Source: Calditrichota bacterium | Lineage (GTDB): Bacteria > Zhuqueibacterota > JdFR-76 > BMS3Abin05 | Reading direction: 5' to 3' | Length of the DNA: 58,951 bases | Assembly (NCBI GenBank): GCA_013151735.1 | Contig: JAADHR010000137.1 | Coordinates: forward strand, 1 to 58,951 | Shown here: piece by piece, positions 1 through 58,951 of the stretch | How positions within the stretch are numbered: position 1 is the stretch's first letter | How the letters are laid out: each line of letters begins with the position of its first letter | The notes under the pieces: model-generated | Seen by the model: only the letters and a program-made list of their open reading frames with translations | Database searches by the model: none | What the model was told of the DNA's origin: nothing | Position numbers and translations under genes: made by a program

Positions 1-408
1 GGGATGAAATTCCGAATTTCAATAGCCAAATAAATTCCAAAATTCAATTATCAATAACCAAAACAAGAGAATCTCCAAAAAACACCGAAGGCGTTGAACA
101 TTTGTAGATCTTAATTTCACCCAAAAATATTGGTTCTACTGGCTTTTTTGTAGATTTATTTTCTTAAAACACAAAAAGCATTCCATTCTGACCCTCCCTC
201 TGGCCCTCTCCCTGAGATCAGGGGGGGAGTCAGGGGGTGGGTTCAAAAGAGGCCGTGCCTCACTATTCAGGAATATTGCTTTTCCCATAAAAATTTCAGT
301 AGAGTCCAAAATATTAAACCTTTTTTTACTGTGGTGTGTATTATTTGAAAAATGCAATCGGTTGCAGGCGGAATTTTTGAATATTTCATGTAAATCGCGG
401 AGGAGAAC
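1..408. other. Intergenic region before the first gene
   Basis: No credible gene is seen here. The first 135 bases are AT-rich with irregular reiterations of CAAAT/CAATT-like words. A GC-rich imperfect inverted repeat lies at 191-242. The last 30 bases hold the ribosome binding site (GGAGGA just before 409) of the secreted glycosidase gene. Short reverse-strand open frames across this stretch run through the repeat and look accidental. Confidence 0.6.
191..242. repeat. GC-rich imperfect inverted repeat
   Basis: The left arm (ACCCTCCCTCTG) and right arm (CAGGGGGTGGGT) are imperfect inverse complements. In the centre is a perfect 6-bp palindrome, CCCTGA-GA-TCAGGG, at 210-223. It has no T-run, so it is more like a dispersed hairpin repeat than a terminator. 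It has no second full copy in this window. Confidence 0.5.
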
Positions 409-2247
409 ATGAAAAAATCACTGATCTTCGTCTTCTTATTAGTTGCAGCAGGAGCTTCATTCACCCGCGCACAAAATCCCACTCACACCCTGATCATTAC
501 CCGAAATACAAGTACCGACACCCTTCTTCAACCCCTTTTGGGCGTCATTTCCGGCCCGCTTCCGGGAAACGGCTCACCCGCACCCGATTTGACCCCGCAG
601 TTTCAGGACATTGGCGTCACAAGCATTCGAAACAACGCCTACTGGGACGACCGACTGGACATTGAATCCATTTTTAGTTGTCCGGACACCAGCACCTACC
701 CATCGTGGGATTGCGACCCGGACAATGATGCGTACTACCATTGGGGACCCAGCGATACCCTTTTCCAGAGTTTTATTGACGGAGGATTCGAACCCTTTTT
801 CCGTCTGGGAGGGGAGGCGCACTGCAGCGTTCGTGAGCACGATTTTCACGGCCCCCAAAACGAAATCCAGGAAGACCACTGGATTACCGCTGCCCTGAAG
901 ATTGCCCGGCGCTACACCCATTGGCGGGGGAATAAATCGCCCATTCGCTATTTGAACATCTTTACCGAATGGCCCAACAAAGAATTCTGGGATCGGTCGG
1001 ACCCGGAGTTTATTCACTTCTGGGCCAAGGCGTTCAAGGCCGTCAAATCGGCTTTCCCCGGCTATAAAGTAGGCGGGCCCGGTTTTTTAGCGCCAACAAT
1101 GAATGTGATTAAGGGGGAGACCACGCACAATCCGGCCATTGCCTTTTTGACGGAATTGTACAATCAGCAGTTGCGCCCCGATTGGATCGGCTGGCATCTG
1201 TGGCAAAATAATCCCGAGCGCTATTACCAGGCCGGGCGCCAATTTCGGGATTTGCTGAATGGCGTCGGGGACTTTGCTTCGGTCCCCTGGGCCGGAACGG
1301 ATTTTTTCAAAGGAGTGGAACTCATTTGCGACGCCTACGGTGTCAATCCGTATGAAGAAAACAGTGCGGGAGGATTGGTTGAATTGCCTCGCACCAAACT
1401 AAACGAGTTGATGAACAAAAAAGAGGGCGCGGCCATGTTTACGGGCATCTGGATTGCCCTCCAGCAAACCGATGTGGTGCGAGCGTATTACTATCACGCA
1501 GGAGATGCCCTTTCTGACCCCAGTGCCGGGCCCAACGACCAAAACATGGGCTGGACGGGTCTTTTCTACGGCGATCCCCGGGGCTCGTACAAACCCAAGG
1601 CCCTTGCCTTCCGCCTCTGTTCTCAAATGGTGAAAAATTACCCTAAACTTTTAAGCAGCGATTTTCCCTCGGTGGGAACGGACAGCTTGAAACTGTGGGT
1701 ACTGGCAGGAAAGGGAAAAAGCGGCTATGGTGTGCTTATTTCGAATACGGAAGAACAGGCCCAAACCTATTCCCTGATTTTGGAAGGTGTACCGGTTCGC
1801 CCGGCCAATTTTCAGGTAGAGGTATACCAGGTGGACGACACCAATGACGGACGCACACCCATACGATGGACTGGAGGATCGTTTGAAATTCCGGCTGGCA
1901 CCGTGCAGATGCTGGTTCTGAAGCGTGGCACAACCGGCGTCCGGGAAGCCGCCGCGGAACGTCCCGTCACCCCCACATTGCTGACCAACTACCCGAATCC
2001 TTTTAATGGGGTGACGACCATCCGTTTTTCGATTTCCCGGCGGGCTCGTGTTCGACTGGACATTTTTAATCTGACCGGGCAAAAAATTACGACGCTTTTT
2101 GATGGGGTTCTGCCGGCCGGCGAAAAATCGGTTTTCTGGGACGGAACCAACGCAAAAAATGCGGCGGTGCCGTCCGGCACCTATTTGTGTAAACTGGAAA
2201 TCGACGGAAGGACACAGACCCTTCACAAATTGGTTTATCTGAAGTAG
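409..2247 (+). CDS. Secreted GH39-like glycoside hydrolase with T9SS sorting domain
   Basis: A 612-residue secreted protein. Residues 1-21 form a Sec signal peptide ending in TRA-Q. Residues about 40-440 resemble a TIM-barrel glycosidase of the GH39/xylosidase type; the segment NIFTEWPN places a candidate acid/base Glu at 187, followed by an aromatic and Pro as is usual around the catalytic Glu of clan GH-A. A beta-sandwich-like region follows. Residues 527-612 are a Por/type IX secretion C-terminal sorting domain, with YPNPFN at its start, an F-WDG segment, and SGTY near the end. The start is supported by GGAGGA eight bases upstream. The protein is probably exported through the outer membrane and attached to the surface or released. 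The exact substrate cannot be told; a plant or microbial polysaccharide is inferred. Confidence 0.72.
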   Translation: MKKSLIFVFLLVAAGASFTRAQNPTHTLIITRNTSTDTLLQPLLGVISGPLPGNGSPAPDLTPQFQDIGVTSIRNNAYWDDRLDIESIFSCPDTSTYPSWDCDPDNDAYYHWGPSDTLFQSFIDGGFEPFFRLGGEAHCSVREHDFHGPQNEIQEDHWITAALKIARRYTHWRGNKSPIRYLNIFTEWPNKEFWDRSDPEFIHFWAKAFKAVKSAFPGYKVGGPGFLAPTMNVIKGETTHNPAIAFLTELYNQQLRPDWIGWHLWQNNPERYYQAGRQFRDLLNGVGDFASVPWAGTDFFKGVELICDAYGVNPYEENSAGGLVELPRTKLNELMNKKEGAAMFTGIWIALQQTDVVRAYYYHAGDALSDPSAGPNDQNMGWTGLFYGDPRGSYKPKALAFRLCSQMVKNYPKLLSSDFPSVGTDSLKLWVLAGKGKSGYGVLISNTEEQAQTYSLILEGVPVRPANFQVEVYQVDDTNDGRTPIRWTGGSFEIPAGTVQMLVLKRGTTGVREAAAERPVTPTLLTNYPNPFNGVTTIRFSISRRARVRLDIFNLTGQKITTLFDGVLPAGEKSVFWDGTNAKNAAVPSGTYLCKLEIDGRTQTLHKLVYLK

Positions 2248-2450
2248 AGTAACGTGCCGCCGAATTTGCAAGAGGGATAAGCTATCAAACCTGCCTGCCC
2301 CAGTTTTGGGTTTTGTCAAAGGAATTCGCCCGCTCCAAAAAGCGGAAAACATTTCAAAGGGATGGCCATAAGGTTAATATTTTCATATTTGCTCGCTCCT
2401 TTTGCTGAACGAGGCAGGATGGACCTTTCCTTCGACTGGACGTTTCTTAC

Positions 2451-2480
2451 TTGATTTTGAAGAAAGAATGTCCTATATTT
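2451..2480 (+). promoter_or_regulatory. Candidate promoter of the riboflavin operon
   Basis: TTGATT at 2451-2456 and TATATT at 2475-2480 are separated by 18 bases, a sigma-70-like pair. It lies just upstream of the FMN riboswitch, so transcription would begin around 2487, shortly before the first pairing segment of the aptamer. Position supports the call; the -35 box is imperfect. Confidence 0.5.
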
Positions 2481-2496
2481 AGAACAAAATTTTGTG

Positions 2497-2611
2497 TATC
2501 TTCGGGGCCAGGTGAAAATCCTGACCGGCGGTGAAAGCCCGCGAGTTGCTCAGGCGACAGATTCGGTGAAATTCCGAAGCCGACGGTGACAGTCCGGATG
2601 GGAGAAGGTGC
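2497..2611 (+). promoter_or_regulatory. FMN riboswitch (RFN element)
   Basis: The sequence carries the hallmark conserved RFN blocks: AGGTGAAAATCCTGACCGGCGG, then GAAAGCCCGCGA, then a variable arm (GATTCGGTGAAATTCCGAAGCC), then GACGGTGACAGTCCGGATGG and GAGAAGG. The closing stem pairs 2497-2504 with 2604-2611, including two G-U pairs. It sits upstream of ribD and is followed by an intrinsic terminator. This fits FMN-induced premature termination of the ribD-ribE-ribBA-ribH transcript. Confidence 0.96.
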
Positions 2612-2650
2612 ACGGAGCATTTGGTATAGCCCAAAATGTACCCAATAAAG

Positions 2651-2675
2651 CCCCGAAATTGATTCGGGGTTTTTT
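2651..2675 (+). terminator. Riboswitch expression-platform terminator
   Basis: CCCCGAA (2651-2657) and TTCGGGG (2663-2669) form a 7-bp stem with a 5-base loop, followed by six T. It stands between the FMN aptamer and the ribD start, exactly where an expression platform is expected. FMN binding would favour this stem. The competing antiterminator presumably uses the 2612-2650 segment, but I could not define its pairing with confidence. Confidence 0.9.
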
Positions 2676-2693
2676 GTTAGATGGAAAAAGCCA

Positions 2694-3782
2694 ATGACGG
2701 ATGATCAAAAATGGATGCGTTTGGCGCTCAACCTGGCCCGGAGGGGATTGGGTCAAACCTCACCCAATCCCAATGTGGGTGCCGTGATTGTCAAAAATGG
2801 GACGCTGCTCGGGAAGGGCTACCACCGTCAGTTTGGTGGTCCCCACGCAGAAGTATTTGCGCTCCGGGAGGCCGGTGAGGCGGCACGCGGCGCCACCCTG
2901 TACGTGACGCTTGAGCCTTGCTCCCACTACGGGAAGACGCCTCCCTGTGTCAATCGGGTGATTAAGGCGGGAATAAGCCGCGTGGTCATTGCTACACCCG
3001 ACCCCAATCCGCTGGTCAACGGCCGGGGCATTCGAAAATTGCAACAAGCCGGGATTGCCGTGACCGTTGGGGTAGAGGGCGAGAAGGCGCGCCAACTCAA
3101 CGAACCGTTCTTCACGTTTATGGAAACCGGACTTCCGTTTGTAAGACTCAAAATTGCCCAAACCCTGGACGGCAAAATTGCGACCCCGACGGGTGATTCC
3201 CGCTGGATTACAGGAGAAGCATCCCGCAGGCTGGTGCATCGGTGGCGCGCGCAAATGGATGCCGTTTTGGTGGGAATTGGCACCGTTCTGAAAGATAATC
3301 CTGCACTCACCGTGCGGATGGTTCGGGGAAGGAATCCCCGGCGGGTCATTTTGGACCCCGGATTACGGGTGCCGCTTTCGGCCCGAGTCGTCAGTGACGG
3401 GGAAGCCGCCCGAACGATTCTTTTTACCGCCGCGGCCAATCGCCAGAAAATTAGTGCATTACAGGGAAAAGGTGTGACCGTTTTTCAGATTGAAAAAAAG
3501 GCTGACGGCCATTTTGATTTAAAACAGGTGCTTGAAAAACTAACAGAATTGGGAATCATTTCGGTTTTGGTCGAAGGGGGAAGCGGGGTTTTTTCCTCGT
3601 TTCTAAACCAAAAGGCCTTTCACCGGCTGGCCGTGTTTCAGGCCCCCAAAATTGCAGGCAGCGGATTGGGACCCTTTGACGGCATTGGCTTTCAAAAAAT
3701 GGAGGAAGCCATTCCGCTAAAGCTCCTGAAACAACGGAAAATCGGGGAGGACGGGCTATTCGAATTCAAGCAAATAGCCTGA
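2694..3782 (+). CDS. ribD: Bifunctional riboflavin deaminase/reductase RibD
   Basis: A 362-residue cytosolic enzyme for the second and third steps of riboflavin synthesis: deamination of the pyrimidine intermediate, then NADPH-dependent reduction of its ribosyl side chain. The N-terminal deaminase domain (about 1-145) has the zinc site HAE at 51-53 and PCSHYGKTPPC with Cys76 and Cys85. The reductase domain follows from about 146 (KIAQTLDGKIA, then WITGE). Length is normal for the family. The gene is first in the operon, 18 bases after the riboswitch terminator's T-run, and its ribosome binding site is weak (GGAAAAAG). Control by FMN is expected. Confidence 0.97.
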   Translation: MTDDQKWMRLALNLARRGLGQTSPNPNVGAVIVKNGTLLGKGYHRQFGGPHAEVFALREAGEAARGATLYVTLEPCSHYGKTPPCVNRVIKAGISRVVIATPDPNPLVNGRGIRKLQQAGIAVTVGVEGEKARQLNEPFFTFMETGLPFVRLKIAQTLDGKIATPTGDSRWITGEASRRLVHRWRAQMDAVLVGIGTVLKDNPALTVRMVRGRNPRRVILDPGLRVPLSARVVSDGEAARTILFTAAANRQKISALQGKGVTVFQIEKKADGHFDLKQVLEKLTELGIISVLVEGGSGVFSSFLNQKAFHRLAVFQAPKIAGSGLGPFDGIGFQKMEEAIPLKLLKQRKIGEDGLFEFKQIA

Positions 3783-3860
3783 TCATAAATTTCGAAAAAA
3801 ATCTCTAACAAAATAGAAAATCAATTCCGAAACTCATTGAGTATAAACAGGATTAAAGCT

Positions 3861-4508
3861 ATGTTTACAGGTTTGGTTGAAGACGTTGGCACCGTGGACA
3901 CCATCCGAAATGAAGGAGCCGGGGTACGGTTTCGGATTCGGGCCCCTCACATGGCCGGAGACCTGGTGTTGGGAGAGAGTGTCGCCGTGAACGGTGTTTG
4001 CCTAACAGTGATTTCTGCAAGTCAGGAATCATTTGAGGTTGATGTTGTTAAGGAAACCCTTTCAAGAACAACATTAGGTCAATTAAAAATCAATGATCCG
4101 GTCAATCTGGAGCGCTCGTTGCGCCCCTCTGATCGTCTGGGCGGCCATTTTGTCCAGGGGCATGTGGACGGTGTGGGACGCATTGAATCCTTTTCACGCG
4201 AGGAAACCGGAAATTTCAGGCTAACCCTTCATTTGCCGGAAGATCTGAGGCCGTTCGCTGTTGAGAAAGGTTCCATTGCCGTTGACGGTGTCAGTCTCAC
4301 AATTGCCAAGATTCTGGAAACGGGTGTGGAACTAGCCGTGATTCCTTTTACGCTGGAGCACACAACATTTCGCACGAAGCGGCCCGGGGATTCCGTTAAT
4401 GTGGAAATGGACCTTTTGGGCAAATACGTGTATCAATTCCTGAAAAACCAGCACGCCGCAGAGGATTCAAAAATCACTGAGGAGTGGCTGAGACAAGCGG
4501 GATTTTAG
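3861..4508 (+). CDS. ribE: Riboflavin synthase alpha subunit
   Basis: 215 residues. It catalyses dismutation of two 6,7-dimethyl-8-ribityllumazine molecules to riboflavin. Two lumazine-binding repeats are visible: the first begins at MFTGLVEDVG, and the second begins near residue 98 after the conserved GGHFVQGHVDG segment. The start is placed at ATG 3861 because family members begin MFTG; an in-frame TTG at 3837 would add eight unsupported residues. It follows ribD by 78 bases in the riboflavin operon. The symbol is ribE in Bacillus-style naming and ribC in E. coli-style naming. Confidence 0.96.
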   Translation: MFTGLVEDVGTVDTIRNEGAGVRFRIRAPHMAGDLVLGESVAVNGVCLTVISASQESFEVDVVKETLSRTTLGQLKINDPVNLERSLRPSDRLGGHFVQGHVDGVGRIESFSREETGNFRLTLHLPEDLRPFAVEKGSIAVDGVSLTIAKILETGVELAVIPFTLEHTTFRTKRPGDSVNVEMDLLGKYVYQFLKNQHAAEDSKITEEWLRQAGF

Positions 4509-4645
4509 CAATGGAAATACAGAGCAAGAGACTATTTTTAAATCTCTGTGGTTTGCTTTCAAGCCGCGAATAACGCGAATTAGGGGACGTGTAAAATCTT
4601 TGGAAATAGAGGATTCTTTTAACGATCAATAAAGGAACAGATTAG

Positions 4646-5881
4646 ATGAGTGATTTTAATACAATTGAAGAGGCTGTTGAAGCCATCAAAAAGGGCGAAA
4701 TCATTATTGTGGTGGACGATGAGGATCGCGAAAACGAAGGCGATTTTATCATGGCGGCGGAAAAGGTGACCCCGGAAGCCATTAATTTTATGGCCAAACA
4801 TGGGAGGGGACTCATCTGCGTGGCCATGACCCCCGAACGGCTTCAGGACCTCGATTTACAACCGATGGTTACGGAGAATACAGCCCATCTGGGAACGTCC
4901 TTCACGGTTTCCGTGGATGCCAAAAAGGGCGTAAAAACAGGAATCTCGGCCCACGATCGGGCCAAAACCATTCAGGTGCTGATTGATCCTCACACACGGC
5001 CCGGGGATCTGGCCCGCCCGGGGCACATCTTTCCATTGCGTGCCCGACGGGGAGGGGTTCTCCGGAGAGCCGGACATACGGAAGCAGTCGTGGATTTGGC
5101 ACGCTTGGCCGGTTTGTACCCCGCAGGTGTGCTGTGTGAAATTATGGACGAGGATGGTTCGATGGCCCGCGTTCCCAAGCTGCTTGAAATCGCCGGGAAA
5201 TTCAATCTGAAGATTGTTACCATTCGTGATCTGATCGAATATCGGCGCCGAAAAGAGCACCTGGTTCGGAAAGCGGCCGTAGCCAATCTCCCCACACGGT
5301 TTGGGCTGTTTGAGATTCACATCTACGAAAGCGATATCGATCCCAATGACCACGTGGCATTGGTCAAGGGAACCATCAATCCGGATGAACCCATTCTGGT
5401 ACGGGTTCATTCTCAATGTCTTACGGGAGATGTGTTTCATTCTCTCCGCTGCGATTGCGGTGATCAGCTGGAGAAAGCGCTGCAAATGATTGCCGAAGAG
5501 GGCAAGGGGGTACTTTTATACATGCGTCAGGAAGGACGCGGAATAGGTTTGGCAAATAAGATTAAGGCCTACCATCTCCAGGAACATGGAAAGGATACTG
5601 TGGAAGCCAATGAGGCTCTTGGATTTAAACCGGATTTGCGCGATTACGGAATCGGAGCACAGATTCTGATAGACCTCGGTGTTCGGAAAATTCGATTAAT
5701 GACGAATAATCCCAAAAAAATTGTGGGATTAAAGGGATATGGACTGGAAATTGTGGAACGGGTTCCCATTGAAGTGAAGCCCAATCCCATTAATTTAAAG
5801 TACCTTGAAACCAAACGCGATAAGATGGGTCATATTTTGAACGGATTGGCCGCAGAAAAGGATCCCCAAAAGAGCAAATAA
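4646..5881 (+). CDS. ribBA: DHBP synthase / GTP cyclohydrolase II fusion RibBA
   Basis: A 411-residue two-domain enzyme that supplies both riboflavin precursors. The N-terminal half (about 1-200) is 3,4-dihydroxy-2-butanone 4-phosphate synthase, with [10 protein letters not shown] near residue 25 and AGHTEA near residue 146. The C-terminal half is GTP cyclohydrolase II, with the zinc-binding [17 protein letters not shown] and the catalytic [10 protein letters not shown]. Both sets of key residues are present, so both activities are expected. It lies 137 bases after ribE. Confidence 0.97.
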
Positions 5882-6134
5882 GCGACAGGAATGGGAATGA
5901 GCCAATCCCTTACAAAATAACCATGGTGAATGGGGTTGAGCCGGCATTCCCCTCAACCTTCAGAAAGGGTGTTTGGGGACGAAACAATAAGCAAGGCAAG
6001 TCGTTAAACCCGTCCGTGCAATAAATCAAGTTGGGGTGGCCTTTTTAAGATGCGTAATTGCCAGCCTCACGAATTAAATCTTGATTTTTAAAGGGATTCA
6101 TTTTACATTTAAATCAACTATTTCAGGAGGGACT

Positions 6135-6608
6135 ATGCCAAAATTACTTGAAGGCCAATTAGAGGCAACCGGGAAGAAATTTGGATTTGTAGCCTCGCGG
6201 TTCAACGAACTCGTGGTTCGAAAACTGGTTGAAGGAGCCACTGACTGCATTGTGCGTCATGGCGGGGCCGAAGGGGATATCGAGATCGCCTGGGTTCCGG
6301 GGTCGTTTGAAATCCCGCTTGCTGCCCAAAAAATGGCGGCCTCCGGCCGGTACGATGCCGTGATTTGCCTGGGAGCCGTTATTCGTGGGGCAACGCCGCA
6401 TTTCGAATACATTGCCGCAGAAGTAACCAAGGGAATTGCCCAGATAAATTTGCAAACAGGTATTCCGACCCTCTACGGAATTATTACGTCCGACACGCTT
6501 GAACAGGCACTTGAACGCGCGGGCACCAAAATGGGCAACAAGGGTTGGGATGCGGCGCTGTCAGCCATTGAAATGGTCAATCTGCTGTCACAAATTGAGG
6601 GAAAGTAA
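6135..6608 (+). CDS. ribH: 6,7-dimethyl-8-ribityllumazine synthase
   Basis: 157 residues. It condenses the pyrimidine and DHBP intermediates into lumazine, the substrate of riboflavin synthase. Family hallmarks are ASRFNE near residue 19, PGSFEIP near 58, [14 protein letters not shown] near 85 and the late GNKGWDAA. The ATG at 6135 is chosen because CAGGAGG lies directly upstream and MPKLLEG fits family starts; an upstream in-frame start at 6081 would add 18 atypical residues. It is separated from ribBA by 253 bases, so it may have an extra promoter, though none is clear. Confidence 0.95.
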
Positions 6609-6609
6609 T

Positions 6610-8820
6610 GTGAGGTATTTCGGACGATTACGTGGAATCGGGTGGGTAGTCCTGTTTTTTTTCCTCGGTGTACAGTTGGTGTGGGCCGATGTGGGGGATT
6701 GGAAAACGTTCACAAACAAATCACACATTCGTGATCTCACGTCCTGGAACCAATCCATTTGGTGTGCAACGAACGGCGGAGTCGTCGCTTTTTCACCCAA
6801 CGGCAAGGAAACCCTTTCGCTGACGAATACAGAGGGATTAAGTTACAACGATGTGTCTCATATTGCCGTGGATCACACGGGGAGCCTCTGGTTTGGCTTC
6901 ACAAATGGGCTCATCAATATTTACAATCCCCTGAACAAAAGCCTTAAGATTATTGATGATTTTAGTCGCAATCAGATAAAGGACATCGTGCCCCTGGGAG
7001 ACAGCGTTTTTATCGGACTCAATATTGGGGTCAGTCTCTTCCTGCTGGACAAGATGGAAGTGAAGGAAACCTACAAGAATCTTGGATCGTTTCCTATTGA
7101 AGTGGCAGTCAATGCCGTGGCTGTGGATTATCCGTACATCTGGGTGGGGACACCGAATGGTATTGCCCGGGCAGATTTGCGTCAGGTCAATCTGAAAGCG
7201 CCTCAAAGCTGGGAAAACTTTACGACAAACGAAGGGCTGCCTTCCGATGGAATAACGGCGTTATTTGCGAAAGGTCAAACCATTCTGGCCGGAACCGATT
7301 TTGGCGTGGCCCAATTCGAGGGAGGACGCTGGGTTTATGCGTCTCAGGGATTGGGAAATAGCCAGGTTCAGCAGTTTTATCAGAAGGATCATACAATTTA
7401 CGCGGTGACCGAAACCGGTCTTTACAGCTACCAATCTTCGGGGGAATGGAAGTTAGTTAAGGGACACCTGAATCGGGTCACGTCTGTTGCTGTTGATTCA
7501 ACCGGAAATTTCTGGATGGGAACAGACGGTGAGGGAGTGACCTGGTATAATCCGCAAAAGGATTCGACAAAAATCCTGGTGCCGAATGGCCCCGGCGGAA
7601 ACAATTTCAAGGCGCTTACAATTGATCAACAGAACACGCTGTGGACAGGATCGGCCAATATTTATGGATGGGGATTTGGCCGTTTCGATGGCCAAACCTG
7701 GACGGTCTTTAATCGAAAAAACTCAAACCTTCCTTCTGACAATGCGGAAGCGTCTGCTGTGGATTTGGCGGGTCATGTGTGGATGGGCACCTGGGGAGGC
7801 GGGGTTTATTTGGTTAAGGATAATCATATTCAGATTTTTAATCCTTCTACGGGGCACTTGGCGGGTATTCCTGTTGACACAAAATACGCTGTCGTTACAG
7901 ATATCCAGGTTGAAAAGACAGGAACCGTCTGGATGCTCAATTACTACGCCTACAACCATCAGGTTCTGGCCGCCATGACGCCCGATTCTCAGTGGGTCTA
8001 CTTTTCGGATTCCGAATTGGGGTTGTCGTCGGATAAAGTAACCTGTTTGTTGATTGACCATCGGGGGTGGAAATGGATTGGCACGGAGAACAGCGGGATC
8101 AGCGTTTTTTCCGACAACGGCACCCCCCTGGATAAATCGGATGACGAGATTATGGGCAATCTAACGACGGCCGACGGACTCGAAAGCAACGCCATTGCGG
8201 CGATCGCTGAGGACGATTTCGGGGCCCTCTGGATTGGGACAAAGGAAGGCCTGGATGTCTATCTGGATGGTACCGTCCAGCCTCGCTACGGCCTCATTAC
8301 GAACGACATCAATTCCATTACGATTGATCCGCGAAATAACAAATGGATTGGTACAAGCGCGGGATTGAGTGTCTTGGATCCCGACGGCTATCGCTGGACC
8401 CACTACACGACGGAAAACAGTCCCATTGCCAGTAATAACGTCCAGGATGTGGCGTTCAATCCCCGAACGGGCGAGGCCTTTATCGGAACGACAAAAGGGC
8501 TCTCACGATTTGTGACCCCGTACACGGCCCCGAAAAATGACTTATCCGAATTGCGTGTCTATCCCAACCCTTTTTTGGTGGGGTCGGGAAATGAAAAACT
8601 CATTATCGATGATCTGGCAAAAGAAAGCAGTGTTTTTATTTTCACCGAATCCGGGAAAAAGGTGAAATCGTTCCCGGAGGAACAGGTATTGGGTGCCCGG
8701 ATATCCTGGAATGGCCGGGATGAAAAAGGCACTCTGGTTTCCAGTGGTATTTATCTGGTAGTCGTGACTACTGCAGATGGAAAATCGAAAGTGGCAAAAC
8801 TGGCTGTGGTGAAGGAATAG
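6610..8820 (+). CDS. Secreted beta-propeller (reg_prop) protein with T9SS sorting domain
   Basis: A 736-residue exported protein. Start GTG 6610 is preferred: GAGGG lies eight bases upstream and the resulting N-terminus (MRYFGRLR then a hydrophobic run to VWA-D) is a clean signal peptide. The open frame continues upstream over ribH but that part is an overlap shadow. Residues about 30-640 consist of repeated blades like those of two-component-regulator propellers, with recurring W.G(T/S)..G motifs (IWVGTPNG, WMGTDGEG, LWIGTKEG, KWIGTSAG). Residues about 649-736 are a Por sorting domain starting VYPNPF. No histidine kinase domain follows, so it is a free-standing propeller, probably on the cell surface. 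Function is unknown. Confidence 0.8.
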   Translation: MRYFGRLRGIGWVVLFFFLGVQLVWADVGDWKTFTNKSHIRDLTSWNQSIWCATNGGVVAFSPNGKETLSLTNTEGLSYNDVSHIAVDHTGSLWFGFTNGLINIYNPLNKSLKIIDDFSRNQIKDIVPLGDSVFIGLNIGVSLFLLDKMEVKETYKNLGSFPIEVAVNAVAVDYPYIWVGTPNGIARADLRQVNLKAPQSWENFTTNEGLPSDGITALFAKGQTILAGTDFGVAQFEGGRWVYASQGLGNSQVQQFYQKDHTIYAVTETGLYSYQSSGEWKLVKGHLNRVTSVAVDSTGNFWMGTDGEGVTWYNPQKDSTKILVPNGPGGNNFKALTIDQQNTLWTGSANIYGWGFGRFDGQTWTVFNRKNSNLPSDNAEASAVDLAGHVWMGTWGGGVYLVKDNHIQIFNPSTGHLAGIPVDTKYAVVTDIQVEKTGTVWMLNYYAYNHQVLAAMTPDSQWVYFSDSELGLSSDKVTCLLIDHRGWKWIGTENSGISVFSDNGTPLDKSDDEIMGNLTTADGLESNAIAAIAEDDFGALWIGTKEGLDVYLDGTVQPRYGLITNDINSITIDPRNNKWIGTSAGLSVLDPDGYRWTHYTTENSPIASNNVQDVAFNPRTGEAFIGTTKGLSRFVTPYTAPKNDLSELRVYPNPFLVGSGNEKLIIDDLAKESSVFIFTESGKKVKSFPEEQVLGARISWNGRDEKGTLVSSGIYLVVVTTADGKSKVAKLAVVKE

Positions 8821-8923
8821 CGGGTGAGAAGGGGGAATCCCGAATTGGGAAGTAAATTTATAACCTGAATTTGGCTTTTATTTTTTCAAAGGATTTAAAC
8901 GTGCAATACCGGTGTGACCAGAA

Positions 8924-10630
8924 ATGCTAACCTCACTGTACATTAAAGACTTCGCCCTTTTTGATGAAGTAATGATTTCATTCCAAAAAGGGCTAAACAT
9001 TATTACCGGTGAGACGGGTGCCGGAAAATCTCTCATAGTTGATGCGCTGAATATGCTTTTGGGGGAAAAAACGGATCGCTCAATTCTTCGGAAAAATGCC
9101 CCAAAAGCCATCGTGGAGGGTGTGTTTTCCCTTTCTCTTCCCGAGATTACCGTATTCCTCAGTGAGCATGATTTGGACATCCTGGATCATGAGATTCGGG
9201 TCAGGCGGGAAGTCCATGCCTCCGGCCGGTCCCGGTCTTTCATTAACGATACCCCGGTGACTGCCGAGATTCTTCGCGCATTCGGAGAATTGCTTGTGGA
9301 TATTCACGGGCAACACGAGCATCAATCGCTTCTTAAAAACGAAAAACACATTGAATATTTGGATGCTTTTGCCGGCCTCCAATCTCAGGTACAGGAGATT
9401 GGGGCGAGTTACCGAAAAATCCGTTCACTCAAAAAGGATGTACAGTTTCTGATTGAGAAAGGCCGGCAACTTGAAGAGCGCCGGGACTATTTGCAATTTC
9501 AACTGGATGAAATCAAGCGAATTCAGCCTTTGCCCGGAGAAGATGAGGCATTGGAGAGAGAGGAAAGAATCCTTGCGAATAGTGAGAAGCTGTTTGGGTT
9601 GAGTTCGGATGCCTACCAGCTTCTGTACGAAAACGAGCCTTCTGCCTATGAGCTGTTAACGCGTGTTGAAAGCATTCTTTCGGAATTACAGCAAATCGAT
9701 AAACAATTTGAAGAGTTTGCACAACTCAGCACGGAAGCAAAGATCAATGTGGATGAAATTGCGAAATTTCTTCAGCATTACACCACCCATTTCGAATTTA
9801 ATCCGGAACGCTTGGAAAAAATTCGAAATCGTCTGAATACACTGGCTCGTTTGAAGAAGAAATACGGATCGACTATTGAAGATATCCTCGAAAAAAAGGC
9901 TGCAATTGAAAAGGAACTCCGGCTGGTCGATTCGGTAGAGGATGAAGTGGATCAGCTGAAAAAGAAAATAGACGCCGAAATTCATCGGTATACTGAACTT
10001 GCAGAGATTATTTCCGGTAAGCGAAAAGCGGCCGCGCAAAAACTTAAGCTCGAAATCGAAGGGCTTCTGAAAAAATTGGGCATGGAAAAGGCTGTTTTCC
10101 GCGTTCAGGTAGAGCCCCTTTTGGAGCCAGATGGCTGGGTTAAAATAGGTGAAACGTCTTATCAGGGAACAGCCAGAGGGATTGATCGCGTGCGGTTTTT
10201 CTTTTCGGCAAACCCCGGTGAAGCACCGCGGGAATTGTCCAGAATTGCTTCCGGAGGAGAAATCTCCCGAGTTATGTTATCCATCAAGTCGGTGTTGGCT
10301 GAGAAGGATCGCATTCCGGTGCTGATATTTGATGAAATTGACAACGGTATTTCCGGACGGATTGCACAAACAGTGGGGCGGCAACTGCATGCGCTGGCAG
10401 AGAGTCACCAGATTATTTGCGTTACCCACTTGCCCCAAATTGCCAGTGCCGGAGATGCACACTATACGGTTGAGAAAACGTTTGAAGCGAATCGGACGCA
10501 CACGAAGCTGCGTGCTTTGAATGAGAGCGAGAGAGTAGTTGAAATTGCCAAATTAATTGGCGGTGAAAAAATAAGTGATGTCAATTTAAAAAGTGCTGAA
10601 GAGCTGTTAAAGGCCTTTGAAAACTCCTGA
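8924..10630 (+). CDS. recN: DNA repair protein RecN
   Basis: A 568-residue SMC-like ATPase acting in double-strand break repair. Walker A is GETGAGKS at residues 29-36. A long coiled-coil-rich middle spans about 150-390. The C-terminal ATPase half has the ABC signature in ELSRIASGGEISRVML and Walker B in VLIFDEIDNGI. Length is typical. It lies 103 bases after the propeller gene and 27 bases before murA, so recN-murA may be co-transcribed. Confidence 0.96.
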   Translation: MLTSLYIKDFALFDEVMISFQKGLNIITGETGAGKSLIVDALNMLLGEKTDRSILRKNAPKAIVEGVFSLSLPEITVFLSEHDLDILDHEIRVRREVHASGRSRSFINDTPVTAEILRAFGELLVDIHGQHEHQSLLKNEKHIEYLDAFAGLQSQVQEIGASYRKIRSLKKDVQFLIEKGRQLEERRDYLQFQLDEIKRIQPLPGEDEALEREERILANSEKLFGLSSDAYQLLYENEPSAYELLTRVESILSELQQIDKQFEEFAQLSTEAKINVDEIAKFLQHYTTHFEFNPERLEKIRNRLNTLARLKKKYGSTIEDILEKKAAIEKELRLVDSVEDEVDQLKKKIDAEIHRYTELAEIISGKRKAAAQKLKLEIEGLLKKLGMEKAVFRVQVEPLLEPDGWVKIGETSYQGTARGIDRVRFFFSANPGEAPRELSRIASGGEISRVMLSIKSVLAEKDRIPVLIFDEIDNGISGRIAQTVGRQLHALAESHQIICVTHLPQIASAGDAHYTVEKTFEANRTHTKLRALNESERVVEIAKLIGGEKISDVNLKSAEELLKAFENS

Positions 10631-10657
10631 TTATCTGTCTGAAAAAAGAGAACAACC

Positions 10658-11920
10658 ATGTATAAATTTGTCATAAACGGCGGACGAACGCTTCACGGGC
10701 GGGTACCCGTCAGTGGCAGCAAAAATGCCACACTTCCACTCATGGCGGCCACGCTACTGGCAAGGGGGAAATATGTGATTACCAATATCCCCCTTCTACG
10801 GGATGTGACCACCATGAAGCAACTGCTTGAAATCATAGGTGTTTCCGTTGAGTTTGAGAATCACCGCATGGTTTTGGATTCCTCTCATTATGACAAATTA
10901 GAGGCTCCTTACGATCTGGTTAAAAAAATGCGGGCTTCCATTTATGTATTGGGGCCGCTACTGGCAAAAAATGGCTATGCGAAGGTTTCTTTGCCCGGCG
11001 GCTGCGCATGGGGGCCGCGACCGGTGAATTTTCATATTGAAAGCCTGAGGAAAATGGGCGCTGCCATCGATCTGGAAAACGGATATATCGTTGCCCGGGC
11101 CAAAAGATTGAAGGGGGCTGTTATTGCGTTTGACTTCCCGAGTGTGGGTGCAACCGGAAACGCGATGATGGCGGCTGCGCTGGCAAAGGGAACCACCGTT
11201 ATTCAAAATGCGGCCATGGAACCAGAGATTACCAATCTGGGGGAATTCCTAAATGCCATGGGGGCAAAAATTAGCGGTCTGGGAACAAATCACCTGGAAA
11301 TTGAGGGCGTGGACGAACTGCACCCGGCCGATGGAACAGTGATTCCGGATCGAATTGAAGCGGGAACGTTTCTGATTGCCGGAGCGATTACGGGGGGAGA
11401 AATCACCGTAGAAAAGGCCGAGGCCAAGCACCTCACGGCAATTCTGTCAAAACTGGGGGATACAGGTGCCCGAATTTCAGCGGATGAATCGTCCATTACA
11501 TTGCGTGCAGGAAAAATAATCCGGTCCGTCAATGTTTCCACAGCCGTTTATCCGGGTTTCCCCACGGATATGCAGGCCCAATGGATGGCATTGATGTGCG
11601 TGGCTGATAAAACAAGTGTGATTACCGATACGGTCTACCTGGATCGGTTTGCCCACGTTCCGGAACTCATGCGCCTTGGGGCAAATATCACACTTGATGG
11701 CAATGTAGCTGCGGTGACAGGCGTGAAGAAACTGACCGGGGCAACGGTTATGTCAACGGACCTTCGGGCCAGTGCTTCACTTATTCTGGCCGGGCTGGTA
11801 GCCGAGGGGAAAACAGAGGTTCTGAGAATTTACCACATCGATCGTGGGTATGAGGCCATTGAAAAAAAACTGCAGGCTTTGGGGGCAGATATTCAACGCG
11901 TCAGAACGGAGGAGTTTTAA
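10658..11920 (+). CDS. murA: UDP-N-acetylglucosamine 1-carboxyvinyltransferase MurA
   Basis: 420 residues. First committed step of peptidoglycan synthesis: transfer of enolpyruvate from PEP to UDP-GlcNAc. The N-terminus has GSKNA at 20-24. The catalytic Cys is at 116 in PGGCAWGPRPVNFH; retention of Cys rather than Asp predicts fosfomycin sensitivity at this site. The C-terminal DLRASASL region is also present. Length is normal. Confidence 0.96.
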   Translation: MYKFVINGGRTLHGRVPVSGSKNATLPLMAATLLARGKYVITNIPLLRDVTTMKQLLEIIGVSVEFENHRMVLDSSHYDKLEAPYDLVKKMRASIYVLGPLLAKNGYAKVSLPGGCAWGPRPVNFHIESLRKMGAAIDLENGYIVARAKRLKGAVIAFDFPSVGATGNAMMAAALAKGTTVIQNAAMEPEITNLGEFLNAMGAKISGLGTNHLEIEGVDELHPADGTVIPDRIEAGTFLIAGAITGGEITVEKAEAKHLTAILSKLGDTGARISADESSITLRAGKIIRSVNVSTAVYPGFPTDMQAQWMALMCVADKTSVITDTVYLDRFAHVPELMRLGANITLDGNVAAVTGVKKLTGATVMSTDLRASASLILAGLVAEGKTEVLRIYHIDRGYEAIEKKLQALGADIQRVRTEEF

Positions 11921-12326
11921 CCCTGGGGTCTGAACAGGACCGTATCCCTTTTGATCAATTTCTAAATTGCCAGCGACGACAACACAAGGATAATATTTGA
12001 ATTCTTTCAGATTCTCTTGCCATCTGCGATTCTTCACAGCGATTGAGATGTTGGGGGCTAAACGCAGGCCCTCTTACACGCTTAATTAACTAATCCTTAG
12101 TATTGTTTCCATAAAATCTCTATTCGCAAAAATAGGAAAATATTCCAAAAATAATCCCAAAAATAAGAATAATTCCCATGGCCCGTCTGCTGCTCTGACC
12201 ATTCAATAAATGGATATATGTGTGTAAAATAAAGAGTAAAGGACACAGCGAGATAGACAGGCACGCTATTTGTAATCTATAGTAAAGAAAATAGAAATTC
12301 GAACACAGAAGAAGAAGGCCCCGTCG
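11921..12326. other. Intergenic region between murA and the MerR gene
   Basis: About 400 bases, increasingly AT-rich toward the MerR gene. I see no RNA gene, no convincing terminator and no recognisable promoter pair. An open frame on the minus strand (12120-12392) runs into the MerR start and has skewed composition; it is not credible. The stretch may contain the MerR operator, but no obvious dyad was found. Confidence 0.5.
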
Positions 12327-12776
12327 ATGGAACTCACTATTGATGCAACGGAACCCATTTACACGATAGGAATTGCCGCTCAGAAACTTCACGTTGCCGT
12401 TCCCACGCTGCGCATGTATGAAAAAGAGGGATTACTCATTCCCCATAAAACCAAAACGGGACGGCGCGTCTATTCCGCAAATGATCTTGTTTGGGTTAAT
12501 TGTATTCGTCGAATGATCAATGAAAAAGGATTGAATATTGAGGGAATTCGAAGGCTGCTTTCATTAATCCCGTGCTGGGAAATAAAAAATTGTCCCCCCG
12601 AAAAGAGACAGACATGCCCCGCCTATCAAAATAGTGAAAAGCCCTGTTGGATGCTTGCACAAGAAAAAAAACGGGTTGCTCCTGAAGTTTGCCGGTTATG
12701 CCCGGTCTATTCAAAGGCACTGAAATGTGATAATATGAAAGCATTTTTAAATGAGATGAGAGCCATTAATCCATAA
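12327..12776 (+). CDS. MerR-family regulator with Cys-rich C-terminal domain
   Basis: 149 residues. Residues about 12-80 form a winged helix-turn-helix of the MerR type (IGIAAQKLHVAVPTLRMYEKEGL, then GRRVYSANDLVWV). Instead of the usual coiled coil plus effector site, residues 83-134 form a compact Cys-rich domain with Cys83, 89, 97, 107, 122, 125 and 134, starting PCWE and including PCWML and CRLCPVY. This resembles small two-CW Cys domains that could hold an Fe-S cluster, metal or disulfides. The gene is 22 bases upstream of the octahaem cytochrome gene, so it probably controls that operon in response to a redox or metal signal. Signal and target are inference. Confidence 0.75.
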   Translation: MELTIDATEPIYTIGIAAQKLHVAVPTLRMYEKEGLLIPHKTKTGRRVYSANDLVWVNCIRRMINEKGLNIEGIRRLLSLIPCWEIKNCPPEKRQTCPAYQNSEKPCWMLAQEKKRVAPEVCRLCPVYSKALKCDNMKAFLNEMRAINP

Positions 12777-12798
12777 GAAACAAAAAAGGAGAGTTTAA

Positions 12799-14514
12799 AT
12801 GAGGACATTGGATAACGCACGGACAAAATGGTTCCTGGTTTTCTTTTTTATGGCAGCCATACTCATGGCAGCGGGTTGTGCTCCGAAGGCCGTTCGGGTC
12901 ATGTATGAGAGGCCGGAGTTCAAACCCGAAAAGGTGAACGCCCGGCAGGTGATCGAAGAAGCCAAGAAAAAGGGATACGATCATGCGCTTCGATTTGAAA
13001 AATATGGAATTACGTCCTACGAGGGACCCAAAACCTGCCTAAAATGCCACAAAACCATCCGGGTTCAAAATCCGGATACAGGGGAATGGGAAGATGTGAA
13101 AACAATGGACAATGTTGTGGAATCGGTTCACATGAAGTGGTATTCGATTCCTCAATACACCTATGACGTCCATGGGAAAAAGGTTAAACTTCCCATGGGA
13201 ATGATTGATCGCGCATGCGGTATCCCCGGAGCACAGTCAGGGATTGCATGGGCTCTTCAAATAAAAAACCGGGAGGACGGGAAAATCTATTCAGAGGGGT
13301 GTGGACAGTGTCACATTGGCGGAACGTACGGCCCCCCCGTTTATCGAATGATGCGGGAAGTGTCGCCCATGGGAAAAATCACAAAAAATGAAAAAGAATC
13401 TGTGGATTGTCTGATTTGTCATGCCAAAGAGTATGACATTTCCAAAAAGGTCGTGGTGAAGGATGAGCACGGCTACCGCTGGGCACAAGACAGAAGTCTC
13501 AAAGCGGCCGTTAGCGTTGGAATACCAACCACCTGGAATTGCCGATTGTGCCATGATCATAATTTTATTGGAGATAACAGTCCGGATAACGTCAAAACCG
13601 CCGCCGGAACCCATTCTATTATCCATCAATACGTGAAGCGCGGCAGCCCCTACACACCCAAAGAGGATGTTCATGCGGCCGCTGGCATGAGCTGTTTGGA
13701 TTGTCACAAAACCTACGGCCATTTTATTGCAAAGGGAAAGAAAACGTGCGATTTGGTAGCAAACGATTTGCCTCAGGTGTCACTCACGTGTGAACAGTGC
13801 CACACATCTGCCCCGCATAAAAAGAATGAAGATATAGCAGACATCCTGAATACACATACGGAAAAAATATCCTGTACAACCTGTCACATCACCGGTCTTC
13901 CGGATAATAATATTCGGTACAATGACTGGCGGCATCCGGTTTATGAAGACGGTTTTTATGTTCCAAAGCCAACCATCAAAGGGGGAACAAAGGGCGTTAT
14001 GGCGTTTTGCTGGTTTGACGGTACAGGCGGCATAATGGCCACACCTAATGGCAAGAAAGATGATGGCAAATCCAAAATTACGCCATTCAAGCTGTTTAAT
14101 GCCATGATGACCGAAGATTCACACAATGCAACGCCAACCCAACAGGGATGGATCCTTTCGTTCGATACCAAAACCTACATGGAAACAGGAAATCCCGAAA
14201 AAGCCATTCAGGTTGCACAAGATAAACCCTACATGAGGATGTTCTATGGCCTCCCCATGAAGATCATGTTTATGGATGAACTGGCCCGTGATATGGGGTT
14301 TAAGTCCTGGGATCGATCCTATTACAAGCGCCCCGTGAAGGATCGCTATTTCTGGACGGAGATGCGCTCTGACGGCTACCTGATGCTGGACCACGGTATC
14401 AAGGCCAAAGGACGATCCTGCAACGAATGCCACTCAAAAGACAGCATTCTCAACTTTAAAAAACTGGGTTACTCGCCGGACGAGATTGAAGCACTCGAAG
14501 AACCGAGAGAATAG
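12799..14514 (+). CDS. Octahaem c-type cytochrome lipoprotein
   Basis: 571 residues. The N-terminus has a hydrophobic signal and lipobox ILMAAGC, giving a lipidated Cys27. Eight CXXCH haem-attachment motifs start at residues 80, 168, 204, 248, 299, 331, 359 and 541. The uneven spacing, with a long gap before the last haem, recalls octahaem tetrathionate/hydroxylamine-type reductases more than small electron-shuttle cytochromes, but substrate cannot be assigned. It should sit in the periplasm or at the outer membrane, transferring electrons to a terminal acceptor. A strong AGGAG precedes the start; an intrinsic terminator follows at once, so the MerR-cytochrome pair is a closed unit. Confidence 0.85.
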   Translation: MRTLDNARTKWFLVFFFMAAILMAAGCAPKAVRVMYERPEFKPEKVNARQVIEEAKKKGYDHALRFEKYGITSYEGPKTCLKCHKTIRVQNPDTGEWEDVKTMDNVVESVHMKWYSIPQYTYDVHGKKVKLPMGMIDRACGIPGAQSGIAWALQIKNREDGKIYSEGCGQCHIGGTYGPPVYRMMREVSPMGKITKNEKESVDCLICHAKEYDISKKVVVKDEHGYRWAQDRSLKAAVSVGIPTTWNCRLCHDHNFIGDNSPDNVKTAAGTHSIIHQYVKRGSPYTPKEDVHAAAGMSCLDCHKTYGHFIAKGKKTCDLVANDLPQVSLTCEQCHTSAPHKKNEDIADILNTHTEKISCTTCHITGLPDNNIRYNDWRHPVYEDGFYVPKPTIKGGTKGVMAFCWFDGTGGIMATPNGKKDDGKSKITPFKLFNAMMTEDSHNATPTQQGWILSFDTKTYMETGNPEKAIQVAQDKPYMRMFYGLPMKIMFMDELARDMGFKSWDRSYYKRPVKDRYFWTEMRSDGYLMLDHGIKAKGRSCNECHSKDSILNFKKLGYSPDEIEALEEPRE

Positions 14515-14551
14515 AAAAAGACATCCCTGTTTTCACAAAAGATTCTAAAAG

Positions 14552-14578
14552 GCCCCAACTTGTTTGGGGCTTTTTTTT
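14552..14578 (+). terminator. Intrinsic terminator after the octahaem gene
   Basis: GCCCCAA (14552-14558) pairs with TTGGGGC (14564-14570) around a 5-base loop, followed by eight T. It lies 38 bases after the cytochrome stop codon. Confidence 0.93.
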
Positions 14579-14725
14579 ATTTCAGGAATGAAAGAATTTA
14601 CCAAAGACTAAAAACGGTTCACCCAAACGAAGCAGATAAAATTAATGTTGATTTTTTCCATCTTTTGTGTTAAGATGAAAAAGCAGTTGATAATCATTAC
14701 TAATGCATTCAAACAGGGAGTATTT

Positions 14726-14935
14726 GTGAATCCAAAGAAGATTTTTCGATATGCAGGGGGCAGTGTGGCGGGGGGTGTGGCGGGGTTATTTTCTAAGCTA
14801 TGCTCTTCGCTGTTCGGGAGGAACCTGCCCGCTCTCACGGAATTCATTTACGGGCATTTTTATTGGGGTCGTTTTGGGGCTCGTGTTGGTTTGGGAGGGA
14901 CCCCGGCGGAAAAAGCCGGAATCCAAATAACCTAA
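14726..14935 (+). CDS. Small hypothetical protein, possibly frameshifted
   Basis: 69 residues from GTG 14726, chosen because AGGGAG lies six bases upstream. The N-terminus (NPKKIFRYAGGSVAGGVAGLF) is Gly/Ala-rich and could be a membrane-associated helix. The last third is unremarkable in this frame. In the +1-shifted frame, the same DNA (about 14853-14930) encodes a much more natural ending: a hydrophobic helix (GIFIGVVLGLVLVW) and a basic tail to TAA 14928. Thus the true gene may be a small membrane protein with a frameshift near 14840-14853, real or from sequencing. No family recognised. Confidence 0.4.
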   Translation: MNPKKIFRYAGGSVAGGVAGLFSKLCSSLFGRNLPALTEFIYGHFYWGRFGARVGLGGTPAEKAGIQIT

Positions 14936-14942
14936 AAGATTC

Positions 14943-15082
14943 ATTAGCCACAAAGTCAAAAAAGCACAAGGGTAAAAAAAGATAAATCAGGATTTATTGA
15001 AATAGGAAATCGATTCAAAACAAACTGATTGCTGAATATTTTAATTATAATAATCTTCGTAACTTAGAGTTTTTGTGGCGAA
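14943..15082. repeat. Family B inverted-repeat element, copy 1
   Basis: A 140-bp AT-rich element whose ends are inverted: TTAGCCACAAAG on the left and TTTTTGTGGCGAA on the right. It matches the ends and length of the second copy at 32122-32264 (TTGCCACGAAG ... CTTTCGTGGCAA), while the interior is diverged. No open reading frame spans it. It looks like a short non-autonomous transposable element or hairpin repeat. Confidence 0.6.
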
Positions 15083-15188
15083 ATTTTGTAAATAATACAG
15101 GACAAATATCGTAAAATACTCAAAATCCTAATTTTCATCTTGCTTTTTAAAAATGGAAATTGTAAATTAATTAAACTTGGAGGAAAAC

Positions 15189-15389
15189 ATGAAAGCAAAT
15201 GTTGGAAGTACGGACCGGTTGATCCGAATTCTTCTCGGAATTATTTTTTTAGTCCTGGCCTTTGCAGTATTCGCAGGTACATTGAAGTGGATTTTTATTG
15301 TTCTTGGAATTATTGCGCTTTTCACCGGTATTGTTCGTTTTTGCGCCCTGTATCCATTGCTTAAAATTAATACGGCCAAAAAGGAATAG
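15189..15389 (+). CDS. DUF2892-type small inner-membrane protein
   Basis: 66 residues. The motif GSTDRLIRILLGIIFL at the start is typical of the DUF2892 (YgaP C-terminal-like) family. Two transmembrane helices are visible, about 13-33 and 36-55, then a short basic tail. The ATG at 15189 is preferred over an in-frame alternative at 15177 because GGAGG lies directly upstream. Relatives often accompany rhodanese or redox genes; here the next gene is a ferredoxin, 55 bases downstream. Function is unknown. Confidence 0.82.
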   Translation: MKANVGSTDRLIRILLGIIFLVLAFAVFAGTLKWIFIVLGIIALFTGIVRFCALYPLLKINTAKKE

Positions 15390-15444
15390 GATTGTAAAAC
15401 TGACTGTAATTTATTACAAACGTTAAATTAGGAGGAAATGAAGA

Positions 15445-15750
15445 ATGGCTTTAATGATCACCGAGGAATGCATCAATTGCGGTGCTTGCGAACCGGAATG
15501 TCCCAATGAGGCGATTTACGAGGGCGGCGTACCGTGGGAATTGAATGGTGAGACCCACGATCCTTTATCGGATGATATTTATTATATCGTTCCGGATAAG
15601 TGTACGGAATGCGTCGGATTTTATGACGAACCGCAGTGTGCAGCCGTCTGTCCGGTTGATTCCTGTGTGCCTGATCCTGATCATGTGGAAGACCATGACA
15701 CGTTGTTGGCCAAAGCCAAGAAGCTGCATCCGGATCAGAGTTTTGATTAA
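15445..15750 (+). CDS. 2[4Fe-4S] ferredoxin (YfhL/Allochromatium type)
   Basis: 101 residues. Cluster I ligands are Cys9, 12, 15 and 19 ([11 protein letters not shown]). Cluster II has the longer spacing Cys53-x2-Cys56-x8-Cys65-x3-Cys69 and an extra Cys74, which is the pattern of the YfhL/Allochromatium ferredoxins, known for very low potentials. A C-terminal helical extension is also present as in that subfamily. A strong AGGAGG precedes the start. It is a likely low-potential electron carrier. A terminator-like hairpin follows. Confidence 0.93.
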
Positions 15751-15772
15751 AGATACGAATTTAGCCACTTAT

Positions 15773-15805
15773 AAGGGATTTCTGAACGATGGTCAGGAAT
15801 CCCTT
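15773..15805 (+). terminator. Terminator-like hairpin after ferredoxin gene
   Basis: AAGGGATTTCTGA (15773-15785) pairs with TCAGGAATCCCTT (15793-15805), 13 pairs with one G-U, loop of seven, followed by a T-rich but interrupted tract (TTCTGTTTC). It is 22 bases after the ferredoxin stop. Confidence 0.8.
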
Positions 15806-15990
15806 TTCTGTTTCAGAGATTAAAGAAATGAACACGCGGAGCCAAGAAGAATAAAAAATGGTTGTTTCGGGAACCAAAATAGTTCCTCCTGGAACGGGCC
15901 GTCCCCATGTCAGCGAATATGTTGCCCGATACCTTCTGCGGCAAGTTTCACGGGATAATTCGTTCAACGCATTTAGAATAGGGAAAATAG

Positions 15991-17778
15991 ATGACTGGTT
16001 CTTCAGACGATAAAAATCTTATCTGGACGTCGGATCATTTTCCAACAGAGGAAGATTTCCGAGATTTTCGTCAGGCAGGGGATGGGGTGCTGGCCGTGGA
16101 CGAGAATCTGATTGTAATCAGCTTCAGCGAAGCCGCTGAACGGATTTCCGGAATAACCAGCGATCAAATTGTGGGGAAATCCTGCTACGATGTTCTGAAA
16201 ATGCCCATCTGTCAGAAGGATCAGTTAGTGGGGCAAACCCTGAAATCAGGACGCATTTTCTCCAATATAACAACCACGCTTCGACATGCGGCCGGCGAAA
16301 CCCTTGAAGTGGTGGTTAGCGTTTCTCCATTAATGAGCGTTGAGGGCGGAATTGCTGGTGCGGTCCTTTCCTTTCGCGATCTGACTGAAATGGACCGCCT
16401 GGCGAGTGAACTCCTGATTCGAAATCGGGAGCTTTTGCGCGAAAGAAATAAGCTGACGGCCATTCTGAACAGCATTACCGACGGCGTTTTTACAATAAAC
16501 ACGGATTGGCAGATCACCTCTTTTAACCTTGCAGCGGAAAGAATTACCGGATATTCCAGCAACGAGGTTCTTGGCAAACACTGCTGGGAAGTTTTTAGAG
16601 GGAGCAACTGTGACACAAATTGTCCCATGCGGAGGGCCCTCCAAACGGGCGAACCAACCTTTAATTTGGAGGTTGAAATTGTTTCCAGAGAAGGAAAAAC
16701 GATTCCTGTAAGCGTAACCAGTTCTGCCCTGATCAATGAAAAAGGAGAGGCCAGCGGGGCGGTGGAAACCTTTCGCGATTTGTCTCCATTGCGGGAACTG
16801 AAATCAGAATTGGAAGAGCGTTACCGATTCGACCAGATTATCGGCAAAAGCAAACCCATGCAGGATTTGTACGATCTTCTGGAGGACGTGGCAGCCACGG
16901 ATGCCACAGTTCTGGTCCAGGGTGAAAGCGGCACCGGAAAAGAGCTCGTTGTAAAAGCTATTCATTTTAACAGCTTGCGGCGTTCGGGACCGTTTATCAG
17001 CGTCAATTGTGCCGCGCTTCCGGAAACCCTTCTGGAAAGTGAATTGTTCGGCTACGAAAAGGGTGCATTTACGGGCGCCGTTCGAGAAAAACCCGGTCGA
17101 TTCGAATTGGCCGATGGCGGAACCCTCTTTCTGGACGAAATCGGCGAGATGAGCTATCCCTTGCAAGCCAAGCTCTTACGCGTATTGGATGAACACGTGA
17201 TTGAACGTGTAGGCGGCATTAAATCCATTCGGGTTGATGTTCGAATTGTGGCCGCAACCAATAAAAATCTTCGGGACGCCGTTGAAACGGGCGCTTTCCG
17301 GCAGGACTTATTCTACCGCTTGAATGTGGTTCCCATTCATTTGCCCCCGCTTCGGGAACGGAAAGAGGACATTCCCTTGCTGGTAGATTATTTTATTCAG
17401 AAGTTCAACGAAAAAATGGGGAAACGGATTCGCGGCGTTTCATCGGAGGTTTTGCGAATTTTTATGGATTATAATTGGCCCGGCAACGTAAGAGAACTGG
17501 AGAATCTCCTGGAATTTTCTTTTATTCAGTGCAAGACGGAGATCATTACCGTTCAACATTTGCCAACAGAGTTTCAAAGGAATTTCAACACCCTCCGATT
17601 GACACAAGAAAAGCCGGGAGAGGCACTTCTGGAATATGAGAAAAACCTGATCTACCAAACTCTCATTCAAAATATGGGCAGCCGCGTAAAAACCGCCCGA
17701 CAATTGGGAATGAGCAAAGCCACCCTCTGGCGAAAAATGACAAAATACGGTTTGTTGAAAAAAGACAAAACGGATTGA
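15991..17778 (+). CDS. Sigma-54-dependent activator with two Cys-bearing PAS domains
   Basis: 595 residues, cytosolic. PAS 1 spans about 25-135 with Cys65 and Cys74; PAS 2 spans about 150-270 with Cys198, Cys207 and Cys211 (C-x8-C-x3-CP). The AAA+ domain has Walker A GESGTGKE (311-318), the sigma-54 contact loop GAFTGA (358-363) and Walker B around LDEIGE (381). A Fis-type helix-turn-helix closes the protein ([15 protein letters not shown]). There is no receiver domain, so control is by PAS sensing, perhaps redox via the Cys residues. It stands alone after a terminator. Targets are unknown; the neighbouring redox genes are obvious candidates. Confidence 0.93.
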
Positions 17779-17810
17779 GTGAAGCGGCCTTGCCCGCCAC
17801 TCAATCCGTT
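17769..17810. terminator. Bidirectional terminator between convergent genes
   Basis: A perfect 13-bp inverted repeat, AACGGATTGAGTG (17769-17781) and CACTCAATCCGTT (17798-17810), with a GC-rich interior that may extend the stem. On the minus strand it is followed by TTTTGTCTTTTTT, a good U-tract for the TonB receptor transcript. On the plus strand the tail is T-poor. It overlaps the last codons of the sigma-54 regulator gene. Confidence 0.82.
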
Positions 17811-17821
17811 CTTGAACTTAT

Positions 17822-17924
17822 TGAATTCACTCCACACCCCACTAAGTTCACTCATTTAATTTCAATCAAATCAATTCGTGAAAATTCGTGAAATTGGTGG
17901 GCAACGCTTTTTAGGGCAGACTCA
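17822..17924. repeat. Family A gene-end repeat, copy 1
   Basis: A 103-bp member of a dispersed family. The core CAATTCGTGAAAATTCGTGAAATT is shared almost exactly with copies at 32587 and 55940, and the right end GCTTTTTAGRGCAGACTCA is shared too. Left end TGAATTCACTC is the inverse complement of the right end with mismatches. Flanks are TTAT and TTGT, a possible degenerate 4-bp target duplication. The last three bases form the TGA stop codon of the minus-strand receptor gene. Confidence 0.75.
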
Positions 17925-19760
17925 TTGTTTCATATGAAATTGAAGCCCCAGTTCCACATTCCTTCCGGGCATGGGATATCCCTCTTCCATTTGATAGGCC
18001 TCATCTGTGATGTTTCGGAGGGCCACTTGCACATCTGCCCACCGATTCAGGTGAACACGCCCCAGAAGATCCGTCACAAAAAAATCCGGGAGCTTTTCGC
18101 GATGGTTGTTTTCGCTGTACAGATTGTGTACCCACACAGATTTGATCCCAATATCCACTCTCTTGTTCCGGAAGGTGAGGAGATTGACCAGCTTATGCTG
18201 CGGATTGTAACCCGTCACAGAACCGACATCCTGATGCGTAAAGGAAAGCGTGTTGTTGATGTGAGCGGTTAACCGCAACTTAAGGGAGGTTTCAACTCCC
18301 GTAAAATCAAAGGTTCCCACGTTTCGGAATTTTTTATCCGGGAAATAGAACTGAATGAGATTTTGCCCCTTTAACCGGTAAGCGGCTACATCCACCTGAA
18401 TAAACCGGGTGGAGTAGTTTACACCCATCTCGAAACTCTTGCTTGTTTCGGGCGTCAGGTCGGTGTTGGAAGGCGGATACAGGTAGAGCTGCATCACGGA
18501 GGGAGATCGAAATCCCTGACTAACATTGGCGCGAAGCGAGAGGCTGTTATTGGCCTGAAAAACCAGTCCGATGGAGGGAACGGATTTAAATCCGTAAACC
18601 TCGTGATGATTCAAACGGTATCCCACAGACGCAATAAGCTTTGAAAACAGCATTTGTTGGGTCAGGAAATAGGGGGCCCATTCCAAAACACTCCAGGATT
18701 TATTCCGATTGAGATCCGTTCCACCGTAGGATCTGAGATCAAATCCTACGACGGTTTGATTGTTTTTCCACGGTGAAAATGCCTGACTGAATTTTGCACC
18801 GTTTGTAAAATCGTCGGAGAGATAACCGTCGTAGATGGCATGATGACCGTCGCTTCGGTACACCAGAAGCTCGGTATGTCCAAGAAAAGATTTACCTTTC
18901 AATTGAAAGTCGTATCCGCTGCGGGTAAACCGAAACCAGTTGTTCGTTAAAGGATGACTTTCGGGCCCGGGGTCCAGCCAGAAGCCCCGATAGCGCTTAA
19001 CCGATGCCTGAATGCGCCAGTCCGGCAGGGGAGTGGCAAAAACCTTGGCAAAAAAATCGTGGGCCTGATATCCGCCGGTTTCACGGTTGCTGTCCGTGCC
19101 ATATCCGTTCCAGTAGACAGCAGCGCCCAATCGATCGGAACTGTAAACTTCTTGAATATTAAAAATGCGTTCGCGGAAGCTCCCGGTGGAGAATCGTACC
19201 GAAGTTTTCTTTTGATTGCGAATATCCGGTGTTAAGAGATTAATTACGCCGCCCGTGGCGTTTGAACCGTAAAGCACCGATGCCGGTCCGCGCACAATCT
19301 CAATCCGACTGACGAGGTAGGGGTTCAATGCATTGGAAATGGGGTGATCAAAAATCCCCATCATGGTTGGACGTCCGTCAATCATCGTAACGGCATTCGT
19401 CCCCCGGATCAGAATTTTGCTACCACTCAGATTCTTCGAGCCGGCCGGCCCGCTCTGGCTGACCGAACCCAGCGTTCCGAATTGAATGGATGTGACTCCC
19501 GGAACCTCATCAATAATTTGCCCCAGATTTTGAGCCATTTCCATCCGGATTTCCCCGGCAGGTAAAACGGACACACTGATGGAAAGATCCCGTGTGGATT
19601 GTGGAATCTTTGTGGCCGTAATCACAACGGGGGCCAATTGGTAGGTTGACGTAACGTGACGGGATGTGTCGCTCCGGGCAGGTTGCCCGGCCATCGCCGC
19701 AAGGAATCCGGAAAATACAAAAATCCCGACTAAAACGACCTGTTTTGCGAATCGATTCAT
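17922..19760 (-). CDS. TonB-dependent outer-membrane receptor
   Basis: 612 residues. The start at 19760 is chosen because AAGGAGGG lies directly upstream and a signal peptide follows (about 1-26); the open frame extends 40 residues further without support. The plug domain (about 40-170) contains PVVITATK near its start and the conserved RIEIVRGPASVLYGSNATGGVINL. The rest is a 22-strand barrel typical of vitamin B12, haem or siderophore receptors. The C-terminus is QFHMKQ and the stop comes from the end of a family A repeat, so the native last residues may have been altered. No cobalamin riboswitch was found upstream; the ligand is unknown. Confidence 0.92.
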   Translation of the reverse strand: MNRFAKQVVLVGIFVFSGFLAAMAGQPARSDTSRHVTSTYQLAPVVITATKIPQSTRDLSISVSVLPAGEIRMEMAQNLGQIIDEVPGVTSIQFGTLGSVSQSGPAGSKNLSGSKILIRGTNAVTMIDGRPTMMGIFDHPISNALNPYLVSRIEIVRGPASVLYGSNATGGVINLLTPDIRNQKKTSVRFSTGSFRERIFNIQEVYSSDRLGAAVYWNGYGTDSNRETGGYQAHDFFAKVFATPLPDWRIQASVKRYRGFWLDPGPESHPLTNNWFRFTRSGYDFQLKGKSFLGHTELLVYRSDGHHAIYDGYLSDDFTNGAKFSQAFSPWKNNQTVVGFDLRSYGGTDLNRNKSWSVLEWAPYFLTQQMLFSKLIASVGYRLNHHEVYGFKSVPSIGLVFQANNSLSLRANVSQGFRSPSVMQLYLYPPSNTDLTPETSKSFEMGVNYSTRFIQVDVAAYRLKGQNLIQFYFPDKKFRNVGTFDFTGVETSLKLRLTAHINNTLSFTHQDVGSVTGYNPQHKLVNLLTFRNKRVDIGIKSVWVHNLYSENNHREKLPDFFVTDLLGRVHLNRWADVQVALRNITDEAYQMEEGYPMPGRNVELGLQFHMKQ

Positions 19761-19925
19761 CTTAGAACCCTCCTTTTCCTTAATCTGACTGCATTCAATC
19801 CTGCCGTCTCCGGACGGAGCATTGTCATGTGATTTGAGTTTTCGAAGGTTCTTCGTGAACCGAATTAGGGAATGAAACAAAAGAAGCAGACGACGAAACG
19901 GCTAAAATCCCAATCCGCTGGCAGA

Positions 19926-20351
19926 TCAGGACGATTGCTTTCCTTCCTTAAATTGGAGCACTTTCTCCACAATCTGACGAATCATTTCGGGAAGGCTGTC
20001 GCTGTTTTTTCCGACCACGTCCACATTGCACGTGGTAATGGGCAAAACAATTTTGTGCGCCGGTGAGGATGCCACGGCTTCGGCAATGGCAGGAGTTACT
20101 TCACCCAGCATGGCATTTGCCAGAAGTATGCCGATGGGTCCGATAATCAAATCGACCCGCGGTGCATTCCGGCAGATGGCATTTTCACCGGAGGCCCCTT
20201 TTTGTGCCCCGGATTTCATCATCTGGGAGGTGGCAATGGCATTTGTACCGAATGCCAGAATTTCATCTTCGGATGAAAGATTTTCTTTTAATTTTTGAAT
20301 AATACTGCTTCCAAGGCCCCCTCCCTGGCCGTCAATAATGGCAATTTTCAT
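19926..20351 (-). CDS. DUF3842 family protein
   Basis: 141 residues. It begins MKIAIIDGQGGGLG, a Rossmann-like glycine motif, then FGTNAIATSQMMKSGA, GENAICRN and IIGPIGILLANAMLGEVTP, which together are the signature of DUF3842. Family members are cytosolic proteins of unknown role; nucleotide binding is suggested by the glycine motif. It lies between the PBP4-type peptidase gene and the TonB receptor on the same strand, with gaps of 105 and 165 bases, so it may be co-transcribed with them. Confidence 0.85.
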   Translation of the reverse strand: MKIAIIDGQGGGLGSSIIQKLKENLSSEDEILAFGTNAIATSQMMKSGAQKGASGENAICRNAPRVDLIIGPIGILLANAMLGEVTPAIAEAVASSPAHKIVLPITTCNVDVVGKNSDSLPEMIRQIVEKVLQFKEGKQSS

Positions 20352-20456
20352 AGTGAAATAATTTATCCAAAATAGTCCCGAAAATCAAGACGGAAATCAC
20401 AAAAATAGTCCTCGACCTGTTCCAAAGGCCTTTTCCTGCGTCTTGAGTTTTTCAAA

Positions 20457-21944
20457 TCACCGGTGGAATTTAGCCATCCACACACCGATGGAATCCTGCA
20501 CGGCGCGATAGGGCGAAGCCGAACCGACAAAGTTCTGCATCAGCATGGAAAAGGCCCAGACGTCTCCATCCTGTGTGGGCACATAGCCTGAAAGAGACGA
20601 CACCCCCCGAAGGCTTCCGGTTTTGGCCCGCAATTTTCCCTGAGCAGCCGTTCCGATCATCCGCTTTTGAAGGGTTCCGTCTACACCTGCAATGGGCAGA
20701 GAGGTCAGGTACTCGGAGGAAACGGTAAAATCGCCGTACATGTGTGCGAGTAATCGGGTGATGAGATCGGCATTAATCACATCGTAACGGGAAACCCCCG
20801 ACCCGTCGACAACGAAGTAAGACGTGGAATCGATCCCGATGCTCTGCAGAAACTGCCGCATGGCCTGAAGGCCCTTTTCGGCCGTTCCCGGTTCTCCACG
20901 TGTAACCGCCCCCACGGTTTTTAGCAAAAGTTCGGCTGAGAGGTTGTCGCTGATTTTATTGGTGTTTTCAACCACATCGCGCAGCGGATGCGATTTATGA
21001 ACGGCCAGCGTTTCAGCCGCGTCAGGCGATATGCCCTTTAAAATGTGTCCGTCAATTTGAATGCCATTTTTTTTCAACAGCTCACCAAAAACGGTGGCCG
21101 TGTAGCGTGTGGGATCTTCAATGTTGAGCGTGATCTGATAAGGCGGCGCATTCACGGGGAGCGTGTCCTTAACGGTAATGACATTCTCGCAGGTCATCCA
21201 TTTACGGGAAATTTTAAGGCTGTTAGCCTGAGCCGAATCACCGGTTACGCCATTATTTTCGACCGTAACGTAGTGTGTTTGAGGGAAGATGAAAAGCTTC
21301 ACTTTATCGGAGATTTTTTCAGAGGGTTTGGCCAGCACATTCACGCAGTTGTCATTGAGCGTCAGGGCGCTCAAATGTGCGGCGTAATCATCCGGATCGT
21401 CATCCCACATCCAGCCTTTTCCGCGGGGGAGACTGTCCAGTGCCGCAGCATCGGCCACGAGATTTCCGGTGATGTGAGAGATACCGTCTACCTGCAGTTG
21501 ATCAATGAGATCTTGAAGGTCTTCAACCACCAGGTCGGGATCGCCGCCGCCTTTCAGGTAAAGGTTGCCCGTGATGACGGAATCACCGACACTTGCGCTG
21601 TCTGCCAGCAAACAGGTCTTAAAAGTAAAATTGGGACGCAGAAGGGTCAGTGCGGTTGCCGTTGTCAACAATTTCATATTGGAGGCCGGATTTAAAAGGA
21701 GATCGCTGTTGCGATCGTAAATAACCGTGTGGTTTGTGAGTGAAATTATCTTTACGGCAGCCTGTGTTTCTTTAAAGAGAGGTGTCGTCAGCAGCGAATC
21801 GATTTTTTCCTGCAGATTTTTTACCGGATTGCGGGGCTTTACCCGTTCTTTTTTGGGAACGACACCGGCGCAGGAGGTAAAAAGAATGAGTCCTGCAAGA
21901 ATTAAAATCGTCCTAAAAAACAGCCTGGAATAACCTTTGTTCAT
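20457..21944 (-). CDS. dacB: D-Ala-D-Ala carboxypeptidase/endopeptidase (PBP4 type), lipoprotein
   Basis: 495 residues. Peptidase family S13. The start is at 21944, with AGGAGT just upstream; the frame continues 27 residues further without support. The signal ends in a lipobox LFTSC, so it is probably a lipoprotein. The three active-site motifs are present: SNMK (SXXK), SDN in KISDNLSAEL, and KTG in LRAKTGSLRG. It trims D-Ala or cuts cross-links in the periplasm. A paralogue lies at 42918-44435. Confidence 0.94.
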   Translation of the reverse strand: MNKGYSRLFFRTILILAGLILFTSCAGVVPKKERVKPRNPVKNLQEKIDSLLTTPLFKETQAAVKIISLTNHTVIYDRNSDLLLNPASNMKLLTTATALTLLRPNFTFKTCLLADSASVGDSVITGNLYLKGGGDPDLVVEDLQDLIDQLQVDGISHITGNLVADAAALDSLPRGKGWMWDDDPDDYAAHLSALTLNDNCVNVLAKPSEKISDKVKLFIFPQTHYVTVENNGVTGDSAQANSLKISRKWMTCENVITVKDTLPVNAPPYQITLNIEDPTRYTATVFGELLKKNGIQIDGHILKGISPDAAETLAVHKSHPLRDVVENTNKISDNLSAELLLKTVGAVTRGEPGTAEKGLQAMRQFLQSIGIDSTSYFVVDGSGVSRYDVINADLITRLLAHMYGDFTVSSEYLTSLPIAGVDGTLQKRMIGTAAQGKLRAKTGSLRGVSSLSGYVPTQDGDVWAFSMLMQNFVGSASPYRAVQDSIGVWMAKFHR

Positions 21945-22275
21945 ATTAACACTCCTGCCGATTTTGTTTGAAGATAGTTTGGATTGGTGGCAGTTCAATT
22001 CTCTTTGTTCGGATTTTGTGCCCAATTATTTGTTTCTCTCGAATCGCGTCGTTTTACGATTCGCTATCATTTTAACGGTTTTGCAAATAAAAATCAAGGC
22101 CTTTTTAAATTACTTTAGAAAGACTTGCCAAGAGCAAGAAAAAATTGTAATTTTAAGTAAACTGATTCTGGGCCCTTGAGAAAAAAGTCCACTTTCATAA
22201 AAAAGGCCGGTTTCTGTTGGAACACGCCCAGGCGTGACGGAAACCGCAGGTTTTGGCGGATTGGGAATCTAAAAA
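21945..22275. other. Divergent intergenic region
   Basis: 331 bases between the minus-strand dacB and the plus-strand radical SAM gene. It must hold promoters in both directions, but no convincing boxes were identified. It is AT-rich from 22020 to 22170. Nothing else recognised. Confidence 0.5.
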
Positions 22276-23418
22276 ATGAAACGACGAGAATTTTTGGAAG
22301 TATCCGCTTTGGGGAGTGTGGGGTTGGGAGCACCCCTGGTGCCTCCCTTGATTATCAGAAAGAAGAAGAACGGCATCAAGGATTTAATTGATCACAAGCA
22401 CATTTTTGTGGCCAAGGAAGCCCGATTCTACAAAAAGTTAGAGCACGAGAAGATTCAGTGCGAAATATGTCCCCGGAAATGTGTAATTGACAATATGGAA
22501 CGGGGCTTTTGCGGAAATCGGGAAAATCGGGGCGGAACGTATTACGTTCTGGCGTATGCCAATCCCTGTGCGGCCCATATCGATCCGATTGAAAAAAAGC
22601 CGTTTTTTCATTTTCTGCCCGGCACACAGGCCTTCTCCATTTCCACCGCAGGCTGCAATCTCGTATGCAAGTTTTGTCAGAACTGGCAAATCTCCCAGTT
22701 TCGGCCCGAACAGACCGAGAATATTTACCTTCCGCCGGACAAAGTGGTGGAAATTGCAAAGGATCGAAGGGTAACCTCCATCGCCTATACGTACGCCGAG
22801 CCGGTGGTCTTTTACGAGTACATGTACGATACGTCTGTGGATGCACGGCGCGAGGGTATTCGCAGTGTCATGGTTTCTGCCGGATTCATTAACCCGGACC
22901 CGCTTCGGAAGCTGGTCAAACGATTGGATGCCATTAAAATCGATTTGAAGGCCTTTACGGAAAAATACTATCACGACATCTGTTCGGCGGAGCTTAAACC
23001 GGTTTTGAAAACGCTGGAGGTTCTGCATGACGAAAAAATCTGGTTCGAAATTGTGTACCTTGTGGTTCCCACGTTGAATGATTCGGTAAATGAAATTCGG
23101 CAAATGAGTCAATGGATTGTGAAAACGCTCGGACCCGACGTCCCGCTCCATTTTTCTCGATTTTACCCGCAGTACATGCTCAAGAATTTGCCGCCTACTC
23201 CGGTTTCGACTCTGGAAAAACTCCGGAAAACGGCCATGGAGGCGGGAATCCACTATGTTTACATCGGGAACGTTCCCGGGAATCCGGCGGAGAGTACGTA
23301 CTGTCCCCATTGCGGGAAACGCCTGATTTACCGGATTGGTTACGAGATTATTGAAAATAAGCTGAAGAATGGTAAATGTCCCTACTGTGGAACCAAGATA
23401 CCCGGCGTGTGGTCGTAG
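22276..23418 (+). CDS. AmmeMemoRadiSam-type radical SAM enzyme with Tat-like leader
   Basis: 380 residues. The radical SAM cluster is Cys127, 131 and 134 (CNLVCKFC). An N-terminal Cys motif precedes it (Cys62, 65, 69, 79, in CEICPRKC and GFCGN), and a C-terminal zinc ribbon with two CPxCG motifs (CPHCGK, CPYCGT) follows, as in the PflA-like AmmeMemoRadiSam family. The start is KRREFLE followed by a short hydrophobic Gly/Ala-rich stretch, which resembles a twin-arginine export signal. The partner MEMO1/AMMECR1 genes are not in the window. Substrate unknown. It precedes an RseC-like gene. Confidence 0.85.
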   Translation: MKRREFLEVSALGSVGLGAPLVPPLIIRKKKNGIKDLIDHKHIFVAKEARFYKKLEHEKIQCEICPRKCVIDNMERGFCGNRENRGGTYYVLAYANPCAAHIDPIEKKPFFHFLPGTQAFSISTAGCNLVCKFCQNWQISQFRPEQTENIYLPPDKVVEIAKDRRVTSIAYTYAEPVVFYEYMYDTSVDARREGIRSVMVSAGFINPDPLRKLVKRLDAIKIDLKAFTEKYYHDICSAELKPVLKTLEVLHDEKIWFEIVYLVVPTLNDSVNEIRQMSQWIVKTLGPDVPLHFSRFYPQYMLKNLPPTPVSTLEKLRKTAMEAGIHYVYIGNVPGNPAESTYCPHCGKRLIYRIGYEIIENKLKNGKCPYCGTKIPGVWS

Positions 23419-23555
23419 GGCAGAGAGGAACTTATCTCCACAAGCGATCACCACATGAATTGTGCTGATTGGTCAAAGATGGGCAGGATTTTTTATACGA
23501 TCACCCTGCTTCAACGGGGTGAAAGATTAGTGGGACTTAGAGAGCGGATGAGGAA

Positions 23556-24008
23556 ATGGAAGAAACGGGAATAATTCGTGAAGTTCATGGGGACGAGGCT
23601 GTTGTTGAGCTGACACCGGTATCATCGTGTTCAAGCTGTGCGCTTCATTCGGTTTGCAATCCCAGTGAAGTGGAGAAGCCCGTGTTAACGGCAACCAATC
23701 CCATTCACGCAAGAGAAGGGGATTGGGTGAAATTGGAAATGAATCCCGGAGCGGCCATTACGTCTGCCTTTTTAATTTTTATTTTCCCCCTGCTTGGCTT
23801 GGCTGTGGGGTACGTTGCGGGACACGCATTCGGGCGTCTGGCTGAGATCATTGGGAGTGTTCTGGGGTTTGCGCTGTTTCTGCTTGTCGTAAAATTTTTG
23901 GATCCGGTTCTAACCAAAAAACGCGCCTTTAAGCCCATTGTGATTCAAGTGTTGAGCAACAGCCTGCCCCTGAATATTGAAATAAAAGATAAATCTCCCA
24001 AAAACTGA
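23556..24008 (+). CDS. rseC: RseC/MucC-family membrane protein
   Basis: 150 residues. Residues 1-60 form a small cytosolic domain with the family Cys cluster (SSCSSCALHSVCNP). Two transmembrane helices (about 66-86 and 90-112) follow. RseC proteins are linked to Rnf-driven reduction of SoxR and to electron transport to exported flavoproteins. No Rnf or ApbE gene is in the window. It is 26 bases before the GH15 gene; whether they are co-transcribed is unclear. Confidence 0.85.
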   Translation: MEETGIIREVHGDEAVVELTPVSSCSSCALHSVCNPSEVEKPVLTATNPIHAREGDWVKLEMNPGAAITSAFLIFIFPLLGLAVGYVAGHAFGRLAEIIGSVLGFALFLLVVKFLDPVLTKKRAFKPIVIQVLSNSLPLNIEIKDKSPKN

Positions 24009-24033
24009 CGGGCCAAAAAGGAGGGTAAAGCGA

Positions 24034-25860
24034 TTGGAATTTACAGTGAATGCCCGGGTAATTTGCACGAAGTGGGTTTTTGTTCTGGTTTTGCTTCTTG
24101 TTTCGATTGGACAGGCTTCCGGAATGCTGCCTGGCGGCAAAAACGTTCAGGCCCATCGCTCATTTTTTCGCCTGCCGGTTTCAAATGGCTGGGTGGCGGC
24201 CACCGTTAATGTCAGAAGCCAGTCCATTGATGGGTTCTGGCCGCACATTTACAGAGCCATTGATGAAACCCACCCGGTTAAGAACCTCATAAAAAATCTC
24301 TCATTTCAGATTTCCATCAACGGACAGAAGGTTTTGTTATCCGACTGCAAATTTAAGGAAGCCCGATATTTAACAGGTACGGGAATAATTCGTGCAAATT
24401 ATGTGTGGAAGAGCTGGCCCATTGAATTGACCGTTTTTTCCCCCATGAGCAGACGCGGGGCCTCTTTTGTCGTCATCGTTCAAGTTGTTTCCCCGGAAAA
24501 GAATTCTCAAAAGGATCTGCAGATTACCTGCGTACCCGCACGTCTTCCGACTATTCACATATCGGAATCTTCGGAATGGACCAGACAACGGCTTTTTCAA
24601 AAGATGTTCATTTTTTCTGTTCAAAAACGTTCTTCCGACTTTTTAAGATGGGCACGAAAAAAAACACCGCAGGATGTTTTGCATTCGGAAATGATGTGGT
24701 GGAAGACCTGGCAAAAGCAGTCCAGAATCCCAAAAAATCTCACACAAAGCCAGCGACACCTTTTTTTGCAATCCCTGGTCGTACTTAAAATGGCGCAGTG
24801 CCGGGAAGAAGGGTTAGCAAAGGGGCAAATTCTGGCCAGCCTTCCGCCGGGCATGTGGAACATCGCCTGGGTGCGAGACGGTGCCTATTCCATTGTGGCG
24901 CTCGCTCGATCGGGACATTTCAAGGAAGCCCGAATGGGACTCCAATTCATGCTCCGGGCCAAAAGCGGCTTTTATGAGCATTTTATCTGGAAGGGAAAGG
25001 ATTACGGTGTCGGGATGCCGTACCAAATTTCCGTTTGCCGTTATTTTGGATCGGGGAAAGAAGAAAGTGATTTTAATGAAAACGGCCCCAACATCGAGCT
25101 GGACGGGTTTGGCCTTTTTCTCTGGGCAATGGATGAATACGTTTCCCGTTCAAAAGACGTGGCTTTTTTACGGGAGAATTGGAAGGAAATCCTGGAAAAA
25201 GTGGCCGAACCGCTTTTAAGGTCGAGGGATTCTCTGGGGGTCATTCGGGCAGAATCCGGTCCCTGGGAACGGCACCTGCCCGGGGCTCATTTTGCCTACA
25301 CGACGGCATCGGCCATCAACGGATTTAGAGCGGTGAGCCATTTGGCCGGACTTTTGAATGATGAACCACATCACCAGTTTTATGCCAACGTGTCGGCTGA
25401 TTTAACGCAGCATTTTTCAAGAGTCTTTTTGGATTCCACCCGTCACATTCTCAAGGGTCGGTTGGAAGGATCGTTTCCCGGGACATTGGATGCTTCTGCC
25501 ATTGAGGCTTTCAATTGGGCTGTTTTCCCCCCGGACTCCCCGCTTTCCCGGAAAACACTTGCCGTATACCGCAAAAATCTGCACATCAAAAACCGGTCGT
25601 TTGGTTTCTGCCGCTTGCTCAGCCCGGACTGGTATGATCGTCAGGAATGGGTGTTTGTGGATTTCCGGATGGCAAAGGCGCTTCGGGCTGTGGGACAAAC
25701 AAAAGATTCTCAGCAAATTGTGGCTTGGATCGAGGATCAGGCGGCAAAGAATTTTGATCTGATTGCCGAATTATTCGAAGAAAAAACGGCTGACTACAAA
25801 GGCGCCGTTCCCATGGCCGGATACGGCGCAGGGGCCTATATTCTTAATTTTTTGGAATAA
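24034..25860 (+). CDS. Secreted GH15-like glucoamylase
   Basis: 608 residues. Start TTG 24034 is supported by GAGGG eight bases upstream. A signal peptide spans about 1-30. The N-terminal part looks beta-rich; the alpha/alpha6 barrel begins near 230. GH15 hallmarks are MWNIAWVRDGAYSI near 282, ELDGFGLFLWAMDEY near 355, RAESGPWE near 410 with a candidate catalytic Glu, and the late PMAGYGAGAY. It likely releases glucose from alpha-glucans or related sugars outside the cytoplasm. The specificity is inferred from family only. Confidence 0.78.
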   Translation: MEFTVNARVICTKWVFVLVLLLVSIGQASGMLPGGKNVQAHRSFFRLPVSNGWVAATVNVRSQSIDGFWPHIYRAIDETHPVKNLIKNLSFQISINGQKVLLSDCKFKEARYLTGTGIIRANYVWKSWPIELTVFSPMSRRGASFVVIVQVVSPEKNSQKDLQITCVPARLPTIHISESSEWTRQRLFQKMFIFSVQKRSSDFLRWARKKTPQDVLHSEMMWWKTWQKQSRIPKNLTQSQRHLFLQSLVVLKMAQCREEGLAKGQILASLPPGMWNIAWVRDGAYSIVALARSGHFKEARMGLQFMLRAKSGFYEHFIWKGKDYGVGMPYQISVCRYFGSGKEESDFNENGPNIELDGFGLFLWAMDEYVSRSKDVAFLRENWKEILEKVAEPLLRSRDSLGVIRAESGPWERHLPGAHFAYTTASAINGFRAVSHLAGLLNDEPHHQFYANVSADLTQHFSRVFLDSTRHILKGRLEGSFPGTLDASAIEAFNWAVFPPDSPLSRKTLAVYRKNLHIKNRSFGFCRLLSPDWYDRQEWVFVDFRMAKALRAVGQTKDSQQIVAWIEDQAAKNFDLIAELFEEKTADYKGAVPMAGYGAGAYILNFLE

Positions 25861-25924
25861 TAGCGTCAGAATTCGCCGAATTTGTATTCGTGGTTTTTTC
25901 ATATAAAATGAAGGAGAGTGCCAA

Positions 25925-26191
25925 ATGAAGATTCAAATTGAAAAACCCGATGAAAAAAGGATCAGGGAATTGGGCATCAAAAATTGGCCCGTCTGGGAAC
26001 ACGGTGTGGGCAGTTTTCCCTGGCATTACGATATGACCGAAGTATGTTATGTTTTGGAAGGAAAAATTAAGGTTAAAACGGATGAAGAAACCGTTGAATT
26101 TGGGCCCGGTGATTTGGTTACATTTCCCAGGGGGCTGTCCTGCGAATGGCAGATTGAGGAGCCGGTGAAAAAACATTACACGTTTCGATAG
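25925..26191 (+). CDS. Small cupin-domain protein (DUF861/EutQ-like)
   Basis: 88 residues, a single cupin barrel. Motifs: YDMTEVCYVLEGKIKV, with the metal-ligand Glu of the first cupin motif, and FGPGDLVTFPRGLSCEW for the second. These fit the small cupin_3/DUF861 family. A good AAGGAGA precedes the start. It may bind a small ligand or metal; the role is unknown. It converges on the minus-strand hypothetical gene. Confidence 0.85.
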   Translation: MKIQIEKPDEKRIRELGIKNWPVWEHGVGSFPWHYDMTEVCYVLEGKIKVKTDEETVEFGPGDLVTFPRGLSCEWQIEEPVKKHYTFR

Positions 26192-26233
26192 GCTTACAAG
26201 ATTTTTTGTGGAAGGTGTCTTTGGCGGGTGGAG

Positions 26234-26464
26234 CTAAATCTCCGGATCGTTTTCCTTTAATTTAAGATAGGCGCGGTAATAAACTGTCCATTTATGAATT
26301 TCATTCAAAAGATATTTTCCGCCCGGGTGAAGTGTTCCGGATTGTTTTTTTTGAAGCATTTCCGCGGAACTTAGGTGGTATTTGTTTTCCAGTTTTTTTA
26401 GATTGATCTTGAGATCTTCAATAAATTCGTAATAAATCGGTTTTCTTTTTCGAACTGTTTTCAT
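26234..26464 (-). CDS. Small basic hypothetical protein
   Basis: 76 residues from ATG 26464; a TTG five codons upstream is also in frame. The protein is charged and helical, rich in Lys, with no signal, membrane segment or Cys. No family is recognised and there is no clear ribosome binding site, so its reality is moderately supported only by length and codon composition in an otherwise gene-free stretch. Confidence 0.45.
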   Translation of the reverse strand: MKTVRKRKPIYYEFIEDLKINLKKLENKYHLSSAEMLQKKQSGTLHPGGKYLLNEIHKWTVYYRAYLKLKENDPEI

Positions 26465-26945
26465 AATAAGGCTGCTCAAATGTAATTGAATTAAACGATT
26501 GAAAAGGGTTTTGCGGGAAACCCTGCTTTTCAGCTGTATTTACGCCATAACCGGGTAAATATAGTAAAAAAACCCGACATTTTCCAGAGCGAAATTTCAA
26601 AAAAGTTTCCTTTTGGTTCACTTATTCAATCCCAAAAAAATCAAATACTTTTGAAAAAATTATGACGCCGGGGAGATTTAACTTGATTTTTTGAAAGTTT
26701 CTAATTAATTTCTAAATGGATTTTTCTTTAAATCTACAATAGACAAAGGATTCCGCCTTAATTGCATGAGGGTTGGTGGAAGATCAAATCCAAACATAAA
26801 TCATTGAAAGCTCAATGGTAGCTTTTTCCTCAAATAGAAGGATTCCTCCTTTGGGAATTTCTTGTCTCTCTTGCAGGTGTTTCTCTATTTCCTTCAATTC
26901 ACAGAAATATTTCCAGAATAAAAATATTAATGATGGAGGCATGAC
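26465..26945. other. Intergenic leader before the malic enzyme gene
   Basis: About 480 AT-rich bases. The end holds the ribosome binding site of the malic enzyme (GGAGG before 26946). Several weak TTGA.. and TAAAT-like boxes occur between 26680 and 26760, none convincing. No RNA gene, riboswitch or repeat was recognised. Confidence 0.5.
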
Positions 26946-29213
26946 ATGTTAATCCGCAAAGAAGATGCCCTTGAGTATCATAGTAAGGGTCGCAAGGGAA
27001 AAATTGAGGTCAAAAACACGAAACCTTGCGCCACTCAACGGGATTTGTCAATGGCATACACCCCGGGTGTTGCTGTACCGTGCCGCGAAATTGCGAAAAA
27101 TAAAGAACTTGTTTTTGAATATACGGCCAAGGGAAATTTAGTCGCCGTTGTTTCGAATGGAACAGCCGTTTTGGGGTTGGGAGACATTGGGCCGGAGGCG
27201 GGTAAACCGGTCATGGAGGGAAAAGGGGTTCTGTTTAAGCGTTTTGCCGATGTCGATGTATTTGATATTGAAATTGACTCGCATGATCCTGATGACATTA
27301 TCAAGGTCTGCAAACTGATCGAACCTACTTTTGGAGGAATTAATCTGGAAGATATTAAGGCTCCCGAATGTTTTTATATTGAGGAAACCCTTAAAAAGGA
27401 ATTAAGTATTCCAGTTTTTCATGATGATCAGCATGGAACCGCCATTATTTCCGGGGCGGCCTTACTAAATGCTCTGGAGCTTACGGGTAAGAATATCAAA
27501 AAAATCAAAATTGTTGTAAATGGTGCAGGTGCGGCCGGGGTGGCTTGTGCCAAATTTTACATCCAATTGGGGGCCAAAAAAGAAAATATTATTATGTGTG
27601 ATTCCAAGGGCGTCATTTATAAAGGCCGAAAAGAGGGAATGAATCCTTACAAGGAGCAATTTGCGGTCGAAACAGACAAGCGGACACTGGCTGAGGCATT
27701 GGAGGGAGCGGATGTTTTTATTGGAGTCTCAGTGGCCAATGTGGTGTCGAAAGACATGGTTAAATCAATGGCCGATCATCCCATTATTTTTGCGATGGCC
27801 AATCCCGATCCGGAGATCACGTATGAAGATGCAAGGGAAGCCCGGCCGGATGTCATTATGGCCACCGGTCGATCCGACTATCCGAACCAGGTGAACAATG
27901 TGCTGGGATTCCCCTTTATTTTTAGGGGGGCTCTGGATGTTCGCGCAAAGCACATTAACGAAGAGATGAAAGTGGCGGCTGCCCATGCGTTGGCTGATCT
28001 GGCAAAGGAGGATGTCCCGGACTCCGTTATCAAGGCCTACGGCGGACAGCCGATTACATTTGGCCCGGAGTACATTATTCCAAAGCCGCTCGATCCGCGG
28101 GTGCTTTTGTGGGAGGCGCCGGCTGTGGCAAAAGCAGCAATGGACACGGGGGCTGCACGGATCCAAATTGACCTTGAAAAATACAAGGAGCGTCTGGAAG
28201 CCCTTCTGGGCCGTTCCCGTGAAATTATGAGAATCATCCTGAATAAGGCCCGCTTGAATCCCAAACGGATTGTTTATCCCGAAGGGGAAGAGGAGAAAAT
28301 CCTGCGGGCGGCACAGATTGTAGTGGATGAAAATATCGCGAGGCCTGTTCTTCTGGGTCGGGAAAAGGTGATTCGGGAAAAGGCCAAACTGCTGCATCTG
28401 GAGCTTCGGGGTGTGGAAATTGTGGACCCCTGGCATTACCCGAAACTGGAGGCGTATGTTCAGGAACTGTATCGCCTGCGCCAACGCAAGGGGGTTACAC
28501 TGGTCGAAGCCCATGAATTAATGCGCAATAAGAACTATTTTGGGTCGATGATGGTCCATTTCGGCGATGTGGACGGGTTGATCTCCGGGCTAACCATGCA
28601 CTATCCCGACACAATTCGTCCGGCTTTGCAGGTCATTGGCATGCGGGATGACGTGTCGCGGGTATCCGGCCTGTACATTATTATCGGTGAAAGCGGCGTT
28701 TACTTTTTTGCAGACACCACGGTCAACATTGAACCGACCGATGAAGAATTGGCAGAAATCGCCATTTGCTGTTCAGAAATCGCCAAGCGCTTTGATGTGG
28801 AACCGCGAGTGGCCATGCTGTCGTTTTCAAACTTTGGAAGCACCCGGCACCCGAATTCGGAAAAGGTGGCCAGAGCGGTTCAAATCATTAAATCCCGGAA
28901 ACCGAACCTCATGGTTGATGGCGAAATGCAGGCGGACACGGCGGTTGTCCATGAAATTATCGAGGGAACCTATCCCTTCAGCGATTTGAAGAAACCGGCC
29001 AATATTCTCATTTTTCCGGATCTTCAATCCGGAAATATTGGTTACAAACTGATGCAGAGAATTGGAAATGCCGATGCTATCGGTCCTATTTTAATGGGCA
29101 TGCGGCGTCCTGTGCATGTGCTCCAGCGCGGTGACGAAGTGCACGATATTGTCAACATGACAGCCATTGCCGTTGTGGACGCACAGGAACTTCCGTCGAT
29201 GCGGTGTAAATAG
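26946..29213 (+). CDS. maeB: NADP-type malic enzyme with phosphotransacetylase-like domain
   Basis: 755 residues. The N-terminal malic enzyme domain (about 1-410) converts malate to pyruvate and CO2; it has [20 protein letters not shown] and the dinucleotide fold [12 protein letters not shown]. The C-terminal phosphotransacetylase-like domain (about 425-750; GSTRHPNS and [12 protein letters not shown] segments) is regulatory in the known MaeB enzymes, binding acetyl-CoA or acetyl phosphate. It heads a unit with a receiver protein, alanine dehydrogenase and a CoA-transferase, suggesting control of the pyruvate/acetyl-CoA node. Confidence 0.95.
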
Positions 29214-29235
29214 ATCAAATCCAAATGAAAAAAAT

Positions 29236-29258
29236 GGAAGCCGGTTTTGCCGGCTTCC
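29236..29258 (+). other. Intercistronic stem-loop
   Basis: GGAAGCCGG (29236-29244) pairs with CCGGCTTCC (29250-29258) around TTTTG. No U-tract follows on the plus strand, so it is more likely an mRNA-stabilising or partial attenuating hairpin between maeB and the receiver gene. On the minus strand a T-rich stretch follows, but no minus-strand gene needs it. Confidence 0.6.
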
Positions 29259-29282
29259 AGAATTTAATTGGAGGTGATGTTT

Positions 29283-29642
29283 ATGAAAAAAATCCTCGTT
29301 GTGGAGGATGAAGATAGCCTTCGGTTGCTGTACCAACAGGAATTGGAGCAGGAAGGCTATGAGGTTGTGACCGTCGAATCGGGCGAAAAGGCCATTGAGG
29401 TGCTGGAATCCGGGCCGATTGACCTGGTGGTTCTGGACATCCGTTTGACGGGAATGAATGGCCTGGAAGCTCTGGAAGAGATGTTATTGAAGAATCGAAA
29501 TCTGAAGGTCATCATCAACACAGCTTATGCCAACTACAAAGATGATTTCAGCTCGTGGTTAGCCGATGCATATTTGATTAAGTCGTCCGATTTGAGCGAA
29601 TTAAAAGAAACCATTAAGAATCTACTGGAAGACAAGGAATAG
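29283..29642 (+). CDS. Stand-alone receiver-domain response regulator
   Basis: 119 residues, a single CheY-like receiver. The acidic pocket (VEDEDS), phospho-acceptor Asp in LVVLDIRL, conserved Thr in INTAY and Lys in YLIKSSD are all present, so phosphorylation is expected. The start at 29283 follows GGAGGT. There is no output domain and no kinase in the window. It lies between maeB and ald, 10 bases before ald, so it may regulate or be regulated with central carbon metabolism, which is inference. Confidence 0.93.
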   Translation: MKKILVVEDEDSLRLLYQQELEQEGYEVVTVESGEKAIEVLESGPIDLVVLDIRLTGMNGLEALEEMLLKNRNLKVIINTAYANYKDDFSSWLADAYLIKSSDLSELKETIKNLLEDKE

Positions 29643-29652
29643 GACATCTCTC

Positions 29653-30768
29653 ATGAACGTTGGCGTTCTGAAGGAGGATTTTCAAAAAGAGGGCCGGGTG
29701 GCTCTGATTCCGGCCACAGTAAAGGCCCTTGTTTTGAGAGGGCATGCCGTTTTTGTGGAATCAAAGGCCGGCACCAAGAGCCGATTTCAGGATGAGGACT
29801 ACATCAAAGAGGGGGCCCAAATTGTTTATTCCAGCGATGAAATCTTTGGTCGCTCGGATATTTTGCTGAAGGTGGCGCCGCCCACCCTGGAAGAATATCA
29901 GAAAATGAAAGAAGGGCAGATTGTTTTTTCGGCGTTTAATCTGGCCATTGCCCGCCCGGAAGCCATCAAATTATTGCTCAATAAACACATTGCAGCCATC
30001 GGCTACGAAATTATTCAGGAGGACGACGGGACCCTGCCCATTTTAATTCCCATGAGTGAGATTGCAGGTCAGATGAGCATCCTGTCGGCTTCCCAGTATT
30101 TACAATCCAATTATGAAGGAAGGGGGGTGTTGCTGGGGGGAGTTGCCGGGGTTCCGCCTGCGATGGTTGTTATTCTCGGAGCCGGTGTGGCCGGCACCTG
30201 TGCGGCCCGGACCGCCCTTGGGCTGGGGGCCCAGGTCATCATGCTGGATCGGGATATCAATCGTCTGCGGCGTATCGGGGAGCTTTTTCAGCGGCGTGTC
30301 ATTACGAGTGTGTCGAACCATTATAACATTGAAAAGGCCGTTAAGTTTGCCGATGTGCTGATCGGGGCCGTTTTGGTTCCAGGGCAGCGGGCACCTGTCC
30401 TCGTAAAACGGGAAATGGTTCGATCCATGCGTCCCAAGTCCATTATTATTGATATCTCAATTGATCAGGGCGGATGCGTTGAAACCTCTCGTCCCATAAC
30501 CATTTACGATCCTCCGTATCTTGAGGAAAATGTGTTGCACTTTCCGGTACCCAATATGCCTGCCATGGTTTCCCGTACGGCAACGTACGCCCTGTCCAAT
30601 GCCTTTTTGTCCTATTTATTGCAGGTTGTTGAGATGGGACTTGAGCAGGCTCTTCAGAAAAATCGTGCCCTCTTCAGGGGTGTTTACACGTACAAGGGGT
30701 TCCTGGTGAATAAAAATCTTTCGGAAGCGTTTCATCTTCCGTTCAAATCTCTTGGGTCTATTTTATAG
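29653..30768 (+). CDS. ald: Alanine dehydrogenase
   Basis: 371 residues. It interconverts L-alanine with pyruvate and ammonia using NAD. The N-terminal AlaDh/PNT domain begins MNVGVLKEDFQKEGRVAL; the NAD fold has VILGAGVAGTCAA near 175; the substrate-region DQGGCVETSRPIT and the HFPVPNMPAMVSRTA segment are typical. Length is right for Ald rather than for transhydrogenase alpha. It follows the receiver gene by 10 bases and precedes the CoA-transferase by 15. Confidence 0.93.
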   Translation: MNVGVLKEDFQKEGRVALIPATVKALVLRGHAVFVESKAGTKSRFQDEDYIKEGAQIVYSSDEIFGRSDILLKVAPPTLEEYQKMKEGQIVFSAFNLAIARPEAIKLLLNKHIAAIGYEIIQEDDGTLPILIPMSEIAGQMSILSASQYLQSNYEGRGVLLGGVAGVPPAMVVILGAGVAGTCAARTALGLGAQVIMLDRDINRLRRIGELFQRRVITSVSNHYNIEKAVKFADVLIGAVLVPGQRAPVLVKREMVRSMRPKSIIIDISIDQGGCVETSRPITIYDPPYLEENVLHFPVPNMPAMVSRTATYALSNAFLSYLLQVVEMGLEQALQKNRALFRGVYTYKGFLVNKNLSEAFHLPFKSLGSIL

Positions 30769-30783
30769 GAACGGCATTTATTT

Positions 30784-32076
30784 ATGAGTTGGATTTACCA
30801 GTATCGCGAAAAAGTGGTTTCTCCCGAAGAAGCTGTTTCGGTCATAAAAAGCGGCGATCGCATTTACATGTCGGGGAATGCGGCGACTCCCTACATCTTG
30901 CTGCATGCCCTCGCCAAACGAAAAGACGAACTGAAAAATGTGGAAATCACGCACGTCCTGCTTCTTGGGGACGACCCGCTTTCCGGGCCCGGGATGGAAG
31001 GACACTTCCGCCATCGCTCGCTGTTTGTCGGACCGGCAGATCGGAAAGCAGTGAATGAGGGGCGGGCGGACTATGTTCCGGTTTTTTTGTATGAAATTCC
31101 CGATCTCTTCTCTTCCGGAATTTTACCCATTGACGTGGCTATTGTACACACCTCTCCTCCGGATGAACACGGCTTCCTGTCCTACGGTGTTGAAACGGTG
31201 GCCACGAAGGGAGCCGTAGAAAACGCCAAATGTGTCATCGCCCAGGTCAATGAAAAAATGCTTCTGGGAGATGCCTTTGTTCATATTTCGCGCGTCTCCA
31301 AAATTGTGGAGGTCTCGGAGGATTTACCGACTCTGGAATTGGGAGAATTCTCGGAAGTCGAAAAGAAGATTGGCCGTTCGATTGCAAACTTGGTGGAAGA
31401 CGGCTCCACTATTCAGTTGGGCATTGGCGGCATTCCCAACGCCGTGCTGTTCTTTTTGAAGGATAAACGGGATCTGGGAATCCATTCGGAGATGTGTTCC
31501 GACGGCATGATGGAAGCCATCGAAGCCGGGGTTGTGACCGGCGCCAAAAAGACACTCCACCGGGGCAAAGTCATTGCCACGTTCATTATGGGGACCCAGA
31601 AATTGTACGATTTTGTTGACAACAACCCCGTTTTTGAACTTCATCCGGTCAATTACACGAATGACCCCTTCGTGATTGCCCAGAATGAAAAAATGGTGGC
31701 CGTGAACTCCGCACTGGAAATCGATCTGACCGGTCAGGTGTGCTCCGATTCCATCGGCTACCAGATTTACTCCGGATTTGGCGGGCAGGTGGACTTCATC
31801 CGTGGAGCGGCCCGCTCAAAAGGAGGAAAGCCGATTATTGCCCTGCGCTCGACGGCAAAGAATGATACCATTTCGCGAATTGTTCCCCATCTAAAAGAAG
31901 GTGCCGGTGTGGTTACCTCGCGCGGCGACGTGCACTATGTGGTTACCGAATATGGCGTGGCCTATCTGCATGGGAAAAGCATTCGTGAACGGGCGGAGGC
32001 GCTCATTAACATAGCCCATCCCAAATTCAGGGAAGAATTGCTTCGATTTGCAAAGGAAAAACACTACATTCCCTGA
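30784..32076 (+). CDS. Acetyl-CoA hydrolase/transferase family enzyme (4-hydroxybutyrate CoA-transferase-like)
   Basis: 430 residues, family I CoA-transferase. The likely catalytic Glu is 236 in HSEMCSDG. Typical glycine-rich segments are GIGGIPNAVL near 218 and SGFGGQVDFIRGAARS near 330. Such enzymes move CoA between acetyl-CoA and short organic acids such as 4-hydroxybutyrate or succinate. With malic enzyme and alanine dehydrogenase upstream, a role in acetate/amino-acid fermentation is likely. Exact substrate cannot be told. Confidence 0.87.
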   Translation: MSWIYQYREKVVSPEEAVSVIKSGDRIYMSGNAATPYILLHALAKRKDELKNVEITHVLLLGDDPLSGPGMEGHFRHRSLFVGPADRKAVNEGRADYVPVFLYEIPDLFSSGILPIDVAIVHTSPPDEHGFLSYGVETVATKGAVENAKCVIAQVNEKMLLGDAFVHISRVSKIVEVSEDLPTLELGEFSEVEKKIGRSIANLVEDGSTIQLGIGGIPNAVLFFLKDKRDLGIHSEMCSDGMMEAIEAGVVTGAKKTLHRGKVIATFIMGTQKLYDFVDNNPVFELHPVNYTNDPFVIAQNEKMVAVNSALEIDLTGQVCSDSIGYQIYSGFGGQVDFIRGAARSKGGKPIIALRSTAKNDTISRIVPHLKEGAGVVTSRGDVHYVVTEYGVAYLHGKSIRERAEALINIAHPKFREELLRFAKEKHYIP

Positions 32077-32121
32077 AATCCTACCATTTTTGACCGTTTT
32101 ACCGGCATTATTTATTAATTC

Positions 32122-32264
32122 TTGCCACGAAGACCCCAAAACACGAAGATTATTAGAATTAAAACAAGTAACTTTTCGAAACTCAATTTATTTTGCCCGT
32201 TTTTTTGTTTTAATGAATAGTCATCTATCCTTATGTTTTTTATCCCTTTGTGCTTTCGTGGCAA
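32122..32264. repeat. Family B inverted-repeat element, copy 2
   Basis: 143 bp with terminal inverted repeats: TTGCCACGAAG at left, CTTTCGTGGCAA at right (10 bp perfect at the tips). Inside the left end a second CACGAAG is present and inside the right end CTTTGTG, so the arms continue imperfectly. Same organisation and size as the element at 14943-15082. An open frame that crosses it (32048-32314) is not credible. Confidence 0.65.
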
Positions 32265-32586
32265 ATGAATTTTTCTGGTCAAAAAACCTGTCAATAAAAA
32301 TGATGACGGTTTAGTGAAAATGACCCAAAATGAAGGCAGGGGAAGTGTCCTCTAAAAAGAGGGGATTTAGGGGTGTGTTTTGTGTTTGCCTTGAATGTCT
32401 TCGAGTTAAGACAGAGAATTCCCCCAGAAGTGCATCAGGAATGATTCCAATTTTTTATTGATTCAAACCGATATTTTGGTTACTTTAAATAGGATTTGGG
32501 TTGAACTGCTGTGGCGAATTACGGCAGGTGAATTTGTGGATTTTGAGTTGATTTATTCGGCATTTTTTTAACAGAGATAAATAAAA
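32265..32586. other. Intergenic stretch between two repeats
   Basis: About 320 bases without a credible gene. A short hairpin-like segment, CCTCT-AAAA-AGAGG, occurs at 32349-32362 next to a G-rich run. Otherwise AT-rich with no recognised site. Confidence 0.5.
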
Positions 32587-32698
32587 GAGTTCACTCTAAA
32601 AACCACGAATTACACAAATTACGCCAATTTAATTTCACTAAAATCAATTCGTGAAAATTCGTAAAATTAGTGGGCAGAGGCTTTTTAGAGCAGACTCA
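32587..32698. repeat. Family A gene-end repeat, copy 2
   Basis: A 112-bp copy with good inverted ends: GAGTTCACTCTAAAAA at the left and TTTTTAGAGCAGACTC at the right. The middle contains CCACGAATTACACAAATTACG facing TTCGTGAAAATTCGTAAAATTAG, so the whole element can fold as a long hairpin. The final A is the first base of the queG start codon. Confidence 0.8.
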
Positions 32699-33768
32699 TG
32701 ACGATTTCCGATGAGACCGATTGGGCGGGGGCAACATCCAGAATAAAATCCCTTTTCCAAAAACTGGGGTGCACTCTGGTCGGGGTGGCTCCGGTTAAAG
32801 AGTTTCCTGAATTGGCGTTCTTTGAAACCTGGTTGAATCGCGGATTTGCGGGAGAAATGGCCTACCTGCAGCGGCATCTGGAAAAATCCAAGGAGCCGCG
32901 AAAAATACTGCCTTCTGTAAAAACGGTGTTGGTTTGCGGGCAGAATTACAACACGGCCTACCCGCGTTCCACGTCTGTCCGGAAGAAAAAATCCCGCGGG
33001 TGGATTTCCCGGTATGCCTGGGGCGAGGACTACCATGATGTCCTCAAAGCCATTTTGGTGAAGGGTGCGGAGGCGCTTCGAGATGTTTATCCCGACCTTG
33101 AATTTAAGGTGTATGTGGATACCGGGCCCACACGGGACAGGGTTTGGGCAAAGTATGCGGGACTCGGTTGGTTTGGGAAAAACAGTTGTTTGATCAACCC
33201 CAAAATAGGGTCCTATTTTTTTGTGGGTGAAATACTGTGGAACCTGCCGCTTTTGACCGATCAACCGGTTGCCGATCGCTGCGGAACATGCACCCGCTGC
33301 ATCGAGAGTTGTCCCACGCAGGCCATTGTGGAAAACGGGGTGGTGGATTCCCGAAGGTGTATTTCCTATTTGACCATTGAATTGAAGGGCAGCATCCCGG
33401 AAGAGATGAGAGAAAAGATTGGCAATCACATTTTCGGATGCGACATTTGTCAGGATGTGTGTCCCTGGAACCGAAGTGCACCTGTGAGTGATTTTTCGTA
33501 TTATCAGCCGCGGCCCGAATTTTTCAACCCCGATTTAAAGGACATTTACCGGACGGTTCGGGAAAATTTCAGCCAGGCCTTTCGGAAATCAGCGATGAAA
33601 CGCACCAAAAAGAGGGGGTTGCTTCGCAACCTTGCCGTGGCGATGGGCAATTCAGGGAATATATCGTTTGTTTCGGATTTAGAAGAATTAAGGGAATGGG
33701 ACGAGCCGGTTGTACAAGAACACGCCGAATGGGCCTTGCAAAAACTGGAAAATCAAATAGAAAAATAG
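32698..33768 (+). CDS. queG: Epoxyqueuosine reductase QueG
   Basis: 356 residues. Last step of tRNA queuosine synthesis, a B12-dependent reduction of epoxyqueuosine. The N-terminal part has DTGPTRDRVWAKYAGLGWFGKN, a family hallmark with the catalytic Asp. Two [4Fe-4S] motifs follow: CGTCTRCIESCP near 200 and CDICQDVCPW near 250. A short C-terminal helical (HEAT-like) region closes the protein. The ATG overlaps the end of a repeat and has no ribosome binding site, so the original 5-prime end may have been displaced by insertion. Confidence 0.93.
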   Translation: MTISDETDWAGATSRIKSLFQKLGCTLVGVAPVKEFPELAFFETWLNRGFAGEMAYLQRHLEKSKEPRKILPSVKTVLVCGQNYNTAYPRSTSVRKKKSRGWISRYAWGEDYHDVLKAILVKGAEALRDVYPDLEFKVYVDTGPTRDRVWAKYAGLGWFGKNSCLINPKIGSYFFVGEILWNLPLLTDQPVADRCGTCTRCIESCPTQAIVENGVVDSRRCISYLTIELKGSIPEEMREKIGNHIFGCDICQDVCPWNRSAPVSDFSYYQPRPEFFNPDLKDIYRTVRENFSQAFRKSAMKRTKKRGLLRNLAVAMGNSGNISFVSDLEELREWDEPVVQEHAEWALQKLENQIEK

Positions 33769-33784
33769 AGAAATGTTGAGGTAA

Positions 33785-36661
33785 ATGAACATGGTGGATT
33801 CGAAAAAGGTTGCGTCTGATTTAAGGGAATTGATTCAGGGAGATGTTCAATTTGATGAGATTTCGCGGGTGCTCTTCAGCACGGCCGCGTGCATGTACCA
33901 GATCAAGCCCATGGGGGTCGTGGCACCGAAGGACAAAAGTGATGTGATTCAAATTGTGCGCTACGCACATGAAAATAATATTCCCATCACACCGCGGGGA
34001 GCCGGGTCCAGCCTGGCGGGACAGGCGCTGAGCTCGGGAATTATTATTGATTTTACAAAATATATGAACCAGATTTTGGAGATCAATGAAGAGAAAAATT
34101 TTGTTCGTGTTCAACCGGGGGCCATTTTTGGGAATTTGCTTGCGGCGTTGAAGCCTTACCGGAAATTTTTTCCGCCCGATCCGTCCAGCGGCAAGTTTTG
34201 CACGCTTGGCGGAATGGTGGCCAACAATTCCGGGGGAGCCCACTCTGTAAAATACGGGACGACGAAAGACCATGTTCTGGAACTCGAAGTGGTTCTGTCG
34301 AATGGAGAGTTGATTCAAACCAAACCGATTCCTGCCTCCAATGGAACGGTGAAATCGCCGTATCCGGAAAACAGTTTTGCATCCACGGTTTTTGAAAAAG
34401 CCTACCAGATTATTTCCAGTCACAAGACTGTTATCGATAAGCATACACCGAATGTTTCCAAAAATGCCAGCGGCTACAACCTAAAAGAAACGGTGACTCA
34501 CGGAAGCTACGATTGGTCAAAATTGTTTACCGGTTCGGAAGGAACCCTGGGCGTGGTGACGGAAATGACGCTCCGCTTAACGGATTTACCCCGGGAACGG
34601 GCTGCTCTTCTGGCGTATTTTGACAGCCTGGACAAGGCAGGCCAGGCGTTGGTGAAAATACTGAAAAGCGGTCCGAGCGCTCTGGAAATTATGGACCGCT
34701 ATTTCTTTGATTTTGTGCGGGAAAATGATCCCCATTTTGATGAAATGCTGCCCAAAAATCTGGAAGCGGCGCTTTTGATCGAATACGAGGGGGACACCCT
34801 TGAGACCGTCAGGGAGCAAATTGAAGCCCAGGAGAAAGCGCTCATCCGGGAGACAAAACTGGCATTTGGGGCAGAAGCGGCCTACGATCCTGCCGAGCAA
34901 GCCAGGCTCTGGGCCGTGCGGAGCTCGGCCTGGTCGCTGATTAACAAAGTGAAAGGACGCCGCCGGCCGCAGAATTTTATCGACGATGTTGCGGTGGATC
35001 CCGCCAAAATACCGGAGTATCTTCGGGGTCTTTACAAAATCTTTGCCAAGTACGACGTGGTTGCCATCAATTACGGCCATGCCGGAAACGGGAATATTCA
35101 CGTCAATCCGCTTCTGGATTTGAAGGATCCGGCCGATCTGGAACGCCTGCGCGGACTGGCAAAAGACGTGGCGGAATTGGGAATCTCCCTTGGCGGAACT
35201 ATTTCGGGCGAGCACGGGGACGGCCTTGTGCGGTCTCCGTTTTTAAAGTCTTTGTGGGGGCCGGTTTACGATTATTTCGAAGAAATCAAGGCCCTTTTTG
35301 ATCCTCAAAACATCATGAATCCCGGAAAAATTGCCGGTCCCCTGAAGTTTCGTATGGATGAAAATCTTCGGTACGGGGAAACCTACAAGCGGGTTAAAAC
35401 AAACACGTATTTTGATCTGGAAGAGCTTCAGGATGAAATAGAAAAATGCCACGGCTGCGGTACCTGTTTATCCTATTGCCCAATGGCCCTGGAATTAAAA
35501 GAAGAAGCGGCTGCTGCACGTGCGAAGGCCAATCTGTTGCGGCATGTGATTTCAGGCCGGCTGGATTCCTCGTATCTTTTAAACGACGATTTTAAACGGG
35601 TCATCGATACCTGTTACAATTGCAAACTCTGCCTGACCGAATGTCCCACAAATGTGGATATTCCAAGGATTGCCATTGAGGCCCGAACCTACTATGTGGA
35701 ACACAAGGGACAGACGTTTCAAAATAAGGTACTGGAGCAGTCTACTCTCAACTCAAAAGTAAACAGCCTGTTATCACCGGTTTCAAATTGGGTCCTGAAA
35801 ATACCGATTACACGAACTGTAATGGAAGCCGTTGTGGGCATCCACCACGAGCGGGTTTTCCCGGAATTTCGGCGGCCCTCACTGGAGGCCTGGGCACGGA
35901 AATACAAACCCGTCGACGGCAAGAGAAAAGTCGTCTATTTTGCCGGCTGCTTTGCCAATTTCAATGATGTGGACGGTGAAGGGCGGGCAACGGTTCAGGT
36001 TCTGGAAAAAAATCACGTGCGGGTTGTCATTCCCAAGTTTAAGGACAGTGGTGTGGCAAAAATTACCCTGGGCGATCGGAAATCCGTCAAAGGGGATGCC
36101 GAGTACAACATCCGGATCATGAAATATTACATAGAACAGGGGTACGATATTGTGGCCAGTTCCGCCAGCCCGGGCCTGGTTATTAAGCGAGATTGGCCCG
36201 AGATGCTGGGAACGGCCGACGCCCGGCTGGTGTCGGAGCACACCTACGACATTCACGAATATCTGTGGAAATTGTATCAGGAGGGGGATTTAAATACGGA
36301 TTTCCGTCCGATTCACAAACGGGTCGTTTACCACAATCCCTGCCATTTAAAGGCGCAAAACATTATGCAGGAACCGATCGAATTACTCAAACTGATCCCG
36401 GAACTGGAGGTCGTGGAAATTGAAGACTCCTGTTGTGGAATTGCCGGGACATTTGGGTTCAAAAAACAAAATTTTGAACTTTCCATGAACATCGGAAAGC
36501 GGCTTTTTGAGAATATCAAAAATGCCGAACCCGAATGGATTACCACCGGATGCGGGACCTGCAACGTTCAGATTAAGCAGGGAGTGGGCCAGGAGGTGCT
36601 GCACCCGATGAGCATCCTCAGGGAAGCCTACGGATTGGACAAAACGTCTCCGACACTTTAA
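33785..36661 (+). CDS. FAD-linked oxidase fused to Fe-S/CCG electron-transfer module
   Basis: 958 residues. The N-terminal FAD_binding_4 domain has RGAGSSLAGQ (71-80) and CTLGGMVANNSGG (139-151), then an FAD-oxidase C-terminal domain to about 525 with the HAGNGNIHVNP segment and GGTISGEHGDG. Two [4Fe-4S] motifs follow: Cys555, 558, 561, 565 and Cys610, 613, 616, 620. Two CCG domains end the protein (YFAGCFANF near 718; HNPCH and SCCGIAGTFG later). This is the D-lactate/glycolate dehydrogenase plus GlpC-like architecture. It probably oxidises a 2-hydroxy acid and passes electrons to the quinone pool. It starts 16 bases after queG, with GAGGT upstream. Confidence 0.9.
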   Translation: MNMVDSKKVASDLRELIQGDVQFDEISRVLFSTAACMYQIKPMGVVAPKDKSDVIQIVRYAHENNIPITPRGAGSSLAGQALSSGIIIDFTKYMNQILEINEEKNFVRVQPGAIFGNLLAALKPYRKFFPPDPSSGKFCTLGGMVANNSGGAHSVKYGTTKDHVLELEVVLSNGELIQTKPIPASNGTVKSPYPENSFASTVFEKAYQIISSHKTVIDKHTPNVSKNASGYNLKETVTHGSYDWSKLFTGSEGTLGVVTEMTLRLTDLPRERAALLAYFDSLDKAGQALVKILKSGPSALEIMDRYFFDFVRENDPHFDEMLPKNLEAALLIEYEGDTLETVREQIEAQEKALIRETKLAFGAEAAYDPAEQARLWAVRSSAWSLINKVKGRRRPQNFIDDVAVDPAKIPEYLRGLYKIFAKYDVVAINYGHAGNGNIHVNPLLDLKDPADLERLRGLAKDVAELGISLGGTISGEHGDGLVRSPFLKSLWGPVYDYFEEIKALFDPQNIMNPGKIAGPLKFRMDENLRYGETYKRVKTNTYFDLEELQDEIEKCHGCGTCLSYCPMALELKEEAAAARAKANLLRHVISGRLDSSYLLNDDFKRVIDTCYNCKLCLTECPTNVDIPRIAIEARTYYVEHKGQTFQNKVLEQSTLNSKVNSLLSPVSNWVLKIPITRTVMEAVVGIHHERVFPEFRRPSLEAWARKYKPVDGKRKVVYFAGCFANFNDVDGEGRATVQVLEKNHVRVVIPKFKDSGVAKITLGDRKSVKGDAEYNIRIMKYYIEQGYDIVASSASPGLVIKRDWPEMLGTADARLVSEHTYDIHEYLWKLYQEGDLNTDFRPIHKRVVYHNPCHLKAQNIMQEPIELLKLIPELEVVEIEDSCCGIAGTFGFKKQNFELSMNIGKRLFENIKNAEPEWITTGCGTCNVQIKQGVGQEVLHPMSILREAYGLDKTSPTL

Positions 36662-36695
36662 AAGTGCCGGGAACATTACTAGTTGAAAGAAAAAG

Positions 36696-38915
36696 ATGAA
36701 GCCCATTTATCTCGACTACAACGCCACCACTCCGATTGATCCCGAAGTGGCCGAGGCCATGATGCCTTACCTGCGCGAGGCGTTTGGAAATCCCTCCAGC
36801 TCGCACTGGTACGGAAATCAGACCAAAAAGGCCGTGGAAGAGGCCCGGCGGCAGCTGGCGGATCTTCTGGGATGCCAGCCGGATGAGGTTGTTTTTACCG
36901 GCGGGGGGAGCGAATCCAACAATTGGGCCGTGAAGGGTGTGGCGGAGGCCCATCGGGAAAAGGGGACCCACATTATTACCAGTCAAATTGAACACGATGC
37001 GATTCTGAATCCCTGTCGTTATCTGGAACACCACGGATTTCGCGTGACCTACTTACCCGTGGATGAATACGGAATGGTAAAGATGGAGGCCTTCCGGGAA
37101 GCGCTCACCGACGACACGATTTTGGTCACCATTATGACGGCCAACAACGAGGTGGGAACCATTCAGCCCATTGCAGAAATCGCCCGGCTTGCGCACGAAA
37201 AAGGGATTTTGGTTCACACAGACGCCTCTCAGGCGGTGGGGAAAATTCCGGTAAACGTTAATGAGCTGGGTGTGGATTTGCTGACCGTGGCGGGACACAA
37301 GTTTTACGCCCCAAAGGGAATTGGAGCCCTGTACATCCGCCGGGGTACGCAATTGGAACGGCTTATTCACGGAGCCGGTCACGAGCAGGGAAGACGTGCC
37401 GGAACCGAAAACGTCCTGGAAATTGTCGGGTTGGGAAAGGCGGCTGAGATGGCGAAGCGTGATCTGCAAAAGAACAGGACCCACTACACCCGCCTGCGCG
37501 ATCGCCTCTGGAAGGGACTTAAAGAACAGATTCCGGATTTACGGCTCAATGGTCATCCGGAAAAACGCCTTCCCAACACATTAAATGTCACATTTCCCGG
37601 AATCGATTCCAATACGCTGCTTTCGGAATTGGAAGAGCTGGCCGCATCGGCAGGAGCAGCGTGCCACACGGATGTGACCGTGCCTTCGGGTGTACTAGTG
37701 GCCATGCATGTTCCGGTTGAAGCCGCTCTGGGCACCATTCGCTTTTCTGTGGGGAAGTGGAATACGGAGGACGAAATAGACCGCGCCATTCAGATGATTA
37801 CCGATGCGGTGAAGCGGCTGCGGCCGCCGGAAGAAAAATCCGGGGGAATGGACAATTCCGTTACAGCGGACATGAAAGAAATCAAATTGACCCATTTTAC
37901 CCACGGCCTGGGGTGTGCCTGTAAATTGCGCCCTCAAAATCTCGAAAAAGTCCTTCAATCGCTGCCCAAAATTACCGACCCAAATGTTGTTGTCGGAACG
38001 GAAACGGCGGATGATGCGGCTGTTTACCGGTTAAAGAACGGGACGGTTCTGGTGCAAACCGTGGATTTTTTTACGCCGATTGTGGATAGCCCTTATCATT
38101 TTGGTGCCATTGCTGCAGCCAATTCCCTGAGCGATATTTACGCCATGGGCGGGCGGCCCCTGTTTGGCCTGAACATTGTGGGGTTTCCGGAAAAACGCCT
38201 GCCGCTGTCGGTTCTGGAGGAAATTCTTCGCGGGGCTCAGGACAAGGCGGCTGAGGCCGGAATGACCATTCTTGGGGGACACACGGTTGAAGATTCCGAA
38301 CCCAAATTCGGCCTGGCCGTGACGGGAGTGATTGAATCGGGGAGGGTGATTACAAATGCCGGGGCCCTGCCGGGGGACGCACTCATTTTGACAAAACCCG
38401 TGGGTGTGGGCATTATCTCCACGGCCATTAAGAAGGGGCTGGTGGATAGCAGCGCGGCGGAAAAAGCCATTTTGATTATGTCTGAACTGAACCGCGCCGC
38501 CGCCGAAGCAATGATCGAGGTGGGCGCACATGCTTGCACGGATGTGACCGGCTTTGGACTGCTGGGACATTTAAAGGAATTGACGGCCGGCAGTCGGGTA
38601 GATGCGGAAATCTTTGCGGAACGCGTCCCCATTATTGACGAAGCCTACGCCCTGGCAAATGCTGGTGTGGTTCCCGGAGGAACCCTTTCCAATCTGGATT
38701 ACGTAAAAGAAGTGGTCGAATGGGATGACCGGATTCCCACCGTCATTAAACGGCTTCTTTGCGATGCCCAGACCTCCGGCGGGTTAATAATTTCCATTTC
38801 TCCCGAGAAAAAACAATCTCTGATCAATAAATTGAAGGAAAAGGGGGTTTTGGAGACGGCTTACATCGGAAATATTTTGGAGGCCGGTACGGGACAGATT
38901 CGTGTGAGGCATTGA
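36696..38915 (+). CDS. selD: Cysteine desulfurase - selenophosphate synthase (NifS-SelD) fusion
   Basis: 739 residues. Residues 1-380 are a NifS/IscS-type PLP enzyme: the PLP Lys is 202 (AGHKFYAPKG) and the persulfide/selenosulfide Cys is 323 (GAACHTD). Residues about 395-739 are a full selenide,water dikinase, with GLGCACK (Cys407 and Cys409), ADDAA, and GGHTVED. Cys, not selenocysteine, occupies the catalytic site. The fusion implies direct handover of selenium from Cys/Sec to SelD. In-frame ATGs at 37848 and 37872 in the linker could give separate SelD. No selA, selB or tRNA-Sec is in the window, so use for Sec or for selenouridine is open. Confidence 0.93.
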   Translation: MKPIYLDYNATTPIDPEVAEAMMPYLREAFGNPSSSHWYGNQTKKAVEEARRQLADLLGCQPDEVVFTGGGSESNNWAVKGVAEAHREKGTHIITSQIEHDAILNPCRYLEHHGFRVTYLPVDEYGMVKMEAFREALTDDTILVTIMTANNEVGTIQPIAEIARLAHEKGILVHTDASQAVGKIPVNVNELGVDLLTVAGHKFYAPKGIGALYIRRGTQLERLIHGAGHEQGRRAGTENVLEIVGLGKAAEMAKRDLQKNRTHYTRLRDRLWKGLKEQIPDLRLNGHPEKRLPNTLNVTFPGIDSNTLLSELEELAASAGAACHTDVTVPSGVLVAMHVPVEAALGTIRFSVGKWNTEDEIDRAIQMITDAVKRLRPPEEKSGGMDNSVTADMKEIKLTHFTHGLGCACKLRPQNLEKVLQSLPKITDPNVVVGTETADDAAVYRLKNGTVLVQTVDFFTPIVDSPYHFGAIAAANSLSDIYAMGGRPLFGLNIVGFPEKRLPLSVLEEILRGAQDKAAEAGMTILGGHTVEDSEPKFGLAVTGVIESGRVITNAGALPGDALILTKPVGVGIISTAIKKGLVDSSAAEKAILIMSELNRAAAEAMIEVGAHACTDVTGFGLLGHLKELTAGSRVDAEIFAERVPIIDEAYALANAGVVPGGTLSNLDYVKEVVEWDDRIPTVIKRLLCDAQTSGGLIISISPEKKQSLINKLKEKGVLETAYIGNILEAGTGQIRVRH

Positions 38916-38971
38916 CCCCGATTCGAAGAATGGAATCTTTGAGCAAAAACTTGCGCAAAAAAGGAGCGAAC

Positions 38972-40660
38972 ATGTCCAATCATAAAAAAGCAGACAGTGT
39001 TCATCCACCGGTTCCCATGTTTACAATCGACGAGAATTACCGCATTCAAACATGGTCGCCGCAAATGATAGAGTTATTTGAAATCCCCGCTGAGGAGGCC
39101 ATTGGAAAATATTGCTATTCCGTTACCAAATGCCAGCACACGCAGGATTGTATTATCGATCGATCCAGGGAGGAAACAGATATTTTGCATGTGTGCCCGG
39201 TGGCTTTTCGATTGTCTGACCGCAATCGGAAAAATATGGTGCTAAACGAATTGCCTATTTTTAATGAGTCAAAGGGTTTCGCCGGCGCGGTGGTGTACGT
39301 AACGCGGCTTCCGTCCAATTCAAAATCAAAAACCTACTGTGTGAGTGCCAAAGAGGAATTCTCAGCCATTATTAACAGCATTGCTGATGGCGTGTTCACA
39401 GTCGACCGGTCCTGGCGGATCACATCATTCAACCGGGCGGCGGAAGAAATCACGGGATTTAAGGCATCGGAAGTTAAGGGCAAATTCTGTAAGGACGTTT
39501 TCCGGACCAATCGCTGCGTGGAGGGATGCCCGTTGGCTCTGACGCTTGAAAAGGACCGTCAGATTTTTCGATACGAATTGGAAATACACGACCAAAAAAA
39601 TCAGGAAAAGAGTATCAGCGTGAATACATCCGTTCTGAAAGACCTTGAAGGAAGGCCAATTGGGGGGATTGTCTCTTTTCATGATATTTCCACACTAAAA
39701 CAGCTGGTTAATCACGTAAAGGGAGCAACCCTATTTGAAGGAATTGTAGGTCACAGCAAAAAAATGCAGGAGATTTTCAAACTGATTGAGGACATAGCGG
39801 ACAGTCCTTCAACCGTATTGATTACAGGGGAGAGCGGCACGGGCAAGGAAATGATTGCTAATGCCATCCAGCGGCGGAGTAACCGGCGGAACAAGCCGTT
39901 TATTAAGGTTAATTGTAGCGTGTTTTCAGAGGGGGTTCTGGAAAGCGAATTGTTTGGCCATGTAAAAGGCGCCTTTACAGATGCCAAATTTGACAAACCC
40001 GGCCGGTTTGAACTGGCCAATGGAGGGACTATTTTCCTGGATGAAATTGGTGATACCACGCAAAGAATTCAGCTGAAATTGCTCCGCGTATTGCAGGAGC
40101 AGGAATTCGAACGCGTGGGCGGGGTCAAAACCATTAAGGTCGATGTGCGGGTTATTGCGGCCACAAATAAAAATCTGGAAAAGGCTATCGCGGATGGGGA
40201 ATTTCGCCAGGACTTATTTTATCGGCTGAATGTCATTCCCATCCGCATCCCCCCGCTTCGTGAGCGGAAGGAAGACATCCCTCATCTGATTGAACGTTTC
40301 CTGGAAAAATATCGGCTTCTTACCGGAAAAGAGATCCGGGATATTTCCACAACTGCCATGGATATTCTCATGCTGTACGAGTATCCGGGTAATGTGCGCG
40401 AACTGGAAAATGCCATTGAATACGCCTTTAATATGGCAAAAGGAACGATTATTGAGGAAAGCCATCTGCCATTTAGTATTCGCAATTGCGGAACCCACTC
40501 CACGATTAGGAATCGGGAAAACATATTTTCTGAAAAAGATAACCTCTTAAAGGTGTTGGAAGATGTGCACTGGAACCGCCAAAGAGCCGCTGAGTTACTG
40601 GGAATCAGCCGGGTTACCCTCTGGCGTTATCTGAAGAAATATGGTCTTGAAAATGCGTAG
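38972..40660 (+). CDS. Sigma-54-dependent activator with Cys-rich PAS domains and GAFTDA loop
   Basis: 562 residues. The start at 38972 is chosen for AAGGAG six bases upstream; the frame extends 20 residues further to overlap selD. PAS 1 (about 15-110) has Cys48, 54, 60 and 75; PAS 2 (about 125-245) has Cys173, 182 and 186 in the same C-x8-C-x3-CP pattern as the regulator at 15991. The AAA+ domain has Walker A GESGTGKE (286-293), Walker B LDEIGD, and GAFTDA (333-338) where most members have GAFTGA. A Fis-type helix-turn-helix ends it. Targets are unknown; it follows the selenium gene by 56 bases. Confidence 0.92.
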   Translation: MSNHKKADSVHPPVPMFTIDENYRIQTWSPQMIELFEIPAEEAIGKYCYSVTKCQHTQDCIIDRSREETDILHVCPVAFRLSDRNRKNMVLNELPIFNESKGFAGAVVYVTRLPSNSKSKTYCVSAKEEFSAIINSIADGVFTVDRSWRITSFNRAAEEITGFKASEVKGKFCKDVFRTNRCVEGCPLALTLEKDRQIFRYELEIHDQKNQEKSISVNTSVLKDLEGRPIGGIVSFHDISTLKQLVNHVKGATLFEGIVGHSKKMQEIFKLIEDIADSPSTVLITGESGTGKEMIANAIQRRSNRRNKPFIKVNCSVFSEGVLESELFGHVKGAFTDAKFDKPGRFELANGGTIFLDEIGDTTQRIQLKLLRVLQEQEFERVGGVKTIKVDVRVIAATNKNLEKAIADGEFRQDLFYRLNVIPIRIPPLRERKEDIPHLIERFLEKYRLLTGKEIRDISTTAMDILMLYEYPGNVRELENAIEYAFNMAKGTIIEESHLPFSIRNCGTHSTIRNRENIFSEKDNLLKVLEDVHWNRQRAAELLGISRVTLWRYLKKYGLENA

Positions 40661-40737
40661 CCAGTCTCCTGTGATTACACGTTTACAAAAAAATTTGGAC
40701 AGGATTGACAGGATATGTTATTTGTAAATTCATTTGC

Positions 40738-40822
40738 AAAACCACGAACGATACAAATGAAACGAATTAAATTTCACTAAAATTAATTCGTGAAATTCGT
40801 GGGAAAAGCCTTTTGGGGTTGA
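40738..40822. repeat. Family A gene-end repeat, copy 3 (degenerate)
   Basis: About 85 bp, sharing CCACGAAC..TACAAAT on the left and AATTTCACTAAAATTAATTCGTG then AAATTCGTGGG on the right with the other copies. The ends have decayed (CTTTTGGGGTTGAACA instead of CTTTTTAGAGCAGACTCA). It lies between the sigma-54 regulator and the convergent mazG stop at 40826. Confidence 0.6.
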
Positions 40823-40825
40823 ACA

Positions 40826-41602
40826 TTATTCATGGGCTTCTTCCTTTTTAATGGCATTCCAGAGATCGTCCATCTCCTTCAGCGTCGATTCCTCGGGAGA
40901 TTTTCCCTGTGATTGAAGCCTTTCTTCCACCTTTTGAAAGCGTTTGCTGAACTTTCCGATGGTACGCCGAAGGGCATCTTCCGGATTGATTTTTAGAAAG
41001 CGGGATAAATTGACCAGTGCAAAAAGGACATCTCCAAATTCATCTTCAATTTTGTCAGTGTTTCCCGTTTTAACCGCTTCCTTGAGCTCGGCGCACTCTT
41101 CATCGACCTTTGCCCACACGTCAGAAATGTGATCCCAGTCAAAGCCCACCTGGGCCGCTTTTTGCTGGATGCGCCAGGCGCGGAGAAGAGCGGAAAGCTC
41201 TTTGGGAACGCCCTCAATTGCAGACGACCGGCCCTCCTTTTTCTTCAGGCGTTCCCAGTTTCTCGTTTGTTCTTCGGCCGTGTTGATAACCGCATCGCCA
41301 AAAACATTGGGATGCCGCCGGATGAGCTTATCGCTAATGCCCTGAACCACATCTTCAATCGTAAAATGGCCTTCTTCTTTGGCCAACTGGGAATGGAAAA
41401 TTACCTGAAGAAGCAGATCCCCCAATTCTTCTTTCAATGCCGAAAAATCGTCATTGTCCAGTGCCTCCAAAACTTCGTAGGTTTCTTCCAATAAATACTG
41501 CCGCAGCGATTTGTGGGTTTGTTCCCGATCCCAGGGACAACCGTCCGGCTGCCGCAAGCGATCCATGATGGATACCAGGTCTTCGAATTCCTTTCCAGCC
41601 AT
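40826..41602 (-). CDS. mazG: Nucleoside triphosphate pyrophosphohydrolase MazG
   Basis: 258 residues. It hydrolyses abnormal or excess NTPs to NMP and pyrophosphate. The start at 41602 is used because GGGAGAG lies upstream; the frame extends 17 residues further. Two MazG domains are visible. The first has LRQPDGCPWDREQTHKSL and the metal-binding EETYE and EELGDLLLQ. The second has EECAELKEA and DEFGDVLFALVNLSRF. Length is normal. The gene converges on the sigma-54 regulator and diverges from the epimerase gene. Confidence 0.95.
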   Translation of the reverse strand: MAGKEFEDLVSIMDRLRQPDGCPWDREQTHKSLRQYLLEETYEVLEALDNDDFSALKEELGDLLLQVIFHSQLAKEEGHFTIEDVVQGISDKLIRRHPNVFGDAVINTAEEQTRNWERLKKKEGRSSAIEGVPKELSALLRAWRIQQKAAQVGFDWDHISDVWAKVDEECAELKEAVKTGNTDKIEDEFGDVLFALVNLSRFLKINPEDALRRTIGKFSKRFQKVEERLQSQGKSPEESTLKEMDDLWNAIKKEEAHE

Positions 41603-41741
41603 ATTCTCTCCCGTTGTTTGAAGATTATTGGGACACCTTGCCAAAATGGGCACTTTTTTTAAATTCTAATAGCCATGAAAATTGAAAATAGTATACGAAA
41701 TTTTTAGGCCAAATGCAAAACAATTCCAGCCCAAAAATGCC

Positions 41742-41770
41742 TTGATTATTTCCATTGAAATTTTTATATT
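41742..41770 (+). promoter_or_regulatory. Candidate promoter of the epimerase gene
   Basis: TTGATT (41742-41747) and TATATT (41765-41770) with 17 bases between, about 70 bases before the epimerase start. It resembles the promoter proposed for the riboflavin operon (TTGATT and TATATT). Confidence 0.5.
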
Positions 41771-41838
41771 TATAAAAAATATGACGGAAATTTATAATCA
41801 GTTAACCTGGGGAAACAACGGATCATTCGAGGAGTTCG

Positions 41839-42855
41839 ATGGAATTACGTTATGAAGAAGTAACCCTGCACCTGAAACACACCTTTCGGTTACATGGGGG
41901 AAGTAAAGAAAGTGTCCGTGTTCTAATTGCCTATCTGGAACACGACGGACTGGTTGGCCTGGGCGAAGCTGACCCATCAAAGTACTACGGTGAAACCCCT
42001 GAATCTGTAAGGTCTGTCTGGGATGCGGTGGATTTTTCGAATCATTGGAACCCCTTTTTGTATGAAGCGATTTACAGCGACTTAAGGGAAAAATTCCCGA
42101 ATGATCATGCAGCCCTGGCCGGAGTGGACATTGCGCTGTTCGATTGGGTGGCCAAATATTGGCGCCTGCCGCTGTACAAATTCCTGGGATTGGATAAATC
42201 GGCCATTCCGGAAACCTCTTTTACCATCGGATATGCCTCTGAAAAAACTCTTATTGAGAAGATAAGGGAGGCTGAGCCTTTTCATATTCTAAAAATCAAA
42301 TTGGGCACCGATTATGACGAAGACATCATTGCCACGGTTCGCAACCACACGGATAAGCCTATTCGGGTGGACGCCAACGAGGGCTGGACACGGGAAGAAG
42401 CAGTGGAGAAAATCCGGTGGCTGGAGGGTAAAAATGTTCAATTTGTGGAACAGCCCCTGAAAAAAGAAGATATTGACGGACATGCCTGGTTAAGAGAAAG
42501 GGTATCGCTGCCTATTTTTGCTGACGAAAGCGCGCGCCTTCCCGGGGACATCTATAACCTTCGGGATGCTTTTGATGGTGTTGTGGTCAAATTAATGAAA
42601 GCAGGCGGGGTGCAGAACGCCATCGAAATGGCGCGTCTGGCCCATCGCTTTGGAATGAAGACCCAAATCAGCTGCTTTTTGGAAACATCCGTGGCTATTT
42701 CGGCCGCGGCCCACATTTCACCGCTGTTTGATTATGCCGATCTGGACGGCCATTTGCTGGTTGCCGACGATCCGTTTATGGGTCTTTCCTTTGAAGATGG
42801 AAAAATCATGGTTAACGACGATCCCGGGCTTGGAATTAAAAAACAGGCGAACTAA
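41839..42855 (+). CDS. Enolase-superfamily dipeptide epimerase
   Basis: 338 residues. The catalytic set of the muconate-lactonising/dipeptide-epimerase subgroup is present: KIKLG near 155, the metal-binding DAN, EQP and DES, and the second catalytic Lys in VVKLMKAGG. The end DLDGHLLVADDPF is typical of L-Ala-D/L-Glu epimerases. It probably epimerises the dipeptide from peptidoglycan turnover. A PBP4-type peptidase gene follows at 42918, fitting a cell-wall recycling pair. Exact dipeptide preference is not readable. Confidence 0.87.
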   Translation: MELRYEEVTLHLKHTFRLHGGSKESVRVLIAYLEHDGLVGLGEADPSKYYGETPESVRSVWDAVDFSNHWNPFLYEAIYSDLREKFPNDHAALAGVDIALFDWVAKYWRLPLYKFLGLDKSAIPETSFTIGYASEKTLIEKIREAEPFHILKIKLGTDYDEDIIATVRNHTDKPIRVDANEGWTREEAVEKIRWLEGKNVQFVEQPLKKEDIDGHAWLRERVSLPIFADESARLPGDIYNLRDAFDGVVVKLMKAGGVQNAIEMARLAHRFGMKTQISCFLETSVAISAAAHISPLFDYADLDGHLLVADDPFMGLSFEDGKIMVNDDPGLGIKKQAN

Positions 42856-42917
42856 AATACCTTCAAAAGGGGTTGAATAATTGACCTCCAAAACACGAGC
42901 TAAATGAAAGAAGAACA

Positions 42918-44435
42918 ATGCTGAAATCTCAGAAACTCAAATGGATGGTCCTGTCTTTTGGGGTGGCCGTGCTTTTTTCCGGCTGTGCGCTGCACCCCGG
43001 CTCCGCTTATCAAAAAAGACCTCCCCTGGCCAGACTCCGCCACGAGTTTAATCGGGCACTACAGGATCCCGCTTTTTTCAACGGATATTGGGGGGTTGCT
43101 GTTCAATCGCTCAAAACAGGTGAGTATTTTTATCTTCACAATGAAAATAAGAGCTTTCGCCCGGCTTCCAATATGAAGCTCTTTACGACCGGAACGGCAC
43201 TGGTAAAATTGTCGCCGGAATTTACGTATCTGACGAGACTTTACCGCACGGGAAAAATCGAGAACGGCGTACTCAAAGGGGATGTTGTTATCCGGGGCTC
43301 CGGTGATCCCACCATTACAGGCCGATTCCACGATGGCAATAGGCTTCAGGTGTTTCAGGATTGGGCAGATTCGCTGAAAAAAAGCGGTGTGGAAAAAATT
43401 ACCGGTCGTGTGGTCGGCGATGATAATGCTTTCGCGGATGAAATTATGGGTGAAGGGTGGGCCTGGGACTACCAGTCCGATTGGTATGCTGCACAAATCA
43501 GCGCACTTTCATTTAACGACAATTGTGTGGATATTCTTTTTACGGCGGGCAAAAGCGTGGGCGATACGGTGTCTTACCGGCTGGAGCCGCCAACCCGCTA
43601 CGTGCGCATCATAAACAAGGTGGTTACGGCACCTCTGCATCAGGCAAAAGGCGTCTTTTTCCACCGGTACCGGGGAAAAAATATTGTGGTTCTTACAGGG
43701 TCTCTTGAAATCGGGACCAAAGAGAAACGTGACTGGTTTTCAGTGGAGAATCCAACCCTCTACGCGGCCACTGTTTTTACCGAAGTGCTTCAATCCGCCG
43801 GAATTGTGGTTAATAAAAAACCCGCAGACATTGACAGTCTCCCTGATTATACCTATTCTCAATCGGATAGCCTGCAAATGGCCTGTTACCAATCCCCTCC
43901 GTTGAGGGAAATTGTCCGGGCGACTAACAAAGTCAGTCAAAACCTCTATGCGGAACTTTTATTGCGCACATTGGGTAAAGTTTATGTGAATGATGGAAGC
44001 GCCCGCGGGGGGATTGCGGTGGTCAAGCATTTCCTGGCTTCCATCGGAATTGATACAAGTCGATTTGCCATGTTTGACGGATCAGGATTGTCTCATCTGG
44101 ATATGGTAACACCCAGGCAGGTCATTACTCTTCTTCGAGCCCTCTACCGAAGTTCTGTAAAAGATGATTTTTTGAATTCTCTTCCGATTGCCGGTGTGGA
44201 CGGGAGCCTTAGAAATCGAATGAAAATGACGGCTGCTCAGGGAAATGTGCGCGCGAAAACCGGGTACATCAGCAATACCCGTTCCCTGTCGGGATTTGTT
44301 CATACGAAAGACGGCGAACCGCTCGTATTCTCGCTGCTTGTCAATAACTATTTGGTTCCCACAAGCATGGCAAATAATCTTCAGGACTGGATTTGCGAAA
44401 GATTGGCCAATTTTTCACGATCCGGTCGTTTGTAA
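42918..44435 (+). CDS. dacB: Second D-Ala-D-Ala carboxypeptidase (PBP4 type), lipoprotein
   Basis: 505 residues, peptidase family S13. The signal ends in a lipobox LFSGC. Active-site motifs are SNMK in PASNMKLF, SQN in KVSQNLYAEL and KTG in VRAKTGYISN. It is a paralogue of the protein at 20457-21944, with the same layout but clearly diverged. It follows the dipeptide epimerase by 62 bases, so the two probably act together in peptidoglycan trimming and recycling. Confidence 0.94.
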   Translation: MLKSQKLKWMVLSFGVAVLFSGCALHPGSAYQKRPPLARLRHEFNRALQDPAFFNGYWGVAVQSLKTGEYFYLHNENKSFRPASNMKLFTTGTALVKLSPEFTYLTRLYRTGKIENGVLKGDVVIRGSGDPTITGRFHDGNRLQVFQDWADSLKKSGVEKITGRVVGDDNAFADEIMGEGWAWDYQSDWYAAQISALSFNDNCVDILFTAGKSVGDTVSYRLEPPTRYVRIINKVVTAPLHQAKGVFFHRYRGKNIVVLTGSLEIGTKEKRDWFSVENPTLYAATVFTEVLQSAGIVVNKKPADIDSLPDYTYSQSDSLQMACYQSPPLREIVRATNKVSQNLYAELLLRTLGKVYVNDGSARGGIAVVKHFLASIGIDTSRFAMFDGSGLSHLDMVTPRQVITLLRALYRSSVKDDFLNSLPIAGVDGSLRNRMKMTAAQGNVRAKTGYISNTRSLSGFVHTKDGEPLVFSLLVNNYLVPTSMANNLQDWICERLANFSRSGRL

Positions 44436-44452
44436 AGTGGGAGGGATTGATC

Positions 44453-44710
44453 ATGTTATTCAGACAAACGATTAAACCTCATAAATTTGAATATCACCCT
44501 ATTGTTTATGATCCTAAAAAAGACAAACAGGAAGACAGGCATCGAATTCGTTTTCCGCGTCATTATACAGCGAAAAAAAGGGGCGGAAAACAACTTTGGT
44601 TGCTTGTGCTGCTTATTGTTGTGGTGCTTCTGATCGAATGGCTGGGAGGCATTCAAAAACATCAATCCGTTGAAAAGGTGAAGTTTAAGAATGTGGAGGT
44701 AGTAAAATAG
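44453..44710 (+). CDS. Small single-pass membrane protein
   Basis: 85 residues. ATG 44453 follows GGGAGGG and is preferred over an upstream in-frame start inside the previous gene. The N-terminal 45 residues are basic and cytosolic (RQTIKPHKFEYHPIVYDPKKD, then RIRFPRHYTAKKRGG); one helix spans about 47-66; a short tail follows. The N-terminal pattern resembles small conserved proteins of Bacteroidota relatives with no known role. It is 17 bases after the peptidase gene. Confidence 0.72.
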   Translation: MLFRQTIKPHKFEYHPIVYDPKKDKQEDRHRIRFPRHYTAKKRGGKQLWLLVLLIVVVLLIEWLGGIQKHQSVEKVKFKNVEVVK

Positions 44711-44764
44711 GTTTAACAAAAAAAGCGACCTGACACCAGTCGTGAATTGGAAAGGAAGCCCAGG

Positions 44765-45013
44765 ATGGATGAAGACAGAATTGTATATACGGGTAAAGCC
44801 CCAATTGAAATTGAAGGCATGATTGTTGGATATGCAGATGTGGTGGTGAAAAAGGGTATCAGTCCGCATATTCATGTGGGAGGGCTGAATCCGGATATTC
44901 TTATTGCTGAAGCGACATACAAAGGAAAAACCTACCAGGCCAAATCTGTTCGCGGAGGAGTTGATGCTGTTATTGAAGATGTGGTGAAAGCAATACGAAA
45001 AAAAATGAAGTAG
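44765..45013 (+). CDS. Conserved-looking small protein of unknown function
   Basis: 82 residues. ATG 44765 is supported by AAGGA eight bases upstream. Predicted as beta strands followed by a C-terminal helix (VDAVIEDVVKAIRKKMK). It has no signal, Cys or membrane segment. No family is recognised. It is 54 bases after the membrane protein gene and 40 before the ferritin-like gene. Confidence 0.65.
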   Translation: MDEDRIVYTGKAPIEIEGMIVGYADVVVKKGISPHIHVGGLNPDILIAEATYKGKTYQAKSVRGGVDAVIEDVVKAIRKKMK

Positions 45014-45053
45014 GGGTTGCCTCAGACCGGCAATTCAAAATGAGAGGTGAATC

Positions 45054-45560
45054 ATGGCAACACATCCCAGATTAACGGCTCCGGAAGTACTGGCACTGGC
45101 CATAAAGTCGGAGGCCAATGCCTCGGATATTTACAAGGTAATGGCAGAAAAGGTCACAAATGAGCTGGTCAAGGAAAAGCTTCTTCAACTTTCCGAGGAA
45201 GAAAAAAAGCATGAAAATATGCTGCGTTCTATGTACAAACAGATAACCGGCGGACAGGAACCCGCTCTCCAAAGCAAGGGCATCTCGGAAGTGGAAGATT
45301 TTCTGCAAGGAAATTACACACATGAGACCGCCCTGGAACTGGCCATTCAATCGGAAGAAAAGGCTGAAAAGTTTTATCTGGATGCCGCCCGGCATTCTGA
45401 GGATCCAAACGGGCGGTTTATGTTTGAATATCTGGCCAATTTTGAACGGGGACACAAAATTTTGTTACAGAATGAATTGGACGCACTCAAGAGAAATCCC
45501 CACTGGTTTGATGACAAGGGATTCCCCTGGGAAGGCGATGCCTTTCATGTGGGCCCCTGA
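45054..45560 (+). CDS. Rubrerythrin/ferritin-like protein
   Basis: 168 residues, four-helix ferritin-like fold. The iron ligands are readable: a Glu in KSEANA, EEEKKHE (ExxH type), a Glu in QSEEKAEKFY, and ANFERGHK. The rubredoxin-like CxxC domain of full rubrerythrins is missing. Likely oxidation of Fe(II) or detoxification of peroxide in the cytosol. GAGGTG precedes the start. The dodecin gene follows by 26 bases. Confidence 0.83.
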   Translation: MATHPRLTAPEVLALAIKSEANASDIYKVMAEKVTNELVKEKLLQLSEEEKKHENMLRSMYKQITGGQEPALQSKGISEVEDFLQGNYTHETALELAIQSEEKAEKFYLDAARHSEDPNGRFMFEYLANFERGHKILLQNELDALKRNPHWFDDKGFPWEGDAFHVGP

Positions 45561-45586
45561 GAGTGCAAAACGAAAGGAGCAAAGAA

Positions 45587-45793
45587 ATGGATTCTGTTTT
45601 CAAGAAAATTGAAGTAGTGGGAACGTCAAAGAACAGCATTGATGAAGCCATTCAAAATGCGATCGCTAAGGCCTCGGAAAGTGTGAAGGAAATCAGCTGG
45701 TTTGAGGCAACTGAAATTCGCGGTCATGTTTCCGACGGAAGAGTCGATCAATTTCAGGTTACCGTAAAGGTCGGATTTAAGGTGATGGATTAA
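45587..45793 (+). CDS. Dodecin (flavin-binding)
   Basis: 68 residues from ATG 45587, with AAAGGAG upstream. The fold pattern is conserved: KKIEVVGTS, a helix with AIAKASESVKE, then SWFEATEIRG with the flavin-stacking Trp and QFQVTVKVGFKV with the conserved Gln. Dodecins store or buffer riboflavin and FMN as dodecamers. This links functionally with the riboflavin operon at 2.7-6.6 kb but is far from it. Confidence 0.93.
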   Translation: MDSVFKKIEVVGTSKNSIDEAIQNAIAKASESVKEISWFEATEIRGHVSDGRVDQFQVTVKVGFKVMD

Positions 45794-45821
45794 CCCTTAT
45801 TCTTCAAAAATGATTTGGAAG

Positions 45822-45847
45822 ACCTCCCGTTGTTTTGGGAGGTTTTT
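45822..45847 (+). terminator. Intrinsic terminator after dodecin
   Basis: ACCTCCC (45822-45828) pairs with GGGAGGT (45837-45843) around an 8-base loop, followed by TTTT and ATTT. It is 29 bases after the dodecin stop and closes the run of small genes. Confidence 0.9.
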
Positions 45848-45942
45848 ATTTGGAATCTGTTCCGATGTGGTGGAGAGAAATGTGCCCGCCTTCTGGAAAA
45901 CGTCTGCCTGTTGTTTTTGAAAAAAATTCCTCCAAATTAAAC

Positions 45943-45972
45943 TTGTGAATATTTAAAAAAATGTAGTATATT
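45943..45972 (+). promoter_or_regulatory. Possible promoter of the methionine gene
   Basis: TTGTGA (45943-45948) and TATATT (45967-45972), 18 bases apart, 190 bases before the methyltransferase/MTHFR gene. If used, the transcript leader would contain the family C repeat. The -35 is poor. Confidence 0.3.
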
Positions 45973-46015
45973 TTAATTTCATTAAATCAGGAATTTCGTT
46001 TTTTTAAGGGGCGAG

Positions 46016-46110
46016 CTGTAGCCGCAAGCTTTCTGTTTGCGGAGACTGTAGCCGCAGGCTTTACGCCTGCGGAAGAGGAACAGGGATTTTTTGGGGAATC
46101 GTTGCACCCA
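46016..46110. repeat. Family C hairpin repeats, upstream copy
   Basis: Two units of CTGTAGCCGCARGCTTT..TGCGGA lie at 46016-46043 and 46046-46073; the second folds perfectly (CCGCAGGC-TTTAC-GCCTGCGG). A decayed third unit of the other type (GCACCCATAAAGGGCG) is near 46104. The same two unit types recur at 48029-48211 on the other side of the methionine gene. Confidence 0.85.
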
Positions 46111-46162
46111 TAAAGGGCGGGTAAAGGCGTTTTAAATCAGATTCAAAGGTGACAGCTAAAAG

Positions 46163-48022
46163 ATGATGACTCGCAAAGACAGACTGGAAAAATTTTGGGA
46201 AACGCTGAAAAAGCGGGCACTTGTGGCCGACGGTGCCATGGGAACGGCCCTCTATGCACGGGGTATTCCCTTTTCACATTCTTTTGAAGAACTCAACCTG
46301 TCGAATCCCGCGCTGGTTCAGGAAATTCACAGGGGATATCTTGAGGCCGGGGCCGAGCTGCACGAGACGAATACCTTTGGTGCCAACCGGATTCGTCTGG
46401 CGCCCCACGGTTTTGATTCACGCGTTTCGGAAATCAACCGTGTCGGCGCGGCCATCGCCAGGGAAGTGGTTGGTGATGAGAAATGGCTTCTTGGATCGGT
46501 GGGTCCGCTTGGAAAAACACTGAAGCCTGTTGGAAAAATTGCCCCGGAAGAAGCCAGAAAAATCTTTCACGAGCAAGTGGAGGCACTGGTCGAAGGCGGG
46601 GTGGACGTGATAATTCTCGAGACGTTTACGGATCTCCGGGAAATCACGGAGGCGCTGCGGGCGGCAAAAGACGTGGGCGAGGTTCCGGTCATTGCCCAAA
46701 TGACATTTACCGAAGAAGGAAAATCGCTTATGGGGGATAAGCCGGCTGAGGTTGTTAGAAAGCTCCGCGAACTGGGGGCGGACATTGTGGGAGCCAACTG
46801 CTCTGTGGGGCCTCAGGGGATCTACGAAGTAATGGAGATTATGACACAGGTGGATGAGGGCTATCTCTCGGCCATGCCCAATGCAGGAATGCCCAAAATG
46901 ATTGAGGGGAGGTACATGTATTTGTCCTCTCCCGAATACATGGCGCAATACGCCAAGCGAATGGTTGAAATCGGCGTAAATATTGTGGGGGGGTGCTGCG
47001 GAACCACTCCGGAGCACATTCGTTTGATCCGCCAGGCCGTTTGGGGAATGAAACCGGGGAAACGGACTCAAAAACGTTCCAAATATTTTCAAATGATTGA
47101 AACGGTTGAGGCACCGGAAACGGTAAGCGAGGAAGCGCCGGTTCAGGAATCCAATTTTGCCTCTCGTCTTGGAAAGGAATTTCTGGTCAGTGTGGAAATT
47201 GATCCGCCCAGAGGAGTGGACCCCACAAAGTTCATTCAGGGGGCGCTTTATCTGAAATCCCGGAAAGTGGATGCCATAAATGTGGCCGACAGCCCCCTGG
47301 CTCGGGCAAGAATGAGCCCGCTCGTGTTATCGCACCTTATCACGGAAGAAACGGGCGTTGAAACGATTCTACATCTTTCCTGCCGCGATCGTAATATCCT
47401 GGGTCTTCAGGCCGAACTCATGGGCGCACACGCCCTCGGAATCAAGAACATTCTGGCTGTAACCGGCGATCCGCCCAAACTGGGTGACCACCCCACAGCC
47501 ACCGGCGTATTCGACATCGATTCGGTGGGTCTGGTAACGCTGATCCGGAATCTGAACAAAGGTGTGGACTTGATGGGGCGTCCGCTGAAACCCAAAACCC
47601 ATTTTACAGTGGGTGTTGGCGTAAATCCGACTGCTATCGACCTGGATTACGAATTGGAAAAATTCAGACGAAAAGCGGAGGCCGGGGCGCAATTCGCATT
47701 CACCCAGCCTCTGTTTGATCTGAATATTTTGGAAGATTTTATTCGTCGGACTGAAAAACTGGGTATTCCCATTTTTGTGGGAATTCTTCCACTGCGGAAT
47801 TTTAAACATGCCGAATTCATGCACAACGAGATTCCTGAGATGTTTGTGCCGGAAATCATTCGTAAGCGGATGTTCGATGCCGGTGAAGACGGCCCCAGTG
47901 TGGGTGTTGAAATTGCCAGGGAATTTCTCATTCAGGCAAAGGATCTGGTGGCCGGCGTTTACCTGATGCCGCCGTTCAATAAATTTGAGATGGCCGGAGA
48001 GGTTCTGGAGGTTTTGGATTAG
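46163..48022 (+). CDS. Homocysteine S-methyltransferase / methylenetetrahydrofolate reductase fusion
   Basis: 619 residues, the YitJ-type architecture. Residues about 10-305 are a Zn-dependent homocysteine methyltransferase with ADGAMGTALY at the start, a zinc Cys in GANCSVGP and the pair in GGCCGTTP. Residues about 330-619 are a MetF-like 5,10-methylenetetrahydrofolate reductase with SVEIDPPRG, VTGDPPKLGDH and the flavin-barrel FAFTQPLFD. It couples one-carbon supply to methionine formation. ATG at 46166 is an equally possible start. Family C repeats flank it on both sides. Confidence 0.95.
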   Translation: MMTRKDRLEKFWETLKKRALVADGAMGTALYARGIPFSHSFEELNLSNPALVQEIHRGYLEAGAELHETNTFGANRIRLAPHGFDSRVSEINRVGAAIAREVVGDEKWLLGSVGPLGKTLKPVGKIAPEEARKIFHEQVEALVEGGVDVIILETFTDLREITEALRAAKDVGEVPVIAQMTFTEEGKSLMGDKPAEVVRKLRELGADIVGANCSVGPQGIYEVMEIMTQVDEGYLSAMPNAGMPKMIEGRYMYLSSPEYMAQYAKRMVEIGVNIVGGCCGTTPEHIRLIRQAVWGMKPGKRTQKRSKYFQMIETVEAPETVSEEAPVQESNFASRLGKEFLVSVEIDPPRGVDPTKFIQGALYLKSRKVDAINVADSPLARARMSPLVLSHLITEETGVETILHLSCRDRNILGLQAELMGAHALGIKNILAVTGDPPKLGDHPTATGVFDIDSVGLVTLIRNLNKGVDLMGRPLKPKTHFTVGVGVNPTAIDLDYELEKFRRKAEAGAQFAFTQPLFDLNILEDFIRRTEKLGIPIFVGILPLRNFKHAEFMHNEIPEMFVPEIIRKRMFDAGEDGPSVGVEIAREFLIQAKDLVAGVYLMPPFNKFEMAGEVLEVLD

Positions 48023-48028
48023 CGTAGT

Positions 48029-48211
48029 CGCACCCATAAAGGGTGCGCTTACGCTGTAGTCGCAGGCTTTATGCCTGCGGATTACAGACAGATGGTTTTG
48101 GGGGATCCGACGCACCCGTAAAGAGTGCGGTTATGCTGTAGCCGCAGGCTTTACGCCTGCGGATTGGAAACAGGTGATTTTGAGGAATGAGTCGCACCCG
48201 TAAAGGGTGCG
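48029..48211. repeat. Family C hairpin repeats, 82-bp tandem period
   Basis: Hairpin units of type 1 (CGCACCCRTAAAGRGTGCG) start at 48029, 48111 and 48193; units of type 2 (GTAGYCGCAGGCTTTAYGCCTGCGGA) start at 48056 and 48138. Each repeats at exactly 82 bases, giving about 2.2 tandem copies. The array begins seven bases after the methyltransferase/MTHFR stop and ends 20 bases before the mutS start. It could terminate, stabilise or separate the two transcripts. Confidence 0.93.
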
Positions 48212-48230
48212 GTTACACAAATGGGATGTT

Positions 48231-50861
48231 ATGGCAGAAAATACACCCTTAATGGAACAATACTGGTCGGTCAAAAACCAGCATAAAAACGAAATTCTTT
48301 TTTTCAGAATGGGGGATTTCTACGAGCTTTTCTACGACGATGCCCGAACGGCCTCAAAGGTGCTCGGACTCACTCTGACCTCGCGGGGCCATGGCGCGGC
48401 GGGTGATGTTCCGCTGGCGGGATTTCCGCATCACGCCCTGGAGGGGTATCTGGCCAAAATGATCCGGGCAGGTTACAAGGTGGCCATCTGCGAACAGGTG
48501 GAAGATCCAAAAAAAGCCAAAAAACTGGTCAAGCGCGAGGTCACCGAAATCGTAACACCGGGCACCATTCTTACCGACAATCTCTTGGACAGCAAACAGA
48601 ACAATTATTTGATTGGCATCTATTTCAGAAAAAACACCTGCGGCTTTTCCAAGGTTGATCTTTCTACGGGTGAGTTTGTTGTCGCGGAATTTCCGCTTGC
48701 GGCAATGGAGGAACAGGTGCTCAATGCCCGGCCGTCGGAGGTTGTTCTTTCCGAGGAACACGCAGACTATTTTAAAAAACACGTGCGAAATATTCCGGGG
48801 TTTACCCTTACCCTTTTGGAGGATTGGCTTTTTTCCAGGCAATATGCTTACGAAATCCTTACCGATCATTTTAAGACCAATTCACTAAAAGGCTTCGGAA
48901 TCGATTCCATGTCGGAGGGGGTCAGCGCGGCCGGTGCGGTTTTGCACTATCTGAAAGAAAACCAAAAAAATGAGCTGAATCATATTCGTAAAATCCGGCT
49001 GTATAATCCGGGGGAGTTTATGATTCTGGATCCGGCCACGCTTCGGAATCTGGAGATTCTGGAAACCCTCTCGGACGGAGGGCGCGAGGGAAGTCTCTTC
49101 TCCGTCATTGACCGCACCCTCACCCCCATGGGAGGGCGGCTGCTGCGCCAGTGGGTGCAGAGTCCGCTCCGGGACGTCCGGAAAATCCGGGAGCGTCTGG
49201 ACGGTGTGGAAGAGTTGGTGAATCACTCCAAAGTGCGGCAAAAACTGGAAACCGTGTTGAAAGATATTAATGATTTGGAACGTCTGGTTTCCCGGGCAAG
49301 TACCCGCCGTGCGAATGCAAAAGATCTGGTGGCCATTCGTTTCTCATTGGAAATCCTGCCGGAGATTCAGGACATCCTTTCGGATGTGGAGGCACTGACC
49401 CTCGATCATATTCGGAGCAATTTGAATCCGCTTCCCGAGCTTACCCGGGAGCTGGCGCGGGCTCTGGCCGACAACCCGCCCCTGACCATCACCGACGGAG
49501 GCATTATTCGCAGCGGCTACAACGCAGAATTAGACGAGCTGCGTGAGATTTCTTCTTCCGGAAAAAAATGGATTGCCAATCTGAGAAATCTGGAACGCGA
49601 GCGCACAGGGATTTCTTCTCTAAAAATAGGTTACAACAAGGTGTTCGGCTACTATATTGAAGTGACCAAACCCCACCTGTCCAAGGTTCCTGCCGAATAC
49701 ATTCGTAAGCAAACGCTGGTTAACGCGGAACGTTTTATTACACCGGAGTTGAAAGAGTACGAGGAAAAGATTGTTGGTGCCGAAGAGAAAATGGCTTCGC
49801 TGGAATATGAGCTGTTCGACGAGCTGCGGGTAAAGGTGGCCCAGCAGGCCGAAATCATTCAGCAAAATGCCCGGCTCATTGCCGAGTTGGATACGCTCTT
49901 GTCGCTGGCGATTGTGGCGGAGGTACAAAAGTATAAAAAGCCCATTGTAAATGAATCCGACCAAATTATTATTCGGAACGGGCGGCATCCGGTGGTGGAA
50001 ACGCTTCTGCCCATCGGAGAAACCTTTATTCCCAACGATACGGAAATCAGCAATCAGAAACAGCAAATTCTGGTGATTACGGGACCGAACATGGCCGGAA
50101 AATCCACGTATATTCGGCAGGTCGGACTCATTGTTTTGTTGGCACAAATGGGCAGTTTTGTTCCGGCCGATTCGGCTGAAATTGGTGTGGTCGATCGCAT
50201 TTTCACGAGGGTGGGAGCCTCTGACAACCTGGCCGGAGGAGAAAGCACCTTTCTCGTAGAAATGAACGAGATGGCCAATATTCTTAACAACGCAACATCC
50301 AGAAGTCTGCTTTTATTGGATGAAATTGGACGGGGAACCAGCACATTTGACGGGTTGTCCATTGCCTGGAGCATCGTGGAATTTCTGCACAATACGCCGG
50401 AGGTGGCGGCAAAAACGCTTTTTGCGACCCATTATCATGAATTAACGGAACTTGAATTGATTTTACCCCGTGTAAAAAACTACAATGTTTCGGTGAAAGA
50501 ATGGGGAGATAAAATTATCTTCTTAAGAAAAATTGTTCCCGGGGGAAGCGACCAGAGCTACGGCATTCAGGTTGCCCGGCTGGCGGGGCTTCCCAAAGAG
50601 GTGATTTCCCGGGCAAAAGAAGTGTTGGCAAATCTGGAAGCCGATGTTCTTACACCCAACCGTGAACCCAAAATTGCCCGCCACCGGCGCGCCTCTGCAC
50701 GGGAAAGGGCCCTTCAAATGGATTTGTTTGAAACAGAGAATCGTGAAATCAAACAGGCGCTTGAATCCATTGATGTGAATCGGCTGACCCCTCTGGAAGC
50801 CCTTCTGAAACTAAATGAGCTGAAGTCACTCATCAACGGGCAAAACAAGAGGAATAGTTGA
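48231..50861 (+). CDS. mutS: DNA mismatch repair protein MutS
   Basis: 876 residues. The start at 48231 (MAENTPLMEQYW) is chosen by homology; the frame reaches upstream to 48207 inside a repeat unit. The mismatch-binding N-terminus has FRMGDFYELFYDDA with the Phe-x-Glu motif. The ATPase has Walker A GPNMAGKST near 630, Walker B LLLDEIGRGTSTFDG and the ATHYHEL His-switch region. Length is normal. The ribosome binding site is weak. Confidence 0.96.
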   Translation: MAENTPLMEQYWSVKNQHKNEILFFRMGDFYELFYDDARTASKVLGLTLTSRGHGAAGDVPLAGFPHHALEGYLAKMIRAGYKVAICEQVEDPKKAKKLVKREVTEIVTPGTILTDNLLDSKQNNYLIGIYFRKNTCGFSKVDLSTGEFVVAEFPLAAMEEQVLNARPSEVVLSEEHADYFKKHVRNIPGFTLTLLEDWLFSRQYAYEILTDHFKTNSLKGFGIDSMSEGVSAAGAVLHYLKENQKNELNHIRKIRLYNPGEFMILDPATLRNLEILETLSDGGREGSLFSVIDRTLTPMGGRLLRQWVQSPLRDVRKIRERLDGVEELVNHSKVRQKLETVLKDINDLERLVSRASTRRANAKDLVAIRFSLEILPEIQDILSDVEALTLDHIRSNLNPLPELTRELARALADNPPLTITDGGIIRSGYNAELDELREISSSGKKWIANLRNLERERTGISSLKIGYNKVFGYYIEVTKPHLSKVPAEYIRKQTLVNAERFITPELKEYEEKIVGAEEKMASLEYELFDELRVKVAQQAEIIQQNARLIAELDTLLSLAIVAEVQKYKKPIVNESDQIIIRNGRHPVVETLLPIGETFIPNDTEISNQKQQILVITGPNMAGKSTYIRQVGLIVLLAQMGSFVPADSAEIGVVDRIFTRVGASDNLAGGESTFLVEMNEMANILNNATSRSLLLLDEIGRGTSTFDGLSIAWSIVEFLHNTPEVAAKTLFATHYHELTELELILPRVKNYNVSVKEWGDKIIFLRKIVPGGSDQSYGIQVARLAGLPKEVISRAKEVLANLEADVLTPNREPKIARHRRASARERALQMDLFETENREIKQALESIDVNRLTPLEALLKLNELKSLINGQNKRNS

Positions 50862-50869
50862 GTTTTCTA

Positions 50870-50898
50870 TTGACAATTCAACGGAATTGTCATAAATT
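50870..50898 (+). promoter_or_regulatory. Promoter with overlapping palindromic operator
   Basis: TTGACA (50870-50875), 17 bases, TAAATT (50893-50898): a strong sigma-70-like pair 42 bases before the PorV/Q-like gene. A perfect inverted repeat, TGACAATTC-AACG-GAATTGTCA (50871-50892), covers the -35 box and spacer. There is no U-tract, so it is more likely an operator than a terminator of mutS. Confidence 0.65.
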
Positions 50899-50939
50899 TA
50901 TATAACTATTAAAAAATATTGAAAATAATAGGTGTTTGA

Positions 50940-51968
50940 ATGAAACGTAAATGGGTCATTCTGTTGGGTGTGTTTTTCATTTTGGGGGGATTGAAGGCTC
51001 TGGAAGCGGGAGAGATTACGGTTGCAAAGTATGCCGGTGATTTTATGTCCAATGGGGTGGGCGCGCGGGCCCTCGGCATGGGGGGAAGCTATGTGGCCGT
51101 AGCCCAGGGAGAAATTGCCGCCTATTGGAACCCGGCCGGTTTGGCCCGAATGAACTACCCGCAGATCAGTTTGATGCATGTGGAGCGTTTCAGCGGAATT
51201 GTGAAGTACGATTTTCTGGGCATCTCCAGACCCTTTGGGGAAAAAGCCACTCTGGCATTTAGCCTGGCACGCACCGGTGTGGACGACATTCCCATTACGG
51301 CACTCCGAAATCCCAATCTGCCAGTGGGCGCTGCCTACGAGGATGCACAAGGAAACCTGGTACGAAATTGGGTGTTTGTGGAGAAATGGACGAAATATGT
51401 CGATTACGTGGCCTATGTTTCCTATGCCCGGATCTGGAAAGACCGGTGGTTTCTGGGGGGGAACATCAAAATGGTTTACAAAGGCGCAGCCGATCACTCG
51501 GCCTGGGGCCTGGGGTTTGATGTGAGTCTATTGAACAACCCCTGGAAGAACCTCTGGCTTGGGGCAAATCTTCAGGATGCAACAACCACCTTTCTGGCCT
51601 GGGATACGGGACGCACGGAATTGATTGTGCCGACACTCAAATGGGGAGCGGCTTATCCGTTTCATTTTTATAAATTTAATATCACACCGGCATTCGATAT
51701 AAATACGCAGTTCGAGGGGATTCGATACGGGGCCCAGGCAAATGTGGGAGCCGTCAGTTTTGATTTTCATGAAGGCGCGGAGGTATCCTACAAAAATCTA
51801 TTGGCCTTTCGCATTGGCAGCGACCGCGGTCATCTGGCTCTGGGTGCCGGATTCCATCTCCCGCGTCTCAATATCGACTATGCCTTTTTGTCGCACAACG
51901 CTTTGGGAGAAACGCACCAAATTTCATTGTCTCTTACCCTTGAAGATGCTAAATTCAAACGGAAATAA
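50940..51968 (+). CDS. PorV/PorQ-family outer-membrane beta-barrel protein
   Basis: 342 residues. A signal peptide (1-23, ending EAG) precedes the conserved GVGARALGMGGSYVAV and AAYWNPAGLA, the N-terminal signature of PorV/PorQ and FadL-like proteins. The remainder alternates as beta strands. PorV helps release type IX secretion substrates at the outer membrane, so this protein may serve the two sorting-domain proteins in the window, although PorV and PorQ or other paralogues cannot be told apart here. It follows a promoter with a palindrome. Confidence 0.85.
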   Translation: MKRKWVILLGVFFILGGLKALEAGEITVAKYAGDFMSNGVGARALGMGGSYVAVAQGEIAAYWNPAGLARMNYPQISLMHVERFSGIVKYDFLGISRPFGEKATLAFSLARTGVDDIPITALRNPNLPVGAAYEDAQGNLVRNWVFVEKWTKYVDYVAYVSYARIWKDRWFLGGNIKMVYKGAADHSAWGLGFDVSLLNNPWKNLWLGANLQDATTTFLAWDTGRTELIVPTLKWGAAYPFHFYKFNITPAFDINTQFEGIRYGAQANVGAVSFDFHEGAEVSYKNLLAFRIGSDRGHLALGAGFHLPRLNIDYAFLSHNALGETHQISLSLTLEDAKFKRK

Positions 51969-51983
51969 AGGAACGGTTTTTTA

Positions 51984-52862
51984 ATGATTATCAGTATGAC
52001 GGGTTTTGGCAGGGGGGATTGTAAAAATAACGAATTGGAAGTATCGGTTGAGGTTCGTTCGGTTAATAACCGGTTCTGGGATGTGACGCTTCGGACTCCC
52101 AAATCCCTTTCAGCGCACGAACAGGCTATCAAAGACGTCACCCGGAAGTACATTTCCAGGGGGCGCATCAGTATTTACGTCTCGGTGAAATCCGTAAATC
52201 CGGAGAATCTTGGTATTCAGTTGGACCATGATCTGGTTCGTGCGTATAAAAAACTTCTGGAAGACTTAAAAGAAACAGCCCAAATTGAAGAACCGGTCAG
52301 GATTGAGCACCTGACCCAGTTTTCGGATATCTTTACAGTTGAAAATGTGGAGGAGGAATCTGCAGAGACCTGGGTGTGTACCCAAAAAGCCCTGGAAAAA
52401 GCCCTGGAAAGCCTGAATGAAATGCGCAGGAAAGAAGGGGAAACCCTGGGAAAAGACATAAAAAATCGGATTTCCAAATTAAATCAATATATAGAAGAAA
52501 TAGAGATTATCTCCAAACAACACATTCCCGAAGAGTACGCGGCCATGAAGGACCGGCTCAGAGAGATTCTGGAATCACCTGAAATTGACACCAGTCGTCT
52601 GGAAACGGAAATCGCCATTTTATCGGACAAATTGGATGTAACCGAAGAATGCGTGCGGTTTAAAAGCCACACGGGCATGTTTTTGGATTTAATGAATTCG
52701 AATGAACTTGTTGGTCGAAAGCTCAATTTTTTACTGCAGGAAATGAACCGTGAAGTAAACACGATCGGGGCAAAGTCCAATTGTGCGGAAATTTCACACC
52801 GTGCCGTATTTATGAAGGAAGAAATCGAGAAAATCAGGGAGCAAGTTCAAAACATTGAATAG
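51984..52862 (+). CDS. yicC: YicC/YloC-family endoribonuclease
   Basis: 292 residues. The start MIISMTGFGRG and the near-end EMNREVNTIGAKSN, SHRAVFMKEEIEKIREQVQNIE are the family signatures. Members are cytosolic endoribonucleases linked to RNA turnover. It begins a classic run yicC-remA-gmk-rpoZ-coaBC; it follows the PorV/Q gene by 15 bases and may share its transcript. Confidence 0.95.
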   Translation: MIISMTGFGRGDCKNNELEVSVEVRSVNNRFWDVTLRTPKSLSAHEQAIKDVTRKYISRGRISIYVSVKSVNPENLGIQLDHDLVRAYKKLLEDLKETAQIEEPVRIEHLTQFSDIFTVENVEEESAETWVCTQKALEKALESLNEMRRKEGETLGKDIKNRISKLNQYIEEIEIISKQHIPEEYAAMKDRLREILESPEIDTSRLETEIAILSDKLDVTEECVRFKSHTGMFLDLMNSNELVGRKLNFLLQEMNREVNTIGAKSNCAEISHRAVFMKEEIEKIREQVQNIE

Positions 52863-52877
52863 AAGAGGAGTGGTGAT

Positions 52878-53135
52878 TTGGACTATCAGATGATTAGTGT
52901 AGGATACAAGAATATAGTTGCCAGAAACAGGATTATTGCCATTGTTTCTCCAAATTCCAGGCCGGTCAAGAATTTGATTCTTCAAGCACGGGAAAAAGGC
53001 AAGCTGGTTGATGCCACACTGGGAAAGCGCACAAAATCCGTTATTATCACCGATAGCGACCATGTAATCCTTTCGACCAATTCCACGGACACATTGTCCC
53101 AGCGCATCAAGGACATGAACCATAAGAATTCATGA
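52878..53135 (+). CDS. remA: RemA-like (DUF370) regulator
   Basis: 85 residues from TTG 52878, with GAGGAG seven bases upstream; ATG 52890 is an alternative. The signature is complete: ISVGYKNIVARNRIIAIVSP, LIDATLGKRTK-like segment, and VIITDSDHVILS. RemA forms DNA-binding rings that control matrix genes in Bacillus. It overlaps gmk by four bases. Confidence 0.94.
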   Translation: MDYQMISVGYKNIVARNRIIAIVSPNSRPVKNLILQAREKGKLVDATLGKRTKSVIITDSDHVILSTNSTDTLSQRIKDMNHKNS

Positions 53136-53731
53136 GGGACTTTGTGGGGAAAGGATTACTCTGTGTTCTGTCATCACCTTCGGGTGGTGGAAAAACCTCG
53201 GTTATTCGGGAAATTCTGAGAAGGAAGCCTGATTACACCTATTCGATTTCGGCCACAACCCGACCCCGGCGCGGGCACGAGAAGGACGGAATAGATTATT
53301 ATTTCTTAAGCAAAAAGGACTTTGAAGAAGGGATAAAACGAGGGGATTTTATTGAGTGGGCCGAAGTGCACGGGCACCTGTACGGAACTCCCCGGGAATC
53401 CATAGAAGTAAAATTGAAACAGGGGAAGGTTGTTTTGCTGGATATTGACGTGGAGGGGGGAATGGCAATCAAAAGGCTCTACACCGATCGGGCCTTGTTG
53501 ATTTTCCTGAAACCCCCGTCCGTTGAAACACTTGTCGAGCGTTTGAAAAAGCGGTCGACTGAAACAGAGGCACAGATCAAAAAACGCCTGGAACGGATTC
53601 CAAAGGAAATGGCATTTGCCGATTTTTACGACGTGGTCATTATTAACGACGATTTTGATCAAACCGTTAACCAAGTGATAGAAGCAATTGAAACCTATCG
53701 AAAGCAAGTGGAGGTAAAAAAGAATGGTTGA
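53132..53731 (+). CDS. gmk: Guanylate kinase
   Basis: 199 residues. Phosphorylates GMP to GDP. P-loop SSPSGGGKTS, then SISATTRPRRGHEKDGIDYYF for GMP binding, DIDVEGG for Walker B, and the lid with KRSTET. The start ATG overlaps the remA stop by four bases (ATGA), giving translational coupling. Confidence 0.97.
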   Translation: MRDFVGKGLLCVLSSPSGGGKTSVIREILRRKPDYTYSISATTRPRRGHEKDGIDYYFLSKKDFEEGIKRGDFIEWAEVHGHLYGTPRESIEVKLKQGKVVLLDIDVEGGMAIKRLYTDRALLIFLKPPSVETLVERLKKRSTETEAQIKKRLERIPKEMAFADFYDVVIINDDFDQTVNQVIEAIETYRKQVEVKKNG

Positions 53732-54017
53732 AACACTGCCATTGGGCGAAATCAAGAAAAGAACAAATAATATTTATGAACTGGTGGTGGCCCTTGCCAA
53801 ACGTGCGCGACAAATCAATGAAGAACGCCGGGCTCGTTTGCACATGGAAATTAATACAAACGATGAATTTGAGGACTTGGAAGACGCCCTCAATCTTCGT
53901 CCTTTGGAAGGCCATGTTTTTGAACGAAAAATCAAGCCCACGCGTCAGGCGATTGAAGAGTTTTTTCAGGGTAAACTGGAAATCAAGTATCCCGAAAACA
54001 ACGTGAATTCCGAATGA
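53724..54017 (+). CDS. rpoZ: RNA polymerase omega subunit
   Basis: 97 residues. Contains NIYELVVALAKRARQINEE, the conserved helix that binds the beta-prime subunit. It helps polymerase assembly and, in some bacteria, ppGpp sensing, which fits the rel gene downstream. It overlaps gmk by eight bases and coaBC by four. Confidence 0.93.
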   Translation: MVETLPLGEIKKRTNNIYELVVALAKRARQINEERRARLHMEINTNDEFEDLEDALNLRPLEGHVFERKIKPTRQAIEEFFQGKLEIKYPENNVNSE

Positions 54018-55231
54018 AGTGGTTTGAAAATAAAAAGATTCTCTTTGGCGTGACCGGAGGAATTGCCGCCTACAAAGCCTGTGAATTGGTACGCGAGCTG
54101 AAAAAACAGGGTGCCGATGTTCAGGTGGCCATGACGCAGGCGGCCCAAAAATTTGTTTCGCCGCTCACATTTGAAACCCTGACCGATCAGGATGTTCTGA
54201 CGGAGATGTTTCCCGCGCAAAAACGGGTCGGAACACGCCATATCGATATTCCCAGAATGGTGGACCGGGTTTTTATTTGTCCGGCAACCGCCAACTTTAT
54301 TTCGAAAGTGGCACACGGCATTGCCGACGATTTACTTTCGACCATGGTGATGGTTGCAGGAGCGGAGAAGACGGTATTCTGTCCGGCCATGAATACGGAT
54401 ATGTACATGAACCCCATTTTTCAGGAGAATATGAAGCGTCTGGAAAAAATGGGCTACCGGTTTGTGTCACCGGAGACCGGAGAATTGGCCTGTCACACGG
54501 AAGGTGTGGGCCGGCTGGCCAGTAAAGAGAGAATTGTTGATATCTTTAAAAGGGAATTAATGGGATCAAGTGAGCTAAAGGGACATTCCATTCTTGTGAC
54601 GGCCGGTCCCACGGAGGAGCCTCTGGATCCGGTGCGTTTCATTACAAATGCGTCCACCGGGAAAATGGGGTTTGCAATAGCGGAAGCGGCGGCCCTGGCC
54701 GGTGCTGAAGTAACACTCATCTCTGGTCCGACCCATCTTCGCCCCTTTACGGGTGTGAGGTTTGTGCGGGTTCGGACGGCCCTGGAAATGCGGGAGGCCG
54801 TTCTGAAGGCGTATGAAAGGGCAAACGGCGTCATTATGGCGGCAGCCGTATCGGATTACCGGCCTGCCACTTATTCCAATCAGAAAACAAAAAAGGGCGC
54901 CGGAAAGCTCGTACTGGAGCTGGAAAAAAATCCCGACATTCTGAAGGAATTGGGGAGAAATAAAAATGGCCGGATTCTTATTGGGTTTGCCGTTGAAACC
55001 ACCAACGAGCTGGAATATGGTCAGCAAAAGCTCATTGAAAAAAATCTGGACATGATCGTGGTCAATAATTCTCAACGGGAAGGCGCAGGGTTCGGCGGGG
55101 ATACGAATATTGTAACCTTTTTAATGCGTTCGGGGGAGCGGCAGGAGCTGCCGAAATTAACCAAGTTTGAAGTGGCCCAACGCATTATCCGACAGTACAG
55201 TCGAATTGGTGGCGAGCGGTTTCAAAAATAG
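54014..55231 (+). CDS. coaBC: Phosphopantothenoylcysteine decarboxylase/synthetase CoaBC
   Basis: 405 residues. CoaC domain (1-190): VTGGIAAYK start, PATANFISKVAHGIADD, and the PAMN motif AMNTDMY with the catalytic Cys nearby. CoaB domain (190-405): VTAGPTEEPLDPVRFITNASTG-like nucleotide site and AAVSDYRP, then EKNPDIL. Two steps of coenzyme A synthesis. It overlaps rpoZ by four bases. Confidence 0.96.
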   Translation: MKWFENKKILFGVTGGIAAYKACELVRELKKQGADVQVAMTQAAQKFVSPLTFETLTDQDVLTEMFPAQKRVGTRHIDIPRMVDRVFICPATANFISKVAHGIADDLLSTMVMVAGAEKTVFCPAMNTDMYMNPIFQENMKRLEKMGYRFVSPETGELACHTEGVGRLASKERIVDIFKRELMGSSELKGHSILVTAGPTEEPLDPVRFITNASTGKMGFAIAEAAALAGAEVTLISGPTHLRPFTGVRFVRVRTALEMREAVLKAYERANGVIMAAAVSDYRPATYSNQKTKKGAGKLVLELEKNPDILKELGRNKNGRILIGFAVETTNELEYGQQKLIEKNLDMIVVNNSQREGAGFGGDTNIVTFLMRSGERQELPKLTKFEVAQRIIRQYSRIGGERFQK

Positions 55232-55239
55232 AGCATCTT

Positions 55240-55935
55240 ATGGCTGAAATGACAGAAATAGTGCCCGATTTTTTAACATACCTCAGGCAGCAACAAGAGA
55301 TTTATGGAGACGGATATTTGGTATCAAAAGAAGAAGCCGACGAAATCATTGAACTGTTTCGGAAAAAAGAGCTGACACTGCAGGAATTTTATGAAGCGAT
55401 CAAGGACTGCCAGAGATGTCCTCTGTCGGAAACGCGAACGCACCTTGTTTTTGGGGATGGAAACGAAAAAGCCGATCTGATGCTCATCGGAGAGGCTCCG
55501 GGCAGGGATGAAGATCTGAGCGGCGTCCCCTTTGTGGGAAGAGCCGGCCAGCTTTTGAATAAAATACTGGAGGCCATCCAATTTAAGCGGGAGGATGTGT
55601 ACATCGCCAATATTATAAAATGCCGGCCCCCCAATAACCGGGATCCGTTGCCATCCGAAGTCGAAAAATGTGAACCGTATTTGAAAAAACAGATCGAAAT
55701 CATAAAACCCAAACTTATTCTGGCATTGGGCCGCATTGCAGGACAAACGCTCCTGCGGACCAACGCCTCACTGACCGCGCTGCGAGGGAAAGTGCACAAT
55801 TATCACGGGATCAAATTGGTGGTCACCTACCATCCTGCAGCGTTATTGAGAAATCCCCACTGGAAAAAACCCACGTGGGAGGATGTGCAATTTTTGCGAA
55901 AATTATACGATGAAGAAGTAGGCAAAAAAGAATAA
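55240..55935 (+). CDS. Type 4 (Fe-S) uracil-DNA glycosylase
   Basis: 231 residues. Removes uracil from DNA. The [4Fe-4S] ligands are Cys57, 60, 128 and 144. Active-site motifs GEAPGRDED and VTYHPAALLRN are present. About 50 extra N-terminal residues precede the usual family core. A family A repeat lies directly after its stop codon. Confidence 0.95.
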   Translation: MAEMTEIVPDFLTYLRQQQEIYGDGYLVSKEEADEIIELFRKKELTLQEFYEAIKDCQRCPLSETRTHLVFGDGNEKADLMLIGEAPGRDEDLSGVPFVGRAGQLLNKILEAIQFKREDVYIANIIKCRPPNNRDPLPSEVEKCEPYLKKQIEIIKPKLILALGRIAGQTLLRTNASLTALRGKVHNYHGIKLVVTYHPAALLRNPHWKKPTWEDVQFLRKLYDEEVGKKE

Positions 55936-55939
55936 TCAT

Positions 55940-56051
55940 TGAGTTCACTCTAAAAACAATAGATTACAGAAATTACGCGAACTTAATTTCATAAAAGTCA
56001 ATTCGCGAAAATTCGTGAAATTGGTTGGCAACGCTTTTTAGAGCAGATTCA
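55940..56051. repeat. Family A gene-end repeat, copy 4 with TCAT duplication
   Basis: 112 bp. Ends are TGAGTTCACTCTAAAAA and TTTTTAGAGCAGATTCA, inverted with a few mismatches. TCAT is present immediately outside both ends (55936-55939 and 56052-56055), a clean 4-bp target-site duplication. The insertion is directly after the udg stop codon and 14 bases before the dnaB start. Confidence 0.88.
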
Positions 56052-56064
56052 TCATTTATTATTT

Positions 56065-57543
56065 GTGGAAGCACCCGTGAATTACAGGAATTACAGAACA
56101 AAAAATCAGCAGAGAGATCCCAACCGGGCATCCAACTACGATCGGGTTCCCCCCCAGGCTGTGGATGCCGAAAAATCGGTGTTGGGAGCCATGCTTCTGA
56201 GCCGGGAGGCCATCGGGAAGGTCATCGAAATTTTGGATGAGCAATCCTTTTATCTGGAAAATCACCGTAAAATTTTTCAGGTGGCCATTGACCTTTACGA
56301 CCGGAATGAACCGGTTGATATTTTGACGATTTCCGAGGAAATGAAAAAACACCCGGCTACTTCATCAATTCAGGCTGGCGGAAACGGCGATAGTCCGAAA
56401 ACCTGGCTGGATGAGGTGGGCGGAAGTTATTATTTGACGGAGTTGGCTGAAAGTGTTCCGACCGCTGCCAACGTTGAACATTACGCCAAGATTGTTCTGG
56501 AAAAGGCGCTCTTACGCCAGTTGATCACCGTAGCGGCCGATATTACGGAAGACAGCTATCGGGCCGATGAGGACGTATTCGATATTATTGACCGGTCGGA
56601 ACAGCGCATCTTTTCCTTGTCGGAACGCAGGCTGCGGAAGGGATTTCTTACACTCGATTCCGTTTTGCATGAAACCTTTGAAGAGATTGAGGAGTTGCAC
56701 CACAAGGACTCCGGAGTGACGGGTGTTCCCACCGGATTTAAGGAATTGGACGAAATGACCTCCGGCTTTCAGCGCTCAGACCTGGTCATTATTGCCGGAC
56801 GTCCCTCCATGGGAAAAACGGCGTTTAGCTTGAACATCGCCCGGCACGCGGCCGTAGAGGCGGGTGTTCCCGTTGGAATTTTTAGTCTGGAAATGGCCAA
56901 CTATCAACTGGCCATGCGGATGCTCTGTTCGGAGGCACGCATTAATTCACACTTGTTGCGTACGGGTCGATTGGCAGAAGAAGACTGGCCCAAACTCAGC
57001 CTTGCCGTGGGAAAATTGGCATCGGCACCCATTTACATCGATGACACCCCCGGTCTAAACCTTCTGGAATTGCGTGCGAAGGCCAGGCGGCTTCGAGCCG
57101 ATAAAGGATTGGGGATGTTAATCATCGATTATTTGCAGCTTCTTCAGGGGCCCAAGAATGCGGAAAGCCGCCAGCAGGAAATTTCCAGTATCTCCCGCTC
57201 GTTAAAGGCCCTGGCGAAGGAACTGAATATTCCGGTCATTGCCTTGTCTCAGCTGTCGAGAGCAGTGGAGTCCCGGGGAGGAGATAAACGCCCGATGTTG
57301 TCCGATTTACGGGAATCGGGTGCTATTGAACAGGACGCGGATGTGGTTATTTTTATTTACCGTCCCGAACGATATGGTGAAACAATGGATAAAGACGGAA
57401 ATTCGCTTGAAGGCGTGGCCGAAATCATTATCGGAAAACAGAGAAACGGTCCCATTGGAACCGTAAAATTAACCTTTTTAAGTGACTATGCGCGATTTGA
57501 AAATGCATTTTTTACCGATATGGATGTTATTCCGGGTGTTTAA
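56065..57543 (+). CDS. dnaB: Replicative DNA helicase DnaB
   Basis: 492 residues. Hexameric 5-prime to 3-prime helicase. The N-terminal domain has VPPQAVDAEKSVLGAML; the RecA-like domain has Walker A GRPSMGKTAF, DYLQLLQ and LSQLSRAVESR, and DLRESGAIEQDADV. The start is GTG 56065, or GTG 56077; neither has a ribosome binding site, perhaps because of the family A insertion 14 bases upstream. No intein is present. Confidence 0.95.
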   Translation: MEAPVNYRNYRTKNQQRDPNRASNYDRVPPQAVDAEKSVLGAMLLSREAIGKVIEILDEQSFYLENHRKIFQVAIDLYDRNEPVDILTISEEMKKHPATSSIQAGGNGDSPKTWLDEVGGSYYLTELAESVPTAANVEHYAKIVLEKALLRQLITVAADITEDSYRADEDVFDIIDRSEQRIFSLSERRLRKGFLTLDSVLHETFEEIEELHHKDSGVTGVPTGFKELDEMTSGFQRSDLVIIAGRPSMGKTAFSLNIARHAAVEAGVPVGIFSLEMANYQLAMRMLCSEARINSHLLRTGRLAEEDWPKLSLAVGKLASAPIYIDDTPGLNLLELRAKARRLRADKGLGMLIIDYLQLLQGPKNAESRQQEISSISRSLKALAKELNIPVIALSQLSRAVESRGGDKRPMLSDLRESGAIEQDADVVIFIYRPERYGETMDKDGNSLEGVAEIIIGKQRNGPIGTVKLTFLSDYARFENAFFTDMDVIPGV

Positions 57544-57630
57544 ACAGGGGAAACAGGAAATCGACTTTTTGATCGGTGGCAACAGCCCCAAAAATAAATC
57601 ATTAAAAACGTGATGTGAATCGAATAGTTT

Positions 57631-58951
57631 ATGAAAGAAGCTCAGAAAAAAGAATATGAAAGCCAATTCGACGAGGTTGTTCAAAATTTGGGGCGGTATT
57701 GCACCAGAAATTATAAGGCCTTCGTACGAAAGGCGTTTGATTTTGCCTTTGAAGCTCATAAACACCAGCTCCGAAAATCGGGTGAGCCCTACATTGTACA
57801 CTGCATTGAAGTAGCACGCATTCTGACAGAGATGGGGATGGATTATGTGACCGTTGTGGCCGGAATTTTGCACGATGTGGTGGAAGATACCGGTGTATCG
57901 CTGGATGAGGTAAAAGAAGAGTTCGGAGTTGAAGTAGCCCTTCTTGTGGATGGAGTTACCAAGATCAGTGAACTTCAATTCAGAAGCAGTGAGGAAAAGC
58001 AGGCCGAGAATTTCCGCAAAATGATCTTCTCCATGGTGAAGGACATCCGGGTGATTATGATCAAGTTTGCAGATCGGCTTCACAATATGCGGACTATTGA
58101 ATACCTTCCCCGAAAGAAACAGGAGCGAATCGCACTGGAGACCCGGGAAATCTACTCACCATTGGCTCATCGATTGGGAATTGCAAAAATCAAATGGGAA
58201 CTGGAAGATCTTTCGTTTAAGGTGCTGAATCCCAAAGCCTATCAGGAATTGGCTGATAAAATCCAGGAGAAACGGGCGGAACGGGAGTCGTACATCAAAC
58301 GCTTTGCTGTTCCAATTGAAAAGGAACTGAAAAAAGTGGGCATTCACGCGGAGATATTGGGTCGGCCCAAACACCTGTACAGTATCTACCGAAAAATGCA
58401 GATGCGGCAAAAGCCGTTCGAGGAGATCTACGATCTGTTTGCAATCCGGATCATCGTCAAGCGCGTGGATGAATGCTATTTCTCTCTGGGGATTGTGCAT
58501 ACGCTTTACACCCCCATTCACGAGCGTTTTAAAGACTACATTGCCACGCCCAAATCCAACATGTACCAATCCATTCACACAACGGTTATTGGGCCGGAGG
58601 GGCGAATGGTGGAAATCCAGATTCGCACCGAGGAAATGCACCGAACGGCCGAATCCGGTATTGCGGCCCACTGGAAGTACAAAGAAGGCCGTCAGAAAGA
58701 GGATGAATTCGACAAACAAATTCAGTGGTTGCGGCAGGTTTTGGATTGGCAGCGGGATGAAAATGATCCCCGTGAATTTATGGAAGACCTGAAGATTTCC
58801 CTGTTTCACGAGGAAATTTTTGTGTTTACTCCAAAAGGCGATCTGCTTCAATTGCCGCGGGGGGCTACGCCCGTCGATTTTGCGTTTTCCGTTCACACCG
58901 ATGTCGGGTTGCATTGTATTGGAGCCAAGGTTAACGGCCGGATTGTCCCGC
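57631..58951 (+). CDS. RelA/SpoT-family (p)ppGpp synthetase/hydrolase, 3-prime truncated by window
   Basis: At least 440 residues, cut off by the window edge. The HD hydrolase domain has HCIEVARILTE and ILHDVVEDT; the His-Asp pair and the EDT segment are intact. The synthetase domain has KHLYSIYRKM, RQKPFEEIYDLFAIRI and DYIATPKSNMYQSIHTTV. The start of a TGS domain follows (EIFVFTPKGDLLQLPRGATPVDFAF). Both active sites look complete, suggesting a bifunctional Rel/SpoT-type enzyme. The ATG at 57631 lacks a clear ribosome binding site. Confidence 0.94.
   Translation, partial: MKEAQKKEYESQFDEVVQNLGRYCTRNYKAFVRKAFDFAFEAHKHQLRKSGEPYIVHCIEVARILTEMGMDYVTVVAGILHDVVEDTGVSLDEVKEEFGVEVALLVDGVTKISELQFRSSEEKQAENFRKMIFSMVKDIRVIMIKFADRLHNMRTIEYLPRKKQERIALETREIYSPLAHRLGIAKIKWELEDLSFKVLNPKAYQELADKIQEKRAERESYIKRFAVPIEKELKKVGIHAEILGRPKHLYSIYRKMQMRQKPFEEIYDLFAIRIIVKRVDECYFSLGIVHTLYTPIHERFKDYIATPKSNMYQSIHTTVIGPEGRMVEIQIRTEEMHRTAESGIAAHWKYKEGRQKEDEFDKQIQWLRQVLDWQRDENDPREFMEDLKISLFHEEIFVFTPKGDLLQLPRGATPVDFAFSVHTDVGLHCIGAKVNGRIVP

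Follow-up and report, generated by a model that had tools for sequence, protein, structure and literature searches.

ERIC, the enterobacterial repetitive intergenic consensus, has a length of 127 bp (PMC2229807, PMC10969869). RUP of Streptococcus pneumoniae is of similar size, with 107 bp and 108 intergenic copies, and its mobilisation in trans is attributed to IS630-Spn1, an insertion sequence with similar terminal repeats (PMC2229807). Most bacterial elements of this kind have TA-type ends (PMC2229807). QMITE2 of Coxiella burnetii, as cited in PMC10969869, is a MITE found chiefly in 3' untranslated regions.

The four repeats analysed here lie in a stretch of 58,951 nucleotides from a Calditrichota bacterium, referred to as the window. 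They belong to a single MITE family, of which about 90 copies can be recognised across the 225 contigs of this MAG (3.95 Mb). The family is well defined and of a known general kind, an ordinary bacterial mini-transposon. Its consistent ends, target duplications and genome-wide copies bear out the reading of the initial annotation, which had regarded the repeats as small non-autonomous elements with inverted ends. Very probably, they are MITEs with common ends that carry a transposase-made 6-bp duplication at ATNNAT, and their position at gene ends results from selection in combination with the target sequence. Neither the motif strings nor the combination of MITEs and KSB1 gave a match in the literature searched, so that the family is apparently undescribed. 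The elements also had no match among the Rfam families at gathering score; the sole match in the window is an FMN riboswitch elsewhere (RF00050 at 2494-2613, 114 bits).

Copies, ends and target site

A sequence-only family model, derived from 20 of the genome's copies, detected about 90 distinct loci at an E-value of about 1e-6 or better, with values down to 1e-32, and a DNA search of the genome gave at least 40 copies among the matches listed. Within the window, the strong matches to this model are exactly the four copies recognised in the initial annotation (E-values of 4e-34 to 1e-16). The core motif AATTCGTGAAAATTCGTG occurs there three times with up to three mismatches, compared to 0.12 expected occurrences.

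All four copies were thus recovered, and their borders were corrected to the following positions on the forward strand. Copy 1 (17823-17923, 101 bp) has the core GAATTC...GACTC and a decayed left arm, and the target hexamers CTTATT on its left (17817-17822) and ATTGTT on its right (17924-17929) are the same at four of six positions. Copy 2 (32587-32697, 111 bp) is the nearest of the four to the consensus and is flanked by ATAAAA and ATGACG, without an intact duplication. Copy 3 (40726-40824, 99 bp) has decayed ends, lacks one AATTCGTGAA unit and is followed by the right target hexamer ATTATT (40825-40830). Copy 4 (55941-56050, 110 bp), with udg (55240-55935) on its left and dnaB (from 56065 or later) on its right, is enclosed by an exact duplication of ATCATT (55935-55940 and 56051-56056).

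The core of the family, GAGTNNACTCTAAAAA...TTTTTAGAGNNGACTC, spans about 99-113 bp, with GAGTNNACTCTAAAAA as the terminal inverted repeat at both ends and a 6-bp target duplication on both sides. In this genome, complete cores are mostly 90-113 bp long, and their reading frames are broken by stops, which leaves no coding capacity. The 56 complete copies, extrapolated to the model ends, start with GAGT and finish with ACTC. Their left and right flanks are more alike than shuffled pairs at a length of exactly 6 bp (z=7.0), whereas all other lengths have z-scores of about 2 at most. Exact 6-bp duplications were found for 6 of these 56 copies, compared to 0.26 in shuffled pairs, and duplications with at most one mismatch for 13, compared to 2.4. 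The signal is stronger in a set of 52 elements recognised by terminal repeats only, nearly all from other genomes, in which 28 exact duplications contrast with 3.0 expected (z=12.3). In this genome, the target hexamer reads as the palindromic ATTAAT, and in the relatives as ATNNAT (A 88%, T 83%, A 85%, T 96%). Consistent ends and 6-bp duplications are therefore present genome-wide, and the refutation test of the initial annotation, which asked whether they were missing, did not refute its reading.

A 4-bp TCAT target duplication had been proposed initially. It was ruled out by the flank statistics, which are significant at 6 bp only; TCAT is a part of ATCATT.

Further evidence comes from orthologous sites that are occupied in one genome and empty in another, a criterion of MITEs. 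The udg-dnaB site is empty in the congener G001, where the spacer has 73 bp between the matching segments and no element, compared to 215 bp here. The reverse case is an element of G001 (C78:11977-12090) for which the matching interval of the window is shorter and element-free. These sites also bear on the idea that the repeats are chance similarities of AT-rich intergenic spacers. The elements are AT-rich and many of them are decayed, but the low E-values, the consistent ends, the 6-bp duplications and the occupied and empty sites all contradict this idea, which the duplications and the empty site already refute and which can be dismissed for practical purposes.

The window also contains other repeats. 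A second dispersed type, TTGCCACGAAGACCCCAAAACACGAAG...GTGCTTTCGTGGCAA, is found at 15039-15106 and 32097-32164, inverted between the two sites and 75% complementary. A third family at 46015-46117 and 48029-48207 consists of CTGTAGCCGCAGGCTTTACGCCTGCGGA palindromes and CGCACCC.TAAAG.GTGCG hairpins, partly arranged between genes in tandem units of 82 bp. The interval 32309-32382 belongs to another repeat family and matches many places in G001 (C14, C41, C75, C91, C92, C125, C22), two of them near contig ends.

Position relative to gene ends

The initial annotation described three copies as touching gene ends. The contact itself was confirmed, and the count rises to four of four, since the right target hexamer of copy 3 contains the mazG stop codon TAA (40826-40828, reverse strand). 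At copy 1, the stop codon TGA (17922-17924) of the TonB-dependent receptor gene (17922-19760, reverse strand) had been attributed to the element. Only the GA is part of the element, and the T comes from the target DNA. The A of the queG start codon had likewise been assigned to copy 2. This base (32698) is the first of the target hexamer and lies just outside the element, and the ATG (32698-32700, forward strand) comprises the first three bases of the target-side DNA abutting the copy. Copy 4 starts 5 bp past the udg TAA, as originally described, and the duplicated hexamer ATCATT begins with the last A of this stop codon.

Every AT-GAG junction between target and element contains TGA in one frame, and TAA follows at base 11 inside the element in a second frame. 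Because the junction carries this TGA, it provides the stop of the TonB receptor gene and that of four other genes which end with the same T-GA overlap. The suggestion that the elements change translation signals is therefore valid for stops, with TGA built into the junction, and found no evidence for starts. The elements might also affect expression.

Genome-wide gene-end statistics were calculated for the sequence stretches around copies, with genes called by a home-made codon-usage caller trained on this genome. None of 91 copies is located inside a called gene, though coding sequence holds about 73% of the target weight. This count may treat a gene interrupted by an insertion as two separate genes, and in about five cases, possible split or fused genes, a long reading frame appears once the element is taken out. 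In intergenic gaps, 20 insertions are found at -2 to 10 bp from a stop, compared to 11.3 expected (about 1.8-fold, p=0.0008). If the target hexamer is included as a weight, for complete copies only, the excess is 14 compared to 9.2 (about 1.5-fold, p=0.02). Insertions within 20 bp of a start, a position that is approximate for the called genes, are depleted in intergenic gaps (8 compared to 15.7 expected, p=0.003). This avoidance persists after target weighting, both within 20 bp (5 compared to 9.5, p=0.03) and within 30 bp (7 compared to 13.2, p=0.01). The proposed preference for, or tolerance at, coding boundaries thus applies to stops as a modest excess and fails for starts, which are avoided.

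The excess at stops, with and without target weighting, could also arise if the insertion machinery actively sought stop codons or translation-termination sites, that is, by site choice and not by selection. The window would agree with this, as each of the four copies meets a gene end, either directly or through its target hexamer. Such a mechanism is quite improbable, since the effect becomes smaller once the preference for ATTAAT is modelled, the remainder can be explained by selection for harmless sites, and the majority of copies are not located at stops.

Selection against damage, together with a target containing TAA, is a plausible cause of the gene-end pattern. In the preferred model, the transposase would cut the palindromic ATNNAT, with ATTAAT as the best target, with a 6-bp stagger, and this staggered cut would give rise to the 6-bp duplication around the inserted element. 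Selection would most likely remove insertions that hit coding sequence or lie close to a gene start. The target itself would hold or abut stop codons, as ATTAAT reads TAA on both strands, and the last A of TAA or TGA can serve as the first A of the target. Reading from a gene into the element, on either side, would usually meet a stop quickly, because the AT-GAG junction has TGA and TAA in two frames. An apparent preference for gene ends can thus arise largely from target sequence and selection, and not from gene sensing.

Hairpin folding, carriers and candidate transposase

The consensus folds as a long imperfect hairpin, with z-scores of -4.4 and -5.7 on the two strands relative to shuffles. 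Pairing of the inner arms is above shuffles between lineages (z 4.5, e.g. a change from CCAC/GTGG to CCGC/GCGG) and slightly above shuffles within the genome (z 2.2), a covariation that is no more than suggestive, given that shuffling ignores relatedness and that the arms are made of similar units. No common structure was found by RNAalifold on the first alignment. The hairpin, the inner-arm pairing and the excess of copies adjoining stop codons could point to domesticated 3'-end signals, such as terminators, RNase sites or mRNA-stabilising hairpins, that are retained as working RNA hairpins. Such a role is unlikely to explain the elements. Within the genome, the terminal-repeat pairs have no extra pairing (z -0.3), and 56 compensatory changes compare with 54-81 in slid controls. 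The orientation relative to tandem genes is not significantly biased (37 versus 24), a search of copy 4 for an intrinsic terminator found none, and many copies are far from stops, with 13 located between two gene starts.

The preferred reading as MITEs agrees with the distribution of the ends across the phylum. The terminal repeat TGAGTNNACTCTAAAAA is present in 20 of 82 phylum genomes, whereas reversed-pattern controls gave 0-1 matches each, and the named carriers are mostly assigned to candidate division KSB1. Some carriers have the CCACGAATTACAC...GTGAAATTNGTGG interior in common, and others combine the same ends with a different interior (L224 of G074, L230, L211). Varying interiors with fixed ends and a fixed target rule are as expected of MITEs moved in trans. 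The family model gave no hits in six IMG/VR contigs with a short-pattern match, and no match to the element was found in plasmid and phage collections.

Two further observations concern the carriers. The genome G074, with 2.3 Mb and a completeness of 56%, has 47 terminal-repeat matches (L224, L236, L184), nearly all of them TGAGTCAACTCTAAAAA, with the differing interior CCAGGTATT...AATACCTGG and many copies near contig ends; these copies probably represent a recent burst. In G000, an element of about 50 bp at C115:3195 (L046 from 1501) has both terminal repeats and almost no interior.

Tentatively, the elements may be viewed as a phylum-wide MITE superfamily that is characterised by one terminal repeat, the ATNNAT rule and exchangeable interiors. 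The CACNAATTN-unit hairpin of the commonest interior might then be conserved by compensatory changes between lineages, possibly since folding of the single strand plays a part in transposition or in the host transcript, and the TAA in the target might cause insertions to tend to reuse a stop codon. This wider proposal is considerably less certain than the interpretation as MITEs itself.

A transposase gene with the same ends, for which the initial annotation had suggested a search, could be traced in the form of broken remnants and in relatives only. In L213 (G010), a TIR pair 1285 bp apart surrounds a frameshifted DUF772/DDE_Tnp_1_6 gene with the DUF772 N-terminal half and the DDE_Tnp_1_6 C-terminal half in different frames; the flanking hexamers match at only four of six positions. 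L333 (G005) encodes a shortened, internally deleted protein that matches both halves of L213 with 46-47% identity. Its gene is followed by TTTTTAGAATGGACTC and then ATTAAT, and its left end is not recognisable. The element ends are thus common to L213 on both sides and to L333 on one side, and these two were the only positives when matches to PF05598 and PF13751 in the relatives were examined for element ends. Remnants of this type were absent from this genome, neither this genome nor the others searched yielded an intact transposase with these ends, and viral sequences scanned for the transposase gave no match. Short TIR pairs, including a 338-bp pair in C125 of this genome, a 296-bp pair (L174) and others of 250-600 bp, were left aside as autonomous candidates, being too short for a transposase. 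Beside the transposase remnant of L333, a further palindromic element with the ends ATAGTGTCTGTCCGAAAA...TTTTCGGACAGACACTAT was observed at 1046-1172.

The L213 fragment scored 21.5 bits against the NCBIfam IS1182 model (NF033551), far below its cut-off of 270, and for this reason the partner is called only IS1182-like. Distant relatives of the transposase on haloarchaeal plasmids (L254-L258) have 33-36% identity and a weak NCBIfam IS1182 match, and by inspection their elements have GAG/GAC ends and 7-bp repeats (AGAGTAT, AGAGCAT, AGAGGTT). Judging from the shared ends, an IS1182-like transposase would move the MITEs, and a working copy is presumably present, or once was, in this lineage or close to it.

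Comparison with known elements

For genomes of the KSB1 phylum, these results define a MITE superfamily by its exact ends, its target and the length of its duplication, as needed for annotation. Knowledge of the elements helps to avoid misreading gene ends that are made by them, and to explain some contig breaks, as many copies in G074 lie close to contig ends.

By description, the elements resemble ERIC in being long imperfect palindromes of about 110-127 bp with a MITE-like character, in having mostly intergenic copies that number from tens to hundreds, some of them at gene 3' ends, and in their presence across a wide taxon. They differ from ERIC in the 6-bp ATNNAT duplication, in the GAG...CTC ends and in belonging to another phylum. 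With RUP, they have the size, the intergenic copies and the presumed mobilisation in trans in common. However, the partner of RUP is of the IS630 type, whereas the MITEs described here have a 6-bp duplication and a proposed partner that is IS1182-like, with DUF772/DDE_Tnp_1_6. QMITE2, as cited in PMC10969869, is likewise a MITE, with its mainly 3' untranslated location, in a different host. The L213 and L333 fragments have the DUF772 and DDE_Tnp_1_6 architecture of the IS1182 family, but both genes are broken, and the duplication of the MITEs is 6 bp long, compared to 7 bp in the haloarchaeal relatives by inspection.

Follow-up and report, generated by a model that had tools for sequence, protein, structure and literature searches.

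A small orphan gene and a rubredoxin-less rubrerythrin-family gene beside dodecin in a Calditrichota genome: a real but mostly ordinary cluster

Proteins of the rubrerythrin/ferritin-like family are four-helix bundles with a diiron ligand pattern of E, ExxH, E, and ExxH. Among the relatives without a rubredoxin domain, ferriperoxin is described as an FNR-dependent peroxidase (PMC3317640), and it is the nearest tested model found for the rubrerythrin-family protein discussed here, which we call FL2. Proteins of the ferriperoxin/sulerythrin type (PMC3317640, PMC5114695) share with FL2 membership of the ferritin-like superfamily, a candidate diiron pattern, the lack of a rubredoxin domain, and an expected peroxidase or related activity, whereas FL2 differs in its length of 168 aa, in its invariant H-x-G-P C terminus, and in often having a partner gene for a second ferritin-like protein, FL1. 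The best solved relative in both sequence (E = 8.8e-18, FL2 residues 9-145) and fold (E = 2.5e-5) is the Pyrococcus furiosus hypothetical protein 2fzf, although its entry names no function and the sequence match stops short of the FL2 tail. The MbfA and EncB ferritin-like domains (NCBIfam) are only weakly matched, with 57.8 and 27.3 bits against cut-offs of 450 and 90, respectively. The gene next to FL2 codes for a bacterial dodecin (NF043052) that is ordinary as a protein and unusual only in its neighborhood; none of the papers found on dodecin seems to describe such a cluster, as judged by titles and abstract openings.

The locus lies in a stretch of 58,951 nucleotides from a Calditrichota bacterium, referred to here as the window, and its seven genes are all on the + strand. 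An epimerase-like gene (41839-42855) ends 62 bases before a dacB-like D-Ala-D-Ala carboxypeptidase gene (42918-44435), which is followed after 17 bases by TM (44453-44710; 85 aa, single-pass membrane protein). Then come p82 (44765-45013), coding for an 82-aa orphan protein, FL2 (45054-45560), and a 68-aa member of the flavin-binding dodecamer family, dodecin (45587-45793), with 54, 40, and 26 bases between the successive genes from TM onward; 369 bases separate dodecin from a MetH/MTHFR-like gene (46163-48022). The names dacB, MetH/MTHFR, mazG, and epimerase are ones we presume from the look of the sequences, and what we take by eye to be a second dacB-like gene is present in the window on the - strand (20457-22025). 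TM, p82, FL2, and dodecin have ATG start codons and may be transcribed together; an intrinsic terminator with the stem ACCTCCC/GGGAGGT and a T-run (45822-45850, + strand) lies 3' of dodecin. The region from 45793 to 45860 folds with a z-score of -2.6 (4/200 shuffles fold equally well), and a similar hairpin is found 3' of dodecin in a genome of the same genus (G001), although a simple terminator scan does not list the hairpin. A preliminary description of this DNA had reported four genes with these gaps and a terminator after the last, naming a single-pass membrane protein, an 82-residue protein of no recognized family, a rubrerythrin-like protein without a rubredoxin domain, and dodecin, and all of this is borne out here and below. 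The four-gene cluster is, however, cut too narrowly, and its left edge is arbitrary because the dacB-like gene is nearer to TM than any two genes within the cluster are to each other. A 25-base palindromic repeat occurs three times in the window, around the MetH-like gene (46048-46072, 48056-48080, and 48138-48162, with 0, 2, and 0 mismatches), and not once in 100 shuffles; it is perhaps a REP-like dispersed element.

FL2 matches the Pfam Rubrerythrin family (PF02915) with 81.1 bits, against a gathering cut-off of 22.8, and has neither a rubredoxin match in Pfam or NCBIfam nor a cysteine in its 168 residues. It is not a classical rubrerythrin, as the C-terminal rubredoxin domain with CxxC pairs is absent. 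The structural model has four long helices (mean pLDDT, 76.7), and the FL2 sequence supplies every ligand of a candidate diiron site (E20, E50xxH53, E101, and E131xxH134); these six residues are invariant in 10/10 aligned FL2 proteins, taken from 10 of the 12 genomes with full-length FL2 (G031 and G008 were left out). The same 10 proteins, which span the phylum, share H165, G167, and P168 of the C-terminal tail H-[VI]-G-P (residues 165-168; 45546-45557); the model has low confidence at the end where this tail lies, and the tail is perhaps used for docking or assembly. The most likely role of FL2 is that of a diiron enzyme, a peroxidase or ferroxidase, dependent on a separate electron donor. 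FL2 would fold as a four-helix bundle binding two irons via E20, E50/H53, E101, and E131/H134, and would remove peroxide or oxygen (or oxidize ferrous iron) with electrons from that donor, like rubredoxin-less rubrerythrins. Assignment as an encapsulin cargo ferritin (EncFtn/EncB) was rejected, given the sub-cut-off EncB score and the finding of the shell family PF04454 in 0/7 genomes of the order; the same PF04454 search, like the PF01880 search described below, found its family in 3 of 14 control genomes.

TM has a single, strongly hydrophobic segment (highest mean hydropathy over 19 residues, 2.67) and no family above cut-off in Pfam, NCBIfam, or PHROGs; a MacP-like identity was discarded at 13.5 bits against a cut-off of 45. 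The TM family is present in 63/82 genomes of the phylum at E ≤ 0.01, in 60 of them with a best E ≤ 0.001 and in three above 0.001. Among the best 30 TM loci fetched, 11 have dacB, 12 others have mazG, and 7 have neither, with p82 and FL2 in 3 and dodecin in 2; as with dodecin below, these are counts over the best 30 loci with flanks of about 1.5 kb and some contig ends, and the G004 locus as fetched stops before its dodecin, absences near TM and dodecin loci being not firm. TM is a member of the dacB/mazG neighborhood rather than of the gene cassette described below, and its family is possibly a cell-envelope protein family.

With p82 as query, nothing is matched in Pfam, NCBIfam, or PHROGs, even at E up to 1; the PDB sequence matches (best E = 0.087, viral capsid proteins) are at chance level. 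p82 is present in 3/82 genomes of the phylum, namely the window's own (G000), G004, and G005, which represent three different families within one order (seven genomes of which were examined), and was not found in the other 79. In all three it lies directly before FL2. The gene very probably does encode a protein, as both relatives run the full length, keep the same position, and share 35 and 33% identity with the copy in the window; invariant columns in the three rows include H35, K55, Y57, and R63-G64-G65. A scan of 84,980 species genomes gave 201 stretches with 2 confirmed p82 loci, the G005 and G004 contigs, using short degenerate patterns that distant relatives in other phyla could escape. 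Neither a plasmid nor a viral origin is indicated: plasmids gave no match at E up to 1, the 322 stretches of viral contigs picked out by pattern included no confirmed p82, and PHROGs likewise had none.

Comparison of the arrangements within the order (G000 to G006) shows that the slot is constant and its content varies. The window has dacB-TM-p82-FL2-dodecin-MetH, without FL1; G004 has dacB-TM-FL1-p82-FL2-dodecin-MetH; G005 has dacB-TM-FL1-p82-FL2-MetH, with dodecin on another contig; and G001, of the window's genus, has dacB-TM-dodecin-MetH, with 43 bases from TM to dodecin and no p82 or FL2 between them. TM lies between epimerase-like and MetH-like genes in G002 and G006, with no dacB and no cassette, and was not found in G003. 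The nearest FL1 match in the window's genome is 23% identical (E = 6.7e-8), is on another contig, and falls outside the FL1 tree group, and a four-genome DNA alignment 3' of TM, inspected for FL1 or p82 remnants, is too poor to tell at 38% mean column identity.

We consider it probable that this is a mosaic locus with an FL1-p82-FL2 cassette, in which FL2 is a diiron enzyme, p82 serves the diiron proteins, and dodecin is independent. An old dacB-TM neighborhood would be followed in this order by dodecin and the MetH-like gene, and the dacB-TM slot would carry the cassette, of which p82-FL2 is all that is left in the window. The order's ancestor would have had the G004 arrangement, with subsequent losses of FL1 in the window, of the cassette in G001, and of dodecin at the slot in G005. 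Loss from a G004-like ancestor is the simplest history, and repeated insertion may be an alternative; the proposed direction of gain and loss rests on three cassette genomes, and 3 of the 7 genomes of the order are <85% complete. Against the mosaic view, two families (G000 and G004) have dodecin adjoining the cassette, and this could be a link that the others have lost.

Full-length FL2, including the tail, is present in 12/82 genomes, counted at E ≤ 1e-12, and a laxer limit could add genomes. In an unrooted 29-row ferritin-like tree, FL2 forms one group (89/92) and FL1 another (80/70) that includes distant-family copies. Profiles made from distant copies only give 76-101 bits for the order's FL2 proteins against ≤51 for the other paralogues tested, and 68-71 bits for the order's FL1 proteins against ≤58; support for the FL1 grouping across the phylum is only moderate. 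Nine FL2 loci are outside the order (L108-L116), and superoxide reductase is in the fetched stretch of 7/9 (one being the query's own locus), with FL1 adjacent in 6/9, Nfo in 5/9, and NifS in 5/9; L115 also has ferritin-like, PrxQ-like, superoxide dismutase-like, and flavodiiron-like genes. One example of each context protein was scanned, and the names superoxide reductase domain, deoxyribonuclease IV (Nfo), and thioredoxin-dependent thiol peroxidase pass curated cut-offs, whereas ferritin, superoxide dismutase, flavodiiron, NifS, and NifU come from sub-cut-off matches. We note that an open frame at L115 4048-4362 fuses an Nfo (endonuclease IV) start to an apparent ferritin-like end, as if the sequence between were deleted or misassembled. 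p82 was not found in these nine loci, and neither was dodecin with our own two-row profile, which missed 3 of 30 dodecin loci found by Pfam; where the genomes have dodecin, the Pfam matches are all on other contigs. The context of the relatives supports a role for FL2 in oxidative-stress (oxygen/peroxide) defense. Superoxide reductase (PF01880) was found in 0/7 genomes of the window's order, and this context thus applies by homology and is not in place at the locus itself.

The dodecin identification is well founded, with 107.5 bits to NCBIfam DodecBact (NF043052; cut-off, 75) over residues 1-66 of 68 and a best E of 2.2e-19 to PDB dodecins; W38 and Q57, counted by eye and presumably the flavin-binding residues, are present. 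Dodecin occurs in 46/82 genomes of the phylum, and a ferritin-like gene was found within about 1.5 kb of it in 3 of 30 fetched loci (G000, G004, and G050). The G050 locus (L121 3408-5272) has a ferritin-like paralogue that is not FL2, a sigma-factor-like gene, and dodecin in a row on one strand.

The preliminary description proposed protection against flavin- or iron-driven oxidative stress, with the 82-residue protein as a possible new partner. As a single unit, dodecin would sequester free FMN, FL2 would clear the peroxide or iron with which the flavin would cycle, and p82 would couple the two. The shared strand, short gaps, and common terminator are compatible with this, as are the immediate succession of FL2 and dodecin in two families and the G050 paralogue only one gene away from dodecin, but G005 keeps p82-FL2 without dodecin at the slot, G001 has dodecin there without p82 or FL2, and a nearby ferritin-like gene was found at only three of the 30 dodecin loci fetched. 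Moreover, dodecin is about as common in genomes with full-length FL2 as in the others (7/12 versus 39/70 genomes; Fisher p = 1.0), adjoining FL2 in 2 of those 12 genomes and not found in 5, and p82 shows no significant tie to dodecin (3/3 versus 43/79, p = 0.25). With null co-occurrence and scattered dodecin loci, we reject such a unit as the main reading and regard it as quite unlikely. What survives of the proposal is the oxygen/peroxide defense, through the superoxide reductase context of the distant loci, and the status of p82 as a conserved gene tied to FL2; the flavin link and the tie of p82 to dodecin find no support. The preliminary description named unrelated positions of these genes in relatives as evidence against it, and this is largely what is seen for TM, dodecin, and FL2; p82 and FL2 stay together, joined by FL1 in two of three cases. 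Nothing was found tying FL2 to dodecin beyond adjacency in two genomes, and they look like neighbors by local history rather than partners. Under the mosaic reading, dodecin would buffer free flavin independently, as a neighbor by position.

The role of p82 is judged mainly from its neighbors. An AlphaFold2 model made from the three sequences (pLDDT, 80.8) is an antiparallel sheet of four strands followed by a C-terminal helix, and the modeled fold permits no safe assignment and suggests no function. One might see in it a small nucleic-acid-binding operon regulator, the order of sheet plus helix resembling part of the double-stranded RNA-binding domain (dsRBD) fold, and VIA-align 2 does return many dsRBD and ribosomal small-subunit chains (the latter presumably S5) at Z 5.2-5.8, with 57-75 residues aligned and rmsd 2.3-4.1. 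However, the top row is profilin (Z 7.4; 66 aligned, rmsd 2.3), none reaches Z 8, and the best Foldseek match to solved folds has E = 0.59 (SAS-6 N-terminal domain). dsRBDs are laid out alpha-beta-beta-beta-alpha, whereas the p82 model is beta4-alpha, having a strand in the place of the first dsRBD helix, and we think a regulator of this kind highly improbable. From its adjacency to FL2 in 3/3 genomes, p82 most likely serves the diiron proteins FL1/FL2 and not dodecin, and would act in assembly, in docking of an iron or redox partner, or in regulation. The narrower idea that it has no relation to dodecin and is a partner dedicated to FL1/FL2 only, acting as a chaperone, as an iron donor, or as an adaptor for the electron donor, is in keeping with its position directly before FL2 in all three genomes and between FL1 and FL2 in both that keep FL1, and with the lack of a match in the other 79 genomes; yet p82 is known from only three sequences, and the finding of a p82 match at 0/9 distant FL2 loci indicates that FL2 generally manages without it. 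We hold this as a possibility, somewhat short of an even chance. More doubtful still is a fuller version, in which p82 founds a new small-protein family dedicated, in this lineage only, to a diiron antioxidant made of two subunits, FL1/FL2; the conserved RGG turn where its helix begins and its conserved histidine would dock on the FL2 H-x-G-P tail and aid iron loading or electron receipt, and the window would have an FL2-only complex after loss of FL1.

The cluster is thus real but mostly ordinary, and what is worth keeping from it, rather than the flavin link, is the FL1-p82-FL2 cassette together with the tail of FL2. The adjoining of dodecin to FL2 is likely accidental, whereas the likely real signal is a pair of ferritin-like proteins, marked by an invariant tail and, in relatives, by nearby superoxide reductase, together with a small new gene alongside. 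If p82 does serve FL2, it would be a new accessory protein for rubrerythrins that lack rubredoxin, and the source of their electrons or iron would become testable in a small system.
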